A stretch of DNA of 57,622 nucleotides from Clostridia bacterium (GTDB lineage Bacteria > Bacillota > Clostridia > RGIG6154): contig JAGAJK010000009.1 in the NCBI GenBank assembly GCA_017626145.1, positions 1 to 57,622 of the forward strand, in the 5' to 3' direction. Positions 1-57,622 of the stretch are shown one piece after another (the first letter of the stretch is position 1; each line of letters starts with the position of its first letter). The notes under the pieces were generated by a model. It was not told the origin of the DNA and searched no databases. It worked only from the letters and a program-made list of their open reading frames with translations. Position numbers and translations under genes: made by a program.

Positions 1-820
1 AATCAACATAAATAGTGCTTCCGCTTTCTCCTGATACAAATGATATATTATCAAGAGATTCAAAACCGATAAAGTCTTCCGCATTTACATCATATCCTGC
101 TGCAGTATATGCATAATCACGGTCTTTAAGTGTAGAATTAATTGTTTGTTTTACTTCATTTCCTTCTGCATCGGTGGTTGTTAAAGTTATGGTATATGCT
201 TCTCTTCTTCCATTTGCATCAGCTTTTCCGCCAAATACCATTTCAACATCTACCCATTTGTCGGACATATCAGTATTACTAAGTACATTTACAACATTAG
301 AGCCATCTCTTCCTATGCCATTAAATCCTGCAAGTCCTGTTTTACTGATGTGAGCTGCAGTATACCATCTACCATTTATCTCAGTTATTGAAATGTTCCC
401 ATTAGTTAATGCTGCCGACAATGTTTCATTTGAAGGTCTGTTAAGCTTTAAGAATGCACCTGAGTAATTGCCAAGAGTATCTTTCTGCATCATTCGTGTT
501 TTAACAACTATTCTTGAGTCATCCTTAAATGTAAGCTTTTCAGAAAAATCATTTCTTACATTTGCTCTTAAAACCTTAGTCCATGCATTTGATGGTGCAC
601 TAAGTTTCATCGCGCCATCCTCAACATTTAAGCTTAGGGTTGAGAATGAGTCTCCAAGCTTCCAGTTGCCTAAATCACCGTCATCAAATGTATCGTTTAT
701 GATATATCTGATGTTATCTGAAACCACAGATTCTGTTGCATCTGTTTCTGTTGCAAACACAGGGAGTATCTGCATTACCATACATAATACTAAAATTACG
801 CTTAATAACTTTCTTTTCAT
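1..820 (-). CDS. Secreted protein, N-terminal part only (cut by window edge)
   Basis: I read this frame by hand from the ATG at 820 to the window edge, about 273 codons without a stop. The start is preceded by an AAAGGA-type ribosome binding site. Residues 1-23 form a clear signal peptide (basic MKRK, hydrophobic core, FA-T cleavage). The mature part opens with a motif of the form NDTFDDGDLGNW, typical of concanavalin-like or carbohydrate-binding jelly-roll domains; the SLH protein at 49578-53654 starts in a very similar way. It is therefore probably an extracellular glycan-binding or glycan-degrading protein. The C-terminal part lies outside the window, so any catalytic or anchoring domain is unknown. 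The reading frame is certain, the function is not. Confidence 0.8.
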   Translation of the reverse strand, partial: MKRKLLSVILVLCMVMQILPVFATETDATESVVSDNIRYIINDTFDDGDLGNWKLGDSFSTLSLNVEDGAMKLSAPSNAWTKVLRANVRNDFSEKLTFKDDSRIVVKTRMMQKDTLGNYSGAFLKLNRPSNETLSAALTNGNISITEINGRWYTAAHISKTGLAGFNGIGRDGSNVVNVLSNTDMSDKWVDVEMVFGGKADANGRREAYTITLTTTDAEGNEVKQTINSTLKDRDYAYTAAGYDVNAEDFIGFESLDNISFVSGESGSTIYVD

Positions 821-865
821 AATAAAAATCCTTTCTTTTATATATTAACCCTGAGGTTATTTTTA

Positions 866-988
866 AAAGGGGTGCCTTGCTCAGTTTTTTAAAGCTTCAT
901 ATATTTGGAAAGAGATGCTTGTTAGGGGAAATACCAAGCAAGGCTTTATAGAGTAATGTGCAATTAAGCACATAAGAGGAAAGCAATT
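866..988 (+). ncRNA. Candidate structured RNA or mobile hairpin element, copy 1
   Basis: This copy is homologous to 8953-9070. Strand is uncertain and is given as +. GCCTTGCT (874-881) pairs with AGCAAGGC (937-944). An alternative inner pairing is TGCTTG (916-921) with CAAGCA (935-940). A second hairpin is ATGTGC (956-961) with GCACAT (968-973). The conserved unpaired core reads GCTTCAT, then TTTGGAAAGAGATG, then a terminal GGAAAGCAAT. The paired positions differ from copy 2 by compensatory changes. It lies between the stop codon of the beta-helix gene at 1008 and the start of the secreted protein at 820. I do not recognise it as a known riboswitch. Confidence 0.55.
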
Positions 989-1007
989 TAACATTTACTC
1001 TTATTAA

Positions 1008-3698
1008 TTAATAAACCGAAAGCTGTTCTTCGAGCCAACGCAAAAGATTACCGTCAGCTTCTAAATTAAATAAGTTTTTAATATCTGTTATAATTGTAAG
1101 ATCGTTGTATCTTATCAATGTTTTGCCGAATAAGTTTGCAACATCAACAAGTGAAATATAGTTTGAACTATCTATATTAAACATAGGCTTTGAAAGATTA
1201 TATTCGCTGCCGTTTACATTTATCTTATCCGTTGTGCCATCGATAAATTCGATTACCTTACCCGCTCCTGAAATGTTGATAGTTCCGGTTGCTTCATCAT
1301 AAGCAAGTGTCGCATCTACAGATTCAATTCCTGTTCTTAAAGGAACATAAATTGTTTCATTTTCCACAATTGCCTGATTTTTATCTGTTTTAACTTTTTC
1401 GCCTTTTTTATAGATATACGGACTGTCTGTACAGAACACAAAGCCTTTTTTAGCTCTTGAAACTGCACGGTCGTGGTAACGCCCAATTCTTGTAAAAGCA
1501 ATAGGCTCAAATTCAGGAATATCGGTATAAACAACCGAATCTTCCTTTAAAAGATAGTTTCTGTTCTTTAAATCGTAAAAGCCGGGATCTTTTTCATAAA
1601 AAACGTTGTTAGCTTCCTTAAGTGTCGGCTTAATTGTGTTAGAAACCCGAGGTCTTGGTGAATCAAAGAAAACATTGTTTTTGAGAACTATGTTGTTATT
1701 AACATCAAGCTTTCCTTCTTCATCTATTACATTTACAATTTCAGGGAAGGCTTCAACCCATACATCACTATGAATCGGCATTTCCTCAATACCCTTTATG
1801 TGTTGCGAAAAATCGTTATCCATTCCGTAAGTATATGAAAGGACCAGAGCAACAGACATATTGTTTACTTTACCTACATTCGCGAAAATGTTGTTTTCAA
1901 TTACATTATAGCTTCCTGAGCAATACACACCCGGACCTGTTATATTTTCAAACACATTACCCACAACATCCGCAGCTTCCCAGAAGTCATCGAAATACAT
2001 ACCAAAGCAGCCTATACTACCTCTTTCATCTCTGCCGATATCGTGGAGATAGTTGTTACTTAATATGTTACCTCTGTGTGTCAGGTTACGTCCTGTATAA
2101 ATAGCACCCATATCGTCTGTATTCATACAAGCATTATAAATCTCGTTGTTGCTTATATCATTAAAGTTTCCTCCAAACTGAATAACAAGATGCTCAGCCT
2201 CAGAAATTTCGTTGTGGTATGCTTTAAAGCCTACACATTGATAGCCATAAAGTGCAGGTGAATAGGTTTTATTAAGTCTGTCACATCTTTCGAATTTGCA
2301 GTTTTCCACGAGATTGTTACATCTTGTGAGAGTAGGTCTGTCGCCTGAAGCACACAAAACACCTACAGCACAATCATGAAAATAGCAGTCATAAATTATG
2401 TTATCATTACCATTTAATACAACTGCAGCTTCCCCGCCCGCGTTAAATGTAACCTCACAATTTATAAGCTTGTTGTTACTGCTGCCTACATCGAATTCCA
2501 CGAAATTTTTTCTGGTAAATTTCAATCCAAATCCTTCAAGAGTTATAAAAGACGAATCTTCGAAAACAAACATCTCATCTTTAAGAAGAGTATATATAAC
2601 CTCTCTTAATCCCTCTTCCGGGGGATAAAGATAAAGTATTCCCGTCTCTGTATCAACAAAGTATTCACCCGGCACATCAATTTCTTCAATAAGATTGTGT
2701 ATAAAAAATTGCTGACCTGCTGCTGCACCGTAAAAAATAGGATATTTCGACTTGATTATATTTTCAGCTACATCTGTTGGGTCAAGAGCAGTTGCCAATG
2801 ATGCCCATGAATAAAAGAATGTACCTGAAAGTATCGCTTTATCCGCTTTGGTCCAGTTCTTAACTCGCGGATCACTTACCTTGATTGACATAGGTTCATC
2901 CATTTCTTTCCAGTTACCGCTTCTTATAACCTCATTAATTGTCATAAAACCTTCATTAGGATATCTTGCAAGCGTCATACCCTTATTGTTAATTACAAGT
3001 TCCGAGCTTTTCTCCGTTGGAACAACTACGCCGAATTTTTCAGTAAGATACGAACCAATCTGATAATATGAATATGTACCTTCCCAGGCAGGCTCCTGAA
3101 GATTTTTGTAACCGAGTGCATGAAGGTCAATTGAAACAACATGGTCTCTTGCTTCCTTGTCAACAATGCGGTCGAGCACTGCTTTATCCTTCACAGGCTT
3201 GAAATCGTCAGGATTTAAATACGCACCGCCAACAAAACTTACCTTTTCATCAGGATAATTTCTGTAAATGATGGGAGCTTCTGCTGTACCCGAATCTCTT
3301 GCACCAAAGATAACACTTTCATTGATTACATAGTTACCTTCACGGACATAAACAATCGCCCCGCCTTCTGCAAGTTCATTATTTTCCTTAAGTGCACGAA
3401 TTTTATCTCTTGCACCTATAATTGAAGATAAAGGCTTATCAATTGTTCCCGGGTTTGAATCGTTACCATTTAAGGCTACATAAAGAACAGTCTTTTCCTT
3501 TGCCTTTTCCACAGGTTCAACAACCGCACTTTCAACTTCTTCCTCCTGCACAGTTTCATCTTCCGTTTCTGTGCTTTCTGTAATAGTTGGCACAGATTCA
3601 GGTTCTGTCACATTCTCTGCCCATACAGATAGCTGACAGGATAAAATAATAGCACCCACAAGTACCAACGCAAGTATTTGCTTGAAAACTAGTTTCAT
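1008..3698 (-). CDS. Secreted right-handed beta-helix glycosidase-like protein with C-terminal stalk domain
   Basis: This 896-residue secreted protein has a signal peptide at about residues 1-27 and an acidic, threonine/glutamate-rich linker to about 70. A parallel beta-helix region follows. It opens with the YVALNGNDSNPG / KPLSSI motif and the EGNYVINESV and GG-Y-N-DDF segments that I associate with GH141-like enzymes (fucosidase/xylanase family), then runs through many 'NNxI..NxI' coils to about residue 740. Residues about 765-890 resemble the copper amine oxidase N-terminal-like domain used as a wall stalk in Clostridia. The likely role is extracellular attack on complex polysaccharide side chains; the substrate cannot be read. 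The start follows AAAGGAGAG. The promoter region carries the operator motif shared with the genes at 5088 and 6834. Paralogues lie at 22370, 16759 and 53729. Confidence 0.85.
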   Translation of the reverse strand: MKLVFKQILALVLVGAIILSCQLSVWAENVTEPESVPTITESTETEDETVQEEEVESAVVEPVEKAKEKTVLYVALNGNDSNPGTIDKPLSSIIGARDKIRALKENNELAEGGAIVYVREGNYVINESVIFGARDSGTAEAPIIYRNYPDEKVSFVGGAYLNPDDFKPVKDKAVLDRIVDKEARDHVVSIDLHALGYKNLQEPAWEGTYSYYQIGSYLTEKFGVVVPTEKSSELVINNKGMTLARYPNEGFMTINEVIRSGNWKEMDEPMSIKVSDPRVKNWTKADKAILSGTFFYSWASLATALDPTDVAENIIKSKYPIFYGAAAGQQFFIHNLIEEIDVPGEYFVDTETGILYLYPPEEGLREVIYTLLKDEMFVFEDSSFITLEGFGLKFTRKNFVEFDVGSSNNKLINCEVTFNAGGEAAVVLNGNDNIIYDCYFHDCAVGVLCASGDRPTLTRCNNLVENCKFERCDRLNKTYSPALYGYQCVGFKAYHNEISEAEHLVIQFGGNFNDISNNEIYNACMNTDDMGAIYTGRNLTHRGNILSNNYLHDIGRDERGSIGCFGMYFDDFWEAADVVGNVFENITGPGVYCSGSYNVIENNIFANVGKVNNMSVALVLSYTYGMDNDFSQHIKGIEEMPIHSDVWVEAFPEIVNVIDEEGKLDVNNNIVLKNNVFFDSPRPRVSNTIKPTLKEANNVFYEKDPGFYDLKNRNYLLKEDSVVYTDIPEFEPIAFTRIGRYHDRAVSRAKKGFVFCTDSPYIYKKGEKVKTDKNQAIVENETIYVPLRTGIESVDATLAYDEATGTINISGAGKVIEFIDGTTDKINVNGSEYNLSKPMFNIDSSNYISLVDVANLFGKTLIRYNDLTIITDIKNLFNLEADGNLLRWLEEQLSVY

Positions 3699-3776
3699 AC
3701 AATCTCTCCTTTTCTTTTTATTATAATAAAAACTACACTCTTGTTCTATGTAAATTTATTCCTGTTTACATATCAC

Positions 3777-3805
3777 ATTATAGCATATCCATTTTCATCA
3801 AAACA
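3777..3805 (-). promoter_or_regulatory. Promoter of the beta-helix gene at 1008-3698
   Basis: A perfect TATAAT (minus strand, 3782-3777) is preceded by a 17-nt spacer and a poor -35 (TGTTTT). A poor -35 overlapped by the shared operator (3799-3831) fits activator-dependent transcription. Confidence 0.5.
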
Positions 3806-3831
3806 CCACAAAAACCACTGAATTATTCACA
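3799..3831 (-). promoter_or_regulatory. Shared operator-like motif, copy 1
   Basis: Read on the minus strand, the motif is TGTGA, seven variable bases, then AGTRRTTTTTGTRGT (here AGTGG and TTTTTGTGGT). The same ungapped pattern occurs at 6725-6751 and 8482-8510, each time next to the -35 region of a glycan gene. The AraC regulator at 3939 is the obvious candidate binder. Confidence 0.55.
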
Positions 3832-3856
3832 AAAATTTTATTTTAAAGAAATCATA

Positions 3857-3884
3857 TTGACATTTACCCACTTTTACATATAAT
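3857..3884 (+). promoter_or_regulatory. Promoter of AraC regulator at 3939
   Basis: TTGACA (3857-3862), a 16-nt spacer and TATAAT (3879-3884) give a consensus-like housekeeping promoter about 55 nt upstream of the regulator start. Confidence 0.6.
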
Positions 3885-3938
3885 TAAAATTAGTCAGTAA
3901 CTTAATTTACTCAGTGAAAAAATCAGGGAGGGATAATA

Positions 3939-4766
3939 TTGATAGTAGAACCTTTAAGATTAGGAGCCAGGGCATATACAACATTTATTCATAAACCTGC
4001 TCCCTATTATGAACATGTTCATATGGAATATGAGCTTACTTTCTGTTTAAAGGGCTCTTATACTCTGATTATTGATAAAACTCCTTATGAAATGCATGAG
4101 GGTGATTTTTCTATAGTAGATCCTATGCATTCTCACGAAATTCCTGATATGCCAATGGATTCTGATACTCTTTGCCTGGTGATTATTGTAGGTCCGTCAA
4201 TGCTCGAAAATTTCTTTAAAAGTCTTGCTTCTAAGACTACCGATACACCTGTTTTTAACATTAATACACCGAAACACAAGACTTTTGTAAATCTTTTAAA
4301 TGAAACATATTATTACAGAATAAATATGAACGAAATTTCAGCAATGAATATAAAAGGAAATGTATATAAAATTTTAGCATATGTTTTTGAACATTTCCTG
4401 ACTCAGGATGTAGATAACAAATTGCCGAACACAATCTCGGCATCAAATGTTCAGAATGCTCTTGACTACATCCGCGAAAATTTTTCTGAAAAAATTACTA
4501 TTAAAGATATTGCCGCATTTTGTGGTTACAGTGAAACGAATTTCTGTAATAACTTTAAAAAAATAACAGGAAGAACTTTTCACTATACATTAAATCATTA
4601 CAGAATTAAAATGGCTTGCACATTACTCAGGGACACCGATTTATCAATTGAAGAAATCGCTAGTAGTACCGGTTTTGATGAACCAAAAAGCTTCTGCAGA
4701 ACCTTTAAAACCATAACAGGTGTTTCACCAAGCACCTATAAGAAAACTGAACATATAGATTTATAA
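3939..4766 (+). CDS. AraC-family transcriptional regulator (cupin sensor)
   Basis: This 275-residue regulator has an N-terminal cupin/arabinose-binding-like domain (about residues 20-110, with HxH-type residues in YYEHVHMEYEL and a DPMHSHEI segment). The C-terminal double helix-turn-helix of the AraC family spans about 170-270 (DIAAFCGYSETNFCNNFKK, then EEIASSTGFDEPKSFCRTFK). The TTG start is supported by GGGAGGG six bases upstream. It is transcribed away from the beta-helix gene at 1008 and lies beside three minus-strand genes that share an operator-like motif. I infer that it senses a sugar and activates those genes. It is a small stand-alone regulator with its own strong promoter. Confidence 0.9.
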   Translation: MIVEPLRLGARAYTTFIHKPAPYYEHVHMEYELTFCLKGSYTLIIDKTPYEMHEGDFSIVDPMHSHEIPDMPMDSDTLCLVIIVGPSMLENFFKSLASKTTDTPVFNINTPKHKTFVNLLNETYYYRINMNEISAMNIKGNVYKILAYVFEHFLTQDVDNKLPNTISASNVQNALDYIRENFSEKITIKDIAAFCGYSETNFCNNFKKITGRTFHYTLNHYRIKMACTLLRDTDLSIEEIASSTGFDEPKSFCRTFKTITGVSPSTYKKTEHIDL

Positions 4767-5087
4767 TTATTAATAACCTGTGGCATATTGCCACAGGTTC
4801 AGACTGTCGAAAAAGTCGTTCTACCGCAAGCAAAATTATTTTTTTGAATTATACTAATTCACAGGTTTAATTAATCAAATTTAATAATACTACTTAAAAA
4901 TGCCTATAAACATCGAGTTTATAGGCATTTTGCTTGCTTTTTGACGAACAGGTTATTGCCGTACCATCGTACTGTCTGCAACCCGTTCGCCAAAATATAA
5001 CTTTCTTTTTCCTTGTCTGTCAGCGTGTCGATAGGTTTATCGACACGCTGAACCTGTAGCACATTGCCACAGGTTATTTGTTTGCTT
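4767..5087. other. Hairpin-rich non-coding stretch
   Basis: No gene is seen. The stretch carries at least four inverted repeats: 4775-4799 (11-bp stem, AACCTGTGGCA), 4897-4931 (terminator), 5020-5051 (13-bp stem around CAGCGTGTCGAT) and 5051-5075 (imperfect variant of the first hairpin). The first and last hairpins resemble each other and bracket the stretch. Confidence 0.6.
4897..4931. terminator. Rho-independent terminator, both directions
   Basis: AAAATGCCTATAAA (4897-4910) pairs with the complementary arm at 4918-4931 around loop CATCGAG. T-runs follow on both strands. It can serve the AraC gene ending at 4766 and the convergent GH3 gene ending at 5088. Confidence 0.7.
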
Positions 5088-6659
5088 TCATTTTAAGTTT
5101 GCGTCAAATATAGGTTTTCCTTTTGGAGTATAAAGTCCTGCCAATACTTCAATTGCTGCCAATTCACAACATTTTGATTGTGCACCGATAATGTAGCGTG
5201 AGCTATGTTCAATATTACCAAGAACCAAAGGATTACCAAAATGCATTATTGTTGAAATCTGACCGGTATGCTGCATCGCTGTTATAACATTTTCTATGCG
5301 TCTTGTAATATGTTCAGGTCCTGTATATGCCATCTGCTCAGAGAAGGATATAAACACAACATCATCATATTCAATAGCATCCCTAAGCACCCTTGCACAC
5401 TGCATAGGTCCGGGAAATTGCTCAATCATACTAACTTCAGAATTCGGAAAAAGTTCCTTTATTTTTTTCTCAAGATTCATAGGCTGATGCCAATCATTTG
5501 TAAATGTATCAACCATCATCTTGCCACCTTCATTTAATTTAGCACCGCTTCTTACAAGTACTACAAAAAGATGCTTTCCGTCACGCGGAATAGAAACCGA
5601 TACCCCTTCGTCAGTTTTAGTGTAAATTGAGTCTTTGTTAATGCTTTCAAACATTTCAATATCTTCTTTTGTAAGCTCGGTGAACTTAGGCTCAATCATT
5701 GTTTTTTTCTGCGTAGCAAGAACTCTTTTAACTGCTTCATCAAGAACTTTTTCATCAACTCCACCTGTATCATAGCTTTCTCTTACAGCATCAAATTCAG
5801 GCTTGTTGTTCTGTGCATAATGAAGTAACAAATCAATACCTGCATTTATCGCAAGACCCTTGGATGCAACAAAACCATATTTTGCTCTTATTCCCATCAT
5901 TCCTAATGAATCTGTCATAATAACTCCATCAAATCCGAGATTTCGGATTATACCAAGCACATTTTTTGAAAGCGTTCCCGGATAATCAGGGTCTATATTA
6001 ATAAAACGCTTATGCTGAGTCATAATACCATCAAGAAGATTTTCTTCCATAAGTCTCTTATACGGGTATAAATCATAATTAAGCAAATCTTCAACCGTAT
6101 CTTCTGAAATTCCTTCAGTCATATGTGAATCTATTCCTTTTGCATCGCTGCCGCCAGGATAATGCTTTGCAAGAGTAAGAATACCTGCATCGCGAAGTCC
6201 TCTTGCCATAGCTACAGCCAATTCTGCAACCTTTTCTTTATCAGATCCCAATGAACGAGCCGAACCCAATTTCATATCAACAACAGGGTCGCAAAGCATA
6301 TTGTAGCCTAAATTTCTTGCAGTTACACCAACACATTTACCAAAAGCATATGCCTGTTCCTGAGTTCCGGCAATACCGAGTGCACTGTGACTGCCTATCA
6401 TAAAATCGCCTATACCGCTTTCTGCATCCTGAACTATAATAAGGGGATAGTCTGCTAAATCCTTTGCCTTTTTCACAAAGCCGGCCATATCGTCATCACA
6501 ACCGCCCATCTGAACCCAAAGGCAACCAAGCGAATGATTTCTGATTAAATCAAGTATGTATTCTTCATATTCTGCATTTTGCCTTGTTCCGATTGTAGCG
6601 ACAGAAACCATACCTAATTTTTGTTCAATTGTTAAATCTTCAAACTTCAGCTCTTTCAT
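5088..6659 (-). CDS. Cytoplasmic GH3 glycoside hydrolase (NagZ-type dyad)
   Basis: This 523-residue protein has no signal peptide. The GH3 TIM-barrel spans about residues 10-340. The nucleophile is D250 in GFDGVIMTDSLGM. The KHYPG motif is at 165-169, and a DSH triplet places D177/H179 as the Asp-His acid/base dyad known from NagZ-like beta-N-acetylhexosaminidases. A C-terminal alpha/beta sandwich domain follows to 523; there is no fibronectin-III domain. A hexosaminidase or related exo-beta-glycosidase role on imported oligosaccharides is likely, but substrate is inferred only. The start follows GGAG. It is transcribed from its own promoter (6697-6725) carrying the shared operator motif. Three further GH3 genes are in the window. 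Confidence 0.88.
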   Translation of the reverse strand: MKELKFEDLTIEQKLGMVSVATIGTRQNAEYEEYILDLIRNHSLGCLWVQMGGCDDDMAGFVKKAKDLADYPLIIVQDAESGIGDFMIGSHSALGIAGTQEQAYAFGKCVGVTARNLGYNMLCDPVVDMKLGSARSLGSDKEKVAELAVAMARGLRDAGILTLAKHYPGGSDAKGIDSHMTEGISEDTVEDLLNYDLYPYKRLMEENLLDGIMTQHKRFINIDPDYPGTLSKNVLGIIRNLGFDGVIMTDSLGMMGIRAKYGFVASKGLAINAGIDLLLHYAQNNKPEFDAVRESYDTGGVDEKVLDEAVKRVLATQKKTMIEPKFTELTKEDIEMFESINKDSIYTKTDEGVSVSIPRDGKHLFVVLVRSGAKLNEGGKMMVDTFTNDWHQPMNLEKKIKELFPNSEVSMIEQFPGPMQCARVLRDAIEYDDVVFISFSEQMAYTGPEHITRRIENVITAMQHTGQISTIMHFGNPLVLGNIEHSSRYIIGAQSKCCELAAIEVLAGLYTPKGKPIFDANLK

Positions 6660-6696
6660 AATAACTATCTCCTTTGCATAATTATCAGCCTAATAA

Positions 6697-6725
6697 ATTA
6701 TACATCCGTTTGCATATCCTTTCAA
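6697..6725 (-). promoter_or_regulatory. Promoter of GH3 gene at 5088-6659
   Basis: On the minus strand TTGAAA (6725-6720), a 17-nt spacer and TATAAT (6702-6697). The -35 adjoins the shared operator motif. Its sequence is very similar to the promoter at 8456-8484. Confidence 0.65.
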
Positions 6726-6751
6726 CTACAAAAACTACTAAAAAGTTCACA
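6725..6751 (-). promoter_or_regulatory. Shared operator-like motif, copy 2
   Basis: On the minus strand this reads TGTGA, seven bases, AGTAG, TTTTTGTAGT, running directly into the -35 element of the GH3 promoter. It is the same pattern as at 3799-3831 and 8482-8510; homology with the 8482 copy extends a further ~15 bp upstream (TATGAATTTATGTGA). Confidence 0.6.
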
Positions 6752-6784
6752 TAAATTCATACATTCAAACAAATATCTAAGCAA

Positions 6785-6815
6785 GAAAAAGGCGAAGGTC
6801 AGTAAACCTTCGCCT
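6785..6815 (-). terminator. Terminator of the solute-binding protein gene
   Basis: AGGCGAAGGT (6790-6799) pairs with ACCTTCGCCT (6806-6815). On the minus strand the stem is followed by TTTTTC. It lies about 20 nt after the stop at 6834. Confidence 0.85.
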
Positions 6816-6833
6816 AAAGTAAATTGTTTTTTA

Positions 6834-8366
6834 TTACCAAACTATTTTTTCAAGCTTTTCAGGATGTTCTGCAAAGAACGCATCAAGTTGTGTCTGATAT
6901 TCATCAATAATAATCTGATTACCTGCTGCGTCTGCTTCATTAATCATCTGATTCCAATATGTTGCAGGGTCTTTTGATCCGTGCTTTTTGTACATATACT
7001 TGTTATCAACTTCTGAAACCTTTGTTACTACTGACTTGATATCTTCCTGATTGAAGGTAAATCCAAGTGTTGTAACATCAGGATTCACTTTACTCATTTC
7101 ATAACCTAAATTATTTAATTCGATTGTCTGCTCCCAAACATCGTCAGGCTGACCCGGGAGAAGATATGCATTGAACTGATTACCAAATTTCCATGCAGCA
7201 TTTGGACTGTATCCGCTACCTTCAATTAATTCAATTCTGTTTTCGCCAACCTTCTTATAATGCTTTCCTTCAATGCCGAAAGATACCAGATTGTAAGCTT
7301 CAACATCAGTATTTATTAATTCGATAAACTTAATTGCTTCTTCAGGATGCTTACAGTTTGCACCTATACCAACCATTGTAGCAGCTGCCGAACCGATTGA
7401 TACTGTTGAAATTCTTGTTGAAACTGTTTCCCAACCATACTTCGCCAAAGATTGTCCATCACTGCCGGGAACATAAGTACCATACCAAAGAGCATATTTC
7501 TTTTGCTTCATTTCTGTTTCTTCATCCATAACAGAGTCTATATCCTGACGAATCCAGCCTTTTTTGTAGTATTCATGAAGCTTATCAGCACGCGCTCTGG
7601 CGTGTGTAAGTTCTTCATTCTTAAAACCGTTGATTACTTTAAAGCATTTATTTTCTGTATCTTTATAAAGTAAATACCAGCCCGTACCATTTAAAGGAGT
7701 ACGGAAGAATGGATCCTTTGCATTCAATCCTTCATCCTGACTTCTGAATGAAGCCATACCATAGCTTGTTCTCATTGGATAAACACCCGGATAATTAGCT
7801 TTTACAAATTCAAGATATGGTTCATACTGCAGAGAATTTGTAAATGTTGCTACATCCTGACCTGTTGCTGCTTTAAATGCATCCGAATATTCCTTAGGTG
7901 TAGTTGCTGCTAAAGCGTAAGCTGTAACCTGCATATTTGGAATTGCATAGGTTTTGCCCATATATACACCTGAATTTCTAATGTACTCAGGAATTGTTTC
8001 TGTAATACCCGGTGCTAACTTAAGTAATTCATCAAGCTGCATAAGTCCGCCCTTTGATGCTGCGTTTTCAAATGTGTTTAAGTAACCAACAAATGCAAGG
8101 TCATAATCAGAATTTGATGCCATATTCATATTCATTCTTTCCTGGAATGAACCATTATCGATGAACTGAAGGTCAATCTTACAACCGATTTTTTCCATTG
8201 TGATTTTGTTGAGTTCGTCAATAACTAATGCTGTATCAGGATACTTGTCTCCAGGTACATACCATGTAAGAGTAATTTCCCCGTCATTTGAGTCTGTTTT
8301 GCTGCATGCTGTAAATACCGAAAGCACCATAAGCATCGCAAGTACTACCGCTAAAAACTTTTTCAT
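6834..8366 (-). CDS. Extracellular solute-binding lipoprotein of a sugar ABC transporter
   Basis: This 510-residue protein starts with a lipoprotein signal peptide ending in the lipobox VFTAC (Cys21), then a Ser/Asp/Asn-rich spacer. The body (LTWYVPGDKYPDTALVIDELN onward) has the form of family 1 extracellular solute-binding proteins of the LplA type, with a C-terminal portion like that of LplA relatives (EYQTQLDAFFAEHPEKLEK). It should be lipid-anchored outside the membrane and deliver oligosaccharides to a permease pair, but no permease or ATPase gene is in the window. Start ATG follows AGGAGGG. The promoter and operator motif at 8456-8510 suggest co-regulation with the genes at 1008 and 5088. 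A terminator follows, so it is monocistronic. Confidence 0.9.
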   Translation of the reverse strand: MKKFLAVVLAMLMVLSVFTACSKTDSNDGEITLTWYVPGDKYPDTALVIDELNKITMEKIGCKIDLQFIDNGSFQERMNMNMASNSDYDLAFVGYLNTFENAASKGGLMQLDELLKLAPGITETIPEYIRNSGVYMGKTYAIPNMQVTAYALAATTPKEYSDAFKAATGQDVATFTNSLQYEPYLEFVKANYPGVYPMRTSYGMASFRSQDEGLNAKDPFFRTPLNGTGWYLLYKDTENKCFKVINGFKNEELTHARARADKLHEYYKKGWIRQDIDSVMDEETEMKQKKYALWYGTYVPGSDGQSLAKYGWETVSTRISTVSIGSAAATMVGIGANCKHPEEAIKFIELINTDVEAYNLVSFGIEGKHYKKVGENRIELIEGSGYSPNAAWKFGNQFNAYLLPGQPDDVWEQTIELNNLGYEMSKVNPDVTTLGFTFNQEDIKSVVTKVSEVDNKYMYKKHGSKDPATYWNQMINEADAAGNQIIIDEYQTQLDAFFAEHPEKLEKIVW

Positions 8367-8455
8367 AAAAACCCTCCTGTTTTTTATATACCTAAATCTT
8401 TCTATACTAAGTGCATAAAAAATTTATGGTACTTATAACTATATCAACTTACTCA

Positions 8456-8484
8456 ATTATACATTTGTTTAAATAGCTTTTCAA
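8456..8484 (-). promoter_or_regulatory. Promoter of the solute-binding protein gene
   Basis: On the minus strand TTGAAA (8484-8479), 17-nt spacer, TATAAT (8461-8456), about 90 nt upstream of the start codon. Confidence 0.65.
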
Positions 8485-8510
8485 CTACAAAAATTACTGA
8501 AAATCTCACA
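8482..8510 (-). promoter_or_regulatory. Shared operator-like motif, copy 3
   Basis: On the minus strand TGTGA, seven bases, AGTAA, TTTTTGTAGT, overlapping the -35 element. Same spacing as copies 1 and 2. Confidence 0.6.
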
Positions 8511-8576
8511 TAAATTCATAAAATTCAAGTATATATTATCCATCCAGCGAGAATTATCAGTATTTATACTGCTTTA

Positions 8577-8946
8577 CAGATTATTGTGTATATGACAATT
8601 TTCGCTCTGCCCCTGCCTCGTCGGAACAAGTTTCGTTTGCTTTGTTTTTCTATATGAAAAACTTCGCTTACTCCGCTATTCCTCCTCTTCCCAAAAAATC
8701 TTACGATTTTTCGGGAGCCCTATTTTGCTTTAGCTTAAACATCGAGTTTAAGCCATTTTTCTGTTGTTAAGCTTTAGGTATGCGTTCTTCTGTGCCAATT
8801 AATATCACCCAAAATGAGCATCAATTTCGTGTCTGGTTGCATACATTTTTAACCATTCCGTCTGCTGCATCATCAAAAAAGCATCATTTTTTCAGATTCT
8901 ACCGATGAAAAAACTGCGAGAGTTAAAAACATTCTCGCAGTTTTTT
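8577..8946. repeat. Dispersed intergenic repeat R, copy 1 (full)
   Basis: Closely similar to 38740-39117, with its right half repeated at 57262-57437. The left half includes a small hairpin with GCTTAAAC arms and a hairpin around CCCAAAAAATC. The right half ends in the terminator hairpin 8908-8946. No conserved open frame: a 22-codon frame in the right half is broken in copy 3. It lies just downstream of the long minus-strand operon that ends near 9074. Confidence 0.8.
8908..8946. terminator. Terminator hairpin of repeat R copy 1
   Basis: Stem CTGCGAGA/TCTCGCAG extended by an A6/T6 pairing on both sides, so it can work in both directions. On the minus strand it ends the operon that finishes at 9074. 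Confidence 0.75.
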
Positions 8947-8952
8947 CAAAAA

Positions 8953-9070
8953 GGGGTGCCCTGTTTAGCAAAAGCTTCATTTTTGGAAAGAGATGTTTGC
9001 TTAAGGGATGCCAAACAGGGCTATATCTATTTTTATGTGCATAACACATAAAAATGGGGAAAGCAATATA
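8953..9070 (+). ncRNA. Candidate structured RNA or mobile hairpin element, copy 2
   Basis: Homologous to 866-988; strand uncertain. GCCCTGTTT (8958-8966) pairs with AAACAGGGC (9013-9021). The inner alternative is TGTTTG (8994-8999) with CAAACA (9012-9017). A second hairpin is ATTTTTATGTG (9029-9039) with CACATAAAAAT (9045-9055). The conserved core GCTTCAT / TTTGGAAAGAGATG / GGAAAGCAAT matches copy 1. It ends a few bases before the stop codon of the gene stub at 9074. Confidence 0.55.
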
Positions 9071-9073
9071 TAG

Positions 9074-9193
9074 TTATTCACCTAAAAACTTAAAATCGTT
9101 TATCATATCCTGAACATATTTAGGAAAGACTGTTAATCTTAACTTTGTACATCCGTATGGAACGAGAGTATTATAAATACCTTCTCCCTGATT
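9074..9193 (-). pseudogene. C-terminal stub of a lost secreted or glycosidase-type protein
   Basis: An open frame overlapping the end of the GH3 gene encodes about 38 residues ending in a stop at 9074-9076. It includes NTLVPYGCTKLRLTVFP, which resembles the C-terminal end of various clostridial glycosidase-type proteins (family recalled only loosely, not tested). No start codon or upstream domain remains. I read it as the 3' remnant of a gene whose body was deleted next to the GH3 gene. Confidence 0.5.
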
Positions 9194-9194
9194 T

Positions 9195-10892
9195 TTATAA
9201 TACCGTAGCAGGTGGGTCAATCGGGACAGGGCTTTCTCCTGTCATTTCAATTTCACCATAGATTGCTTCAACTAATGCTTTCATTAATTCAGGTCCTCTG
9301 CCGTACGTATTTATGAATGTATTTACATTTTCCATAAAATCATAATGTATGTAAGCATGTCCAAATGAAATACCGATTGATTTTTCGTTACCGCTTGAAC
9401 AAGCAAACATAAACGTTATACATTCTTCATTATAAAAGCTTGTCATACCCCACGGAGCATGAAAATCAAGAGTTGCTGCATATAAAATCAAATCATATTC
9501 TGCACTTATCTTTTTTAATTCTCTTCCGTTTGAAAGTCTTCTCTGAATTGAAACCTCGGCACCTCTTTTTTCAAACTCTTTTTTCAAAACATCAAGCTGG
9601 TCAAATAATTCATCGCTGTGTGCCGAACAGATAACCTTAACTTTTTTAACCTTATTTTTATCAACAGGAAGCAAATCATTTCTGTCACGGATAAGTGTTA
9701 CTGCCTTTCTTGCAATTTCCATATTGAGTTCTCTTGTTTTTGGTGTAACTTCTTCAGAGACACCTTTAACAAGAGTATAACCATCTTCAAACATTCCGAT
9801 TTTTTCTTTCATATCGAGAATACGACGGCAAGCATCATCTATTCTCTCTTCGGAAATTTTTCCTTCTTCAACTGCTTTCTTTATAATTTTTCCTGTATCC
9901 GGAAGAACATCTAAAAGAACATCGTTACCTGCATTAACGAATCTTATAATAAGCTCATCATATGGGAACAGATTAAATACTCCTGCCATACGAAGTGCAT
10001 CTGTAATAACAACGCCATCAAATCCCATTTCGTTCTTTAAAAGGTCAGTTATAACCTTTTTCGATATCGTTGATGGTACATATTTACCTTTGATTAACTC
10101 ATCATCGATAGCCGGAAAAGCAATATGACTCACCATTACAGAGTAAACTCCCCCATCAAATAATCCCTGAAAAACTTTACCCTGCTCCTGATACCACTGC
10201 TCTTTGGTGCTTCTGATTTTTGTCTGACTGTAATGTGAATCTCTGTACTCATTATAGTCATTGCCGGGAAAATGTTTAGCACAAGCGGCAACACCCTCAC
10301 TCTGTATTCCTTTTGCATGAGCAAGTGCAAACTTAAGCTGCACATCAGGGTCATATGGTGCATAAGAACGCATAAAAGATAAATTAAATCTGTTTGTGCT
10401 GTCAACAGTTGGACCCCATCTCCAGGTTACGCCTGCACATCTTAATTCCCTTGCAAGAGCGGCACCCATTTCATAAGCAAGATTTTCATCCTTGGTGGCT
10501 GCAATAGCAAAAGGTGGACTCAAAACCGATAAATCATAAAAGAGCGTTCCTCCTCCCTGTTCTGCATCAAGCGCTGTCAGAGCAGGAATTTTATAGCAAT
10601 CTGACTGAGCGGAAATCCATTCTCCATATTCACGGCTTCCATCAAGAACACGACCTCCGAGAACATGACTTTTATCCGGATTTTTATCTTCAGGCATTCC
10701 TCTGTGAATATGTCCTGTCAATGCCCAGAGTGTTCCGGCTTTTTCTTTTTCAATAAAAGCTTTCTTTTCTTCCCAAGTTCTGAAAACATCAAAATCTTCT
10801 TCTGTTTTTCTGTTGATATCTTCCTGACGTCCTAAAAGCATCTGGCCTATTTTTTCTTCCAGTGTTAATTCTGAAAGCTGTGGTTTTTTCAT
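9195..10892 (-). CDS. Cytoplasmic GH3 glycoside hydrolase
   Basis: This 565-residue protein has no signal peptide. Its GH3 barrel carries nucleophile D298 (GFDGVVITDAL), the KHFPG motif at 206-210 and the dyad D218/H220 in the RDSH segment. There is an insertion near residues 20-95 (VLGGRVLDGSREYG) compared with the 523-residue paralogue. The sandwich domain follows and the fibronectin-III domain is absent. It is the last complete gene of the long operon that starts at 31841, 28 nt after the preceding gene, with an AGGAGGAG ribosome binding site. It probably acts on oligosaccharides released by the surface proteins encoded just upstream. The end (PIDPPATVL) sits on a deletion scar, so the last few residues may not be ancestral. 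Confidence 0.88.
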   Translation of the reverse strand: MKKPQLSELTLEEKIGQMLLGRQEDINRKTEEDFDVFRTWEEKKAFIEKEKAGTLWALTGHIHRGMPEDKNPDKSHVLGGRVLDGSREYGEWISAQSDCYKIPALTALDAEQGGGTLFYDLSVLSPPFAIAATKDENLAYEMGAALARELRCAGVTWRWGPTVDSTNRFNLSFMRSYAPYDPDVQLKFALAHAKGIQSEGVAACAKHFPGNDYNEYRDSHYSQTKIRSTKEQWYQEQGKVFQGLFDGGVYSVMVSHIAFPAIDDELIKGKYVPSTISKKVITDLLKNEMGFDGVVITDALRMAGVFNLFPYDELIIRFVNAGNDVLLDVLPDTGKIIKKAVEEGKISEERIDDACRRILDMKEKIGMFEDGYTLVKGVSEEVTPKTRELNMEIARKAVTLIRDRNDLLPVDKNKVKKVKVICSAHSDELFDQLDVLKKEFEKRGAEVSIQRRLSNGRELKKISAEYDLILYAATLDFHAPWGMTSFYNEECITFMFACSSGNEKSIGISFGHAYIHYDFMENVNTFINTYGRGPELMKALVEAIYGEIEMTGESPVPIDPPATVL

Positions 10893-10920
10893 TTTTGCTC
10901 CTCCTAATTTAATTTATGTC

Positions 10921-13587
10921 TTATCTGTAAATATATATTTCCATAGCACCGGGCCAACCGATACGGGTAACTAATTTATCTTCAGGTAAAATCTCTTCCA
11001 AAGAAGAAATCTTGATTTTTCCTTCGCTTATCAAATAGCAGAATGTACTATTTAATACACGCTGCGGCTCATTAACCATATCCGATCTTTCGAATTTGTA
11101 CATAAGAATATCTTCTTTAATACCTACAGCCTTTCCATAGAACAAACCAAATCCATAAGGCTGGTCAAGCTGCGTTAATTCCGTACCTGCATCATTCTGG
11201 ATTCTGTATGTTCCCGGAGCATCTGCTTTGTATATTACGCGGAATCTTGTTAATTTACCTTCGGAATTTGTTTCAAACTGAATAACATCGCCTAATTTAA
11301 GGTCTGTAACTTTTACATTTGAGTACCAACCGCTTTGTACCGAAGAAGTAATATCCTGATCTGATACCATAACACTTGAACGTGCACCATTTATGAAATG
11401 ATTAATCTTAACAGTAGGCATACCTTCCTTATCAACTGCACTTACTAATTTTTCAACAACTGCAGATGACGAATTAGAGAATATATCACTGCCTGCACCT
11501 TGTGCCTGACACACACCAAATTCAGGAATTAAATAATCATCCACTCCATAAAGATACATATTTGAATAATAGTGCTGATTACCGTAATCATCTACTTCAA
11601 CAACACTGTATTCCTTATCATTCTTTCTGTTTTCAGGTGCCGGAATGAAGAAAATTTTCATATCAGAATGAGCACGGTAGCGTGCTTCAAGCATTTCCTG
11701 ATAATAGAATATGTCCCCGGAAACCAGAATATCTTTGCTTAAAGGATAGTCCATTGTTCCCGGACCATTTGTCGTATTGTCAGTTTCAAGATAGAGCTCT
11801 TTTATCTTTCCTGCCTCATTTGCCGAAAACTGAATCATTACACGGGGATCGCTTAAATTCTGATTGGGCAAAAGCTCCTCTGCTTTTTCCTTTGTAACAG
11901 TTTTGCCCTGAAGGTTCTGTGAATTATATATTACAACCTTGTCATCAAGGGTATATATATTCATAACACCATCTTCGTCGAATATTTTAAGCTGTATCTG
12001 AGAATCCAGTCTGTTTTCCTTACCCCAGGTAAGAAGACAACCGAATTTATTCGATGTCTGCTTTCGTGTTGCATCGGCAATTTTACCATCGAAGGTAAGA
12101 TAAAATTCATAAAATCCACCTGGCTCCAATGCTACAATTTCATCATTTACCGGAGTATTGTTACTGTTACCACCCGCCAAAGAATATGTCTTTGTAAGCT
12201 TATATGTTTCATTATTCATAAGAACAGAAGGTATACTGTACTCAAAATCAACAGCATCAATACCTGAACTGATTTTTGTAGTTGAAAGTTCAATTCTCAT
12301 ATACTGTTTGCCTACAGTATTTTTACTTCTCGCAACAGAAACAACCATATCCTTTTTGATATCAGAAATACTTGCAGGTTTTCCTGAAAGATAAACCCTT
12401 AGATCTGTATTATCTTCGTCAAGATTAAGGAATGATTTATCTCTGTATGACAGACCATACTTAAACTGCAAACGATTTGAAGTTCCAACATTATTTTTAG
12501 CAATAAAATGTTCGAATTCGAGAATTGTTATAACATCAATTAATCCGTCGCAATCATTGTCAATAAATTTAAAGGAAGCATCTTTATTTTTATAATCCTC
12601 CAGTTCATCAATATTGACACTACCTGAATATTTGCCGTTATACATAACTCTCGCATCATTAGCTATTTCAAATCTTTTACTATCAACATCATCTGTAATT
12701 TCCATATATCCTTCGCCGCAAGAATATATACTGTCCGACTCAAATTCAGCAATTTGGTTAATGTTATCATCGGGACGTGCCAGAATTATGTATTTTCCGT
12801 CTGCACGTGTTGTTACAAATGCATTTACGCTCATACCAACATATTCCAAAAGTTCTTCTGTATTTGCTTTATAAATACTCTGATCAATGGATGCCTGATT
12901 TTCAAATAATGTTACAATCGGATACATATTTGTAAATGACGAACCGGTAAGTACGCCTTTTTTGAGTACGGTATCAAATCTTGACTCTAAAATAGGCTTG
13001 CCGTATTTAACTTCTCCTGTGCTTTCGGTTTCATTTACATTTATACTGATTGTATTGTATAACAGCTGTATCATTTCACCGTTTGTCATAGGCTGATTTG
13101 CTCTGTATTTAAGATTATAAAGCAACCCGTTGTATTTTGCAGTTATATAATATCCGTGAGGATATCCGCCATTTACTTTAGCTTCATGATTGTACCCTGT
13201 AAGATTAATTGATGTGTAAATAGCTGTATCAAAAGTTAATTTATCAACTTTATTGTTTAAATTCAAAAAACCCGCATTTTTTAATTGTTCAAAATTATTG
13301 TCCTCAGCCGACAAACCAAGAATATGTGCAACTGCATCAACAAAGTCATCAAGCTTTGCTTCTTTTGAAAAATCGTATTTATCGGTAGGTAATACAGAAA
13401 TTCTGAAGAGTAATTCTGATAATATATCAGAATTTTCTACAGCAGTACTTTCAATAACCTGCCCTTTTCCGTATATTCTGTCAAGAGCACCGTCATCAAT
13501 CCATAAATCTACAGCAACAGCAAAACAGGAAACGGGTATTAATGTTGTGATTAACAAAGCAATCAAACAGCACTTTAATAATTTCAT
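10921..13587 (-). CDS. Large secreted protein of unknown function, partner of the SLH surface protein (copy 1)
   Basis: This 888-residue protein has a signal peptide (MKLLKCCLIALLITTLIPVS, cut near CFAVA). I start at the ATG at 13587 because AAAGGAG lies seven bases upstream; an ATG two codons earlier is too close to it. The N-terminal 40-200 region looks like degenerate SLH repeats (for example the YPHGYY segment and MTNGEMIQLLYNTIS). The rest appears beta-rich with no recognised catalytic motif. It is homologous over its length to 46880-49576; for example, both contain a G-x-x-Y-x-F-Y-hydrophobic-x-x-D/G segment followed by an 'IF/VF-x-EDG' segment. Both follow directly after an SLH-anchored protein gene (here an 18-24 nt gap). 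I infer a two-protein surface assembly; the function is unknown. Confidence 0.8.
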   Translation of the reverse strand: MKLLKCCLIALLITTLIPVSCFAVAVDLWIDDGALDRIYGKGQVIESTAVENSDILSELLFRISVLPTDKYDFSKEAKLDDFVDAVAHILGLSAEDNNFEQLKNAGFLNLNNKVDKLTFDTAIYTSINLTGYNHEAKVNGGYPHGYYITAKYNGLLYNLKYRANQPMTNGEMIQLLYNTISINVNETESTGEVKYGKPILESRFDTVLKKGVLTGSSFTNMYPIVTLFENQASIDQSIYKANTEELLEYVGMSVNAFVTTRADGKYIILARPDDNINQIAEFESDSIYSCGEGYMEITDDVDSKRFEIANDARVMYNGKYSGSVNIDELEDYKNKDASFKFIDNDCDGLIDVITILEFEHFIAKNNVGTSNRLQFKYGLSYRDKSFLNLDEDNTDLRVYLSGKPASISDIKKDMVVSVARSKNTVGKQYMRIELSTTKISSGIDAVDFEYSIPSVLMNNETYKLTKTYSLAGGNSNNTPVNDEIVALEPGGFYEFYLTFDGKIADATRKQTSNKFGCLLTWGKENRLDSQIQLKIFDEDGVMNIYTLDDKVVIYNSQNLQGKTVTKEKAEELLPNQNLSDPRVMIQFSANEAGKIKELYLETDNTTNGPGTMDYPLSKDILVSGDIFYYQEMLEARYRAHSDMKIFFIPAPENRKNDKEYSVVEVDDYGNQHYYSNMYLYGVDDYLIPEFGVCQAQGAGSDIFSNSSSAVVEKLVSAVDKEGMPTVKINHFINGARSSVMVSDQDITSSVQSGWYSNVKVTDLKLGDVIQFETNSEGKLTRFRVIYKADAPGTYRIQNDAGTELTQLDQPYGFGLFYGKAVGIKEDILMYKFERSDMVNEPQRVLNSTFCYLISEGKIKISSLEEILPEDKLVTRIGWPGAMEIYIYR

Positions 13588-13611
13588 AAACATACTCCTT
13601 TTTATTTTACG

Positions 13612-16600
13612 TTACTCTGTTACTATACGGCAGAGAACTACTGCTGCTTCTGCCCTCGTGATACTTGCTTTAGGACGGAAAGCACCGTCATCGTCGCCTT
13701 TCATCAGTCCCATTTTATATGCTTTATTCACATATTCAACAGCCCAATCTGAAATCAGTGATATATCACTGTATTCGAAGCTCTCAAATTCTGCTTCTTT
13801 ATTAACAAAAGAAAGAATTTTTGCAGCTTCTTCTCTTGTAATTTCATCGTCGGGACGGAAATTTTCAGCTTTTGAAATAATCCCTGATTTATATGCCCAC
13901 ATAACTGCCTGTGCATACCATGAGTCTGACTTAACATCACTGTAAATTTGTTCAAATTCAGTTTCTGTTGCTTTTGCAGAACGCATCATCATTGTTATAA
14001 ATTCTGCTCTGCTTACACCTCTGTCGGGTTCATATCCGGTTTCACTTACACCCTTTAAAAAGCCTTCTTTTACCATCGAGGAAATATATTCCTCAGCCCA
14101 ATGACCTTTTGTGTCAGCAAATTCTACAGTCTGTGTATTTGATACATTTTCTTCTTTTTCAGGTTTTTGCGGATTGTCCTTATTTTCCTGCTCATTTTCT
14201 GTAACAGGCGGTACATAGCTTGAACTTCCTGCTCCTGCTACAGAACCTCCTCCGCCACCGCCGCCGAAACCGCCCGATGATGCTCCGGGATTGCCGTAAA
14301 TTACTACACTTGATGATAACACCTCGTCGCTAGACCTTGGTTCATAACTGCTCATACCTACAACCTTTAAAGTAACAGACATACCTTCCATTCCCGGAAT
14401 AATCTGTAAAACCGGCCCGGTTGCAATAACAGCATTTGTTGCAGGATTAATCCAGGTAATTACACTTCCGCTTTCTTCATCACCGTTTACATCAGTGAAA
14501 ATATACTTAGCAGAAAGATTAGCCCCGACAGTTGCTGTACCATGAATCTGAACATTACTGATAATCGGTTTTGCAGGCATTCTTATAATTTCACTTAACT
14601 GTTCTTTTCCGTTAAACGGAGCTTTTGTGCTGACCGGTGTTACGCCAACCCTGACAAACTTTTCAAAATATTCTTCCGTTATGGTAAGCTTATCTGTGTT
14701 TTGAGACGCTATTGGCGTGAAATTACCAGCCTGGCTGTCAGAAATATACCACTGGTATGTTTTAGTATTGACATCATCGTTGTTTAAATCGTAAAACTCA
14801 GATTTTACAGTAAGAGCTTCGCCACTTAATACTTTTCCTTCAACCAAAATATTCTTTATTTCAGGCTCAAATGCACCGCAAAAAGCATCACTTCTTACAG
14901 GCTGTCCTGTCTGAGCATAAAGAGACTCTGCAACCGGTGTAACTTCAAACTTAATATAACAATTCTCATCTGCTTGTGTAAGTTCGTATGTAAGAGCATT
15001 TGCATTTTCTATTAGTGTATACTCACCATCCGCTGTTGCACTGCGATACCACTTAAAAATACTTTCTCCCTGAATATCGTTATTCTTATCACTAAAATTA
15101 TAACTTCCTGTAAGAGATGCGCCTGTTTCAGGATTTCCTGATATTTTTACCTCAGTTGCTTCAGGCTCAAAAGACTCCAGTATATTGAAGCTGATGCTTC
15201 TGCTGAATTCTGAGCCATTATAAACTGCAGTAATTACAACTGTGTGCTCTCCTATATCTAAAATCTGATGATTATTATTAATCGCAACACCGTCAAAAGT
15301 AGCAGTTACTTCTACATTGTCTGTGTCTTCCCAGGCTAAGACTACACCTTCGCCATACTCTCCGTTATTTTTAATATTTACAACGGGAACAGGACTTGTT
15401 GTAAAAGCAAGCACAGATGGAGTTACCGCTTCGCCTAATGAATCAGTAACTGTTGACATATCAATAATGTAAGTTGTAAGAGGTGTTAATTCCTCTTTAC
15501 ACATAAGTGTTACTTTTTTATCATCTGTCTGTATGTCGAAAGCAACATCTTCTTGCGCAAGATTTTTCAGTGTTATCTGTAAATTTTCTGTTTCAATATT
15601 ATCACTTAAATTAAGAGTGATAATATTAACTTCATCTGCGTGTATTACGTCTTTTGTAACATCCTCGGATGAAACTTTCACAGCACAGGTTTCATTCCAG
15701 CCTTTACCTTCAATGTAAGGCTTTAATAAATCTGTATAAATATCTTTTAACACTACTGTTGATTTTTTTGCAATGGAACGACAAAAACTCAAAAGAGTAT
15801 TTGCTTCATCAACAGTAATATCCTGTGAATCTCTTAATTTTTTTACAGCAGCTAAAATTCCTGAATCATCACTTAAAGAAAATCCTTCTACTCTTATGTT
15901 GCTCACCTGCATTGATGTACCGTTGTTTCTCATATCAAGCATATCAATAGACTTACCGGAAAGCTCACTGTCTAAACTAACATTCCATTCAGTAGGCTCA
16001 GTCTCACTGACTTTCCACATTTTAGCATATAAATGGTCTGTATTATCTGCATCCATTTCAATCTTAAGCTTCATCTTAAGAATTTCATTTGCATTAGAGC
16101 CATCTATACTGCTAAGAGAATATCCTTGTGATGCTTTCACAACATCTTCACCAACGCCTAATTTAAGGCATAAGTTTGAACCGCTGAGAAAAGTAAGTCC
16201 GCAGTATATATAAGGACCGTTCTGGCAATCTTCTGTTGTTCCGAAACCTACTCTGTCATTAATGATTGATAAATCAGTAGTACCAGTATCATAAATATCA
16301 AAAGATAAATAATATTCTCCGTCAGCAGATGTATCTATATTTTGCGAAAGCTTTCTTCCAACACCTACATTGCTAAGGTAATTTCGTATCCACTTTCCTC
16401 CGTTTGCCGATCTTATTGTCGGCATATATGAGGCAGGAGAACCTACAGACGGATACCATCCGCCGTCAAAACCTTGTCCGCCGTTCCATGCATTTTCACT
16501 GTTGTAATCTACGCTGTGATTTGCCAGCATATCGTCTGCAGTATAATCAATACCGTCAAAGGCATTAAAAAACGTAAACGTTGTGTTATTATTTGCAAAA

Positions 16601-16665
16601 ACAGGTGTTATACTTAAAGTAACCAAAGTAACAATAAGCATAAAGCATAGCATACGTTTCATCAT
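13612..16665 (-). CDS. SLH-anchored multidomain surface protein (copy 1)
   Basis: This 1017-residue protein has a signal peptide (MMKRMLCFMLIVTLVTLSIT). The start is placed at the ATG at 16665, next to GGGTGG, rather than the longer frame. Domain order: a concanavalin-like domain (about 25-270, with 'GGQGFDGGWYPS' and 'DGEYYLSFDIYDTG', similar to the repeats of the protein at 18615), an Ig-like SbsA type domain (about 330-430), three repeated domains with the 'YFEKFVRVGVTPVS' signature (AIR9-like), a glycine-rich linker near 800, and three SLH repeats (about 850-1017: KGHWAEEYISSM, SWYAQAVMWAYKSGI, SDWAVEYVNKAYKMGL). SLH repeats bind secondary cell-wall polymer, so it is held at the surface. 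Likely glycan binding or scaffold rather than catalytic. Confidence 0.88.
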   Translation of the reverse strand: MMKRMLCFMLIVTLVTLSITPVFANNNTTFTFFNAFDGIDYTADDMLANHSVDYNSENAWNGGQGFDGGWYPSVGSPASYMPTIRSANGGKWIRNYLSNVGVGRKLSQNIDTSADGEYYLSFDIYDTGTTDLSIINDRVGFGTTEDCQNGPYIYCGLTFLSGSNLCLKLGVGEDVVKASQGYSLSSIDGSNANEILKMKLKIEMDADNTDHLYAKMWKVSETEPTEWNVSLDSELSGKSIDMLDMRNNGTSMQVSNIRVEGFSLSDDSGILAAVKKLRDSQDITVDEANTLLSFCRSIAKKSTVVLKDIYTDLLKPYIEGKGWNETCAVKVSSEDVTKDVIHADEVNIITLNLSDNIETENLQITLKNLAQEDVAFDIQTDDKKVTLMCKEELTPLTTYIIDMSTVTDSLGEAVTPSVLAFTTSPVPVVNIKNNGEYGEGVVLAWEDTDNVEVTATFDGVAINNNHQILDIGEHTVVITAVYNGSEFSRSISFNILESFEPEATEVKISGNPETGASLTGSYNFSDKNNDIQGESIFKWYRSATADGEYTLIENANALTYELTQADENCYIKFEVTPVAESLYAQTGQPVRSDAFCGAFEPEIKNILVEGKVLSGEALTVKSEFYDLNNDDVNTKTYQWYISDSQAGNFTPIASQNTDKLTITEEYFEKFVRVGVTPVSTKAPFNGKEQLSEIIRMPAKPIISNVQIHGTATVGANLSAKYIFTDVNGDEESGSVITWINPATNAVIATGPVLQIIPGMEGMSVTLKVVGMSSYEPRSSDEVLSSSVVIYGNPGASSGGFGGGGGGGSVAGAGSSSYVPPVTENEQENKDNPQKPEKEENVSNTQTVEFADTKGHWAEEYISSMVKEGFLKGVSETGYEPDRGVSRAEFITMMMRSAKATETEFEQIYSDVKSDSWYAQAVMWAYKSGIISKAENFRPDDEITREEAAKILSFVNKEAEFESFEYSDISLISDWAVEYVNKAYKMGLMKGDDDGAFRPKASITRAEAAVVLCRIVTE

Positions 16666-16758
16666 AATTCCACCCTTTCTGCAGAGGAACAAATCCTCCA
16701 TAGTTAATTTAATTTCATCTTACCGTCGTTTTGCTTATGCAAAACGACGGTATTAATA

Positions 16759-18618
16759 TTACTGTGTTATTGATGTTACATCAGGATAAACATTTGTAAT
16801 TACAGATGGCAAAATTGTATTGTCTGCAATTAAGTTATCCATATTTTCTTCACCGCAATCGGTAATTCTTATGTCGTTTGTGTTATAACAAACATTATCT
16901 TTAATTATGTTATATTTTGGTTTCAATGGCTCATCATTTAATATATCAGCAAGATGATTATATTTTGAATATGGCGAGCTGAGATGAACTCCTGAAGCAA
17001 GATTTGTATCCCTTAAAAATTCTTCATTAACTTCATATCCGTATCCCGGTGCTACGCCAATTGCAGTAATTCTTACAACAGATTTTGAAACATTAATACA
17101 AATATTATCTGTTACACTGTTATCACGTCCGCCGTTAATCATGACTGCATCTCCGTCTATATCCTCAAATACATTTGAGGAAATTACTGTACCGTCAATC
17201 ATATTATCAAGATATACACAATAGTTACCTTTATTTGCTGATGCTGTCGCAGAAATGTCGTGAATATAGTTGTTTTTTATCTCATTTCCACGATATGTTT
17301 TTACCATCTGTGAGTAAATCGCACCGCTGTCATCAGATTCTTTTAAAACATCATAAATTTCATTTCCTATAATCTGATGGTCATTACCTGTAAAGTAAAT
17401 GGCAAGATGCGGAGAATTATAAATAACATTATCCTTAGCACAGTTTCCTGCACCATTTAAACTTATAGCAGGTGAATAACATTTCTGTTCAATTGAATAA
17501 TCGTGAATTCTGTTATTTGAAATAACATTGTTACCGAATGAAAGTGTTGCCAGACTTCCTCCCGAAACAGCAACACCACCGCTGCCATTCTGATAAATTT
17601 CACAATCATTAACAACACAAGCTGAAGAATTTGAAATCTTTACGCCTGTTTTAAAGGTGTTTGAAATTTCACATTTCTCAACAGTTACACTTTCACAAGC
17701 ATTCAATACTATTCCGTTTTCACAGCTGCCGCTGATTTTAAGATTTTTAAATGTTACATATCCAAGGTCATTGCAATTAATAACCGGAGCCTGTAAGCCT
17801 GATAATATAACCTCACCGCTTTTGGTTTGCGGATAGAAATATAAAATTCCTGTATTTCTGTCAAGATACCATTCGTTGGGAGCATCTAATTCTTCTAAAA
17901 GATTATATACATAAAATCTCTGATTTTCCCGAACGCCTGATACACTTGGATTAACTCCCGTAATGACTCCTGATGAATCTATTGAGGACACCTTTACTGC
18001 CAGATCACTCCAATCCCAATACCAGTAACCATGCATATACATATCATCAGCATTTACCCATTTGGCAAATTTATCTGCAGGAATATCTCCCTTAACACTG
18101 AAACCACTGTTTTCGACGGCTGAGCCCTGATCAATTACCTCTGTTACTGTTGTGTATTCATCATTTGGCCAACGCGCTAAGCTTGCAGTTATATCATTAT
18201 GAATCAGATTAAATGGCATTTCTTTTAAATATGAAATACCCTGCTCTGAATAATAAGATGCTCCATGACCTGTAACAGGTAGTTCACCATATTCCGTAAT
18301 ACCATACTCATTCAAATCAAGACATACAACATTATCAATTACTTCAGGATTGATTTTACTGATTGCTTCCTGATTTGTTACTTCATGGAAATCATTTTCT
18401 ATACTAAAAGTTTTTCCGCCTGTCAGAACTGCCTGTTCTCCCGGATACGAGGAATACACTATAGGTGCATTTTCCAAACCGCTATCCTTACTTTCAAATA
18501 AAACAGTTTCATCAATTTCATATGTTCCCTGACGCAAGTACACTACAAATCCACCTTTTGGATAACCATATTCGGATTTATAGCTACGAATGTAATTTTG
18601 TGCTTGCGCCAGTGTCAA
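16759..18618 (-). CDS. Beta-helix glycosidase-like domain, -1 frame continuation of the gene at 18615-22337
   Basis: This 619-residue frame has no signal peptide and opens in mid-domain: its first residues (LTLAQAQNYIRSY, then GGFVVYLRQGTYEIDETV) are the direct continuation of the IFVDETATNDGNGDITAPF end of the upstream frame. Together they restore the N-terminal signature of the beta-helix family seen at 1008 and 22370. The body is GH141-like beta-helix (PNDEYTTVTEV, GILYFYPQ, then many NN-I-HD coils). Unlike the paralogues it ends without a stalk domain. The nominal start is a TTG overlapping the upstream TGA; the nearest GGAG is 16 nt away, too far for good reinitiation. Either a -1 frameshift makes a ~1859-residue fusion, or one T is missing from the T5 run. 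Confidence 0.75.
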   Translation of the reverse strand: MTLAQAQNYIRSYKSEYGYPKGGFVVYLRQGTYEIDETVLFESKDSGLENAPIVYSSYPGEQAVLTGGKTFSIENDFHEVTNQEAISKINPEVIDNVVCLDLNEYGITEYGELPVTGHGASYYSEQGISYLKEMPFNLIHNDITASLARWPNDEYTTVTEVIDQGSAVENSGFSVKGDIPADKFAKWVNADDMYMHGYWYWDWSDLAVKVSSIDSSGVITGVNPSVSGVRENQRFYVYNLLEELDAPNEWYLDRNTGILYFYPQTKSGEVILSGLQAPVINCNDLGYVTFKNLKISGSCENGIVLNACESVTVEKCEISNTFKTGVKISNSSACVVNDCEIYQNGSGGVAVSGGSLATLSFGNNVISNNRIHDYSIEQKCYSPAISLNGAGNCAKDNVIYNSPHLAIYFTGNDHQIIGNEIYDVLKESDDSGAIYSQMVKTYRGNEIKNNYIHDISATASANKGNYCVYLDNMIDGTVISSNVFEDIDGDAVMINGGRDNSVTDNICINVSKSVVRITAIGVAPGYGYEVNEEFLRDTNLASGVHLSSPYSKYNHLADILNDEPLKPKYNIIKDNVCYNTNDIRITDCGEENMDNLIADNTILPSVITNVYPDVTSITQ

Positions 18619-18638
18619 AAAGGGGCGGTAATATCTCC
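18615..18638 (-). promoter_or_regulatory. Possible programmed -1 ribosomal frameshift site
   Basis: On the minus strand the zero frame reads GCC CCT TTT TGA. C_CCT_TTT fits the X_XXY_YYZ slippery heptamer (18624-18618) and is followed directly by the stop. A Shine-Dalgarno-like GGAG (18638-18635) lies 10 nt upstream, the stimulatory spacing known from dnaX. A -1 slip gives TTG ACA CTG GCG, the exact continuation of the conserved domain. No strong downstream hairpin was seen. Confidence 0.45.
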
Positions 18639-21600
18639 ATTTCCGTCGTTTGTTGCAGTTTCATCAACAAATATACGTACCGCTTCATCAAATTCAGGTA
18701 TTACTGAACCCGAAAAATCTATACTTGCATCCTTACAAAGGGGTGCTATACTTCCGTCTGCCTTCCATAAAAAAGCACGAACTATTTTACCTTCACTAAG
18801 AGAAATTTCATCAAGAGTTACAGATACAGTAACTTCATCCCCCTCAGTAACAGGATAAGTATTCCCTTCAACTAAAGCTACTTTTTCGAGTTTTTTAGTA
18901 CTCTTATCGTAAACTGCAATCAAAGGCATAACATTGTAATCCCTGCCAAGGGTGTTTTTAATAATCCATTCACCGCTTACAGATGTCATATCAGCAGTTA
19001 ATTTTTCAATAATACGTCCATCAGCATTCTTGAAATTGAAAGATAAACCGATAAGTTCCTTAGGTGCTTTTGCCAAAGTTTTAACAAGCATATCATCTTT
19101 TGCAATACCCTCAGCAAATGTTTCGACCTCTGCTTTTACAGTTTCATATGTATCCTTTTCAATTCCGTCAATTTTTGAATACATTTCTCTGAGTGCAAGG
19201 CTTTCATAACCTTCCATATGTACTTTACCCATAAAGGCTGTTGTTCCGCCGTGAGTAAATGATAACTGATTAAGCTTATAAGATGAAAGCTCTTTGTTTA
19301 TAACACAGGTCCAGTCTGCAGGTTCATCCTTTTCCTTGTTCCATGCCTTCATATATACAGTATCTGTTCCGTCAGAATCTATGCTTATTCTTATTTTAAA
19401 CTTAAATATTTGTCTTAAAATATCATCATAATCTATGAATTTCTTTTCACTTAATGCCTTATCTTCGCCAACACCCAGTTGGAAGTGATATTCATTCTCT
19501 GCAAGGGAAATACCTGCATAAAGAGTCTGTTCTGCGTTTGCAGATTTATCAGCAAATCCGATTTTTGTATCTACAGGTGGAAAATCGTCAGGAGTTCCTG
19601 TATCATACATTTCAAAAGCAAAATAGTATTCTGAATCTTTAGTCGTATCAATAGCGTAAGCTAAATCTCTTTTTATAGGTGTAGCTTTGTAATAGTTCTT
19701 TATAAAATTGCTTGAATCTTCAGATGTAACAATACCCGGAACAGACACGTCCATACTTCCTGCGCCATACCATGCTCCTGCAAAACCTGCACCACTGTTC
19801 CAGAGGTCTTTATTTGCCTGAAGGGCACCTGAATATGAAGATAAATCATCGTAGAAGAAGCCTTTTTCTGTCAAAGCAGAAAGTCTGTCTGCAAGTTCAG
19901 CTTCATCTGTTATTTCAAAAAGCTTATTATATTCATCAAGTGTTGCATTAGCATAATCAACGCGTTCTCTGTATTTTACAATTTCAAGGTTACCTAAATG
20001 TGCTGCTCCGCCATAAATTCTGTAATCAACCGCATTGAGGTTGAGTTCTGAAAGCTCAGAATTTACTGTCATTGTCCAGCCACTTGGTTCAGCATCTCCC
20101 TTTTCGGGACACCAGCCTTTGGCTGAAACTGTGTCAATACCGTCAGCATCAACATCAATTTTCACTTTAAGCATCATATTCTTGCCCCAGAAACTCCAGA
20201 AACCGTAGTTTACATCTGCAAGAACGGTTTCTCCGTTTACAGATAATTGATAACAGTATTTTTCATTTGCTGCATCATAGCATACACCTGCAAATAAAGG
20301 TGCTGCTGCATCAAGGCTTACATTACTGCTGTCAGTAAAACCAACCTTGTGATTCTGTGCTTTTGTTTCACTTGCAGATTCACGAAGCATAAAGGTAACA
20401 ACATATGTACCGTCATTTACTGTATCAATTGCATCTGTAAGAATACGGTTATTTGTTACCGTACTTCCATCACACTTAAGATACTTGTATGCTCCGTTTT
20501 CTGAAATTGAACTGTCGTAGTTTCCTGCACCTCTGTACCAGGCACCACTAAAGCCTGTTCCGCCATTTAATGTTCCCGATGTTAAAGTTGTGCCTGTAGC
20601 ATAGTCAAAGTTTTCTGACACTACTGTTGTTTTCCATGGTTCTACCGGTTCCTCCTCAAAAGATATACTGTTTACTTTCGCAAGAATATCTTCTTTTGCA
20701 AGACCTATAATATATTCTTCAACTTCAGCCTTAACTGATTCTAATGTATCAGCATCTACTGTTTCAATTTTTGAGTATAACTCTCTTACAGCATCTGCCT
20801 TATAGCCTTCCATATATAATTTACCGAAGAAAGATGTTGTTCCGTTACCGGTATAAGTAACCTGATTTAATGTATAACCCGAAAGCTCTGCTGTTTTTAC
20901 GCAAGACCAATCCGCAGGCTCAGCATTTCCTGACATCCACGCTTTCATATATACTGTATCAACAGCATCTTCATCAATTGAAAGTCTTACTTTAAATTTA
21001 ATTTTCTTTGTAAGTAACTCTTCTTTTGTTGTAAATTTTTCTTCACTTAATACCCTGTCTTCCCCTACACCAAGCTGGAAACGGTATTCGTTTTCTTCTG
21101 TGAGGCATACACCTGCATACAGAGTCTGTGCTGTGTCAGTAGCCGCCTTATCCGTAAATGCAAGCTTATTATTTATCGCAGGAAATTCATCAGGACTTCC
21201 GTTGTCATACATTTCAAATGAAAGATAATATTCACCATCTTTAGTTGTGTTAATCGGATAAGCCAAATCTCTTTTTATATGTGTTGATGCATAGTAGTTC
21301 TTTATAAAATTGCTTGAGTCTTCAGCTGTAACAATACCCGGAACAGATGCGTCCATACTTCCCTGTGCAAACCAAGCTCCTGAAAAACCTGCTCCGCTGT
21401 TCCAGAGACCTGTATTTGCCTGAAGTGCACCTGAATAATCTTTTAAATCATCGTAGAAAAATCCATTCTGAGCAAGAACATTAATTCTTTCGGCTAATTC
21501 TTCTTCATCTGTTACATTTGCAAGGTTTTTATATTCTTCTAAAGTTGCATTTTCGTATGTAATATCATAATTATATTTTACAATATTTAACGCACCAAGA

Positions 21601-22337
21601 TGAGATGCACCACCATAAATTCTGTAATCAACCGCATTGAGGTTAAGTTCTGAAAGTTCAGAATTTACTGTCATTGTCCAGTCATTTGGTTCAGCATCTC
21701 CCTTTTCGGGACACCAACCTTTGGCTGAAACTGTGTCAATACCGTCAGCATCAACATCAATTTTCACTTTAAGCATCATATTCTTGCCCCAGAAACTCCA
21801 GAAACCGTAATTTACATCTGCAAGAACTGTTTCTCCGTTTACAGATAATTGATAACAGTATTTTTCATTTGCTGCATCATAGCATACACCTGCAAATAAA
21901 GGTGCTGCTACATCAAGGCTTACATTACTGCTGTCAGTAAAACCAACCTTGAGGTTTTGCTGCTTTGTTTCATTTGCAGATTCACGAAGCATAAAGGTAA
22001 CAACATATGTACCGTCATTTACTGTATCAATTGCATCTGTAAGAATACGGTTACTTGTAACTGTAGATCCGTCGCATTTAAGATACTTGTATGCTCCGTT
22101 TTCTGAAATTGAACTGTCGTAGCTTCCTGCACCTCTGTACCAGGCACCACTAAAGCCTGTTCCGCCATTTAATGTTCCCGATGTTAAAGTTGTGCCTGTA
22201 GCATAGTCAAAGTTTTCTGTAGCTATCAGAGTTTTCCAGGGTAAAACATCTGTTGTATCAGCTCCTACAGAAACTGCGGGCATTATAGTGCAAAGCATCA
22301 TAATACTCATTAACAAACAAAATAATCTTTTTTTCAT
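18615..22337 (-). CDS. Giant secreted protein with four tandem lectin-like domains, joined to beta-helix by frameshift
   Basis: This 1240-residue frame has a signal peptide (MKKRLFCLLMSIMMLCTIMPAVSVGA). Four concanavalin-like domains are arranged A-B-A-B: A at about 34-265 and 568-800 (ENFDYATGTTLTSGTLNGG), B at about 290-545 and 825-1080 (GFFYDDL.SYSGALQAN). The A-B unit is duplicated with a 1602-bp period at near-identical DNA level. An FN3/Ig-like domain follows (about 1085-1210), then the beginning of the beta-helix motif (IFVDETATNDGNGD). The frame ends at a TGA inside the slippery stretch C CCT TTT TGA, where the -1 frame carries the rest of the beta-helix. Start follows AAAGGAG. A surface glycan-binding enzyme is likely; the A/B domains also resemble the N-terminus of the SLH protein at 13612. 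Confidence 0.8.
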   Translation of the reverse strand: MKKRLFCLLMSIMMLCTIMPAVSVGADTTDVLPWKTLIATENFDYATGTTLTSGTLNGGTGFSGAWYRGAGSYDSSISENGAYKYLKCDGSTVTSNRILTDAIDTVNDGTYVVTFMLRESANETKQQNLKVGFTDSSNVSLDVAAPLFAGVCYDAANEKYCYQLSVNGETVLADVNYGFWSFWGKNMMLKVKIDVDADGIDTVSAKGWCPEKGDAEPNDWTMTVNSELSELNLNAVDYRIYGGASHLGALNIVKYNYDITYENATLEEYKNLANVTDEEELAERINVLAQNGFFYDDLKDYSGALQANTGLWNSGAGFSGAWFAQGSMDASVPGIVTAEDSSNFIKNYYASTHIKRDLAYPINTTKDGEYYLSFEMYDNGSPDEFPAINNKLAFTDKAATDTAQTLYAGVCLTEENEYRFQLGVGEDRVLSEEKFTTKEELLTKKIKFKVRLSIDEDAVDTVYMKAWMSGNAEPADWSCVKTAELSGYTLNQVTYTGNGTTSFFGKLYMEGYKADAVRELYSKIETVDADTLESVKAEVEEYIIGLAKEDILAKVNSISFEEEPVEPWKTTVVSENFDYATGTTLTSGTLNGGTGFSGAWYRGAGNYDSSISENGAYKYLKCDGSTVTNNRILTDAIDTVNDGTYVVTFMLRESASETKAQNHKVGFTDSSNVSLDAAAPLFAGVCYDAANEKYCYQLSVNGETVLADVNYGFWSFWGKNMMLKVKIDVDADGIDTVSAKGWCPEKGDAEPSGWTMTVNSELSELNLNAVDYRIYGGAAHLGNLEIVKYRERVDYANATLDEYNKLFEITDEAELADRLSALTEKGFFYDDLSSYSGALQANKDLWNSGAGFAGAWYGAGSMDVSVPGIVTSEDSSNFIKNYYKATPIKRDLAYAIDTTKDSEYYFAFEMYDTGTPDDFPPVDTKIGFADKSANAEQTLYAGISLAENEYHFQLGVGEDKALSEKKFIDYDDILRQIFKFKIRISIDSDGTDTVYMKAWNKEKDEPADWTCVINKELSSYKLNQLSFTHGGTTAFMGKVHMEGYESLALREMYSKIDGIEKDTYETVKAEVETFAEGIAKDDMLVKTLAKAPKELIGLSFNFKNADGRIIEKLTADMTSVSGEWIIKNTLGRDYNVMPLIAVYDKSTKKLEKVALVEGNTYPVTEGDEVTVSVTLDEISLSEGKIVRAFLWKADGSIAPLCKDASIDFSGSVIPEFDEAVRIFVDETATNDGNGDITAPF

Positions 22338-22369
22338 TCTCTTTACTCCTTTTTTATAAATTTTTTATC

Positions 22370-25003
22370 TTATGACATACGTCGTTTGAGTTCATATATA
22401 AGATTTTTTTCGGTTTCTTCTATCACCTTATCATCGCCTATGATAATGATACCTTCTTCATACCATGTAACAGTTTTATCAAAACTTTCGGCAATTAATC
22501 TTAACGGTAATAACAGTCTGCCGTCTTTTTCAATATACTTTGCATCTTCAATAACTCTGCCATTATGGGCTATTGTCTGTGAATTCATATCAATCACAAC
22601 TGTTTTGTTATTCAGCGTTATAGTTGATACATTACTTTGAGCGTCGTATAAAGCTTCTCCGCCAAGAGATTCAGCAACAAATCGAAGAGGTGCATATGTT
22701 ACATCGTCAACAATAATCGGTGTAACCGAATAATTTGCGCTGTCGATATATCCCGGAGTAAAGCCCTTGTATGCTATAAAGGAATCAGGAGACAGCGAAA
22801 CAGTTCCTGCAAGTCTTCTCGCAAGCCACGGTGTATACATACCCATATTTATGAAATCAGGCGCTTTGAATTCAGGAAGCTTTTCATATATAACTGAATC
22901 TGAATTTAAATTATAGTTACCTGTGTTTTCATTCATAAAACCTAAATTTTTAATGCTATCTGAAACAAAACCGGGTACTATGGTATTCGTCTCGTATAAA
23001 AGAGGATGCAGGGATGAATCAACATAACACCACTTAAAATCGTATCCACAACCTATATATGCATTGTTTTCTACAAGGTTATATTTAGGTGCTTTAGGCT
23101 CATCTTCTGTAATCTCTGCAAGATGCTCATATTTTTTATAGGCTTCTTTATCCTGGTATCGGTCTACATATATACTTGGAAAATGACTCTGGAATTTTTC
23201 ATCGGTATAACCGAATTCAGGATTAATACCTATTGCGGAAATCTTTATTCCACCATCACAATTTATAAACAAATTATTTTTCATAGTAACATCTCTGCCA
23301 CCGTTTATAAATATACAATCCCCTGCAAAATTCACAAAAACATTATTTTCTATAGTATCGCCGTCATGCATTTCATCAAAATAAATTCCCTGAATACCAT
23401 GACTTGCATTAGAGCCTTCTGACTTAATATCATGAATATAATTATTACTTATAATGTTTCCTCGTTCATGCTTTTCACGATACAGATAAATGGCACCCAT
23501 ATCCGCTGCTGTACGAAGCACATCGAAAATTTCGTTATATTCCGCCACATTATCATTACCTGAAATTCTCATTGCAAGGTGGTTTGAACCGTGCATTTTG
23601 TTATGTCTTGCAACATTACCAACACCTGTTATTTCTACAGCTGCTGCATATGTTGCCAATATTCTTGAATAATCGTGAATCCAGTTGTTTTCAGCTAAAT
23701 TGTTTCCTTTTTCAAGTGTTTCCTTGTTACCGCCGCTTAATGTAATACCGCCTGCACCTGTATCAAATATACGGTTACTTATTATTTTGCAGTTTTCACA
23801 ATCTTTGGTTTTTACGCCTTGTCCCGTTGATTTACTTATTGCACAATGCTCAATATTGATATTTTTAGAATCAGTCATTGTAACAGCATGATTTCTTACC
23901 ACCTGAATTGTAAGAGAATCAACATTTATATTTGATGCTCCGTTAAATTCCAGAATTGGATCAGATAAAACGGAAAGGGAAACTTCTCCTGAATCGGCAG
24001 AGGGATATATGTAGAGGAATCCATTATTTCTGTCAAGATACCATTCATTCGGTATATCAAGTTCTTCTAGAATGTTATAAAAATACAATCTCTGTCCCGG
24101 AGTTACAGGCATACCGATAGTATGTCTTGTTGTAAAACTGTTTGTATCGGGATTATATTTAACACCAAATGTAAGGTCTGACCAGTCATACTGTAAATAT
24201 GCAAAACACCAAATATCTTCTGCTGTTTTCCATTGAGCCATACGTTCGTTAACTTCTGCTACTGTGAAAGTAGTAGGCTTATATGGTCCCGGTTTCCAGT
24301 TTTCGTTTTTACCGAGATTATCTCTGAACATCTGTGCGTCTTCACCTTTTTCAAGCACAGCATCAAATCTTACGAATCCTTCATTTGGCCAGCGTGATAA
24401 ATTCATTGGTTCATCGGCAAAAAATAATTCCATTGCAACAGCTGAATTGTAGGGTGCTTCTATATAACCAAGATACGCAGTTCCATGACCTGTCTGGGGA
24501 AGTTCATCAAATTTGGTAAAACCATATTTCTTCAAATCAAGCTGATATACTTTATCTTTTGACTCTTTTGGCAGTCTGTCGGTTATTGATGAATCGCTTA
24601 CTTTTTCAAATTCACTAAGGTCAAGACTTATACCACCTATTAAACGAACATCCTCGTTGCCATAAGCTCTCCATATAACAGGAGCATCATCTGTGCCTGA
24701 GTCCTCCTTAGTAAATTCGAGCCCGCTTTCAAGGAAATATCTGCCTTCGCGAATATTTACCGTAACACCTTGTGATGGATATTTACCTTGCTTTTTTAGT
24801 GTACGAATATACTCTTTTGCTTCAAACAGTGTTGGAAACGGGGTCTCAAAGCTTCCATCACCCTCGTTTGAATCACATGATACATAAATCTGCAGCATAT
24901 CTTTGCCCGATTCTGTATCATATGCCAAAACCGACGGAACATTAACTAAAATATATGTTGCCACAATCAGTAATGACATAATTCTTGCTAAAATTTTCTT
25001 CAT
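22370..25003 (-). CDS. Secreted right-handed beta-helix glycosidase-like protein with stalk domain
   Basis: This 877-residue protein has a signal peptide (about 1-27, cut near VLAYD). The beta-helix family opening is complete: YVSCDSNEGDGSFETPF, TVNIREGRYFLESGL, then LSRWPNEGF, LYIYPSADSG and numerous coils (NNWIHDYSR, NNYIHDI, NNVFVNF). Residues about 745-870 are a copper-amine-oxidase-N-like stalk domain with two 'VPLRFVAESLG / LPLRLIAESFD' type motifs. GH141-like by overall architecture, a family name I recall rather than tested. It lies between the GH20-like genes and the giant lectin/beta-helix gene, 23 and 32 nt apart, with an AAAGGAGA ribosome binding site. Predicted to be cell-surface and to attack branched polysaccharide. 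Confidence 0.87.
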   Translation of the reverse strand: MKKILARIMSLLIVATYILVNVPSVLAYDTESGKDMLQIYVSCDSNEGDGSFETPFPTLFEAKEYIRTLKKQGKYPSQGVTVNIREGRYFLESGLEFTKEDSGTDDAPVIWRAYGNEDVRLIGGISLDLSEFEKVSDSSITDRLPKESKDKVYQLDLKKYGFTKFDELPQTGHGTAYLGYIEAPYNSAVAMELFFADEPMNLSRWPNEGFVRFDAVLEKGEDAQMFRDNLGKNENWKPGPYKPTTFTVAEVNERMAQWKTAEDIWCFAYLQYDWSDLTFGVKYNPDTNSFTTRHTIGMPVTPGQRLYFYNILEELDIPNEWYLDRNNGFLYIYPSADSGEVSLSVLSDPILEFNGASNINVDSLTIQVVRNHAVTMTDSKNINIEHCAISKSTGQGVKTKDCENCKIISNRIFDTGAGGITLSGGNKETLEKGNNLAENNWIHDYSRILATYAAAVEITGVGNVARHNKMHGSNHLAMRISGNDNVAEYNEIFDVLRTAADMGAIYLYREKHERGNIISNNYIHDIKSEGSNASHGIQGIYFDEMHDGDTIENNVFVNFAGDCIFINGGRDVTMKNNLFINCDGGIKISAIGINPEFGYTDEKFQSHFPSIYVDRYQDKEAYKKYEHLAEITEDEPKAPKYNLVENNAYIGCGYDFKWCYVDSSLHPLLYETNTIVPGFVSDSIKNLGFMNENTGNYNLNSDSVIYEKLPEFKAPDFINMGMYTPWLARRLAGTVSLSPDSFIAYKGFTPGYIDSANYSVTPIIVDDVTYAPLRFVAESLGGEALYDAQSNVSTITLNNKTVVIDMNSQTIAHNGRVIEDAKYIEKDGRLLLPLRLIAESFDKTVTWYEEGIIIIGDDKVIEETEKNLIYELKRRMS

Positions 25004-25026
25004 TTTCTGTTCTCCTTTCTTTTTAT

Positions 25027-26373
25027 TTATAATCCTGGTCCTATCATATTTTCAGACCAACCGCATTTTTCATATTCACCATTTGAAGGCATCACTTTTC
25101 TTGCAGTTGCAGCACAATAAAATCTTAAGATATCATCAAGATTTTCTTTTTCTGCTCCATAAGAAAGAATACCTGCATAAATCATATCTCTGAAGCCATG
25201 ATACAAAGTATTCCAAGTGGTATGAATGATTCCGTAAAGTTTCTCAGATTTTACAGTATCTATTGCTTCATCAATATTTTGTTTACTATCCCATGGGCAA
25301 CAAACTGTATCAAAATTGTGTTTTTTAAGTAACTGAGATGTTTTCCATATCTCTCCGTGCCCTGTATATTGCCAGTCTGCAATTACAATGTTTTTGTTCA
25401 GTTTATTTAAAAGTATTTCGGACACTTCTTTGCTTGAATTAGCAAAATACCCTTTAAAATCATCTTTAGGCAAAAGCATATCGTGCCACATTATGCATCT
25501 TCGGCCCACAGCACTGAGTTCATCACTGATTTTGTTTACATATTCTGCCATATTACGGGCTTTATTTTCATCATATCCATAGGCATAAGCTTCATCGCAA
25601 CCAATATGAAAATAGCGTCCTTTTCCGCATACTTCTATCAATTCTTTGCGGATATTTCTGTGGAGATTCTCTACTTCTTCCATATTAAAGTTCCATACCC
25701 ATCCATATGAATCAAACATATCTTCATATTTGATATTCTGATCCAGAACTACATGCTTTCCGTTAGCTTCTCTTGAAGCTGAAGCATGACCGAGATGATT
25801 AAACATTGGAATAATCTCTACTCCGAGAGCGTTTGCCTCAGAAACTACATTTTTAATTTCATCTTTTGTATATGCGAAAGGCCACGATAACTCTTTCATA
25901 CAGTCGAATTGAAGCATTCCCCAGAATTCTAAAATAATATGTGAATACTTTGCAACTGCACAGGAGCGGACACACTTCTTAAGAAAATCCATTTTAGTTT
26001 CAGGAAAAACACATAAATGAACACATCTGAATTCAATTGATGGTTTGTGAGATACCTGACAGCAGTTTACATAAACTAAACCTCCGCATCTGTCATATTT
26101 AATCATTTCCAGAAATGTTATATAACCTCTCATTAAAGAAGAGTAGTCATTTCCCTCTATATACACACCTGAATTTGTAATATTTACCACATATTCGCCA
26201 TCATAATTTGTAATTTTTTCAAATTTTCCTATGGTAATACAATTTTGTGTTTGATTATATTCAATTTTCGAAATTATGCCGTATGTATAATTTTGCAAAA
26301 ACTCTTCTGTAACCTGTGCTTTTGCATTTATCGGCATATTGATTGGTTGTTCCTGCTTAAAAGTATAAATCAT
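25027..26373 (-). CDS. GH20-like hexosaminidase-type enzyme, cytoplasmic
   Basis: This 448-residue protein has no signal peptide. An N-terminal GH20b-like alpha/beta domain (about 1-110) precedes a TIM barrel with the GH20 catalytic pair D260-E261 in RYFHIGCDEAYAY. The usual second Gly of HIGGDE is Cys here, as in the third paralogue (NICCDE). PMFNHLGHAS (189-198) matches the barrel strand that binds substrate in the family. Known GH20 enzymes use substrate-assisted catalysis on beta-linked GlcNAc/GalNAc; distant clades use other hexosides, so specificity is open. Its ATG overlaps the stop of the upstream GH20 gene (ATGA), which suggests translational coupling. It is the last of three GH20-like genes in tandem. 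Confidence 0.82.
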   Translation of the reverse strand: MIYTFKQEQPINMPINAKAQVTEEFLQNYTYGIISKIEYNQTQNCITIGKFEKITNYDGEYVVNITNSGVYIEGNDYSSLMRGYITFLEMIKYDRCGGLVYVNCCQVSHKPSIEFRCVHLCVFPETKMDFLKKCVRSCAVAKYSHIILEFWGMLQFDCMKELSWPFAYTKDEIKNVVSEANALGVEIIPMFNHLGHASASREANGKHVVLDQNIKYEDMFDSYGWVWNFNMEEVENLHRNIRKELIEVCGKGRYFHIGCDEAYAYGYDENKARNMAEYVNKISDELSAVGRRCIMWHDMLLPKDDFKGYFANSSKEVSEILLNKLNKNIVIADWQYTGHGEIWKTSQLLKKHNFDTVCCPWDSKQNIDEAIDTVKSEKLYGIIHTTWNTLYHGFRDMIYAGILSYGAEKENLDDILRFYCAATARKVMPSNGEYEKCGWSENMIGPGL

Positions 26374-28052
26374 ACGACCTCTCCTCGATACTGTTTTTCA
26401 GAGAGAATACATTCTATCGTTTCAATACATTGAATATATGCCCCCAACGCTATTTTCCCATAAATTTTATTTTTATCAATTAATTTAATCTGTTCTATAG
26501 TTTCATTTAATTCTTTAAAATTTATTTTTTCAAAATCAACACTTTCGACCATACATTTATTTATATCGTGTGGAGGAATTAATTCTTGAAAATAGGTAAA
26601 AGGATTAATTCCCACATTAAATTTACCTGTTATAATCGAAAATATTGCCTTTTTATATTCTTCATTATAGTCTGTATCTTCATCATTCCACACTCTGTCA
26701 GCAAAAAGAGTCATACACACAGGCAGTGAATAAGGATAAAACGAAAATAAAGGGTCTCCCAAATTCCAAGCACACATTTCCCCTCCCATAATATTTCCGC
26801 ACAATTCTTTTTCATCTAAAAAATCAAGTCTGGTATGCCATTTATTTATATTATTTTCTTGCATATATTCAGGAAAATCAACGTAGGTATAACGATAATG
26901 TGCATTAATAATTTTATAACCCTGATTCAAAAGCCTTTGACAGTTTCCTTTGTTTGTCCCCGAAGCATGGTCATTCCAAAATTCTAAAACTATATCTTTG
27001 GGAATATCGGTTTCATCAAAAGAATTTATCTGATCGTTCCACATAATCATTTTTTTACCTTGATTTTTAACAATGCGATACATTCTTTTTACAAGATAAT
27101 AATAAAGCTCTCTTGTATTTGATAAACCTTCTTCTTTCATTCTCTTTTTGCAACAAATGCAGTTATCCCAATAACAGTAAGCCCCAAGATGTTCAAAACT
27201 AAGTTCATCACCACCGATGTGCAAATACTCTCCGTCAAATAATTCACAAATTTCAACGATAAGATTTTCATAAATTTGATATGTAGATTCTTTTCCTGCA
27301 CATACAACCCATGTGCTTATCCCTTTGAGTGCATCAGTAAATTCTCTTTTTCTCGGATTATCGATACTTCTTATCTGTTCCAAAGCGCCTTGTATATCGT
27401 CAATTTCACAAGAAAGTTCAGGCAGAGCTTTTATCTGATTAACTGCATGAGCAGGTATCTCGATTTCAGGTATAACTTCTATAGAAAGAGCTTTACAAAA
27501 ATTAAGCAGTTCTCTTATTTCATTTTTAGAATATAATCTGTGTTTATCAGGATTTGGAAAAACACTTGATTCTAAAACGTAGGACTGTCTGTCCATAAGA
27601 TGCAAATGAACATAGTTAAATTTAAGTAATGCCATTCTTACGATATGTTCTTTAAGTACAGAAATTTCCACATAACCTCTTGCAAGATCCAATAAACACG
27701 AACGAAATTCATTATCAGGCTCATCATCTATTAGGCAGCATTTAATTTTATTGTCATTTATCAACTGAACAAGAGTAGCAACAGCATTTCTTACACCTTC
27801 GTCATCTGCATATGAAATAAAGATTTTATCTGTTGTTATATTAAGCTTGTATCCGCCTTTTTTCAAAGCTTCTTTTTTGAAAATAACGTTTGAACTTTTA
27901 TCTACTCGAAATATTAATCCGGGCAAAAAAAGTGTTAAAAGGTCAACTGCTTTTTTTGAGACATCTTCAGTTGTATCAAAAATCAGATTTCCTTTAAAAA
28001 CAGATTCTTGTTTAATACACTTTTTTATCCGTGGAATAATCATATCATTCAC
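26370..28052 (-). CDS. GH20-like hexosaminidase-type enzyme, cytoplasmic
   Basis: This 560-residue protein has no signal peptide. An N-terminal GH20b-like domain (about 1-115) is followed by RSCLLDLARGYVEISVLKEHI, the typical beginning of a GH20 barrel, and by the catalytic pair D282-E283 in GEYLHIGGDELSFE. A segment with PEIEIPAHA (195-203) corresponds to the family's 'PEID-PGH' strand. Of the three tandem GH20-like proteins this has the most canonical active site. Start is given as the GTG at 28052; an in-frame ATG three codons later is also possible because the AGGGGA box is very close to the GTG. It overlaps the next gene by 4 nt. Confidence 0.85.
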   Translation of the reverse strand: MNDMIIPRIKKCIKQESVFKGNLIFDTTEDVSKKAVDLLTLFLPGLIFRVDKSSNVIFKKEALKKGGYKLNITTDKIFISYADDEGVRNAVATLVQLINDNKIKCCLIDDEPDNEFRSCLLDLARGYVEISVLKEHIVRMALLKFNYVHLHLMDRQSYVLESSVFPNPDKHRLYSKNEIRELLNFCKALSIEVIPEIEIPAHAVNQIKALPELSCEIDDIQGALEQIRSIDNPRKREFTDALKGISTWVVCAGKESTYQIYENLIVEICELFDGEYLHIGGDELSFEHLGAYCYWDNCICCKKRMKEEGLSNTRELYYYLVKRMYRIVKNQGKKMIMWNDQINSFDETDIPKDIVLEFWNDHASGTNKGNCQRLLNQGYKIINAHYRYTYVDFPEYMQENNINKWHTRLDFLDEKELCGNIMGGEMCAWNLGDPLFSFYPYSLPVCMTLFADRVWNDEDTDYNEEYKKAIFSIITGKFNVGINPFTYFQELIPPHDINKCMVESVDFEKINFKELNETIEQIKLIDKNKIYGKIALGAYIQCIETIECILSEKQYRGEVV

Positions 28053-28084
28053 CGTCCCCTACAATTATAAAAAAATATATATTT

Positions 28085-29782
28085 TTATTTATCCATGATT
28101 TCAAACATTTTTTCTATTTCACAGAGTTCGTAATCCTTATTTTTCTTTTTCCATTGAACGGAAAATTTTTTGAGCCATTTCTGCGTATCTGTAATGCGTT
28201 TAATATCAAAATCCAGATGTTTTGCATATAGTTCTGCAAGAACTTGTGTCCCTTCTGTTGCAATCAACATTTCAATTCTGAATTCATCATTTTTCCAGGT
28301 TTGATTTTTAAGTTCATCTATTATTTTTTCACACTCTTTTTGAACATAAAGAATATCGTTTTCATCAGGAAGATCAACTCTTATCTGATCCTCAAAAAGC
28401 TTATTAGAATAACAATGAACAAATTCTCTCCAGTTTGTTTTATGGTGAAGATTGCTGATTCTTTTTAAATACTCTGATGCACCATGCTTTTTGTACACAA
28501 GTGTATCAGCTTTTTGTTCAAACTCTTCGGTCTTTGAATTTACATTCCAACTTTTTTCAGCGCCATATGTAAGACTGTACATTTCAAGCTCTATACTGCA
28601 GGGATTTCCGTAATCTCCCCAGTTTGTATTTAGTATTCCCTCTGCTCCATGCTCATACGCATATCTTACCATATTTGTAATATTAGGTACTGACTGCTTA
28701 AGATACTCACAAAGGCTGAACCATCCAGAAGTTCCGGGGCAAACAATTTGTGTCCTGTTTAACTGATTTAACCTCTCTATTTTTTCTTTCTTTGGCTCAG
28801 CATCATAATCCCAGTTAAGAAGAATCACATCTTTATCCAACAAATCTATGTATTCAGGATGTTCAAGGAGAATATCCCCCCACATCATTACCTTTTTACC
28901 TTTACTTTTTATGTAATCAACAATTTTCCCTACAAAATCAATGTAAATTCTTCCTGTGTCCCTATCCTTGTACTTTCCACATTTCAAATCAAAGGTTTCA
29001 TCACAACAAATATTAAACTTATCTGATGAAAAAAGCGGTAAAAACTGGTCAATAAGACTTTTAATTATTTCAAAGCTTTCGGGATTTAACGGGTCAATAG
29101 TATGATGAGCCATTCTTTCTCTCCAGAAGATATGCTCTTGTTCATAATTTTCAAGAACCCTGAGATGCTTATATCTGTCCTTCTGTAAAAGTTCATATAA
29201 ATGACCAAATGTTGAAAGTGATGGAATAAACTCAATGAAATTTTCTGTACAATATCTGTCAAGCTCCCGTATTTCATCAGCAGTTATATGTCCGGTATTT
29301 TCAACACTATCCTCATATTCTTTAAACTTAAAACAATGCTCAACATATATCTGAAAAGAATTTATTTTATAATATGCAAGCTCATCAATTAATTTTTTTA
29401 ATGTTTCAAGCTTTGGAATTTTTCCTCTTGTTATATCGTGGTATACTCCTCTGTGTTTAAAATCAGGACAATCCTCAATATGTAAGCAGGGAATTTTTGA
29501 ACTTTGAAATATTTGTCTTAAAGTCTGTATACCGTAAAACGCCCCCGCTAAACCATCAGATTTAATAGTTATTTTTTCTTCTGAAATATCAAGAATATAT
29601 GATTCTATCTTCCCTGTTCCTGCTATTATTTCGACTTCTATACCATCAGAAGAATGAGGAAGTTTTTCTAAAACGCGTTTTATTCTTTCATCTGTATTTT
29701 GCAGGTTAACATTTACAGTATCATACTTTATATATCTGCCTTTTTCTTCCAGCAATTTCGGTTGTGGAATTAATTTTATCAT
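28085..29782 (-). CDS. GH20-like hexosaminidase-type enzyme, cytoplasmic
   Basis: This 565-residue protein has no signal peptide. It opens with LIPQPKLLEEKGRY, the classic GH20b beginning, followed by the barrel with FKHRGVYHDITRGKIPK (108-124) and the catalytic pair D261-E262 in FNICCDETFDLKCGK. The C-terminal 150 residues are an extra helical region. The Gly-Gly before the Asp is replaced by Cys-Cys, so kinetics or substrate may differ from typical hexosaminidases. Gap of 36 nt to the oxidoreductase upstream and 32 nt to the next GH20-like gene; the ribosome binding site is weak. The three proteins are clearly diverged from each other, so they probably handle different linkages rather than being recent copies. 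Confidence 0.82.
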   Translation of the reverse strand: MIKLIPQPKLLEEKGRYIKYDTVNVNLQNTDERIKRVLEKLPHSSDGIEVEIIAGTGKIESYILDISEEKITIKSDGLAGAFYGIQTLRQIFQSSKIPCLHIEDCPDFKHRGVYHDITRGKIPKLETLKKLIDELAYYKINSFQIYVEHCFKFKEYEDSVENTGHITADEIRELDRYCTENFIEFIPSLSTFGHLYELLQKDRYKHLRVLENYEQEHIFWRERMAHHTIDPLNPESFEIIKSLIDQFLPLFSSDKFNICCDETFDLKCGKYKDRDTGRIYIDFVGKIVDYIKSKGKKVMMWGDILLEHPEYIDLLDKDVILLNWDYDAEPKKEKIERLNQLNRTQIVCPGTSGWFSLCEYLKQSVPNITNMVRYAYEHGAEGILNTNWGDYGNPCSIELEMYSLTYGAEKSWNVNSKTEEFEQKADTLVYKKHGASEYLKRISNLHHKTNWREFVHCYSNKLFEDQIRVDLPDENDILYVQKECEKIIDELKNQTWKNDEFRIEMLIATEGTQVLAELYAKHLDFDIKRITDTQKWLKKFSVQWKKKNKDYELCEIEKMFEIMDK

Positions 29783-29818
29783 CTAAAACCACTTCTTTCT
29801 TCAATTTGGTCAAAACTG

Positions 29819-30826
29819 TTATCTGTCAATTCCGCAAGAGGTTAATATTGTTTTATAAAGCATAAGTTCATAATCAGGTGTATTTTTATTTTCCCTTTCA
29901 CCTGTAACCATCTGACTAAATGTTTTCATCATTGTATCATATCTGTCATAAACTTCGCTTTTACTCTCTGTGCCATATTCATACCAACCTTCCTCGTTGT
30001 ACTCTATTTTATTCGTATAAAGAACATTTGGAGTTTGTGGATTACAATGCATTTCAAAAGGTTTTAACTCAACTGTTTTTTTCGTTCCTGTTACTACTAA
30101 TTGACGGCGGGCAAAACCACCTCTTTCAATTGCAACTGCTTTTGCAAAAGAAATTCCGTTTTTATATTCAAAAACAGCCATCCCGAAATCTTCGGAATCA
30201 GTTTCAAACATAGTTGCTTTGTTTAAAGGTATAATTTTTTCAGGAGCTCCCTGAATCTGCAAAATTATATCTATTAAATGGCAACCAAGGTAAAACATCA
30301 TACCGCCCTTAAGACTTTTAAGCCATTCTCTGAAAACAAGAGGCTGACTGCAATTCATTTGCGCTTCCACACTTATTATTTCTCCAAGATCGCCATTTTT
30401 AACCTGTTTCAACAATTCAATCACAAAGGAATTATATCTGTACATATACCCTATATGAAAAACAAGGTTGTTTCTTTTCACAAGTGAAATCAGCTTTTCA
30501 AATTCAGCCAGGTCTGTTCCGCCGGGCTTTTCCATATGTATGTTCTTATTATGTTGTGCTGCAAGAATCGAATACTTAGTTAAATATATCTCTTCTGTTT
30601 CAATAATAACTGCCTCAATTTCAGGATCATTTAATATCTCCTCAACAGTCAGTTCACGATAGCCATCAAACATACCCATCAGCTGAGGGAACTTTTCTTT
30701 TTCATTTTCAGGAAAAGCAACGCCGGCTATTTCAAAAATGTCAGTTTGCTTTTTCAATGAATCAAAAATTCTTTGTCCATGACCATTTAAGCTTGTTCCG
30801 ATTTGTGCTATTTTAATTTTCTTCAC
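29819..30826 (-). CDS. Gfo/Idh/MocA-family NAD(P)-dependent oxidoreductase
   Basis: This 335-residue protein has an N-terminal Rossmann fold (KIAQIGTSLNGHG; the usual GxGxxG is altered), the EKPGG motif (MEKPGGTDLAEFE, about 96-108) that holds the active-site lysine, and the C-terminal sheet domain with YMYRYNS and GGMMFYLGCHLIDIIL (the catalytic-type His). GTG start with GGAG eight bases upstream. It overlaps the MDR dehydrogenase gene by 14 nt. That pair resembles a split version of 'bi-domain' oxidoreductases in which an MDR domain is fused to a Gfo domain. Its place in front of three GH20-like genes suggests work on a sugar or glycoside; the substrate is unknown. Confidence 0.87.
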   Translation of the reverse strand: MKKIKIAQIGTSLNGHGQRIFDSLKKQTDIFEIAGVAFPENEKEKFPQLMGMFDGYRELTVEEILNDPEIEAVIIETEEIYLTKYSILAAQHNKNIHMEKPGGTDLAEFEKLISLVKRNNLVFHIGYMYRYNSFVIELLKQVKNGDLGEIISVEAQMNCSQPLVFREWLKSLKGGMMFYLGCHLIDIILQIQGAPEKIIPLNKATMFETDSEDFGMAVFEYKNGISFAKAVAIERGGFARRQLVVTGTKKTVELKPFEMHCNPQTPNVLYTNKIEYNEEGWYEYGTESKSEVYDRYDTMMKTFSQMVTGERENKNTPDYELMLYKTILTSCGIDR

Positions 30827-31841
30827 TTAGAACACTCCAATCAAACTGAGCTACAGGAAATGTTTTTTCTGTAGCAAGTCGCATAAAAACTTCCTGCGCC
30901 TCTTCAGGACTGTGAATTTCCTCAACCAATTCTGAAAGATTCAATCTGCCATATTTCGACAACATCTGTATACCTTTCATTTCGTCTCTTGTACACCATA
31001 GACCTGAAAATGATTCATTCATCGGTCTTGCGCAAGTATGTGCTCCTATCAATGATATTCCCGGTCCGTGTACTTTTCTGTAATAATCTATCGTAAAATC
31101 CTTATTACGAGTGCAACCTAAAAGTGCTACTCTTCCAAATTTCTTCATACAGTCAAGAACCTGATCAAGTGCTTTTCCGCTTCCTGTTACCTCAATCGCA
31201 ACATTTACACCGCCATTGGTAACTTTTTTTACTTCATCGGCAAAATTCTCATCAAAAGGATCAAAAGCATAATCTGCACCGATTTTTAAAGCAAGCTCTC
31301 TTTTTGAAGGGTCAGGATCCACTGCAACTATCGGAGCCGCACCTGCTGCAGAAAGAAGTTTAACAGCAATAAGACCTAAAATCCCCATCCCCATAACTAT
31401 TGCCGACTCTCCAAACTCAAGATGGCATTTTCTGATAGCCGCTGCCGGAAAGCACGCAATATACCACAATGCAGCTTCGTTCATGCTTATATTATCGCTT
31501 TCGATTTTATGAACGCTATTTTTATGTAAAACCATATATTGTGTGTGCTTACTGCCTGACATGGCAACTCTGTCGCCAATCTTCAAATCAGTTACATTTT
31601 TCCCGATTTTCTCGACTATACCTGCAGAACTGTAACCAACCGTTTTGGGGAAATTTACTATTTTACTGTCATCATATATACTTACATTAGGATCACCAAC
31701 AAAATTAGCTCTTTCTGTACCGCTGCTTATTGATGATACAACCATTTTAACAACAACATCGTCTTCACGCATTTCACGTTCCTTAGTTTCAATCAACTCT
31801 GCTTTATATGCTTCGGTAAAAACTATTGTTTTACTTTTCAA
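30813..31841 (-). CDS. Medium-chain (MDR) zinc-type dehydrogenase, probably lacking catalytic zinc ligand
   Basis: About 342 residues, starting at the TTG at 31841, which lies six bases after GAGGTGG; a GTG three codons earlier overlaps that box. The N-terminal GroES-like domain has VSSISSGTERANFVG in place of the usual Cys-Gly-(S/T)-D catalytic zinc site, and the four structural-zinc cysteines are not seen. The Rossmann domain has AIVMGMGILGLIAVKLL and AVDPDPSKRELALKIGADYAFD (NAD(P) binding). It is the first gene of the ~23-kb operon and faces the AraC gene at 31945. Together with the overlapping Gfo gene it may oxidise or reduce a carbohydrate intermediate. Confidence 0.85.
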   Translation of the reverse strand: MKSKTIVFTEAYKAELIETKEREMREDDVVVKMVVSSISSGTERANFVGDPNVSIYDDSKIVNFPKTVGYSSAGIVEKIGKNVTDLKIGDRVAMSGSKHTQYMVLHKNSVHKIESDNISMNEAALWYIACFPAAAIRKCHLEFGESAIVMGMGILGLIAVKLLSAAGAAPIVAVDPDPSKRELALKIGADYAFDPFDENFADEVKKVTNGGVNVAIEVTGSGKALDQVLDCMKKFGRVALLGCTRNKDFTIDYYRKVHGPGISLIGAHTCARPMNESFSGLWCTRDEMKGIQMLSKYGRLNLSELVEEIHSPEEAQEVFMRLATEKTFPVAQFDWSVLSEEN

Positions 31842-31869
31842 TCGAACCACCTCAATTAAATTTTAACAC

Positions 31870-31899
31870 TTGACAACTTAGATAACAATATGATATATT
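31870..31899 (+). promoter_or_regulatory. Promoter of AraC regulator at 31945
   Basis: TTGACA (31870-31875), 18-nt spacer, TATATT (31894-31899), about 40 nt upstream of the start. It occupies the short gap facing the minus-strand operon, so the regulator could control both directions from this 100-bp region. Confidence 0.55.
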
Positions 31900-31944
31900 A
31901 CACAAAAGAGGTAATATTTTAAAGATTTTCAGGGAGAAAACACT

Positions 31945-32709
31945 ATGAATAATACAGATTTTTCCAATTTGTTTTCATTCAGAATCTATCACAGTTCTAT
32001 AAGCTTTGTGAATCCAAGACCGCTTACTCAGGGAGCAACAGAAAATTTTGTGGGAATTATACTTTCGGGTAAAGCAAAATTCAAAACCAAAAATACTATT
32101 TTAGAGCTTAACAAAGGAGATGTCTTCTTTATTCCCAAAGGTCAATTTTATCAATCAGAATGGCTTGTTGCCGAAAAAGGTAAACTTAAATACCTTGGCT
32201 TAGCTGCTGCAAATCTTCCTGTAACAGGAAATCCACACTACACACTCCAGATAGTAAACTGCAGTGATGATGATAAATCTCTGTTATATGAAATTTCAAA
32301 TGATTGCTCTGTAAATTGTAAAACTGTAGGATTATTCTACACTTTCCTTGGGCGTATTCTTCAAACTCTTGAAAGAGATGTTTCGCAAAATGACCTTATT
32401 CTTGAAAAAGCCCTTGAATATATGCATTCAAATGATAATTATCAGATGTATGACATTGCCACCCATTGTGATATAAGCGTAACAAGTCTGTATACTCTTT
32501 TCAAAAAAAATCTTAATAAAACACCGAACGAGGTTAAACAAATGATATTGTGTGAAAAAGCTGTAAAACTTCTTGAAACAACGAACTATTCAATTGAAAC
32601 TATCAGCGACAAGCTTAACTTTAGCTCCTCATCTTATTTCAGAAAAACATTCAAAAAGTATATAAATAAAACTCCCCGTCAGATACGAAAAGATTCAATC
32701 ATCCTTTAG
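31945..32709 (+). CDS. AraC-family transcriptional regulator
   Basis: This 254-residue protein has an N-terminal cupin-like sensor (about 15-100: ILSGKAKFKTKNTILELNKGDVFFIPKGQ) and an AraC double helix-turn-helix (about 160-254: YDIATHCDISVTSLYTLFKKNL, then ETISDKLNFSSSSYFRKTFKKY). ATG start after AGGGAGA. It is divergent from the long operon headed by the MDR dehydrogenase, the usual place for a local activator of a glycan-utilisation operon. Convergent with the aldolase gene ending at 32736, only 26 nt away. Confidence 0.9.
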   Translation: MNNTDFSNLFSFRIYHSSISFVNPRPLTQGATENFVGIILSGKAKFKTKNTILELNKGDVFFIPKGQFYQSEWLVAEKGKLKYLGLAAANLPVTGNPHYTLQIVNCSDDDKSLLYEISNDCSVNCKTVGLFYTFLGRILQTLERDVSQNDLILEKALEYMHSNDNYQMYDIATHCDISVTSLYTLFKKNLNKTPNEVKQMILCEKAVKLLETTNYSIETISDKLNFSSSSYFRKTFKKYINKTPRQIRKDSIIL

Positions 32710-32735
32710 CCTTAATAATATATAGTCAGCAGTTA

Positions 32736-33578
32736 TTATAAGGATCTGTTCTGTCCTGAAAATACATTAATCGCTATTTTCGCATCCTCTTTCATTGCTT
32801 CGATTGCAACCTTTTCTATATCGTGATAATATGTTTTTTTGAAAAGTCTTTCAACCGCACGTCCACCGGCATTTGCCATATATGTATAGTAATTTATTTT
32901 TCGGATACCGCATTTTATTGCTCTGGTATAATCCTCGGGACTTACGCCTGAGCCACCATGCATAACAAGCGGAATACTTACCTTTGAATTAATTTCCGCA
33001 AGTCTGTTAAAATCAAGCTTTGGTTTTTTAAGATACATACCGTGTGCTGTTCCAAAGGCACAAGCAAGGGCATCTATGCCTGTTTTTTCAGCAAAATCCT
33101 TTGCTTCATCAGGGTCAGTATAAATACTTGTACCATCACCGCCACCGCCTTCGCGTTTACCCATAGAACCAATTTCGGCCTCTACAGAAGCTCCTGTTTT
33201 TTCAGCAAGTTTAACAGTAACAGTTGTATTTACATAATTCATAAGTGTTTCAAGCTCTGAACCATCATACATTACAGATGTAAAACCAATTTCAAGAGCT
33301 TTTTTTACATACCCTAAATCTGTTCCGTGATCAAGATGAACACATACAGGAACCTTTGCTTTGTCTGCCATATTAAGCATAACAGGTGCTATTTCACTCA
33401 TTTTGCAAACACCCATTTCTTCGTGCACCTGAGCATGCATTATAATTACAGGCTCATTCATTTCCTCTGCCGCTCCTATTACAGCCTTAATACTTGCCAT
33501 ATTAGGTGTATTAAATGAACCACAAGCACACTTTTTTTCATTTGCAATTTTCAAAATTTCTTTTAATGTTACAAGCAT
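32736..33578 (-). CDS. Class II (zinc) ketose-bisphosphate-type aldolase
   Basis: This 280-residue protein belongs to the class II aldolase family (fructose-bisphosphate, tagatose-bisphosphate and related). Zinc ligands are visible in VCVHLDHGTD (about 79-88), CAFGTAHG and LVMHGGSGV (the Gly-rich phosphate loop). EAEIGSMGKREGGGGDG is the active-site Glu loop. The family cleaves a ketose-1-phosphate to dihydroxyacetone phosphate plus an aldehyde. In this operon it follows an aldose isomerase and an FGGY kinase, so I infer the last step of a monosaccharide catabolic route; which sugar cannot be told. The GGGGAGG ribosome binding site lies within the end of the kinase gene (4-nt gap). Confidence 0.9.
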   Translation of the reverse strand: MLVTLKEILKIANEKKCACGSFNTPNMASIKAVIGAAEEMNEPVIIMHAQVHEEMGVCKMSEIAPVMLNMADKAKVPVCVHLDHGTDLGYVKKALEIGFTSVMYDGSELETLMNYVNTTVTVKLAEKTGASVEAEIGSMGKREGGGGDGTSIYTDPDEAKDFAEKTGIDALACAFGTAHGMYLKKPKLDFNRLAEINSKVSIPLVMHGGSGVSPEDYTRAIKCGIRKINYYTYMANAGGRAVERLFKKTYYHDIEKVAIEAMKEDAKIAINVFSGQNRSL

Positions 33579-33582
33579 TTAT

Positions 33583-35088
33583 TTATACCTCCCCGATTTT
33601 GTCTACTATCGGACGCACTGCATCGTATAACAATTTATATCCTTCAAACCTTTTATCATAAATCATAGAATTTTCTGTGTTTGGATAATATGTTTTATTG
33701 TTAGTTACAAAGATTTTTTTTGCTTCCTCAAGATTTTTTACCACTCCCACTGCTACAGCGGTAAGCATACAAATACCGCATGCACCGACTTCAGGGGAAT
33801 CAATGGTTGTTACCGGTCTGTTTAAAATGTCAGCCTTTATCTGTAACCATGTGGGTGATGATGCCCCTCCGCCTGTTGCATATAGCTCATCTATTTCTAC
33901 ACCAAAGCTTTCAAGATGCTTAAGATTCAACATAATTTCATAGGTTGCACCTTCCATCATAGCTTTGTATATGTCCGCATTTGTATGTTCAAATGTAAGT
34001 CCGACAATAGCACCTTTGGAGGTGCTATCCATATACGGATTTGCAGCTCCTGCAAAATGAGGCAGAACGAGAATATCTGTCGGTTTTGAAGATATCTGCT
34101 TGTCAAGAAAGGCATATACATTTTCGCCTTTTTCCACAGCAATCTGTTTTTCATATTTTGCAAAAGCATCTCTGTACCACTTTAATGTTGCTCCCCCCGC
34201 AAAGGACAAGGCATAGCAAACATATTTATCCTCAAACACATACGGAACTACAGAATACCCTTCTTCATACATAGTATCATTATCGGGAATTCCTCTGAAT
34301 ACAGGTGTAACACACTCAACCGTTCCGGTTCCGTCAACAGCCTGCCCCTCTTGAAAAACACCTGCGCCCACTGCTGCAGCTATCTGGTCATGACAGCCTG
34401 TAACTATTTTCAATTCTTCAGAAGTTCCCAATTTACGAGCTAAATCTATATGTATTTTACCTGCAAGTGTTCCTGACATAACAGGCTTTGATAACAAAGA
34501 TACGTCTATATCAGCGTAACCTAAAATATCCTTGCTCCATTCTTTTTTCTGTATATCAAATGCCATTGTTCTTGCCGCAAGAGAATAATCCACCTGAGCA
34601 ATTCCTGTGAGCATATATACTATATAGTCCCCCATCAGAAGAATTCTTTTTGCTCTTTTAAACACATCAGGATTTTTATTTTTGAGCCACATTATCTTAG
34701 GAAGTGAATACATTTGGTGGGGTTTTACTCCGGTTATTGTTCTGATATTCTTTTCACCTAGGGCATTACATAGTAACTTTGTTTCACCTTCTCCTCTGGG
34801 GTCAGTATAAAGCATTGAATTAAATAAAGGCTTATCTTCATCATCAAGTACTGTAAAAGTTTCGCCAAAGGTTGTAACTCCTATTGCCGCAAGAGTTGGA
34901 TACTTTTTGACGGTTTTTGATATAACCTCACAAACTGCTGTAAAAATTATCAACACATCAATTTCGTGTTCTCCATTTTTCCTGGACACATCATACTCAA
35001 GATATTCATTATTAACAAAACATCCTTCATGAGTATATACAGTAAGTTTTGCCCCTGTTGTCCCTACATCAAGACCGCCTATAAGCAT
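33583..35088 (-). CDS. FGGY-family carbohydrate kinase
   Basis: This 501-residue protein has the xylulokinase-like FGGY fold: N-terminal LIGGLDVGTTGAKLTVY (phosphate 1 motif), VTGCHDQIAAAVGAG with the catalytic-type Asp (about 232-246), AVDGTGTVECVTP, and the C-terminal ELYATGGGASSPTWLQIKADIL signature. It should phosphorylate the ketose produced by the isomerase encoded just upstream, for example a ketopentose or 6-deoxyketohexose. Start after AGAGGAG; 18 nt downstream of the isomerase gene. Exact substrate not readable, so no gene symbol is given. Confidence 0.9.
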   Translation of the reverse strand: MLIGGLDVGTTGAKLTVYTHEGCFVNNEYLEYDVSRKNGEHEIDVLIIFTAVCEVISKTVKKYPTLAAIGVTTFGETFTVLDDEDKPLFNSMLYTDPRGEGETKLLCNALGEKNIRTITGVKPHQMYSLPKIMWLKNKNPDVFKRAKRILLMGDYIVYMLTGIAQVDYSLAARTMAFDIQKKEWSKDILGYADIDVSLLSKPVMSGTLAGKIHIDLARKLGTSEELKIVTGCHDQIAAAVGAGVFQEGQAVDGTGTVECVTPVFRGIPDNDTMYEEGYSVVPYVFEDKYVCYALSFAGGATLKWYRDAFAKYEKQIAVEKGENVYAFLDKQISSKPTDILVLPHFAGAANPYMDSTSKGAIVGLTFEHTNADIYKAMMEGATYEIMLNLKHLESFGVEIDELYATGGGASSPTWLQIKADILNRPVTTIDSPEVGACGICMLTAVAVGVVKNLEEAKKIFVTNNKTYYPNTENSMIYDKRFEGYKLLYDAVRPIVDKIGEV

Positions 35089-35106
35089 ATTAAAGCTCCT
35101 CTCATT

Positions 35107-36486
35107 TTAAAATGTAACAACCTCTATATCCATAAGCTTACCAAAATCAATAATCTGATCATAAAGGTCTTCACCGTAACCAAGACAGCCATACTCATTA
35201 TTCCAGTTTTCTATTATTTCGCCTGCATCGCCCTCAACCTGAACAAATGCGTGTGGCCAGAAAGGTATACCGCATTCATGACGACGCTGATCGAGTTCTT
35301 CTGCAGCAGGCTGAACTACCTCGCAACGTGTAACAATAATTTTGAATTTACCTTCAATACGACTAAGACGTGCAAGTACACCTTTACCGCTCTTACATAC
35401 AAGATTTATTGAAAGTCCGCCCGCTTCACCTTCTGTAGGTATTCCGTGGCCTGCAAGATAAACGCCATCTTCGTTTGCAAGACAAGGAGGAACCGCTCCG
35501 TCGCCTATAATTTTAATTTCTCCCTTTTTCTTATCAGCATGCTGAAGGTCGCCATAGTAAATAGGTTCATCGCTGAGTCCCATAATCATAATTGATGTTA
35601 AACAAGTATTAAAATCTGAAAGAGTTGCCGTTGGAACACCATCATTTAACATCATGCTCTGTGCAAAACAGGTTGCAGCATAATAATCTCCCATTCCCGG
35701 GAATGACTGAATGGTATAATAATCAAAGCCATCTTTTTCCTTAAGAGCTTTAAGTGCAAGGTATAAACGTATCGAACGATAATTTCCTTCAACACGCTCT
35801 ACTTTTGATTTAAAGTTTGCGTCTATGTAATCACATACTTTGTCAACTTCTGACTGCGGAATACTCTTGGCAGTTTCAACAAGCTCATATGTATCACGGC
35901 TATCAATATCAATTCCAAACATACGCATCCACTGTGATGGATCAGCAACCCCGCAAGTCTGTCCCATACCGCGTCCGCCAAAAGCACGAAGTGTTGTCAT
36001 TTCCATACTCTTCTTAAGAGCTGAAGCCTTGCAATAATTAGCAACTCGCTTTACAGTTGTAATATCATCTGCACTTCCATATACAAATTTATGCTTTACT
36101 CCTATTTCATTAAGTGCCGCACTTAAAACAAGTCCGCCAACAGGTCTCCAGCCTTGTGAACCGTCATGGGTCCATATAACAATGCCTTTTCCTGTTTTTG
36201 CAAACTCACGGATTACCGCTGACATATGTGCCGCCCATACCCATGTTCCTGAAAACAAAACAAGAGTATCAATATTGTCATCTTTTGCAAGAGGAAGAAT
36301 AATTTCCTTTGCTTCTTTTTTAGTTGCTACTATAAGTTCAGGTGTAACAAGTTCGATACCCTGATTTTTCAAAGCTTCCTTTGAATTTTTAATAAGTCCT
36401 TCGTCAATAAAAAGGTTTCCGTCTGGGTCACAAAGACCATCCTTGTGAACACCATACACTACAAATGCTGCTTTTGATTTAATCAT
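35107..36486 (-). CDS. L-fucose/L-arabinose isomerase-family protein
   Basis: This 459-residue protein is built like the fucose/arabinose isomerase superfamily: an N-terminal Rossmann-like part (AFVVYGVHKDGLC...LVLFSGTWVWAAHM), a middle domain (TTLRAFGGRGMGQTCGVADPSQW, RMFGIDIDSRDTYEL), and a C-terminal domain ending with RRHECGIPFWPHAFVQVEGD. Members interconvert aldoses and ketoses using a divalent metal. It is somewhat shorter than typical FucI (about 590) and AraA (about 500), and it belongs to the broad set of clostridial family members with untested substrates. It is the second gene of the four-gene operon; the start follows AAAAGGAG. Confidence 0.85.
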   Translation of the reverse strand: MIKSKAAFVVYGVHKDGLCDPDGNLFIDEGLIKNSKEALKNQGIELVTPELIVATKKEAKEIILPLAKDDNIDTLVLFSGTWVWAAHMSAVIREFAKTGKGIVIWTHDGSQGWRPVGGLVLSAALNEIGVKHKFVYGSADDITTVKRVANYCKASALKKSMEMTTLRAFGGRGMGQTCGVADPSQWMRMFGIDIDSRDTYELVETAKSIPQSEVDKVCDYIDANFKSKVERVEGNYRSIRLYLALKALKEKDGFDYYTIQSFPGMGDYYAATCFAQSMMLNDGVPTATLSDFNTCLTSIMIMGLSDEPIYYGDLQHADKKKGEIKIIGDGAVPPCLANEDGVYLAGHGIPTEGEAGGLSINLVCKSGKGVLARLSRIEGKFKIIVTRCEVVQPAAEELDQRRHECGIPFWPHAFVQVEGDAGEIIENWNNEYGCLGYGEDLYDQIIDFGKLMDIEVVTF

Positions 36487-36510
36487 TTTTATTTCTCCTT
36501 TTATACAATA

Positions 36511-37524
36511 TTATTTATTTGAAACAACTTCAATTTCTACATGAATTTTTTTAATTTCTCCTGGTTCAAGCATAGGAAATATACCATTTTCACGAAGGAT
36601 ATTTCTTGACTCACAGGGTACATTTGCAGGCTCAATCGCAAGCACATAATCCTTATAATCTTCAAGAACCCATTGTGTCATATAAGGTAAATTCTCAGAG
36701 TTAAATCTGATATATACACTTAACCCTCCGCAAAATTCAGGATTATGAACCTTGGCTGTTACCATTTCACCATCAAAAGTATGCAAATAATTTTTTTCTT
36801 CTGCACCTTTATAAGGCTTCCTGATAGTTTTTGCCTCATTCATACGCTCATTTGTATACTCATCATATCCGATCACTGTTTTTGAAGGAATTTCTATATG
36901 TGTATTTTCATCAAGGAAGGGATATCCAAAATTAATATGATATAACACATTTAAAGGTACAGCTCTGCTTCCTTCATTTTTTATTTCATCATCTATCATT
37001 ATAACTGACTCACCGATTTTTGATGATATACTGCGATAAATACTAAGTTTATGTCCCATTGTAACAGCCTCATAAAGCATACCGCTTATTTTGATTTCGC
37101 CCTTTTCAGTGTCAGTAAAATCACAGATATGCTTTGCTGGCAGTGAACTCCATCTTCCGTGAAGACCAAGCTTTTCCCCCTCATCTTCACATGGAGAAGA
37201 AAGATAATTAGGTCCACAGGTAGTAAGAAGACCACCGGTAAATGTACGCATCCACTCTGCATCACATGAATGATAAAATGCAGGATGTGCTTCTGCATTC
37301 TGAGTTAAAAAGGTAAGATTAAAGCCTTTGTATGTAGCTAACGATATATCAAGTCCTCTATCGCATAATACTGTATACTCCAATCCGCTACCGGTACGTA
37401 CATCAATACATCTGCAACCATTACTTATGCCATCTGTCAACTGATAATGACGAGTTCCAAACAACTGATACATATTTCCCAAATATGGTGATACCGCTGA
37501 AACACTGCTGTTTTCAGAATACAT
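36511..37524 (-). CDS. DUF4432-type aldose 1-epimerase-like protein
   Basis: This 337-residue protein contains CDRGLDISLATYKGFNLTFL, AHPAFYHSCDAEWMRTFTGGLLTTCG and EKLGLHGRWSSLPA, which I recognise as the signature segments of the DUF4432 branch of the galactose-mutarotase fold. It probably equilibrates the anomers of the sugar used by the isomerase next to it. First gene of the sugar operon; start ATG after AGAGAGGCGG. It is divergent from the PocR-AraC regulator at 37684, with three ATTTGT repeats in the shared upstream region. Confidence 0.85.
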   Translation of the reverse strand: MYSENSSVSAVSPYLGNMYQLFGTRHYQLTDGISNGCRCIDVRTGSGLEYTVLCDRGLDISLATYKGFNLTFLTQNAEAHPAFYHSCDAEWMRTFTGGLLTTCGPNYLSSPCEDEGEKLGLHGRWSSLPAKHICDFTDTEKGEIKISGMLYEAVTMGHKLSIYRSISSKIGESVIMIDDEIKNEGSRAVPLNVLYHINFGYPFLDENTHIEIPSKTVIGYDEYTNERMNEAKTIRKPYKGAEEKNYLHTFDGEMVTAKVHNPEFCGGLSVYIRFNSENLPYMTQWVLEDYKDYVLAIEPANVPCESRNILRENGIFPMLEPGEIKKIHVEIEVVSNK

Positions 37525-37558
37525 ATAATCACCGCCTCTCTTTCTATTTTCATTTTAC

Positions 37559-37613
37559 ATTTGTCAAAGTTTAAATAAAAGATATATTTGTCTATTTTAT
37601 GTAAGATTTGTTC
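37559..37613. promoter_or_regulatory. Three direct repeats between divergent operon and PocR-AraC gene
   Basis: ATTTGTC at 37559-37565, ATTTGTC at 37586-37592 and ATTTGTTC at 37606-37613 are spaced 27 and 20 nt apart. Position and spacing suit half-sites of the adjacent AraC-type regulator, but the region is AT-rich. Confidence 0.35.
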
Positions 37614-37639
37614 AACATCGAATATTTTTTTCATATTTC

Positions 37640-37668
37640 TTGATTTTCAAATAGATATCTGATATAAT
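37640..37668 (+). promoter_or_regulatory. Promoter of PocR-AraC regulator
   Basis: TTGATT (37640-37645), 17-nt spacer, TATAAT (37663-37668), about 15 nt upstream of the start codon, so the leader is very short. Confidence 0.45.
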
Positions 37669-37683
37669 TTAATTGGTGATTTT

Positions 37684-38511
37684 ATGTTAAATATCAATAT
37701 ATCTAACTTGCATAAAGCTTTCAAAGATTTCCATACTCTTACAAACATTAAAATTGTTTTGTATGACAAAAACGGAAAGTATCTGTTATCATACCCTAAA
37801 GAAGATATAACCTTTTGTAAGCTCATAGGTAAAATTCCCGAATGGAGTCAAAAATGTAACGACTGCGACTATGCAAATTTTGATTCCTGTTCAAAATTAA
37901 AAAAAGATGTTTATTATCAATGCCATTTAGGGCTATCAGAAGCTATCGTTCCGATTTATGATGCAGGCGGGATTCTTGGATTTGTTATGTTCGGTCAGGT
38001 TCTCACAGAAAAAAATGAGCATAAAACACGTAAATTGCTAAATCAAAAATTCAATAGTGAGCTATATCCCGATATAAACAAAGCAATACAAAACATTCCT
38101 GTAAAAACTGAAGCAGAGCTTGAAGCAAGTATCACAATATTAAAAGCCCTTGCTTTATACTTCCTTTCCAACAAATGGGTTACTCCTGCTAAAAATGAGT
38201 TTATACGACAAATCGACCAATATATAAAAGAACATATATCCCATACTATTACAGCAGAGGATATATGTTCAGAATTTCACATAAAAAGAACAAGACTTTA
38301 CAGTATAGCAAACGAATATCTTAATTGCAGCATCGCTGAATATATACGTAATTTCCGCATAGCAGAAGCTTGCCGCTTACTTACAGAAACAAACATTCCA
38401 ATAACCGATGTTGCATATTCAACCGGATTCTCAGATTACGGACACTTTTCCCGTATATTTAAACAAATAAAAGGTCATTCTGCAAGTGCATACAGAAAAT
38501 CAAATAAATAA
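37684..38511 (+). CDS. PocR-domain AraC-family transcriptional regulator
   Basis: This 275-residue protein has an N-terminal PocR-type sensor domain (about 5-160) with the characteristic cysteines C45, C58, C61, C69 and C80 (FCKLI, KCNDCDYANFDSC, YYQCHLGLSEAIVPI) and a PAS-like GILGFVMFGQVL end. The C-terminal AraC double helix-turn-helix spans about 175-275 (TAEDICSEFHIKRTRLYSIANEYL, ITDVAYSTGFSDYGHFSRIFKQ). It is divergent from the epimerase-isomerase-kinase-aldolase operon and most likely activates it in response to a pathway sugar or small diol-like ligand. Ribosome binding site weak (GGTGAT). A strong terminator follows. Confidence 0.9.
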   Translation: MLNINISNLHKAFKDFHTLTNIKIVLYDKNGKYLLSYPKEDITFCKLIGKIPEWSQKCNDCDYANFDSCSKLKKDVYYQCHLGLSEAIVPIYDAGGILGFVMFGQVLTEKNEHKTRKLLNQKFNSELYPDINKAIQNIPVKTEAELEASITILKALALYFLSNKWVTPAKNEFIRQIDQYIKEHISHTITAEDICSEFHIKRTRLYSIANEYLNCSIAEYIRNFRIAEACRLLTETNIPITDVAYSTGFSDYGHFSRIFKQIKGHSASAYRKSNK

Positions 38512-38535
38512 TTATACCATTCGCTTCCTTTTAAG

Positions 38536-38567
38536 AATCTTTGAGAAGAAATTCCTTCTCAAAGATT
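38536..38567 (+). terminator. Terminator of the PocR-AraC gene
   Basis: AATCTTTGAGAAG (38536-38548) pairs perfectly (13 bp) with 38555-38567 and is followed by TTAC. It lies 25 nt after the stop. Confidence 0.75.
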
Positions 38568-38584
38568 TTACTAAATAAATTTAT

Positions 38585-38686
38585 TTATATCTCGAATCCG
38601 TCTGTGATTCCATTTAATCTTGATGTATCTTTCTTTACATAGTACATCTCAGTTATTTGCGATGTGGTGTGTCCGGATATATCCTC
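38585..38686 (-). pseudogene. C-terminal remnant of a tyrosine recombinase (integrase), copy 1
   Basis: On the minus strand, frame ending at 38585-38587, I read GHTTSQITEMYYVKKDT followed by SRLNGITDGFEI and a stop. This is the end of a tyrosine-type site-specific recombinase: the GH motif and the nucleophile Tyr in MYY. Only about 33 codons remain and nothing upstream continues it. It sits directly beside repeat R copy 2. Confidence 0.7.
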
Positions 38687-38739
38687 TATAATGAATAATA
38701 AATGGAAAAATATGTCTACAAATACCTTATTACTCATAG

Positions 38740-39117
38740 TTTTCGGGTTATTGTGGATATGACTCTTTTCGCTCTGCCCCTGCCTCGTCGGAATAAGCTT
38801 CGTTTGCTTTGTTTTTCTATCCGAAAAACTTCGCTTACTCCGCTATTCCTCCTCTTCCCAAAAAATCTTACGATTTTTCGGGAGCCCTATTTTACTTTGG
38901 CTTAAACACCACGTTTAAGCCATTTTTTGTGTCATTAATTCTAAGGTATGCGGTTTTCTGTGTCAATTAAAATCACCCAAAATGAGCATCAATTTCGTGT
39001 CTGGTTGCATACATTTTTAACCATTCCGTCTGCTGCATCATCAATTTAGCATCATTTTTTCAGATTCTACCGATGAAAAAACTGCGAGAGTTAAAAATAT
39101 TCTCGCAGATTTTTTTA
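38740..39117. repeat. Dispersed intergenic repeat R, copy 2 (full)
   Basis: Near-identical to 8577-8946 in most segments, including CTCTGCCCCTGCCTCGTCGG and the terminal hairpin (39075-39117). The GCTTAAAC hairpin is kept although its loop differs (CACCA instead of ATCGA). No gene is seen in 38687-39175 apart from this repeat. Confidence 0.8.
39075..39117. terminator. Terminator hairpin of repeat R copy 2
   Basis: Stem CTGCGAGA (39082-39089) with TCTCGCAG (39101-39108), flanked by A and T runs. On the minus strand it ends the long operon whose last gene stops at 39176. Confidence 0.75.
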
Positions 39118-39175
39118 ATTATATTAATTTTTCGTTTCTTTGTTTACTCCGTATCAATTTTTTAGAAACATATTA

Positions 39176-39991
39176 TTACAAAAGTTGAGATTCAAGAAAT
39201 TCTTTTGCTTTAATTATGTCGCTGATTTGTTTATCCCCTGAAATTTCACGTTCAATTGTTATTGTATCTTTGTAACCGATTTCTTTAAGACGTGAAATAA
39301 ATTGCGGATAATTTACCCGTCCTTCGCCAAGAGGTGTTTCTTTGCCAAGCTCTCTGCCATTTGTGGGATAACATCCGTCCTTGCCGTGGATATCTCTTAC
39401 AAACTCACCTATTATGTCTAAAGCATCAACAGGATTTGCTTTCCCGTACATAATTAAGTTTGCAGGGTCAAGATTAATTCCAAGATTACCTGTTCCAACA
39501 TCTTCAATCATTCTGCGAAGAGTAACAGGTGTTTCCTGACCTGTTTCAAACAGAAAATACTGATCATTCTTTTTAACATATTCGCCAATATCCCGTATAC
39601 AGCAAACTAAGGATTGATATTCGGCTGTATTAGGATTTTCAGGAATAAAGCCTGCGTGGGTTGCTATATTTTTAACATTGATTTTTTTCGCGAAATCAGA
39701 CCCGTTTTTCAGTTCTCTGCTTCTTTCGTATCTGTATGTTTCAGGAACAAGTCCCAAAGTAAGAGGACCTTCATAAAAATTCCACTTTTGTGGTCCTTTC
39801 CAACCGCACCAGAATGTTGAAACAGTTATACCGTATTTCTCACAACATTCATTAATAAGATTTGCGTTTTCGTCATTCATAAGAGTTTCATTCCAACAAC
39901 ATAGTTGACAGTAAGAAAAACCCAGACTATTTACTTTTTTAAATTCCTCTTCAATCTGATTATTAAGTGGTACTAACACACCAAGTTTCAT
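39176..39991 (-). CDS. Sugar phosphate isomerase/epimerase-like TIM barrel (AP-endonuclease 2 family), copy B
   Basis: This 271-residue protein has the xylose-isomerase-like TIM-barrel fold with a likely metal site of Glu (FLFETGQE), Asp (GINLDPANLI), His (DIHGKDG) and Glu (TIEREIS). The family includes isomerases, epimerases and the lyase/hydrolase partners of 3-keto-glycoside oxidoreductases. It is a close duplicate of 43019-43831; identity is very high over KANPVDALDIIGEFVRDIHG and similar stretches. It follows a Gfo/MocA gene and an esterase stub. The AAAGGTG ribosome binding site lies within the end of that stub. It is the last gene of the operon, with the repeat-R terminator about 60 nt downstream. 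Confidence 0.87.
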   Translation of the reverse strand: MKLGVLVPLNNQIEEEFKKVNSLGFSYCQLCCWNETLMNDENANLINECCEKYGITVSTFWCGWKGPQKWNFYEGPLTLGLVPETYRYERSRELKNGSDFAKKINVKNIATHAGFIPENPNTAEYQSLVCCIRDIGEYVKKNDQYFLFETGQETPVTLRRMIEDVGTGNLGINLDPANLIMYGKANPVDALDIIGEFVRDIHGKDGCYPTNGRELGKETPLGEGRVNYPQFISRLKEIGYKDTITIEREISGDKQISDIIKAKEFLESQLL

Positions 39992-40147
39992 TTATTCCAC
40001 ACCTTTCAAATTATTAAATGCTTTAATCCATTCATTTTTAATATACTCATGCCCCATAGGTGTCGGATGCACACCATCACCATTTGCAACAAAAAACGTC
40101 TGTAGATAAATCTCATATATTACCTCATCAGCAAGTAGGTTATTCAT
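39992..40147 (-). pseudogene. SGNH/GDSL-hydrolase remnant
   Basis: A 51-codon frame begins with a good AAGGAA site and ATG at 40147 and ends with [22 protein letters not shown], the block V motif (Asp-x-x-His) of SGNH esterases. The rest of the fold, including the catalytic Ser, Gly and Asn blocks, is missing. I infer an internal deletion joining the first ~20 codons to the last ~30. The start overlaps the end of the oxidoreductase gene. Probably non-functional as an esterase. Confidence 0.65.
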
Positions 40148-41075
40148 AATAAAAAGTTCCTTTCTTCTTAGCAGACTCAACCTCAGCAAGGGCAATTTTA
40201 ATCGAATTAACAACAGATTCCGGTGATGTTATACTACTGCACCTTCTTTGTATAATGCAATCAAGAAACTCTTTGATTTCTTTGTAAAAATAACTTTCTT
40301 TTTCGAGTGCAGGAGTTATAATTTCGTCATCTGTATAAACTGTAAGTGTTTCACCTTCAATAATCACACAAGCCTTTTCGAAATTAACAAGACAGCGTGC
40401 TTCAAAAGGAAATTTTTGGGGCATAGACCAGTCGGCACTACTTAATATAACAGTTCCGTCTTTCATTTCATACTGAGTAAATATTGCCTCAGCTTCAACT
40501 TTATTTTCAGTCATAACTGAATGAATGCTTTTGGGTGTACCAAAAATCCAATTAATCAAGTCTACGTCGTGTATATGCATATCTATAATACATCCGCCTG
40601 ATTTATCTTCTTTTAAAATCCAGTTATTCCATGTCCACAACGGAGTTTGGGAATATCTTGTGAATTCTGCCCTGCTAACTCTGCCAAAGGTTGTATTTTC
40701 AACATATTCTTTCAATTTAACAAAAGCGGAATCAAATCTTAAGCACTGACCTATCATAAGAAAGGCATTGTTATTCTTTGATGCTTTAATCATTTCTTCA
40801 CACGACTCAACATTTAAAGCCATAGGCTTTTCGAAAAAAACATTTATTCCGTGAGATAAAGCATAAACTGCAACTTCTTTATGCAAATAAGTAGGAACAG
40901 CAGAAACAATAATATCAGGCTTTTCTTTATCAATTAATTCTTTATAATCATCGTAAAAGCTGCAGTTTGAAATATCTATATCAGAGCAATCTACATCACC
41001 AAGATTCAAACTTACACTCTCTTTAAATTTTTCTGCTGTTGTTCCGCATATTGCAGTCAGCAAAAGCTCATAACC
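40140..41075 (-). pseudogene. Gfo/Idh/MocA oxidoreductase lacking its N-terminal nucleotide-binding motif, copy B
   Basis: From about 41075 down to 40140 this is nearly identical to the intact gene at 43828-44856 (TAICGTTAEKFKESVSLNLG, EKPMALNVESCEEMI, CIIDMHIHDVDLINWIFG). The first ~35 residues, including the GFGGLGRVH dinucleotide-binding loop, are replaced by sequence read from an initiator-tRNA fragment on the other strand. The open frame continues to 41165 but those residues are not protein-like. Without the loop, NAD(P) binding is very unlikely. The junction is at the shared 8-mer TCATAACC. Confidence 0.8.
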
Positions 41076-41147
41076 CGAAGGTCGCGTGGCGCCCCGAACG
41101 AAGTGAGGAAGTGCCCTTGGGGTATTCAAGTCCCGTCCCCGCAACCA
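41067..41147 (+). tRNA. 3' half of an initiator tRNA (fMet), with an insertion in the T arm
   Basis: CTCATAA (anticodon loop CAU, 41067-41073), CCCGA, variable loop AGGTC, T loop TTCAAGT (41125-41131), CCCGT, CCCCGCA, A and CCA (to 41147) match the 3' half of bacterial initiator tRNA. The 5' half is absent. About 36 extra bases interrupt the T stem (41087-41124, including GCCCCGAACGAAGTGAGG). Not a functional tRNA. Confidence 0.75.
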
Positions 41148-41152
41148 AGAAA

Positions 41153-41183
41153 ACAAGTCATACATTGTACGGCTTGTTTTTTG
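41153..41183 (+). terminator. Terminator carried with the tRNA fragment
   Basis: ACAAGTC (41153-41159) pairs with GGCTTGT (41171-41177), followed by TTTTT. Presumably the native terminator of the donor tRNA gene. Confidence 0.65.
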
Positions 41184-41375
41184 TTATGGGCGATTTGATA
41201 CCGCCGTGTTTATTCAAGTTATGAGCCGAACAAGTTACTTAACACCGACACAACGCAAGTCGCAGGGCAAGTGATTTTTCACTGAATTGAGACGCAACCT
41301 TGTCTTTTACTATTATCTGAATACATCTGTTTGTATCAGGTAACATTTGCTTGTGCTACGCTATAAAAAATATTC
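41184..41375. other. Non-coding stretch between tRNA fragment and GH3 gene
   Basis: No gene is seen. It contains a small imperfect hairpin near 41316-41341 (CTGAATACA with TGTAT.CAG). It has no resemblance to the neighbouring operon and may have come in with the tRNA fragment. Confidence 0.4.
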
Positions 41376-42986
41376 TCATACTTCTCGGTCAAAATAACCT
41401 TTCAATTCGACAGGGTTTTTACCTTTTGCTTCAATTTCGCCGGTTATTACACGGACAAACGCTTTTTGACTTTCTTCGGTGAAAGAAAAGGCATTTATAT
41501 ATGTTCTCAAAAATGGTAGTTCGTATAATTTATATGGGTCTGCAAATGATGTAAATATAACATTGGGATTTTTGAATATATACCCTCTCCAGAATGTCAT
41601 AATTGAATTCCAGTCAACTCTCAGAGAAGCACCTGAACTGTCTATGGTAGACAATCCGCAGTTCACAAGAACGCAGGTAGGGTTTTCTTTTTCAAACACT
41701 TCCTGAATCGGTCTGTGCCATGTGTTTTTAAGATGTATTGTTTTTATGCCTCGTTCATTCAATTCTTTTTCAATATATTGAAATTTATCAGCATAATTCT
41801 TTTTATAAAACATCGAACACAAAAGCACAGTATCACCGCTTTTTAAGTTAAGAGGAAGTATATTATCTACATCTCTTACTATTTTGATGCTTTTTTCCGC
41901 AATTTCTGTTGCTATTTCTTCAATATTTTCCGTAATTTCAACTTCAGGCTCTTTTTCATCAAGAAGCCCTACCGTTTCTTTAAGTTTTAAAATTCTTCTT
42001 ACGGCATCTTTTAATCTGTCCATAGAAACAATGCCGTCAAGAACTGCATTTTTTATGTAATCAAAATATGAAGGTTCTGCAAATAAAAGCATATCCCCTC
42101 CTGCGTTTATAAATCTTACAGGAAGCTCATTTTCTGGAACAACTGCAGATACCCCAACCATACTCAGAGCATCAGAAACGATACATCCGTCAAATCCCAG
42201 TTCGCCTCTTAAAAGATCTGTCATAAGACTTTTTGAAAGGGTGGCAGGTAAATATACACCTAAATCATCACATTCGGTTTGAAAAGCCGGTAAACTTACA
42301 TGACCCACCATAACAGAACCGGGATTTAATTTGAACATTTCTTTGTATACATAACCGTATGTATTCATCCATTCTTCTTTGGATAAAGGATTTACAGAGG
42401 TGCAGAAATGCTGATTTCTGTCATCTATACCGTCACCGGGAAAATGCTTACAGCCGCCTGCCATCAAACCTTCGGATTGAAGTCCTTTAAGATATGCCCC
42501 TGCAATTTTTACAACATGCTGAGGACTGTCCGAAACTGCTCTTGTATTGGTTACGGGATTATCTTTATTGTAATTTATATCAACAACAGGTGCGTATGAC
42601 CAGTGCATTCCATTTTTACGGCAAAGCTGTGCCGTTGCTTTTCCGCCCTTTTCGATTAATTTTTCATCGTCACAAGCTCCCCACGCCATCTGATTAGGTA
42701 AGATATGCTCACAATCTTTAATAGGATTAGGACCGTATTCGGTATCACCCGAAACAATTACGGGAACACAGGTGTACGTATTCACAAGTTTGGTTACTAT
42801 TTTTATTTGCTCACCCGTTATTTCGTGCATGAAAACACCACCGGGCTTAGTTCTTTTAAATATTTCTTCAAATTCCTCAAGTTCATTTTCAGATTTATCC
42901 AAGGGTACAGAATAACAAAGAACCTGTCCGCACAAATCGTCAAGTGTCATTTTTTCTATAATTGCTTCAATATTCTGATTATTCAT
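41376..42986 (-). CDS. Cytoplasmic GH3 glycoside hydrolase with altered acid/base dyad
   Basis: This 536-residue protein has no signal peptide. It is a GH3 barrel with nucleophile D272 (GFDGCIVSDALSM) and KHFPGDG (180-186). Where the paralogues have Asp-x-His it has N191-Q192-H193, so the Asp of the dyad is Asn; D189 lies nearby. Sandwich domain to the end (GEIEAKGKNPVELKGY). Start after AAGGAAGG. It lies between the two Gfo/isomerase-like copies, 32 nt after the isomerase-like gene. Probably acts on imported oligosaccharides; the altered dyad suggests a different specificity or mechanism, or reduced activity. Confidence 0.87.
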   Translation of the reverse strand: MNNQNIEAIIEKMTLDDLCGQVLCYSVPLDKSENELEEFEEIFKRTKPGGVFMHEITGEQIKIVTKLVNTYTCVPVIVSGDTEYGPNPIKDCEHILPNQMAWGACDDEKLIEKGGKATAQLCRKNGMHWSYAPVVDINYNKDNPVTNTRAVSDSPQHVVKIAGAYLKGLQSEGLMAGGCKHFPGDGIDDRNQHFCTSVNPLSKEEWMNTYGYVYKEMFKLNPGSVMVGHVSLPAFQTECDDLGVYLPATLSKSLMTDLLRGELGFDGCIVSDALSMVGVSAVVPENELPVRFINAGGDMLLFAEPSYFDYIKNAVLDGIVSMDRLKDAVRRILKLKETVGLLDEKEPEVEITENIEEIATEIAEKSIKIVRDVDNILPLNLKSGDTVLLCSMFYKKNYADKFQYIEKELNERGIKTIHLKNTWHRPIQEVFEKENPTCVLVNCGLSTIDSSGASLRVDWNSIMTFWRGYIFKNPNVIFTSFADPYKLYELPFLRTYINAFSFTEESQKAFVRVITGEIEAKGKNPVELKGYFDREV

Positions 42987-43018
42987 TGCTTATTTATCCT
43001 TCCTTAATACCATAGCCT

Positions 43019-43831
43019 TTAATTTATAAGAGAATTTAAATATTCTTTGGCATTTTTAATGTCACTTATCTGTTTTTCGCCTGATATTTCTCGTTCGATA
43101 GTTATTGCACCGTCATATCCGATTTCTCTAAGTCGTGAAATAAATTGCGGATAATTAACTTTTCCTTCGCCAAGAGGTGTCTCTTTGCCAAGTTCTCTGC
43201 CGTTTGTTGGATAACATCCGTCCTTGCCGTGGATATCTCTTACAAACTCACCTATTATGTCTAAAGCATCAACAGGATTTGCTTTCCCGTACATAATTAA
43301 GTTTGCAGGATCAAGATTAATTCCAAGATTACCTGTTCCAACATCTTCAATAATTCTTCTGAGAGTAACGGGAGTTTCCTGTCCCGTTTCAAAAAGGAAG
43401 TACTGACCGTTATTTTTAACATATTGCGCAATATCACGAATACAACAAACAAGCGAATTATATTCTGCTGTACATGGTGTTTCGGGAATAAAACCAACAT
43501 GAGTTGCTATATTTAAAACATTAATTTTCTTTGCAAAATCGGAGCCCTTTTTCAGTTCACGGCTACGTTCATATCTGTAAGTTTCGGGAACAAGACCTAA
43601 TGTAAGAGGTCCTTCATAAAAATTCCATCTCTGCGGACCTTTCCAACCACACCAAAAGGTTGAAACGGTAACATTATATTTTTCGCTGCTTTTATTAACC
43701 AGTTCAGCCATTTCATCGGTCATAAGTACTTCTTCCCAGCAACAAAGTTGACATGAGTTAAAACCTAAGTCATATACTTTTTTAAATTCTTCTTCCACAT
43801 TATTAAGTGGTACTAACACACCAAGTTTCAT
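43019..43831 (-). CDS. Sugar phosphate isomerase/epimerase-like TIM barrel, copy A
   Basis: This 270-residue protein has the same fold and putative metal ligands as the copy at 39176-39991 (Glu in FLFETGQE, Asp in NLDPANLI, His in DIHGKDG, Glu in TIEREIS). The start codon overlaps the stop of the Gfo/MocA gene (ATGA) and its GGAGG lies within that gene, so the two are translationally coupled. Such Gfo plus TIM-barrel couples are known to carry out oxidation and then elimination or cleavage of glycosides via 3-keto sugars. That is the role I infer here, without proof. Confidence 0.88.
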   Translation of the reverse strand: MKLGVLVPLNNVEEEFKKVYDLGFNSCQLCCWEEVLMTDEMAELVNKSSEKYNVTVSTFWCGWKGPQRWNFYEGPLTLGLVPETYRYERSRELKKGSDFAKKINVLNIATHVGFIPETPCTAEYNSLVCCIRDIAQYVKNNGQYFLFETGQETPVTLRRIIEDVGTGNLGINLDPANLIMYGKANPVDALDIIGEFVRDIHGKDGCYPTNGRELGKETPLGEGKVNYPQFISRLREIGYDGAITIEREISGEKQISDIKNAKEYLNSLIN

Positions 43832-44856
43832 TTTTCTTCCTCCATATTTATGTATATTGTATTCTTTTCTTTCGCGGATTTAACCTCCGCCATTACAATT
43901 TTAACAGTGTCAAGTATCGACTCCGTTGATGTGGTTTCACTTGTGCATTTTTTCGTAATACACTCAACAAAATCTTTCATTTCGTTATAAAAATAAGATT
44001 CACCATCAAAAGTCTCTTCAATAACCTCATTATCTGTATACACAACAACACTGTTATCTTTAATCACAACAGTTGCCTTTTCAAAATTCACAAGACATTT
44101 TGCCTCGAAAGGAAATTTTTGGGGCATAGACCAATCGGCACTACTTAATATAAGAGTTCCGTCTTTCATTTCATACTGAGTAAATATTGCCTCTGCCTCA
44201 ACTTTATTTTCAGTCATAACTGAATGAATGCTTTTTGGTGTTCCAAATATCCAGTTAATCAGGTCTACGTCATGTATATGCATATCTATAATACATCCGC
44301 CTGATTTATCTTCTTTTAAAATCCAGTTATTCCATGTCCACAACGGAGTTTGGGAATATCTTGTGAATTCTGCCCTGTTAACTTTGCCAAAGGTTTTATT
44401 TTCAACATATTCTTTCAATTTAACAAAAGAGGAATCGAATCTTAAACACTGCCCTATCATAAGGAATGCATTGTTATTCTTTGATGCTTTAATCATTTCT
44501 TCACACGACTCAACATTTAAAGCCATAGGCTTTTCGGAAAAAACATTTATTCCGTGTGATAAAGCATATACAGCAACTTCCTTGTGTAAATAAGTAGGAA
44601 CAGCAGAAACAATAAAATCAGGATTTTCTTTATCAATTAATTCTTTATAATCATCATAAAAGCTGCAGTTTGAAATATCTATATCAGAGCAATCTACATC
44701 ACCAAGATTCAAACTTACACTCTCTTTAAATTTTTCTGCTGTTGTTCCGCATATCGCCACAAGATTTAAATCATAACCTTCTTTTGAAAGTCTGTTAAGA
44801 TTAGAAAGATGAACTCTTCCCAAACCACCAAAACCAATAATTGCATATTTTAACAA
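43828..44856 (-). CDS. Gfo/Idh/MocA-family oxidoreductase, copy A (intact)
   Basis: This 342-residue protein opens with LKYAIIGFGGLGRVHLSNL (complete Rossmann dinucleotide loop). It has SEKPMALNVESCEE (active-site Lys of the EKP motif, near residue 98) and GGCIIDMHIHDVDLINWIFG with the catalytic His/Asp pair. The TTG start is supported by GGAGAG eight bases upstream. NAD(P)-dependent oxidation of a sugar or glycoside is expected. It lies 4 nt after another isomerase-like gene and overlaps the next one by 4 nt, giving a tight three-gene set: isomerase-like, Gfo, isomerase-like. A damaged duplicate is at 40140. Confidence 0.9.
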   Translation of the reverse strand: MLKYAIIGFGGLGRVHLSNLNRLSKEGYDLNLVAICGTTAEKFKESVSLNLGDVDCSDIDISNCSFYDDYKELIDKENPDFIVSAVPTYLHKEVAVYALSHGINVFSEKPMALNVESCEEMIKASKNNNAFLMIGQCLRFDSSFVKLKEYVENKTFGKVNRAEFTRYSQTPLWTWNNWILKEDKSGGCIIDMHIHDVDLINWIFGTPKSIHSVMTENKVEAEAIFTQYEMKDGTLILSSADWSMPQKFPFEAKCLVNFEKATVVIKDNSVVVYTDNEVIEETFDGESYFYNEMKDFVECITKKCTSETTSTESILDTVKIVMAEVKSAKEKNTIYINMEEEK

Positions 44857-44859
44857 AAC

Positions 44860-45681
44860 CTATCTCTCCTTTTCAAGATTTATAAAAGATTTTTCCATAT
44901 CAGCTAACACATTTTCGCTTCCGTTTATCTCAACAATAGCAGAAAAATCTGTTATATTTGATTTTATAATATCAAGTGCTTCAAAAACAGGAAGTATGCC
45001 TTCTCCTATTGCAACACTATCCGCACGTCTCCCACAAATATCAAGTCTACCATCTTCTTTTTCAGCTAAATCCTTCATATGAACATGAACGGTTTTTGAT
45101 GCAAACTTTTTGCAGGCTTCTATCATATCTGTTCCACCAAACCAGTAGTTTCCTGTATCTAACACATATTTTATATCAGGTATGTTATCAAGAATATATT
45201 TAATATCATCAATATAGGAGTAAGGGGACATTGTATTAGAAAAATTTTCTACAACTGTTGTTATGTTATATTTTGACGATTGCCTGGAAACACCTGCAAA
45301 ATACTCAAGAACGATTTTGGCACATTCTTCACGTTCAAAATTATCCTTATGTATGTATTTTATTACAGGAACGGGCATAAAGAAGGGACTGTTTACCTCG
45401 GCACTGTTTTCAAGATGAAGTTTTACTTCTTCGAGTGCTAAATTTAATGCATTTTCCTTTTTATAGTCAAACTCAAAATAATGAAACACTGACGAGGTTG
45501 TTATACCAAAATCCTTTTGGAGCTTTGTTATGTGTTTACTGCCCTCTTCGATAATATTCCCTGTATATATGTCCACACATTCCATACCAAGGGGTACAAG
45601 TCTTTCCATAACCTTTTGGGTTGATATATTCTCCTGCATTGATGCCTCAAGTATCTGAGGATAAAATGTTCCTTTCTTCAT
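44860..45681 (-). CDS. Second type of sugar isomerase/epimerase-like TIM barrel
   Basis: About 273 residues from the ATG at 45681, which follows GGAGAGGG; a longer frame to 45705 lacks a site. Xylose-isomerase-like TIM barrel with putative metal ligands in VVENFSNT, YVLDTGNYWFGG, VHVHMKDLAE and AIVEINGSE. It is clearly diverged from the 43019/39176 pair, so it probably catalyses a different step. Together with Gfo and the other isomerase-like protein it could form an oxidation/epimerisation/cleavage unit for unusual glycosidic linkages. No signal peptide. Confidence 0.85.
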   Translation of the reverse strand: MKKGTFYPQILEASMQENISTQKVMERLVPLGMECVDIYTGNIIEEGSKHITKLQKDFGITTSSVFHYFEFDYKKENALNLALEEVKLHLENSAEVNSPFFMPVPVIKYIHKDNFEREECAKIVLEYFAGVSRQSSKYNITTVVENFSNTMSPYSYIDDIKYILDNIPDIKYVLDTGNYWFGGTDMIEACKKFASKTVHVHMKDLAEKEDGRLDICGRRADSVAIGEGILPVFEALDIIKSNITDFSAIVEINGSENVLADMEKSFINLEKER

Positions 45682-45697
45682 AAAAACGCCCTCTCCG

Positions 45698-45904
45698 TTA
45701 ATCAATTACTGTCGTTTCGCCTGATTTAACACAATATGTTTTTTCTTTTATCTCAAACCATACGTCAATCACTAATGGGTTATATATAATTTTTATATCA
45801 AAACTTGTCTTATTATAAGCACTGACATAATCATGAATTTCAATATTTGTTGCGTACCATATATTATCTCTGTTACCTACATATTCACAAAACTCTTCTA
45901 TAAG
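45698..45904 (-). pseudogene. C-terminal stub of a polysaccharide deacetylase-like gene
   Basis: I read by hand LIEEFCEYVGNRDNIWYATN, then IEIHDYVSAYNK and a stretch ending YNPLVIDVWFEIKEKTYCVK, with a stop at 45698. This matches the C-terminal part of clostridial NodB-type polysaccharide deacetylases as I recall them. The catalytic NodB portion is gone and the frame is closed by a stop just upstream. It fills the gap between the unknown possible propeller gene and the isomerase-like gene. Confidence 0.55.
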
Positions 45905-45948
45905 ATTCCTTTAATACCATTTTCATATTATCACCTTAAATCATTATT

Positions 45949-46821
45949 TTAAAAATCAATGATATAAAAATTACCATGATTGTCTGCATAATAACATACA
46001 TTATCCCAGAAGTCTATCATTTCAGGTTCAATTGTATATCCCATATTATATAAATCAATAAAAGAAATTTCTTTCTTTTCAGTTAAATCCACAATTCTCA
46101 TTGCAGATGGATTTTCTTCGTTATCTGTAAAACCTTCAAGAGTATATATTTTACTTTTATATGCACATGCACCCTGAATATAATGCTGATAACTACAATC
46201 AAATTGAATCTTTATATCTTTTACGCCAAGTACTACTCTGTTTACACCATACTTTTCATCCATTTTACCATCAGTAACTTCAGGTAAATCAAAAGCAAAA
46301 TATCGTGTTGTGTTTGTTTTATCACGCATAGTAAAAGCATAATATATGCCTTTTTCGTTATCTATTGCAAAATTACCGTAAGGTCTTACATCATCTTTTT
46401 CATCGGATGATTTCCAGTAATTCACATTTTCGGTAAATCCGATTTCAATTATCTGAACTAAGGTTGATTTGAAGTTATTTTCGTTACGTTCGATACGATA
46501 CACAAGAGTTACACCCTTCATTTTATTATCGGTCCAGGAATAATTATTGTAAATATTAGTATAAAGCAATGGAAATTCATCATCTTTACTGTAATATTTA
46601 CATCCAAACATAACAGAGTTACTGTGAGGTCTTAATTCTTCTGTTCTGTCAAGACTGAATGAAGCTGTTTCATTTATTTCTCCGGTATTTTTAACAGATA
46701 TATCGAATTTGCTGATATCGTACACATAACAAGTGCCTACCGAATCAAAACGAAATAAATAATTATTAAAAATTGCTCCGTCCTGATCTCCTTTTATTTT
46801 TCCGATTTTCTTTATATTCAT
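45949..46821 (-). CDS. Unknown protein, possible beta-propeller
   Basis: About 290 residues. The start is set at the ATG at 46821 (GGAGAG six bases upstream); a longer frame to 46890 overlaps the previous gene and has no site. No signal peptide. The sequence consists of repeated strand-rich segments (FNNYLFRFDSVGTCYVYD, PLLYTNIYNNYS, KIYTLEGFTDNEE, NVCYYADNHGNFYIIDF) like blades of a propeller that could bind a carbohydrate. I do not recognise the family. It follows the surface-protein partner gene and precedes the deacetylase stub. It may be a cytoplasmic binding or enzyme subunit for the same glycan. Confidence 0.65.
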   Translation of the reverse strand: MNIKKIGKIKGDQDGAIFNNYLFRFDSVGTCYVYDISKFDISVKNTGEINETASFSLDRTEELRPHSNSVMFGCKYYSKDDEFPLLYTNIYNNYSWTDNKMKGVTLVYRIERNENNFKSTLVQIIEIGFTENVNYWKSSDEKDDVRPYGNFAIDNEKGIYYAFTMRDKTNTTRYFAFDLPEVTDGKMDEKYGVNRVVLGVKDIKIQFDCSYQHYIQGACAYKSKIYTLEGFTDNEENPSAMRIVDLTEKKEISFIDLYNMGYTIEPEMIDFWDNVCYYADNHGNFYIIDF

Positions 46822-46879
46822 AATTATCTCTCCAATTAAATATATCATATGCAGTGCCCTTACGGGCACTGCATAAATT

Positions 46880-49576
46880 TTAATTTTCATACTTTAAAGT
46901 AAGATAAGCATTAGGACCACCTGTTATAATCTGAACTTCTTCTCCGACATGGAAATTTGAAATTGAAAGGTTTTCAAGCTTATGAGTGTTCTTATTAACA
47001 CTTCCGAGTATTCTTGTTCCCACGGTACGAAGTCCGTATTCACCGCAGTCCACAAGTATAAGAAATTCTTCATAGTTGATTCTTACAATTTTACCGTAAA
47101 GCAATTCATATGTATTTACCGTATTTGTTTCATAGTCATACATATAGTAATCGTCTGTTTCTTCCGTAACAATTGTACCTGTTCCCACAAATTCAAAGTT
47201 TCTGCTTGGAAGGTACGGCTTACCGCCACGAATATCAACAGACCAGTCAACGAGATTTGTTCCTACCACATCGATTTTCAGGAAATCTCCAACATAGAAT
47301 TCTTCTCCGGCTGCCATCTTTCTGTTGTAATCATCTTCTTTTAAGTAGTAACTTCTTTTTTCAAAAGTACCTGTGCCTTTGCCGCCGCCTCTTATACCTT
47401 CCATACCGATTACTTTATATCCATAAACAAAGTCTTCTTTATCGATTACCACTCTTCTCATGCTTTCAACATATAAAAATGTAGGTGTATTACTTTCTGC
47501 AGCAGCATCGCTTAAATTACCGTTATAAATAACGGCTCCTACCTGAAGAAAATCATCGGGATTGTATAAAGACATTGTATATACCATACCGTTTTCAAAA
47601 GCACTGGGATTTAACACTTTATATTCGGATTCCCTTGTTTTATTGGTAGGAATAACAAACACTTTTGCGTTTGGATTGAAAAGATAATTCGAACCCTGGA
47701 TAAACCATTTTGTCCAGTCAACCATTGCGGTAATCTCTTCTACAAAATTTACGTCATCAGGATTACTTTCTCCAAGACCATTATCTTTGGCGGTAAACAA
47801 TGAAGTGATTTTATCGGAGCTGTTGGCTTTATATCTTATAAGTCCGCCCACTATCTCACCTGCGTTAGTTTCGATAAAAGTTGAAACATTCTCTTTTGAT
47901 ACGCCTGCCGTTCCTTCAAGTTCTATTTTATCCGCAAAAGTAAAGTTTTTCCATTCACCGTCTTCAGTAAACACTCTGAGGCTGATTTCAGGGTCAATAC
48001 TTGTTCTCGACTTCATTGCCGCTTTAACGATACCGTATGAATATAAATCAGCACCAACGGTTATTCCCGCAATTACACCATCCATAATATAGAAGGTATA
48101 TGCATTACCAAGTTGGGGATAGACAGCTCTGTCGGAGCTTGTGATATTATTATCCTCACAATATTTGATATGCTTAATCAAATCTTTTGAAAGTCGGTAA
48201 CTTTTACCTGCAACCTCTATTACGTCATCTGATATTGATGCAACTTCACCTTTTTGACGTTCACTGCTTGCATCAATACAAAAATAATTCGTTTCACTGC
48301 ATTCTAAAACTCTGATTGTACTGTTTAACGGAATATCAGTATAATTTGCTTTAACACCGTAAATTGAAACGGAATTGATTCCGTTATTGTCAAGCTGAAT
48401 ATACTTTTCACCTTTATATGTCTGACCATTCTTTAAACCAATTCTTAAAAGAGAGGCATCAACATAATCTACAACATAATAATTGTATCTGTAAATTAAC
48501 GCAGTATCGATTGTTCCTTCATCTTCAGAAGCAGTTAAAACGATTTTACCTTCACAGTTTTTAGGACTCTCCATCTGAGAAAGAGAGCTTATTCTTTTAC
48601 CGTTTTCTGTTACAGTATTAACATTTCCGACAATTACACTGTTTTCATTACCATTTTCGTCAATGTAAATAATCTCACTGTCATTGTATTCCGAAATATT
48701 ATTGAAATCAATTTCCATATACTTACTGTCTGATTTTTGAGCAATATACACTATTTTATATTCCTGTATAAGCTCATTGAACATAGCATATGCTTCAACC
48801 TGTTTTGAAAAATATCCGGATAAATCGGAACCATCAGTATTGATTTTAGTTCTGTTTATTTCAATATACCCATCACGAAGAGTTGCACCTCCGTAAACGG
48901 ATAAACCTCTTACAGCATTTACAAATCCGCTGACATCGTAAATTCCATGAATAGTATTTAAAAGATTTTTACCGGGAACAACCGTATAATTTACACTACC
49001 ACCCTCAGAATAGTCTGCCACACAAAGATCAGTTGTAAGTGCTTTTTTGAGCAAATGTGCCAGGTCTTTTCTCGAAATAAATTCGTCTGTACTTTCAGGA
49101 TATGAGGATAAAATATTGATTTCGTCACATACAATTAAAAGTGCTTCGTTTGTTTTGCCGTAGTACTCGTATTTGTATCCGTAACCCAAAGCATTTACGA
49201 TACATTCAAGAGCATATCCATAAGTTACCTTATTGTTATCAGGATTCTGAATATAAACATTTTCAAGAGCATTTTCTTTACCAAGTCTTGCATTTGACAT
49301 AATAACCGCAAATTCAGTCATAGTAAGAAAGGATTCCTTTGACTTTTCGGTATCATCCCAGATGCCTATTGAATGTAAAAAGCTTATTGTTTGCATATCG
49401 GGATCTGATGCTGAATCTTCGACTGATGCCTCTCCCGAAAGTTCTCCTACATCAAACTTAAAGATATAATCGATAATCTCGGAAGCGGGAATGTCGTTAT
49501 ACGCAAAGGCAGAAACAGATGACATTGAAATAATGAAAACAAGTAATAAGCTAAATAATCTTCTGATTTTTCTCAT
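46880..49576 (-). CDS. Large secreted protein of unknown function, partner of the SLH surface protein (copy 2)
   Basis: This 898-residue protein has a signal peptide (RKIRRLFSLLLVFIISMSSV, cut near AFA-Y). The N-terminal 40-200 region resembles degenerate SLH repeats (LTMTEFAVIMSNARLG, SRKDLAHLLKKALT). A long beta-rich body follows with no recognised catalytic motif. It is homologous over the full length to 10921-13587 and has the same gene order: it starts immediately after the stop of an SLH-anchored protein gene (ribosome binding site GGAGGCGG inside that gene's end). It may dock to, or be displayed with, the SLH protein. The function is unknown; the duplication of the pair is the main evidence that they act together. 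Confidence 0.8.
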   Translation of the reverse strand: MRKIRRLFSLLLVFIISMSSVSAFAYNDIPASEIIDYIFKFDVGELSGEASVEDSASDPDMQTISFLHSIGIWDDTEKSKESFLTMTEFAVIMSNARLGKENALENVYIQNPDNNKVTYGYALECIVNALGYGYKYEYYGKTNEALLIVCDEINILSSYPESTDEFISRKDLAHLLKKALTTDLCVADYSEGGSVNYTVVPGKNLLNTIHGIYDVSGFVNAVRGLSVYGGATLRDGYIEINRTKINTDGSDLSGYFSKQVEAYAMFNELIQEYKIVYIAQKSDSKYMEIDFNNISEYNDSEIIYIDENGNENSVIVGNVNTVTENGKRISSLSQMESPKNCEGKIVLTASEDEGTIDTALIYRYNYYVVDYVDASLLRIGLKNGQTYKGEKYIQLDNNGINSVSIYGVKANYTDIPLNSTIRVLECSETNYFCIDASSERQKGEVASISDDVIEVAGKSYRLSKDLIKHIKYCEDNNITSSDRAVYPQLGNAYTFYIMDGVIAGITVGADLYSYGIVKAAMKSRTSIDPEISLRVFTEDGEWKNFTFADKIELEGTAGVSKENVSTFIETNAGEIVGGLIRYKANSSDKITSLFTAKDNGLGESNPDDVNFVEEITAMVDWTKWFIQGSNYLFNPNAKVFVIPTNKTRESEYKVLNPSAFENGMVYTMSLYNPDDFLQVGAVIYNGNLSDAAAESNTPTFLYVESMRRVVIDKEDFVYGYKVIGMEGIRGGGKGTGTFEKRSYYLKEDDYNRKMAAGEEFYVGDFLKIDVVGTNLVDWSVDIRGGKPYLPSRNFEFVGTGTIVTEETDDYYMYDYETNTVNTYELLYGKIVRINYEEFLILVDCGEYGLRTVGTRILGSVNKNTHKLENLSISNFHVGEEVQIITGGPNAYLTLKYEN

Positions 49577-49577
49577 T

Positions 49578-52500
49578 CTATTCCGCCTCCGTTAATTTTA
49601 ATATTCTTACAAGCATTGTAGCTGCCTGTGCTTTGGTTACTGTTCCCTTCGCATCAAATTCAGTGTCGGAAACACCAACCATAATTTTATTTCCGTAAAT
49701 TGCATTTACATATACTCTTGCCCATTCGGAAATATTGTCGAAATCTGCAAAAGTATTAATTAAACCGTCTTCCACTTCTGCAAGCTTGCCTGCATTTTTA
49801 AGGGATACATAAAGAATTTTACACATTTCTTCACGGGAAATTGTGTCATTCGGTCTGAAGTTTGTGTCCTTTGCAATAGTTCCGTTATCAAGCATTGTCT
49901 GAAGCTTTTTAGCAAATTCTCCATCCTTTACGTCGCTAAATTGACTTGAATATTCGCTTTCTGCAAGCTTTAATGCGTCAAATAAGAATGTTACCATTTC
50001 CTCTCTTGATACATTTACATCAGGATTATAATTTCCCTTATCATCTGTTTTCATAACACCACGAGTTTCCATATCCTTAATGTAAGCTTCACCCCAGTGT
50101 CCGCTTATATCTGTAACCTTTGTATTATCCTGTGTTTCAGGAACAGTTTGCATATTATTTATATTTACAACTCCGGATGTGGTGCCTGCATTTGCATATC
50201 CACCGCCTCCACCAAAACCGCCTGATGTGCCACCTGATGTACCGCCTGACGGCATATCAAGATTACCCGCAACGTACACAGAAACAGAAACCTTTTTTCC
50301 TGTTGACGGATTTGTGTCACCCACAGGCGTTACGGAAAAGGTAACAAGCTTTACACCTGCAAAGTTTTTCACAAGATTGGGCTCATTTGTGTAAGAAGCA
50401 ATTCCATCAATTGTCCATTCATAAACAGAATTTAATTCTCTTGCATTGTGAGGGTGGAAATATGTATAGCTTCCGATTATTCTTCCGCCCGACTCGGTAA
50501 TACGTAAATCGTAGGCAGAAGGTGCAGAAGGACCAATATATTCCTTACTTAAAGTTTCTTTTCCTGTTTCGGGTGAATTAACAGATACGGGAGTAACGCC
50601 AAATTTAATGTATTTATCTGTTAAATCTTCTGTGAGAACAAGAGTTTTTTCTGTCTGTCCCGGAATTTGCGTAAGAGAGCCGTTATTCATATCGTATATA
50701 TACCATTTGTATATACTTGCACCTTCCGTATCGGCATTTATATCATTAAACGAATACTTTGCCGCAACAGTTCCGCCTATTTTAAAATCACCATCAATTA
50801 ATACATCAGTTGCAACAGGTGCCGTAGGTTTTACAAGTATATTCGAGAATGCTTCTTCACCTGTTGTTCCGTCAGTGGTTTTAGGTATTACGCAAAATCT
50901 GATAAATTTATCCTTATATGCATCTTCTACTGTGTATGTAAGAGAGGTTGCTCCGGGAATATCGTAGTATGTACCATTCTGAAAATCAGAATACATCCAT
51001 TTTACAACTGATGCATCTGCTTTGCCTTCAACCTGATAGAAATTATATGACCCCGTAAGAGTTTCTCCCTTAATAACGTCACCATTTGCAGTTACATTTA
51101 AAGCTTTTGGTGTTGTATCATCATGAGAAAGTACTTTAAGTTCAAGCTTTTTGATAAATTCCGACTGTGCGGCACCTCTGTATGACGGAATGCATGATAC
51201 GGTAACCTCAACAGTCCCCGAGTTAGCGGATGAGTCAATTACTATTATGTTGTCAATAACATTTACTCCCGGTAAATCAGGTACAGATACAACTACATTC
51301 TGTCCGGTAAGACCATCTTGTTCATTAAACTGATTAAACAATTTACCTGTAGTTACGGGAACTTTAACAACATCATTTCCTTTTGGAACGGTTACAGAAT
51401 TAAGTGTGTACGTTTCAATATCCGAAATCATAAGCTCACCGAGATACACATCGTCAATAATAGCTTCGGCATCAAATGCTGCAAAAGACATAAAACCGAA
51501 TGCATATTGTCCTGCTGTAGGTGTCATAAATGAAAGAGTTACTCTCTTCCAGTCATCGTTTATTTCCGTCATTTCATTATTTCGGTCAAGTTTCTCCACA
51601 GTTCCCATCCAGTTATATGCTTCATAACCTGAATAGGTTTTCATATTAGCGGATTTTACCATACCCGAAACAATATAAGTTTTATTGGCTTCAAGATTAA
51701 TTTTCTGGTGGAAATTCTGACTCGCGGTAGTTCTTGAATGTGCACGCAAAGCATAATTTCCCGTATATGCATCGTCGGTAATTTCAATCGCAATACCCTG
51801 GTCAAACCAAGGTTCAACACTTCCGCTTTCAAAATTGCCGTTCACTATTTTATTTGTAAGTGCAATAAGGTCACCAATTGGGCCGCAAACATCACTTTCT
51901 TCAACAGCACCCGTCTTTTCATACTCCCCTTCACTTACGGGAGTAATCACACATTTAAAATACTTTCCGTCGTATTCATCTTTTATTTCAAAGATTTTTC
52001 CCGACTGAACACAATTCCAACCATCTGCACCGTTATCCGATATAAACCATTCTATTTCAGAGCCTTCTTCAGAATCTCCGTTAGGGTCATAAAAATCGTA
52101 AGAAGCGGTTATGCTTGTTCCTTTTGCATAAAGTTCCGAACTGAAACTGATATTATTTGCAACAGGAGCTTTTTCAGGTACAATTACATTACTTTCATAG
52201 AATTGAGTACCTTCGAGACCTGAAAATGTAACAGGCTTCACCTTAAATTTAATGTACTTTTCGTACATAGCATTAGTAACTGTGATTTCTTTGGCATTTT
52301 GGTTATCTATTTTGACAAACTCACCATCGGCACTGTCACACATATACCATTCGTAATAAGATGCGCCTTCCTGAGTTTCTGAAATTAAATCGTAATCTGC
52401 AATAATTTTAGTGTTTGGAATCACTCTGCCCTGAATTCTTACGTTATCTGCAACGGGAGGCATTGTTGCATATGAAGAAAATGAAATTTCATTTTCTTTA

Positions 52501-53654
52501 AAGCCCATCTGCTGTATCATACCTACGGTTTCATTAACCGGAACCGCCCTTTCAGGGTCAATTACAAACTTATATTCACCCTCCGTAAGCGCCTGTTCAA
52601 AGGTTGCAGTATATGTAAATGTTTCTTGGTTATAACTGCCGTTATGTGCAACAGTGTTTCCTGAAGAATCAACAACCGTAATTGCATTTTCAGATACTGT
52701 AACAGGAGCATCAAACACCAAGTTGAGCTCTTGCGGGTTATATATAATACCTACATCGGTATTTGGAATAACCTTAGCTTCAACTTCCGATTTTTGATTG
52801 AAAATCCTCAAATCATCCAAATCAAACTGTTCATCGGTAACATCAAGCGCGTTTAAAAAATGTATTGTAATATCTTCAATAGAATCCATTACCTTAGGTT
52901 GTGTTTTATTATAGTCATAATAATCAAACCACCAGGCGTTGAGATTTTTATTCTTATATGATGTAAGAAGTACGCCGTTTTCATTGTATATGTACATGTC
53001 CGCTTTGCCATCTTTGTTATTCCACACACTCTTAACGGTATACCATTTATCTAAATCATAAGTTATAAGTGTTTCTAAATTCCCCTGCATAAAGGTTTGA
53101 GGATTTGTTCCGCCTACATGAGACCAGGTTGAACGGAAATTACCTGTCGTGACACCGTTTGATGTGCTCGATGTCATTGCAAGTGCTACTCTGAGATTAT
53201 AACCTATTTCGTTATATCCGTTGGTATTTTTTGTGCCGCTTGTAGGGTAATTATATTTGATATATTTTCTTAAATCATATGAATTGGTTCTGACCTTCAT
53301 TTCAAGAACCGTACAGTTATCCATATCTCTTAAAAACTTTCCGTCAGAAAACTTTTTTGAATATGCAACAACTTTACCATCGCTGTTGGTCTGCAGACCC
53401 GTATACGAAAGACGTAGAAACTTGTTTCCGTTTTCTTCGGTAATAATTGTTGCAGTCTTTGTTCCGGGTGAAGCATCGGCCCTAAAATACCAGTCTGACA
53501 AATCACCATCCTCAAAATCATCGTTTACATAACTGACCGTTTTAGTAATCGTTTCATCATCGGAAGCAGTATCCGCATAAACGCACGGCACAGCAACGGA
53601 TGTCATTAACAATGCTGTTACGCATAGCATAGATAGTGCTTTTTTAATTCTCAT
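49578..53654 (-). CDS. SLH-anchored multidomain surface protein (copy 2) with carbohydrate-binding module
   Basis: 1358 residues from the ATG at 53654, which follows a perfect AAAGGAGG; the longer frame to 53717 is rejected. Signal peptide MRIKKALSMLCVTALLMTSV, cut near VYA-D. Domain order: concanavalin-like (about 40-290, NDDFEDGDLSDWYF), Ig-like SbsA type (about 300-410), AIR9-like repeats (signature 'YEKYIKFKVKPVTF'), a CBM4/9-like module (about 600-745, NGNFESGSVEPWFDQG ... EAIIDDVYLGEL), further AIR9-like repeats, a Gly/Ser-rich linker near 1138, and three SLH repeats (about 1180-1358). It is anchored on the cell wall and binds glycan; no catalytic domain is seen. Architecture parallels 13612-16665, with the CBM module added. 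Confidence 0.9.
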   Translation of the reverse strand: MRIKKALSMLCVTALLMTSVAVPCVYADTASDDETITKTVSYVNDDFEDGDLSDWYFRADASPGTKTATIITEENGNKFLRLSYTGLQTNSDGKVVAYSKKFSDGKFLRDMDNCTVLEMKVRTNSYDLRKYIKYNYPTSGTKNTNGYNEIGYNLRVALAMTSSTSNGVTTGNFRSTWSHVGGTNPQTFMQGNLETLITYDLDKWYTVKSVWNNKDGKADMYIYNENGVLLTSYKNKNLNAWWFDYYDYNKTQPKVMDSIEDITIHFLNALDVTDEQFDLDDLRIFNQKSEVEAKVIPNTDVGIIYNPQELNLVFDAPVTVSENAITVVDSSGNTVAHNGSYNQETFTYTATFEQALTEGEYKFVIDPERAVPVNETVGMIQQMGFKENEISFSSYATMPPVADNVRIQGRVIPNTKIIADYDLISETQEGASYYEWYMCDSADGEFVKIDNQNAKEITVTNAMYEKYIKFKVKPVTFSGLEGTQFYESNVIVPEKAPVANNISFSSELYAKGTSITASYDFYDPNGDSEEGSEIEWFISDNGADGWNCVQSGKIFEIKDEYDGKYFKCVITPVSEGEYEKTGAVEESDVCGPIGDLIALTNKIVNGNFESGSVEPWFDQGIAIEITDDAYTGNYALRAHSRTTASQNFHQKINLEANKTYIVSGMVKSANMKTYSGYEAYNWMGTVEKLDRNNEMTEINDDWKRVTLSFMTPTAGQYAFGFMSFAAFDAEAIIDDVYLGELMISDIETYTLNSVTVPKGNDVVKVPVTTGKLFNQFNEQDGLTGQNVVVSVPDLPGVNVIDNIIVIDSSANSGTVEVTVSCIPSYRGAAQSEFIKKLELKVLSHDDTTPKALNVTANGDVIKGETLTGSYNFYQVEGKADASVVKWMYSDFQNGTYYDIPGATSLTYTVEDAYKDKFIRFCVIPKTTDGTTGEEAFSNILVKPTAPVATDVLIDGDFKIGGTVAAKYSFNDINADTEGASIYKWYIYDMNNGSLTQIPGQTEKTLVLTEDLTDKYIKFGVTPVSVNSPETGKETLSKEYIGPSAPSAYDLRITESGGRIIGSYTYFHPHNARELNSVYEWTIDGIASYTNEPNLVKNFAGVKLVTFSVTPVGDTNPSTGKKVSVSVYVAGNLDMPSGGTSGGTSGGFGGGGGYANAGTTSGVVNINNMQTVPETQDNTKVTDISGHWGEAYIKDMETRGVMKTDDKGNYNPDVNVSREEMVTFLFDALKLAESEYSSQFSDVKDGEFAKKLQTMLDNGTIAKDTNFRPNDTISREEMCKILYVSLKNAGKLAEVEDGLINTFADFDNISEWARVYVNAIYGNKIMVGVSDTEFDAKGTVTKAQAATMLVRILKLTEAE

Positions 53655-53728
53655 GATAAACCTCCTTTTATTGTGCCACTCAAAGTTGCTGTACAGTGCC
53701 GAAAAGTTTTTCGGCACTGTACTTAATA

Positions 53729-54962
53729 TTAATCAATTTTCATTGCTGAAAAATCAATAGCTGTAAATCCCGGAATTGCTGATTGTATTGCTGATAATTT
53801 AATTGTATAATCTTTAGATGCAGGATTTACAAAGTATGTTGAAGCGTTGTTGGCATACTTGTTTCCTTCTATTGTAACTTCGCACAAATCGCCAAATTTA
53901 TATTCAGGATTATCTTTGCCATTAACAGTAAGGTTGTTTTTGTAAATAAGTCCTTTTCCGTAAATAAGTTCATCTGTATTTACAATTACAGTAGTACCAT
54001 CTTCATCATATTTATAAAGTTCATCAAAATACTTCTCCTGATATTTACCCCTTGAAACCTCTTCTGTATTTTTATAAATGAAATTCTGTGCATCAGCAAT
54101 CTGTGTTGCATATTTTTCAACCGATGGGGTCGGATATGACGTAATCCATGCAGACTGAACGCAATTTACAAAAATGTTATTTGCGATATTATGTTCTCTT
54201 CCTGCATTTCCTCTTATTGCAGTACCATTAATATTTGCAAATATATTTCCGTCTATCTGAACATCTGCAAAATGGTCATCAAGGAATATTGCGCCTACAG
54301 GCGATGGAGTTTCGATATTTGAACTTATATCGTGAATATAGTTTCCTGTTATCTTGTTATCTCTTGATGTCCATTTTCTTCCTGCATAGATAGCACCTGC
54401 ATCCTCTGTTTCCTTACAAACATTGGAAATATCGTTGTTTTTGATTTCATTTTCCACACCCTGGAAATAAATTGCAGCGTGTTCAGAATCGTAAATTTTG
54501 TTATGCTCTACAGTATGACCCATACCGTAAAGAGAAACTGCATATGTATATGTTTTATCAAGTCTTGCGAATTTTGAAATTCTATTGTTTCTTATAATGT
54601 TACCGCCTGTATAAAGTGATTTTGCATCCCCTGCATTTACAATTATTGCATTGTTTACATCATGAATGTTACAATTTCCCACTACGTTGTATCTGCCGCC
54701 CAAAATATAAATTGCAGTCTGTGCAGTATTGGATATTTCGCAGTTTTTGATTATTACGTTTCTGCTTGAAGATTTAATAGCACCGCTTATCAGTATAAGT
54801 TGCAAAAACCGCATCTGCGAATTCGTTATCAGCAATTTTAACATATCCTGCTTTTTTAATATTACTTTGGATCAAATCAAATTCTTCTTTTTCAGCATTA
54901 TCTTTTCTGTAAAAAATACAGTTATCAAATTCAATTTTTTCAAAATCCACATCAAAAATCAC
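53729..54962 (-). pseudogene. Truncated and frameshifted beta-helix gene
   Basis: The beta-helix part (GAIKSSSRNVIIKNCEISNT, then NNRISKFAR, GNYIHDISS, up to IKLSAIQSAIPGF) belongs to the family of 1008, 16759 and 22370, but the signal peptide and the N-terminal ~250 residues are missing. The first ~60 codons lie in another frame (GTG at 54962; DVDFEKIEFDNCIFYRKDN ... FADAVFATYTD). They join the main frame near 54780 if one base is removed from GATAAGCGGTGC, giving T-D-N-G-A-I-K. The context is not slippery, so I read a true indel. No stalk domain at the end. Probably inactive. Confidence 0.7.
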
Positions 54963-55033
54963 TAAATCTCACCCACTCAAAATCTATTTTAATTTTTTTA
55001 ATCAATAGCATTTAAAACAACTTCTAAAAACAA

Positions 55034-56659
55034 TTATCCGATAGAAGGCAACTCAACAGGCAATTTCCCATTAAATGGAATCTCACCAAAAATTGCTTCT
55101 ACAACTGCTTTCTGACAACCCACTGTGTCGGAATATGCTGCAATAGCCATATTTACAGTGGGAAAATTCATATTTATAGTATAAGGAGAGCCAAGTGCTA
55201 CCACAATTACTTTTTCTCTTTGATGAGTTACTGACTGCCAGGGTGGGCTGAGCAAAAAAGACCCTATAGGCTTGTGATCTTTGCAGAAAGTAACGTATAT
55301 TATAAAGTCAAGGTTTTCCTCCCAGTTATCATCCGGCACCATATTCTCGTATAAGAATACCTTTGTGCCGCATTTTTCAAACTCAGAGGCCATACATTTT
55401 AATGAATCAACCTCATCTTTGAATTTGGTAATAGCAATAATAGCAACACGTTTTATATCCTTTTGGGGCAGAATTTTCTTTCTGTCTCTTACAAGTGTTA
55501 CGGCACTTTGTGAAATTCTTGTATTAAGCTCGTTAATTTCTTCGATCGGAGCTTCTTTAAATTTTTTACTTCCTCCAATAAGTCCAAGCTTTTCTTTCAT
55601 AGCAAGTATTCTTTCAACTGCATCATCAAGACGGCTTTGAGGAATTTCTCCAGACAAAATCGCTTTTTCTAAAGCAGGCGCAAACTCCTCTGTCGGCCAA
55701 AGCATCATATCTATTCCGCACTTGAAACACTCAAGCTCAGACCTCAACTGGTCGGAGTATGTAGTTCTAAACCCGTTCATGATTAACGCGTCCGACATAA
55801 CAACGCCGTCATACCCCATCTCGTTTTTGAGCAAATCTATAATAAGTTCTGACGACAGCGTTGCAGGCAATGCAAATTCATCAAGACGTTCCTTCTGGTA
55901 CGATGGAAGAGCAATATGTCCTGCCATAATACACATAACACCCTCATCAATAAGCTTTTTGTAGACCATTCCAAAACTCTTTTTCCATTCATCAAAAGAG
56001 AGCACATTGTTTGAGAGAACAAAATGCTGGTCTCTGTAATCTGTACCGTCTCCGGGAAAATGCTTTGCAGTCGCACCAAGTCCATAATCTTGCATACCTT
56101 TCACAATCTCAGTAACCATATCTGCAACGAGCGCAGGATTGTCACTAATAGCACGTGTATTTACAATACTGTTGTGAAAACACATATTTATATCGGCAAC
56201 AGGTGCAAGGGAAAGATTTACACCAATCTCCTTTGCAGCAAGTGCAGTAAATTTTCCGTAATCGTAAGCAAGAGACTTGTCATTCGCAGCACCCAAAGCC
56301 ATCTGCCTCGGAAAAGCCGAATATCTTCCATCAGGAAACATATATCCGCATCCGGATTCCGTGTCTGCACAAATTATTGGAGGTAATACTGCATTTTCGT
56401 TATAGTTTTTAATTGCTTGTATAATAGTATCTCCTTTAGCTGTTGTTCCTCCGATGATTTCCTCTCCTACAAAAACTCCACCATAAGGATATTCTGCAGC
56501 ATAATTTTTAAGAAACTCCTTGTCCTCACTGTAAAACTTTTCATCAGCATGTACGATTATTGTCTGATATATTTTTTCTTTCAATGTCATTTTCTTTACA
56601 AGAGTAAGTACACTGTCAGTAACTTCTCTTATATCATAAGTTCCGGATAATTTCTTCAT
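55034..56659 (-). CDS. Cytoplasmic GH3 glycoside hydrolase
   Basis: This 541-residue protein has no signal peptide. GH3 barrel with nucleophile D290 (GYDGVVMSDALIM), KHFPGDG (199-205) and an Asp-x-His dyad D210/H212 in the RDQH segment. Sandwich domain ends with EAIFGEIPFNGKLPVELPSIG; no fibronectin-III domain. First gene of the long minus-strand operon reaching to 39176, with a good promoter at 56746-56773 and GAGGAG ribosome binding site. Closest in layout to the 536-residue GH3 at 41376 in the same operon. Likely an exo-acting beta-glycosidase on imported oligosaccharides. Confidence 0.88.
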   Translation of the reverse strand: MKKLSGTYDIREVTDSVLTLVKKMTLKEKIYQTIIVHADEKFYSEDKEFLKNYAAEYPYGGVFVGEEIIGGTTAKGDTIIQAIKNYNENAVLPPIICADTESGCGYMFPDGRYSAFPRQMALGAANDKSLAYDYGKFTALAAKEIGVNLSLAPVADINMCFHNSIVNTRAISDNPALVADMVTEIVKGMQDYGLGATAKHFPGDGTDYRDQHFVLSNNVLSFDEWKKSFGMVYKKLIDEGVMCIMAGHIALPSYQKERLDEFALPATLSSELIIDLLKNEMGYDGVVMSDALIMNGFRTTYSDQLRSELECFKCGIDMMLWPTEEFAPALEKAILSGEIPQSRLDDAVERILAMKEKLGLIGGSKKFKEAPIEEINELNTRISQSAVTLVRDRKKILPQKDIKRVAIIAITKFKDEVDSLKCMASEFEKCGTKVFLYENMVPDDNWEENLDFIIYVTFCKDHKPIGSFLLSPPWQSVTHQREKVIVVALGSPYTINMNFPTVNMAIAAYSDTVGCQKAVVEAIFGEIPFNGKLPVELPSIG

Positions 56660-56745
56660 TTTAAGTTTCTCCTCTACACTAAGTATAAATAAATTGTTCC
56701 ATATTTTCTATGAAACACAACCACTAAAAATCCATTTTTAATATA

Positions 56746-56773
56746 ATTATACACATTTTATTTTGTTAATCAA
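56746..56773 (-). promoter_or_regulatory. Promoter of the long operon starting with GH3 at 56659
   Basis: On the minus strand TTGATT (56773-56768), 16-nt spacer, TATAAT (56751-56746), about 87 nt upstream of the start codon. Confidence 0.55.
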
Positions 56774-57174
56774 TATCATTTTAAAAAGCTGCAAAAAAAA
56801 TAATTATATCTGCAAATATCGTTACAAATTAACTAGTGTATAAAATAATATGCCTTTACAACACAATAAACTAATATCTCAATTGCAGAATTATCGATTA
56901 TATACATAATTACAGTATCCTTAAATAATTTTTGCAAACAAAAATGCATAACTGATTTATTAATTTTCGTTTCTTTGGTTAATACGCATAAAAATTTGAT
57001 ACACCCTGAGTCTCAATTCTCAGGGTGTATTTGGGTGTTTAAGATTCTGTTTCTACCAGGAGTAAAATGTTTGCTTGCAAGGACATTTTTACGATGCCGT
57101 CAATTAACGCAGTGCTCATAAGAGCACATTAGAGCTTTAGCTCGTTGGGATTTATTAAATCCCATATGCGTTAA
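56774..57174. other. AT-rich non-coding stretch with hairpins
   Basis: No gene is seen. 56774-56998 is AT-rich and featureless; 56999-57030 is a perfect 12-bp hairpin (ATACACCCTGAG arms); 57102-57176 is the cloverleaf-forming element listed separately. Confidence 0.6.
56999..57030. terminator. Perfect 12-bp hairpin, possible terminator
   Basis: ATACACCCTGAG (56999-57010) pairs with 57019-57030 around an 8-nt loop. The T-run is weak on either strand, so its role as a terminator is uncertain. Confidence 0.4.
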
Positions 57175-57176
57175 TT
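57102..57176. repeat. Cloverleaf-forming element (four-way junction)
   Basis: A closing stem AATTAACGCA (57102-57111) with TGCGTTAATT (57167-57176) encloses three perfect hairpins: GTGCTC/GAGCAC (57112-57127), GAGC/GCTC (57132-57143) and TGGGATTT/AAATCCCA (57146-57164). Not a tRNA: no T loop, no CCA and no tRNA-like arm lengths. It ends where the integrase remnant begins. Confidence 0.6.
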
Positions 57177-57259
57177 ATATCTCGAATCCATCTGTGATTC
57201 CATTTAATCTTGATGTATCCTTTTTCACATAGTACATTTCGGTTATTTGCGATGTTGTT
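57175..57259 (-). pseudogene. C-terminal remnant of a tyrosine recombinase (integrase), copy 2
   Basis: On the minus strand, frame with stop at 57175-57177: TTSQITEMYYVKKDT, SRLNGITDGFEI, the same residues as at 38585-38686. About 28 codons remain. It directly abuts repeat R copy 3 on one side and the cloverleaf element on the other. Confidence 0.7.
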
Positions 57260-57261
57260 TA

Positions 57262-57437
57262 GCAGTTATGCGGTCTTCTGTGCCAATTAAAATTACTTAA
57301 AATAAGCATCAATTTTCCATACGGTTGTATCTGTTTACAACCATTCCGTCTGCTGCATCATCAATTTAGCATCATTTTTTCAGATTCTACCGATGAAAAA
57401 ACTGCGAGGATTAAAAATATCCTCGCAGTTTTTTTAA
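57262..57437. repeat. Dispersed intergenic repeat R, copy 3 (right half only)
   Basis: Matches the right halves of 8577-8946 and 38740-39117 (ATTCCGTCTGCTGCATCATC, TTCAGATTCTACCGATG). The left ~200 bp are absent. Confidence 0.75.
57395..57437. terminator. Terminator hairpin of repeat R copy 3
   Basis: CTGCGAGG (57402-57409) with CCTCGCAG (57421-57428), flanked by A/T runs. The closing pair changed from A-T to G-C relative to copies 1 and 2, so the stem is preserved. On the minus strand it lies 20 nt after the stop of the gene at 57457. Confidence 0.8.
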
Positions 57438-57456
57438 TTATATTAATTTTTTATTT

Positions 57457-57622
57457 TTAAAATTCAACTTTTCCTTCGCCGATTATTTGTTTCTGTGTAT
57501 TGAATTTTACGTCAGCAGAATTTTTGTTGAGCTTTATAAATGCTCCTGCTACTACGTTTGTTAAATCAGATGTATCGGAATTTACGTCGGAGCCGACTAT
57601 TATTGTGCAGGGTTGACCGAGG
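57457..57622 (-). CDS. C-terminal end of a protein cut by the window edge
   Basis: Open frame on the minus strand running in from the edge: about 54 residues including TIIVGSDVNSDTSDLTN, VVAGAFIKLNKNSAD and IIGEGKVEF, then TAA at 57457. The composition resembles the end of a secreted beta-rich protein of the kind seen elsewhere in the window. The family cannot be decided from so little. Confidence 0.6.
   Translation of the reverse strand, partial: LGQPCTIIVGSDVNSDTSDLTNVVAGAFIKLNKNSADVKFNTQKQIIGEGKVEF

Follow-up and report, generated by a model that had tools for sequence, protein, structure and literature searches.

The window, that is, the whole 57,622-nucleotide stretch of Clostridia DNA analysed here, contains two two-gene modules which were both confirmed by checking ORF positions. 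The two modules and the genes that flank them lie on the minus strand. In each module, a gene encoding a protein with three C-terminal SLH repeats (the companion) precedes a gene encoding a protein of roughly 890 residues (the partner). Companion 13612 (13612..16665, with an alternative start at 16701; about 1017 aa) contains two IG_AIR9 domains, a Gly-rich linker and the SLH trimer (13642..14121), and its stop codon is separated by 18 bp from the start of partner 10921 (10921..13593; 890 aa). Companion 49578 (49578..53654, alternative start 53717; about 1358 aa), a candidate wall anchor, contains three IG_AIR9 domains, a CBM_4_9 domain, likewise a Gly-rich linker, and the SLH trimer (49620..50114); partner 46880 (46880..49576; 898 aa) starts 1 bp downstream. 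The two companions are 32% identical over 606 aa (E 9e-61) and the two partners 23% identical over 477 aa (E 8e-19). The same gene order, near-zero spacing and homologous products ascribed to the modules in the preliminary description were thus borne out. The term "duplicated" is too loose: a recent duplication was rejected, since the partners share only 23% identity and belong to separate deep lineages of the tree, partner 46880 to an expanded lineage and partner 10921 to a diverged one.

A GH3 enzyme is encoded directly 3′ of partner 10921 (9195..10892), and a gene for a 313-aa unannotated protein (45949..46890) has an 11-bp overlap with the 3′ end of partner 46880. Upstream of the 13612/10921 pair, two ORFs (16759..22337) encode a beta-helix protein with a weak GH141_M match. 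The two ORFs seem to be a single lectin-module/beta-helix gene broken by a frameshift in a T5 run near 18615 (..TAPF / FLTLAQ..), beyond which translation continues in a different frame, and repeats of the jelly-roll-like module found by eye at the N-terminus of companion 13612 were also seen in the 5′ part of its product. A 5′-truncated beta-helix gene (53729..54844) lies upstream of the 49578/46880 pair. Between the modules (39176-45705), two sugar-isomerase-like TIM-barrel genes (39176 and 43019) and two oxidoreductase genes (40140 and 43828) are very similar to each other and, judged by eye, represent a local duplication.

The window companions matched the Pfam SLH model with E values of 8e-37 and 4e-22. 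Both carry three SLH repeats with at least one complete ligand site, two complete SCWP sites being predicted in companion 13612 and one in companion 49578. No recognised catalytic domain was found in the companions, and most of the small companions lack a recognised carbohydrate-binding domain. According to BLAST comparisons, the companion heads split into many unrelated clusters, and no docking domain outside the SLH repeats is common to all companions.

The partners start with a signal-peptide-like sequence (read by eye), and neither of those in the window contains a Pfam or NCBIfam domain above the cut-off. Their N-terminal regions resemble SLH repeats in a degenerate form (approximately 13009..13515 in partner 10921 and 49007..49501 in partner 46880); neither has a Pfam SLH match or a complete ligand site. 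The region in partner 10921 has no predicted wall-polymer site, and the degenerate trimer of partner 46880, which is followed by a long unannotated array, has neither an SLH model match nor such a site. In the partners of this genome, the first half of SLH2 (the first helix and loop) is missing, as is plain in the alignment, and their homology to members with intact SLH repeats is clear. The signal peptide, the degenerate SLH-like N-terminus and the lack of recognised domains in the preliminary description were all found again. In two homologues from the same genome (on contigs C50 and C44), which have no SLH neighbour, the N-terminal SLH repeats are intact; the partner is hence a paralogue of a surface protein with N-terminal SLH repeats, and its own repeats have decayed. 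The profile of the superfamily matched Sap and SpaA among the PDB sequences over the SLH part only; the array region matched none of them, and its self-comparison gave a weak repeat signal at domain-sized spacing (best probability 56%).

The genome (2.78 Mb in 98 contigs, the window being contig C75) contains seven pairs. Six partners are of the 46880 type (on C75, C82, C29, C8, C16 and C52); each immediately follows, with a gap of −4 to 8 bp, the gene for a C-terminal-SLH protein of 1350-1460 aa. The seventh is the diverged copy of the 10921 type. The identities among partners correlated with those among companions (r=0.98; 6/5040 permutations), which is consistent with duplication of these pairs as units. 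Such co-divergence was not found in genome G358 (r about 0). In each of the seven pairs, the companion is immediately preceded by a beta-helix gene or a related one of the Cu_amine_oxidN1 type, either intact or broken, the copy on C8 being assigned by its close similarity to that on C29. Five of the seven modules have a broken or split beta-helix gene in this position, the C52 and the second window copies being gapped or truncated. In the copies on C29 (L010, 1-2765) and C8 (L011, 12301-15498), a single in-frame TGA interrupts the gene at an identical site, ahead of LTVYVQAYGG. Slightly more than 1 kb past the C29 pair lies a decayed partner fragment (G000:C29:33159-33449), a 107-aa ORF similar to profile positions 699-796. 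The contig-end ORFs at 1-1014 of L011 and L012 (C8 and C16) are of equal length and share their first 45 and last 40 residues, which suggests a repeat where the assembly broke.

Using a profile of the six 46880-type partners, we detected the superfamily in 53 of the 391 genomes sampled from the class; a 398-genome sample of the phylum yielded no further genome with it. In contig-level scans, the profile of the six partners yielded nothing, whereas a broad alignment gave matches. ORFs in the survey loci were called mechanically and scanned with an SLH model built in this study; since, in addition, at most two matches per genome were kept, the survey is a sample and not a census. The 86 full-length members comprised 38 with degenerate, 19 with intermediate and 29 with intact SLH repeats. 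A position directly 3′ of a C-SLH gene (within 100 bp) was found for 32/38 degenerate, 6/19 intermediate and 1/29 intact members, compared with a baseline of 13/506 for other genes in the same loci. This contrast in adjacency gave a Fisher p of about 7e-12 (2e-8 without this genome and G358), the test on independent branches having three usable pairs only and hence no power. When any C-SLH gene up to three genes away in the same orientation was counted, the proportions were 36/38, 11/19 and 2/29, respectively. The preliminary description had expected the family of about 890 residues to lie next to SLH genes and had named its occurrence mostly without such a neighbour as an argument against the pair. 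The expectation held for the degenerate type, whereas the subfamily with intact SLH repeats is normally solitary. Five members (L071, L110, L115, L122 and L131) form a separate clade with about 200-240 residues before the SLH repeats and mostly no adjacent C-SLH gene. Direct pairs were present in 24 genomes from 10 family groups. Occurring seven times in this genome and in 10 families, the arrangement is confirmed to be well beyond chance, and the pair as a conserved module is supported.

The wall-polymer site of P. alvei SpaA depends on three residues from consecutive SLH repeats (n, n+1 and n+2), namely Gly29, Trp13 and Arg43, respectively (PMC6081394). By this rule, a predicted site is kept in all intact members (29/29) and all companions (39/39) but in only 14/39 partners, although the calls in degenerate N-termini rest on the HMM alignment, with poor alignment and gaps scored as absence. 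No predicted site was found in any partner of this genome (0/2 in the window); since 14 of the 39 partners keep one, the loss of the anchor is not universal. Among all 86 members, the site is absent from 25 of the 40 paired and 3 of the 46 unpaired ones; of these three, one lies two genes downstream of a C-SLH gene and another is a natural fusion. The fusion protein (L099:6488-11635; 1715 aa) consists of a CBM_4_9 domain, a long middle region, three SLH repeats, an acidic linker and a degenerate partner. Its middle region resembles a TIM-barrel glycosidase by eye and has no Pfam match. No signal peptide was found at the SLH/partner junction, and the fusion links the putative anchor and the partner covalently. 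In a tree of the array region with the SLH columns excluded (a quick tree in which many deep nodes are weak), the solitary intact members mainly formed one tight, short-branched group tracking the host family, and the paired members formed many deep, long-branched lineages. The solitary paralogue could be a housekeeping surface protein of these bacteria.

The cultured strain Ructibacterium gallinarum DSM 107454, assigned to "Monoglobaceae" by GTDB-Tk (PMC8269260), has 30 full members of the superfamily, 18 of them directly 3′ of a C-SLH gene. A C-SLH gene lies within three genes of 25/27 non-intact and 0/3 intact members. Wall sites were predicted in all three intact members (3/3), 8/18 partners and 18/18 companions. 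The companion heads are 16% identical (shuffled floor 14%), the partner arrays 20% and the companion SLH regions 37%; judged by these values, the companions of R. gallinarum combine a conserved putative anchor with a variable head. Permeases were found among the neighbours of its pairs (13/79 scanned), as were GH10, GH31, GH36-type, GH42, GH78 and beta-helix proteins.

Throughout the survey, the neighbours of the pairs included ABC sugar permeases, solute-binding proteins, AraC regulators, F5/8C, CBM9, heparinase-like, GH78, GH42 and beta-helix proteins, and those of the intact members were mainly housekeeping genes. The window encodes four GH3 and three GH20 enzymes, a DUF3502 solute-binding-like lipoprotein, a sugar isomerase-like protein and a kinase, together with an aldolase-like protein and AraC-like regulators, the last two read from the sequence by eye. 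Sugar permeases were not seen in the window; outside it they are the commonest neighbour of the pairs. Glycosidases, parts of sugar ABC transporters and a regulator, which characterise a Gram-positive polysaccharide utilisation locus, are all represented, and the placing of the pairs in glycan-utilisation loci was corroborated.

We propose that the pair forms a two-protein surface unit for glycan foraging in monoderm Clostridia, in which the SLH companion is the wall anchor; of the readings considered we regard this one as the most likely, with the chances for and against it evenly balanced. The C-terminal SLH repeats of the companion would bind the pyruvylated wall polymer (a match to the pyruvyltransferase family, that of CsaB, is present in the genome), and the companion would display a variable N-terminal head, which may be a CBM4/9, an Ig-like domain or an unrecognised beta-sandwich plus a helical domain. 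The downstream partner, with its wall-binding sites largely decayed, would be held at the surface via the companion by contacts of the pseudo-SLH repeats or the array. The two proteins together would hold glycans or enzymes beside the glycosidases and the sugar ABC importer of the locus. The physical complex, the loss of wall binding, the glycan binding and the cargo are what we infer from protein sequences and gene neighbourhoods.

S-layer proteins such as Sap and SpaA usually consist of an N-terminal SLH trimer and an array. The ancestor type of the partner resembles Sap of B. anthracis and SpaA of P. alvei in this respect, and all 29 intact paralogues (29/29) show this layout, but the window partners do not: in most partners the SLH trimer has decayed, and the partner gene is coupled to that of another SLH protein. 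The descent from N-SLH proteins with an array and the weak domain-sized repeats would suit a locus-specific patch of S-layer, into the lattice of which the pair co-assembles as a structural element or sieve, the association with glycan loci being a by-product of their abundance in these genomes. We consider this unlikely, since the neighbours of the pairs are strongly glycan-related and those of the intact members are not, and about 27 diverged copies in one genome are many for a single lattice. Still less probable is a reading in which the two genes have nothing but their transcription in common: no complex forms, the companion remains wall-bound and the partner is released to act in the medium, for instance as a soluble binding protein. 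The lost wall sites of the partners would fit such a release, but the fixed gene order with near-zero spacing in 10 families, the co-duplication in this genome and the fusion of an SLH trimer with a partner argue against it. An adhesin or variable surface antigen facing host mucus or phages, as opposed to a nutrient system, would explain why the pairs are so divergent and numerous in gut bacteria, but it is improbable, since they are repeatedly linked to genes for glycosidases, solute-binding proteins and sugar permeases.

The proposed foraging unit shares features with other surface systems. Anchoring scaffoldins of cellulosomes combine SLH repeats with a cohesin. As in these proteins of plant-polymer degraders, an SLH protein would keep a further surface protein attached to the wall, but the pair contains neither cohesin nor dockerin (none of the latter was found in the partners). 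A part in a cellulosome was rejected, as the only cohesin match genome-wide was a weak one on another contig. An outer-membrane tether or porin of the OmpM type was rejected as well, since the matches to PDB SLH chains cover the SLH repeats only and no Omp85 was found in the genome. The combination of CBM or Ig-like domains with SLH repeats in the companion resembles the SLH-bearing surface glycosidases and CBM proteins of Firmicutes; unlike these, it lacks a recognised catalytic domain, and its gene is followed by that of a dedicated partner. Many SLH proteins are reportedly described in the genome paper on Monoglobus pectinilyticus. No description of such a pair was found in the literature searched, which covered few subscription papers.

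In Bacteroidota, SusC forms a TonB-dependent channel in the outer membrane, with the lipoprotein SusD as its lid. The analogy in role to SusC/D in the preliminary description stood for the layout and the copy number but not for homology: the pair consists of adjacent genes in many diverged copies per genome, lies inside glycan loci with glycosidases and regulators nearby and has one highly variable half, but neither protein matches the SusC or SusD models of Pfam, no outer-membrane marker such as Omp85 is present and import would be by an ABC transporter. It is possible, although we put this forward with some doubt, that the pair is a hallmark of SusC/D-like glycan acquisition in monoderm Clostridia, in which a variable recognition protein is anchored to the wall and a partner without an anchor docks onto it, each polysaccharide locus having its own pair and R. 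gallinarum about 27 copies.

How complex glycans are retained on the cell surface is understood much less well for Gram-positive gut bacteria than for Bacteroidota, and the pair carried by many gut Clostridia may be a Gram-positive means to this end. As a recurring mark of glycan loci, it provides a handle for finding such loci in Clostridia genomes. It also predicts a specific physical arrangement, an anchor with a docked partner, which would be testable in the cultured type strain.
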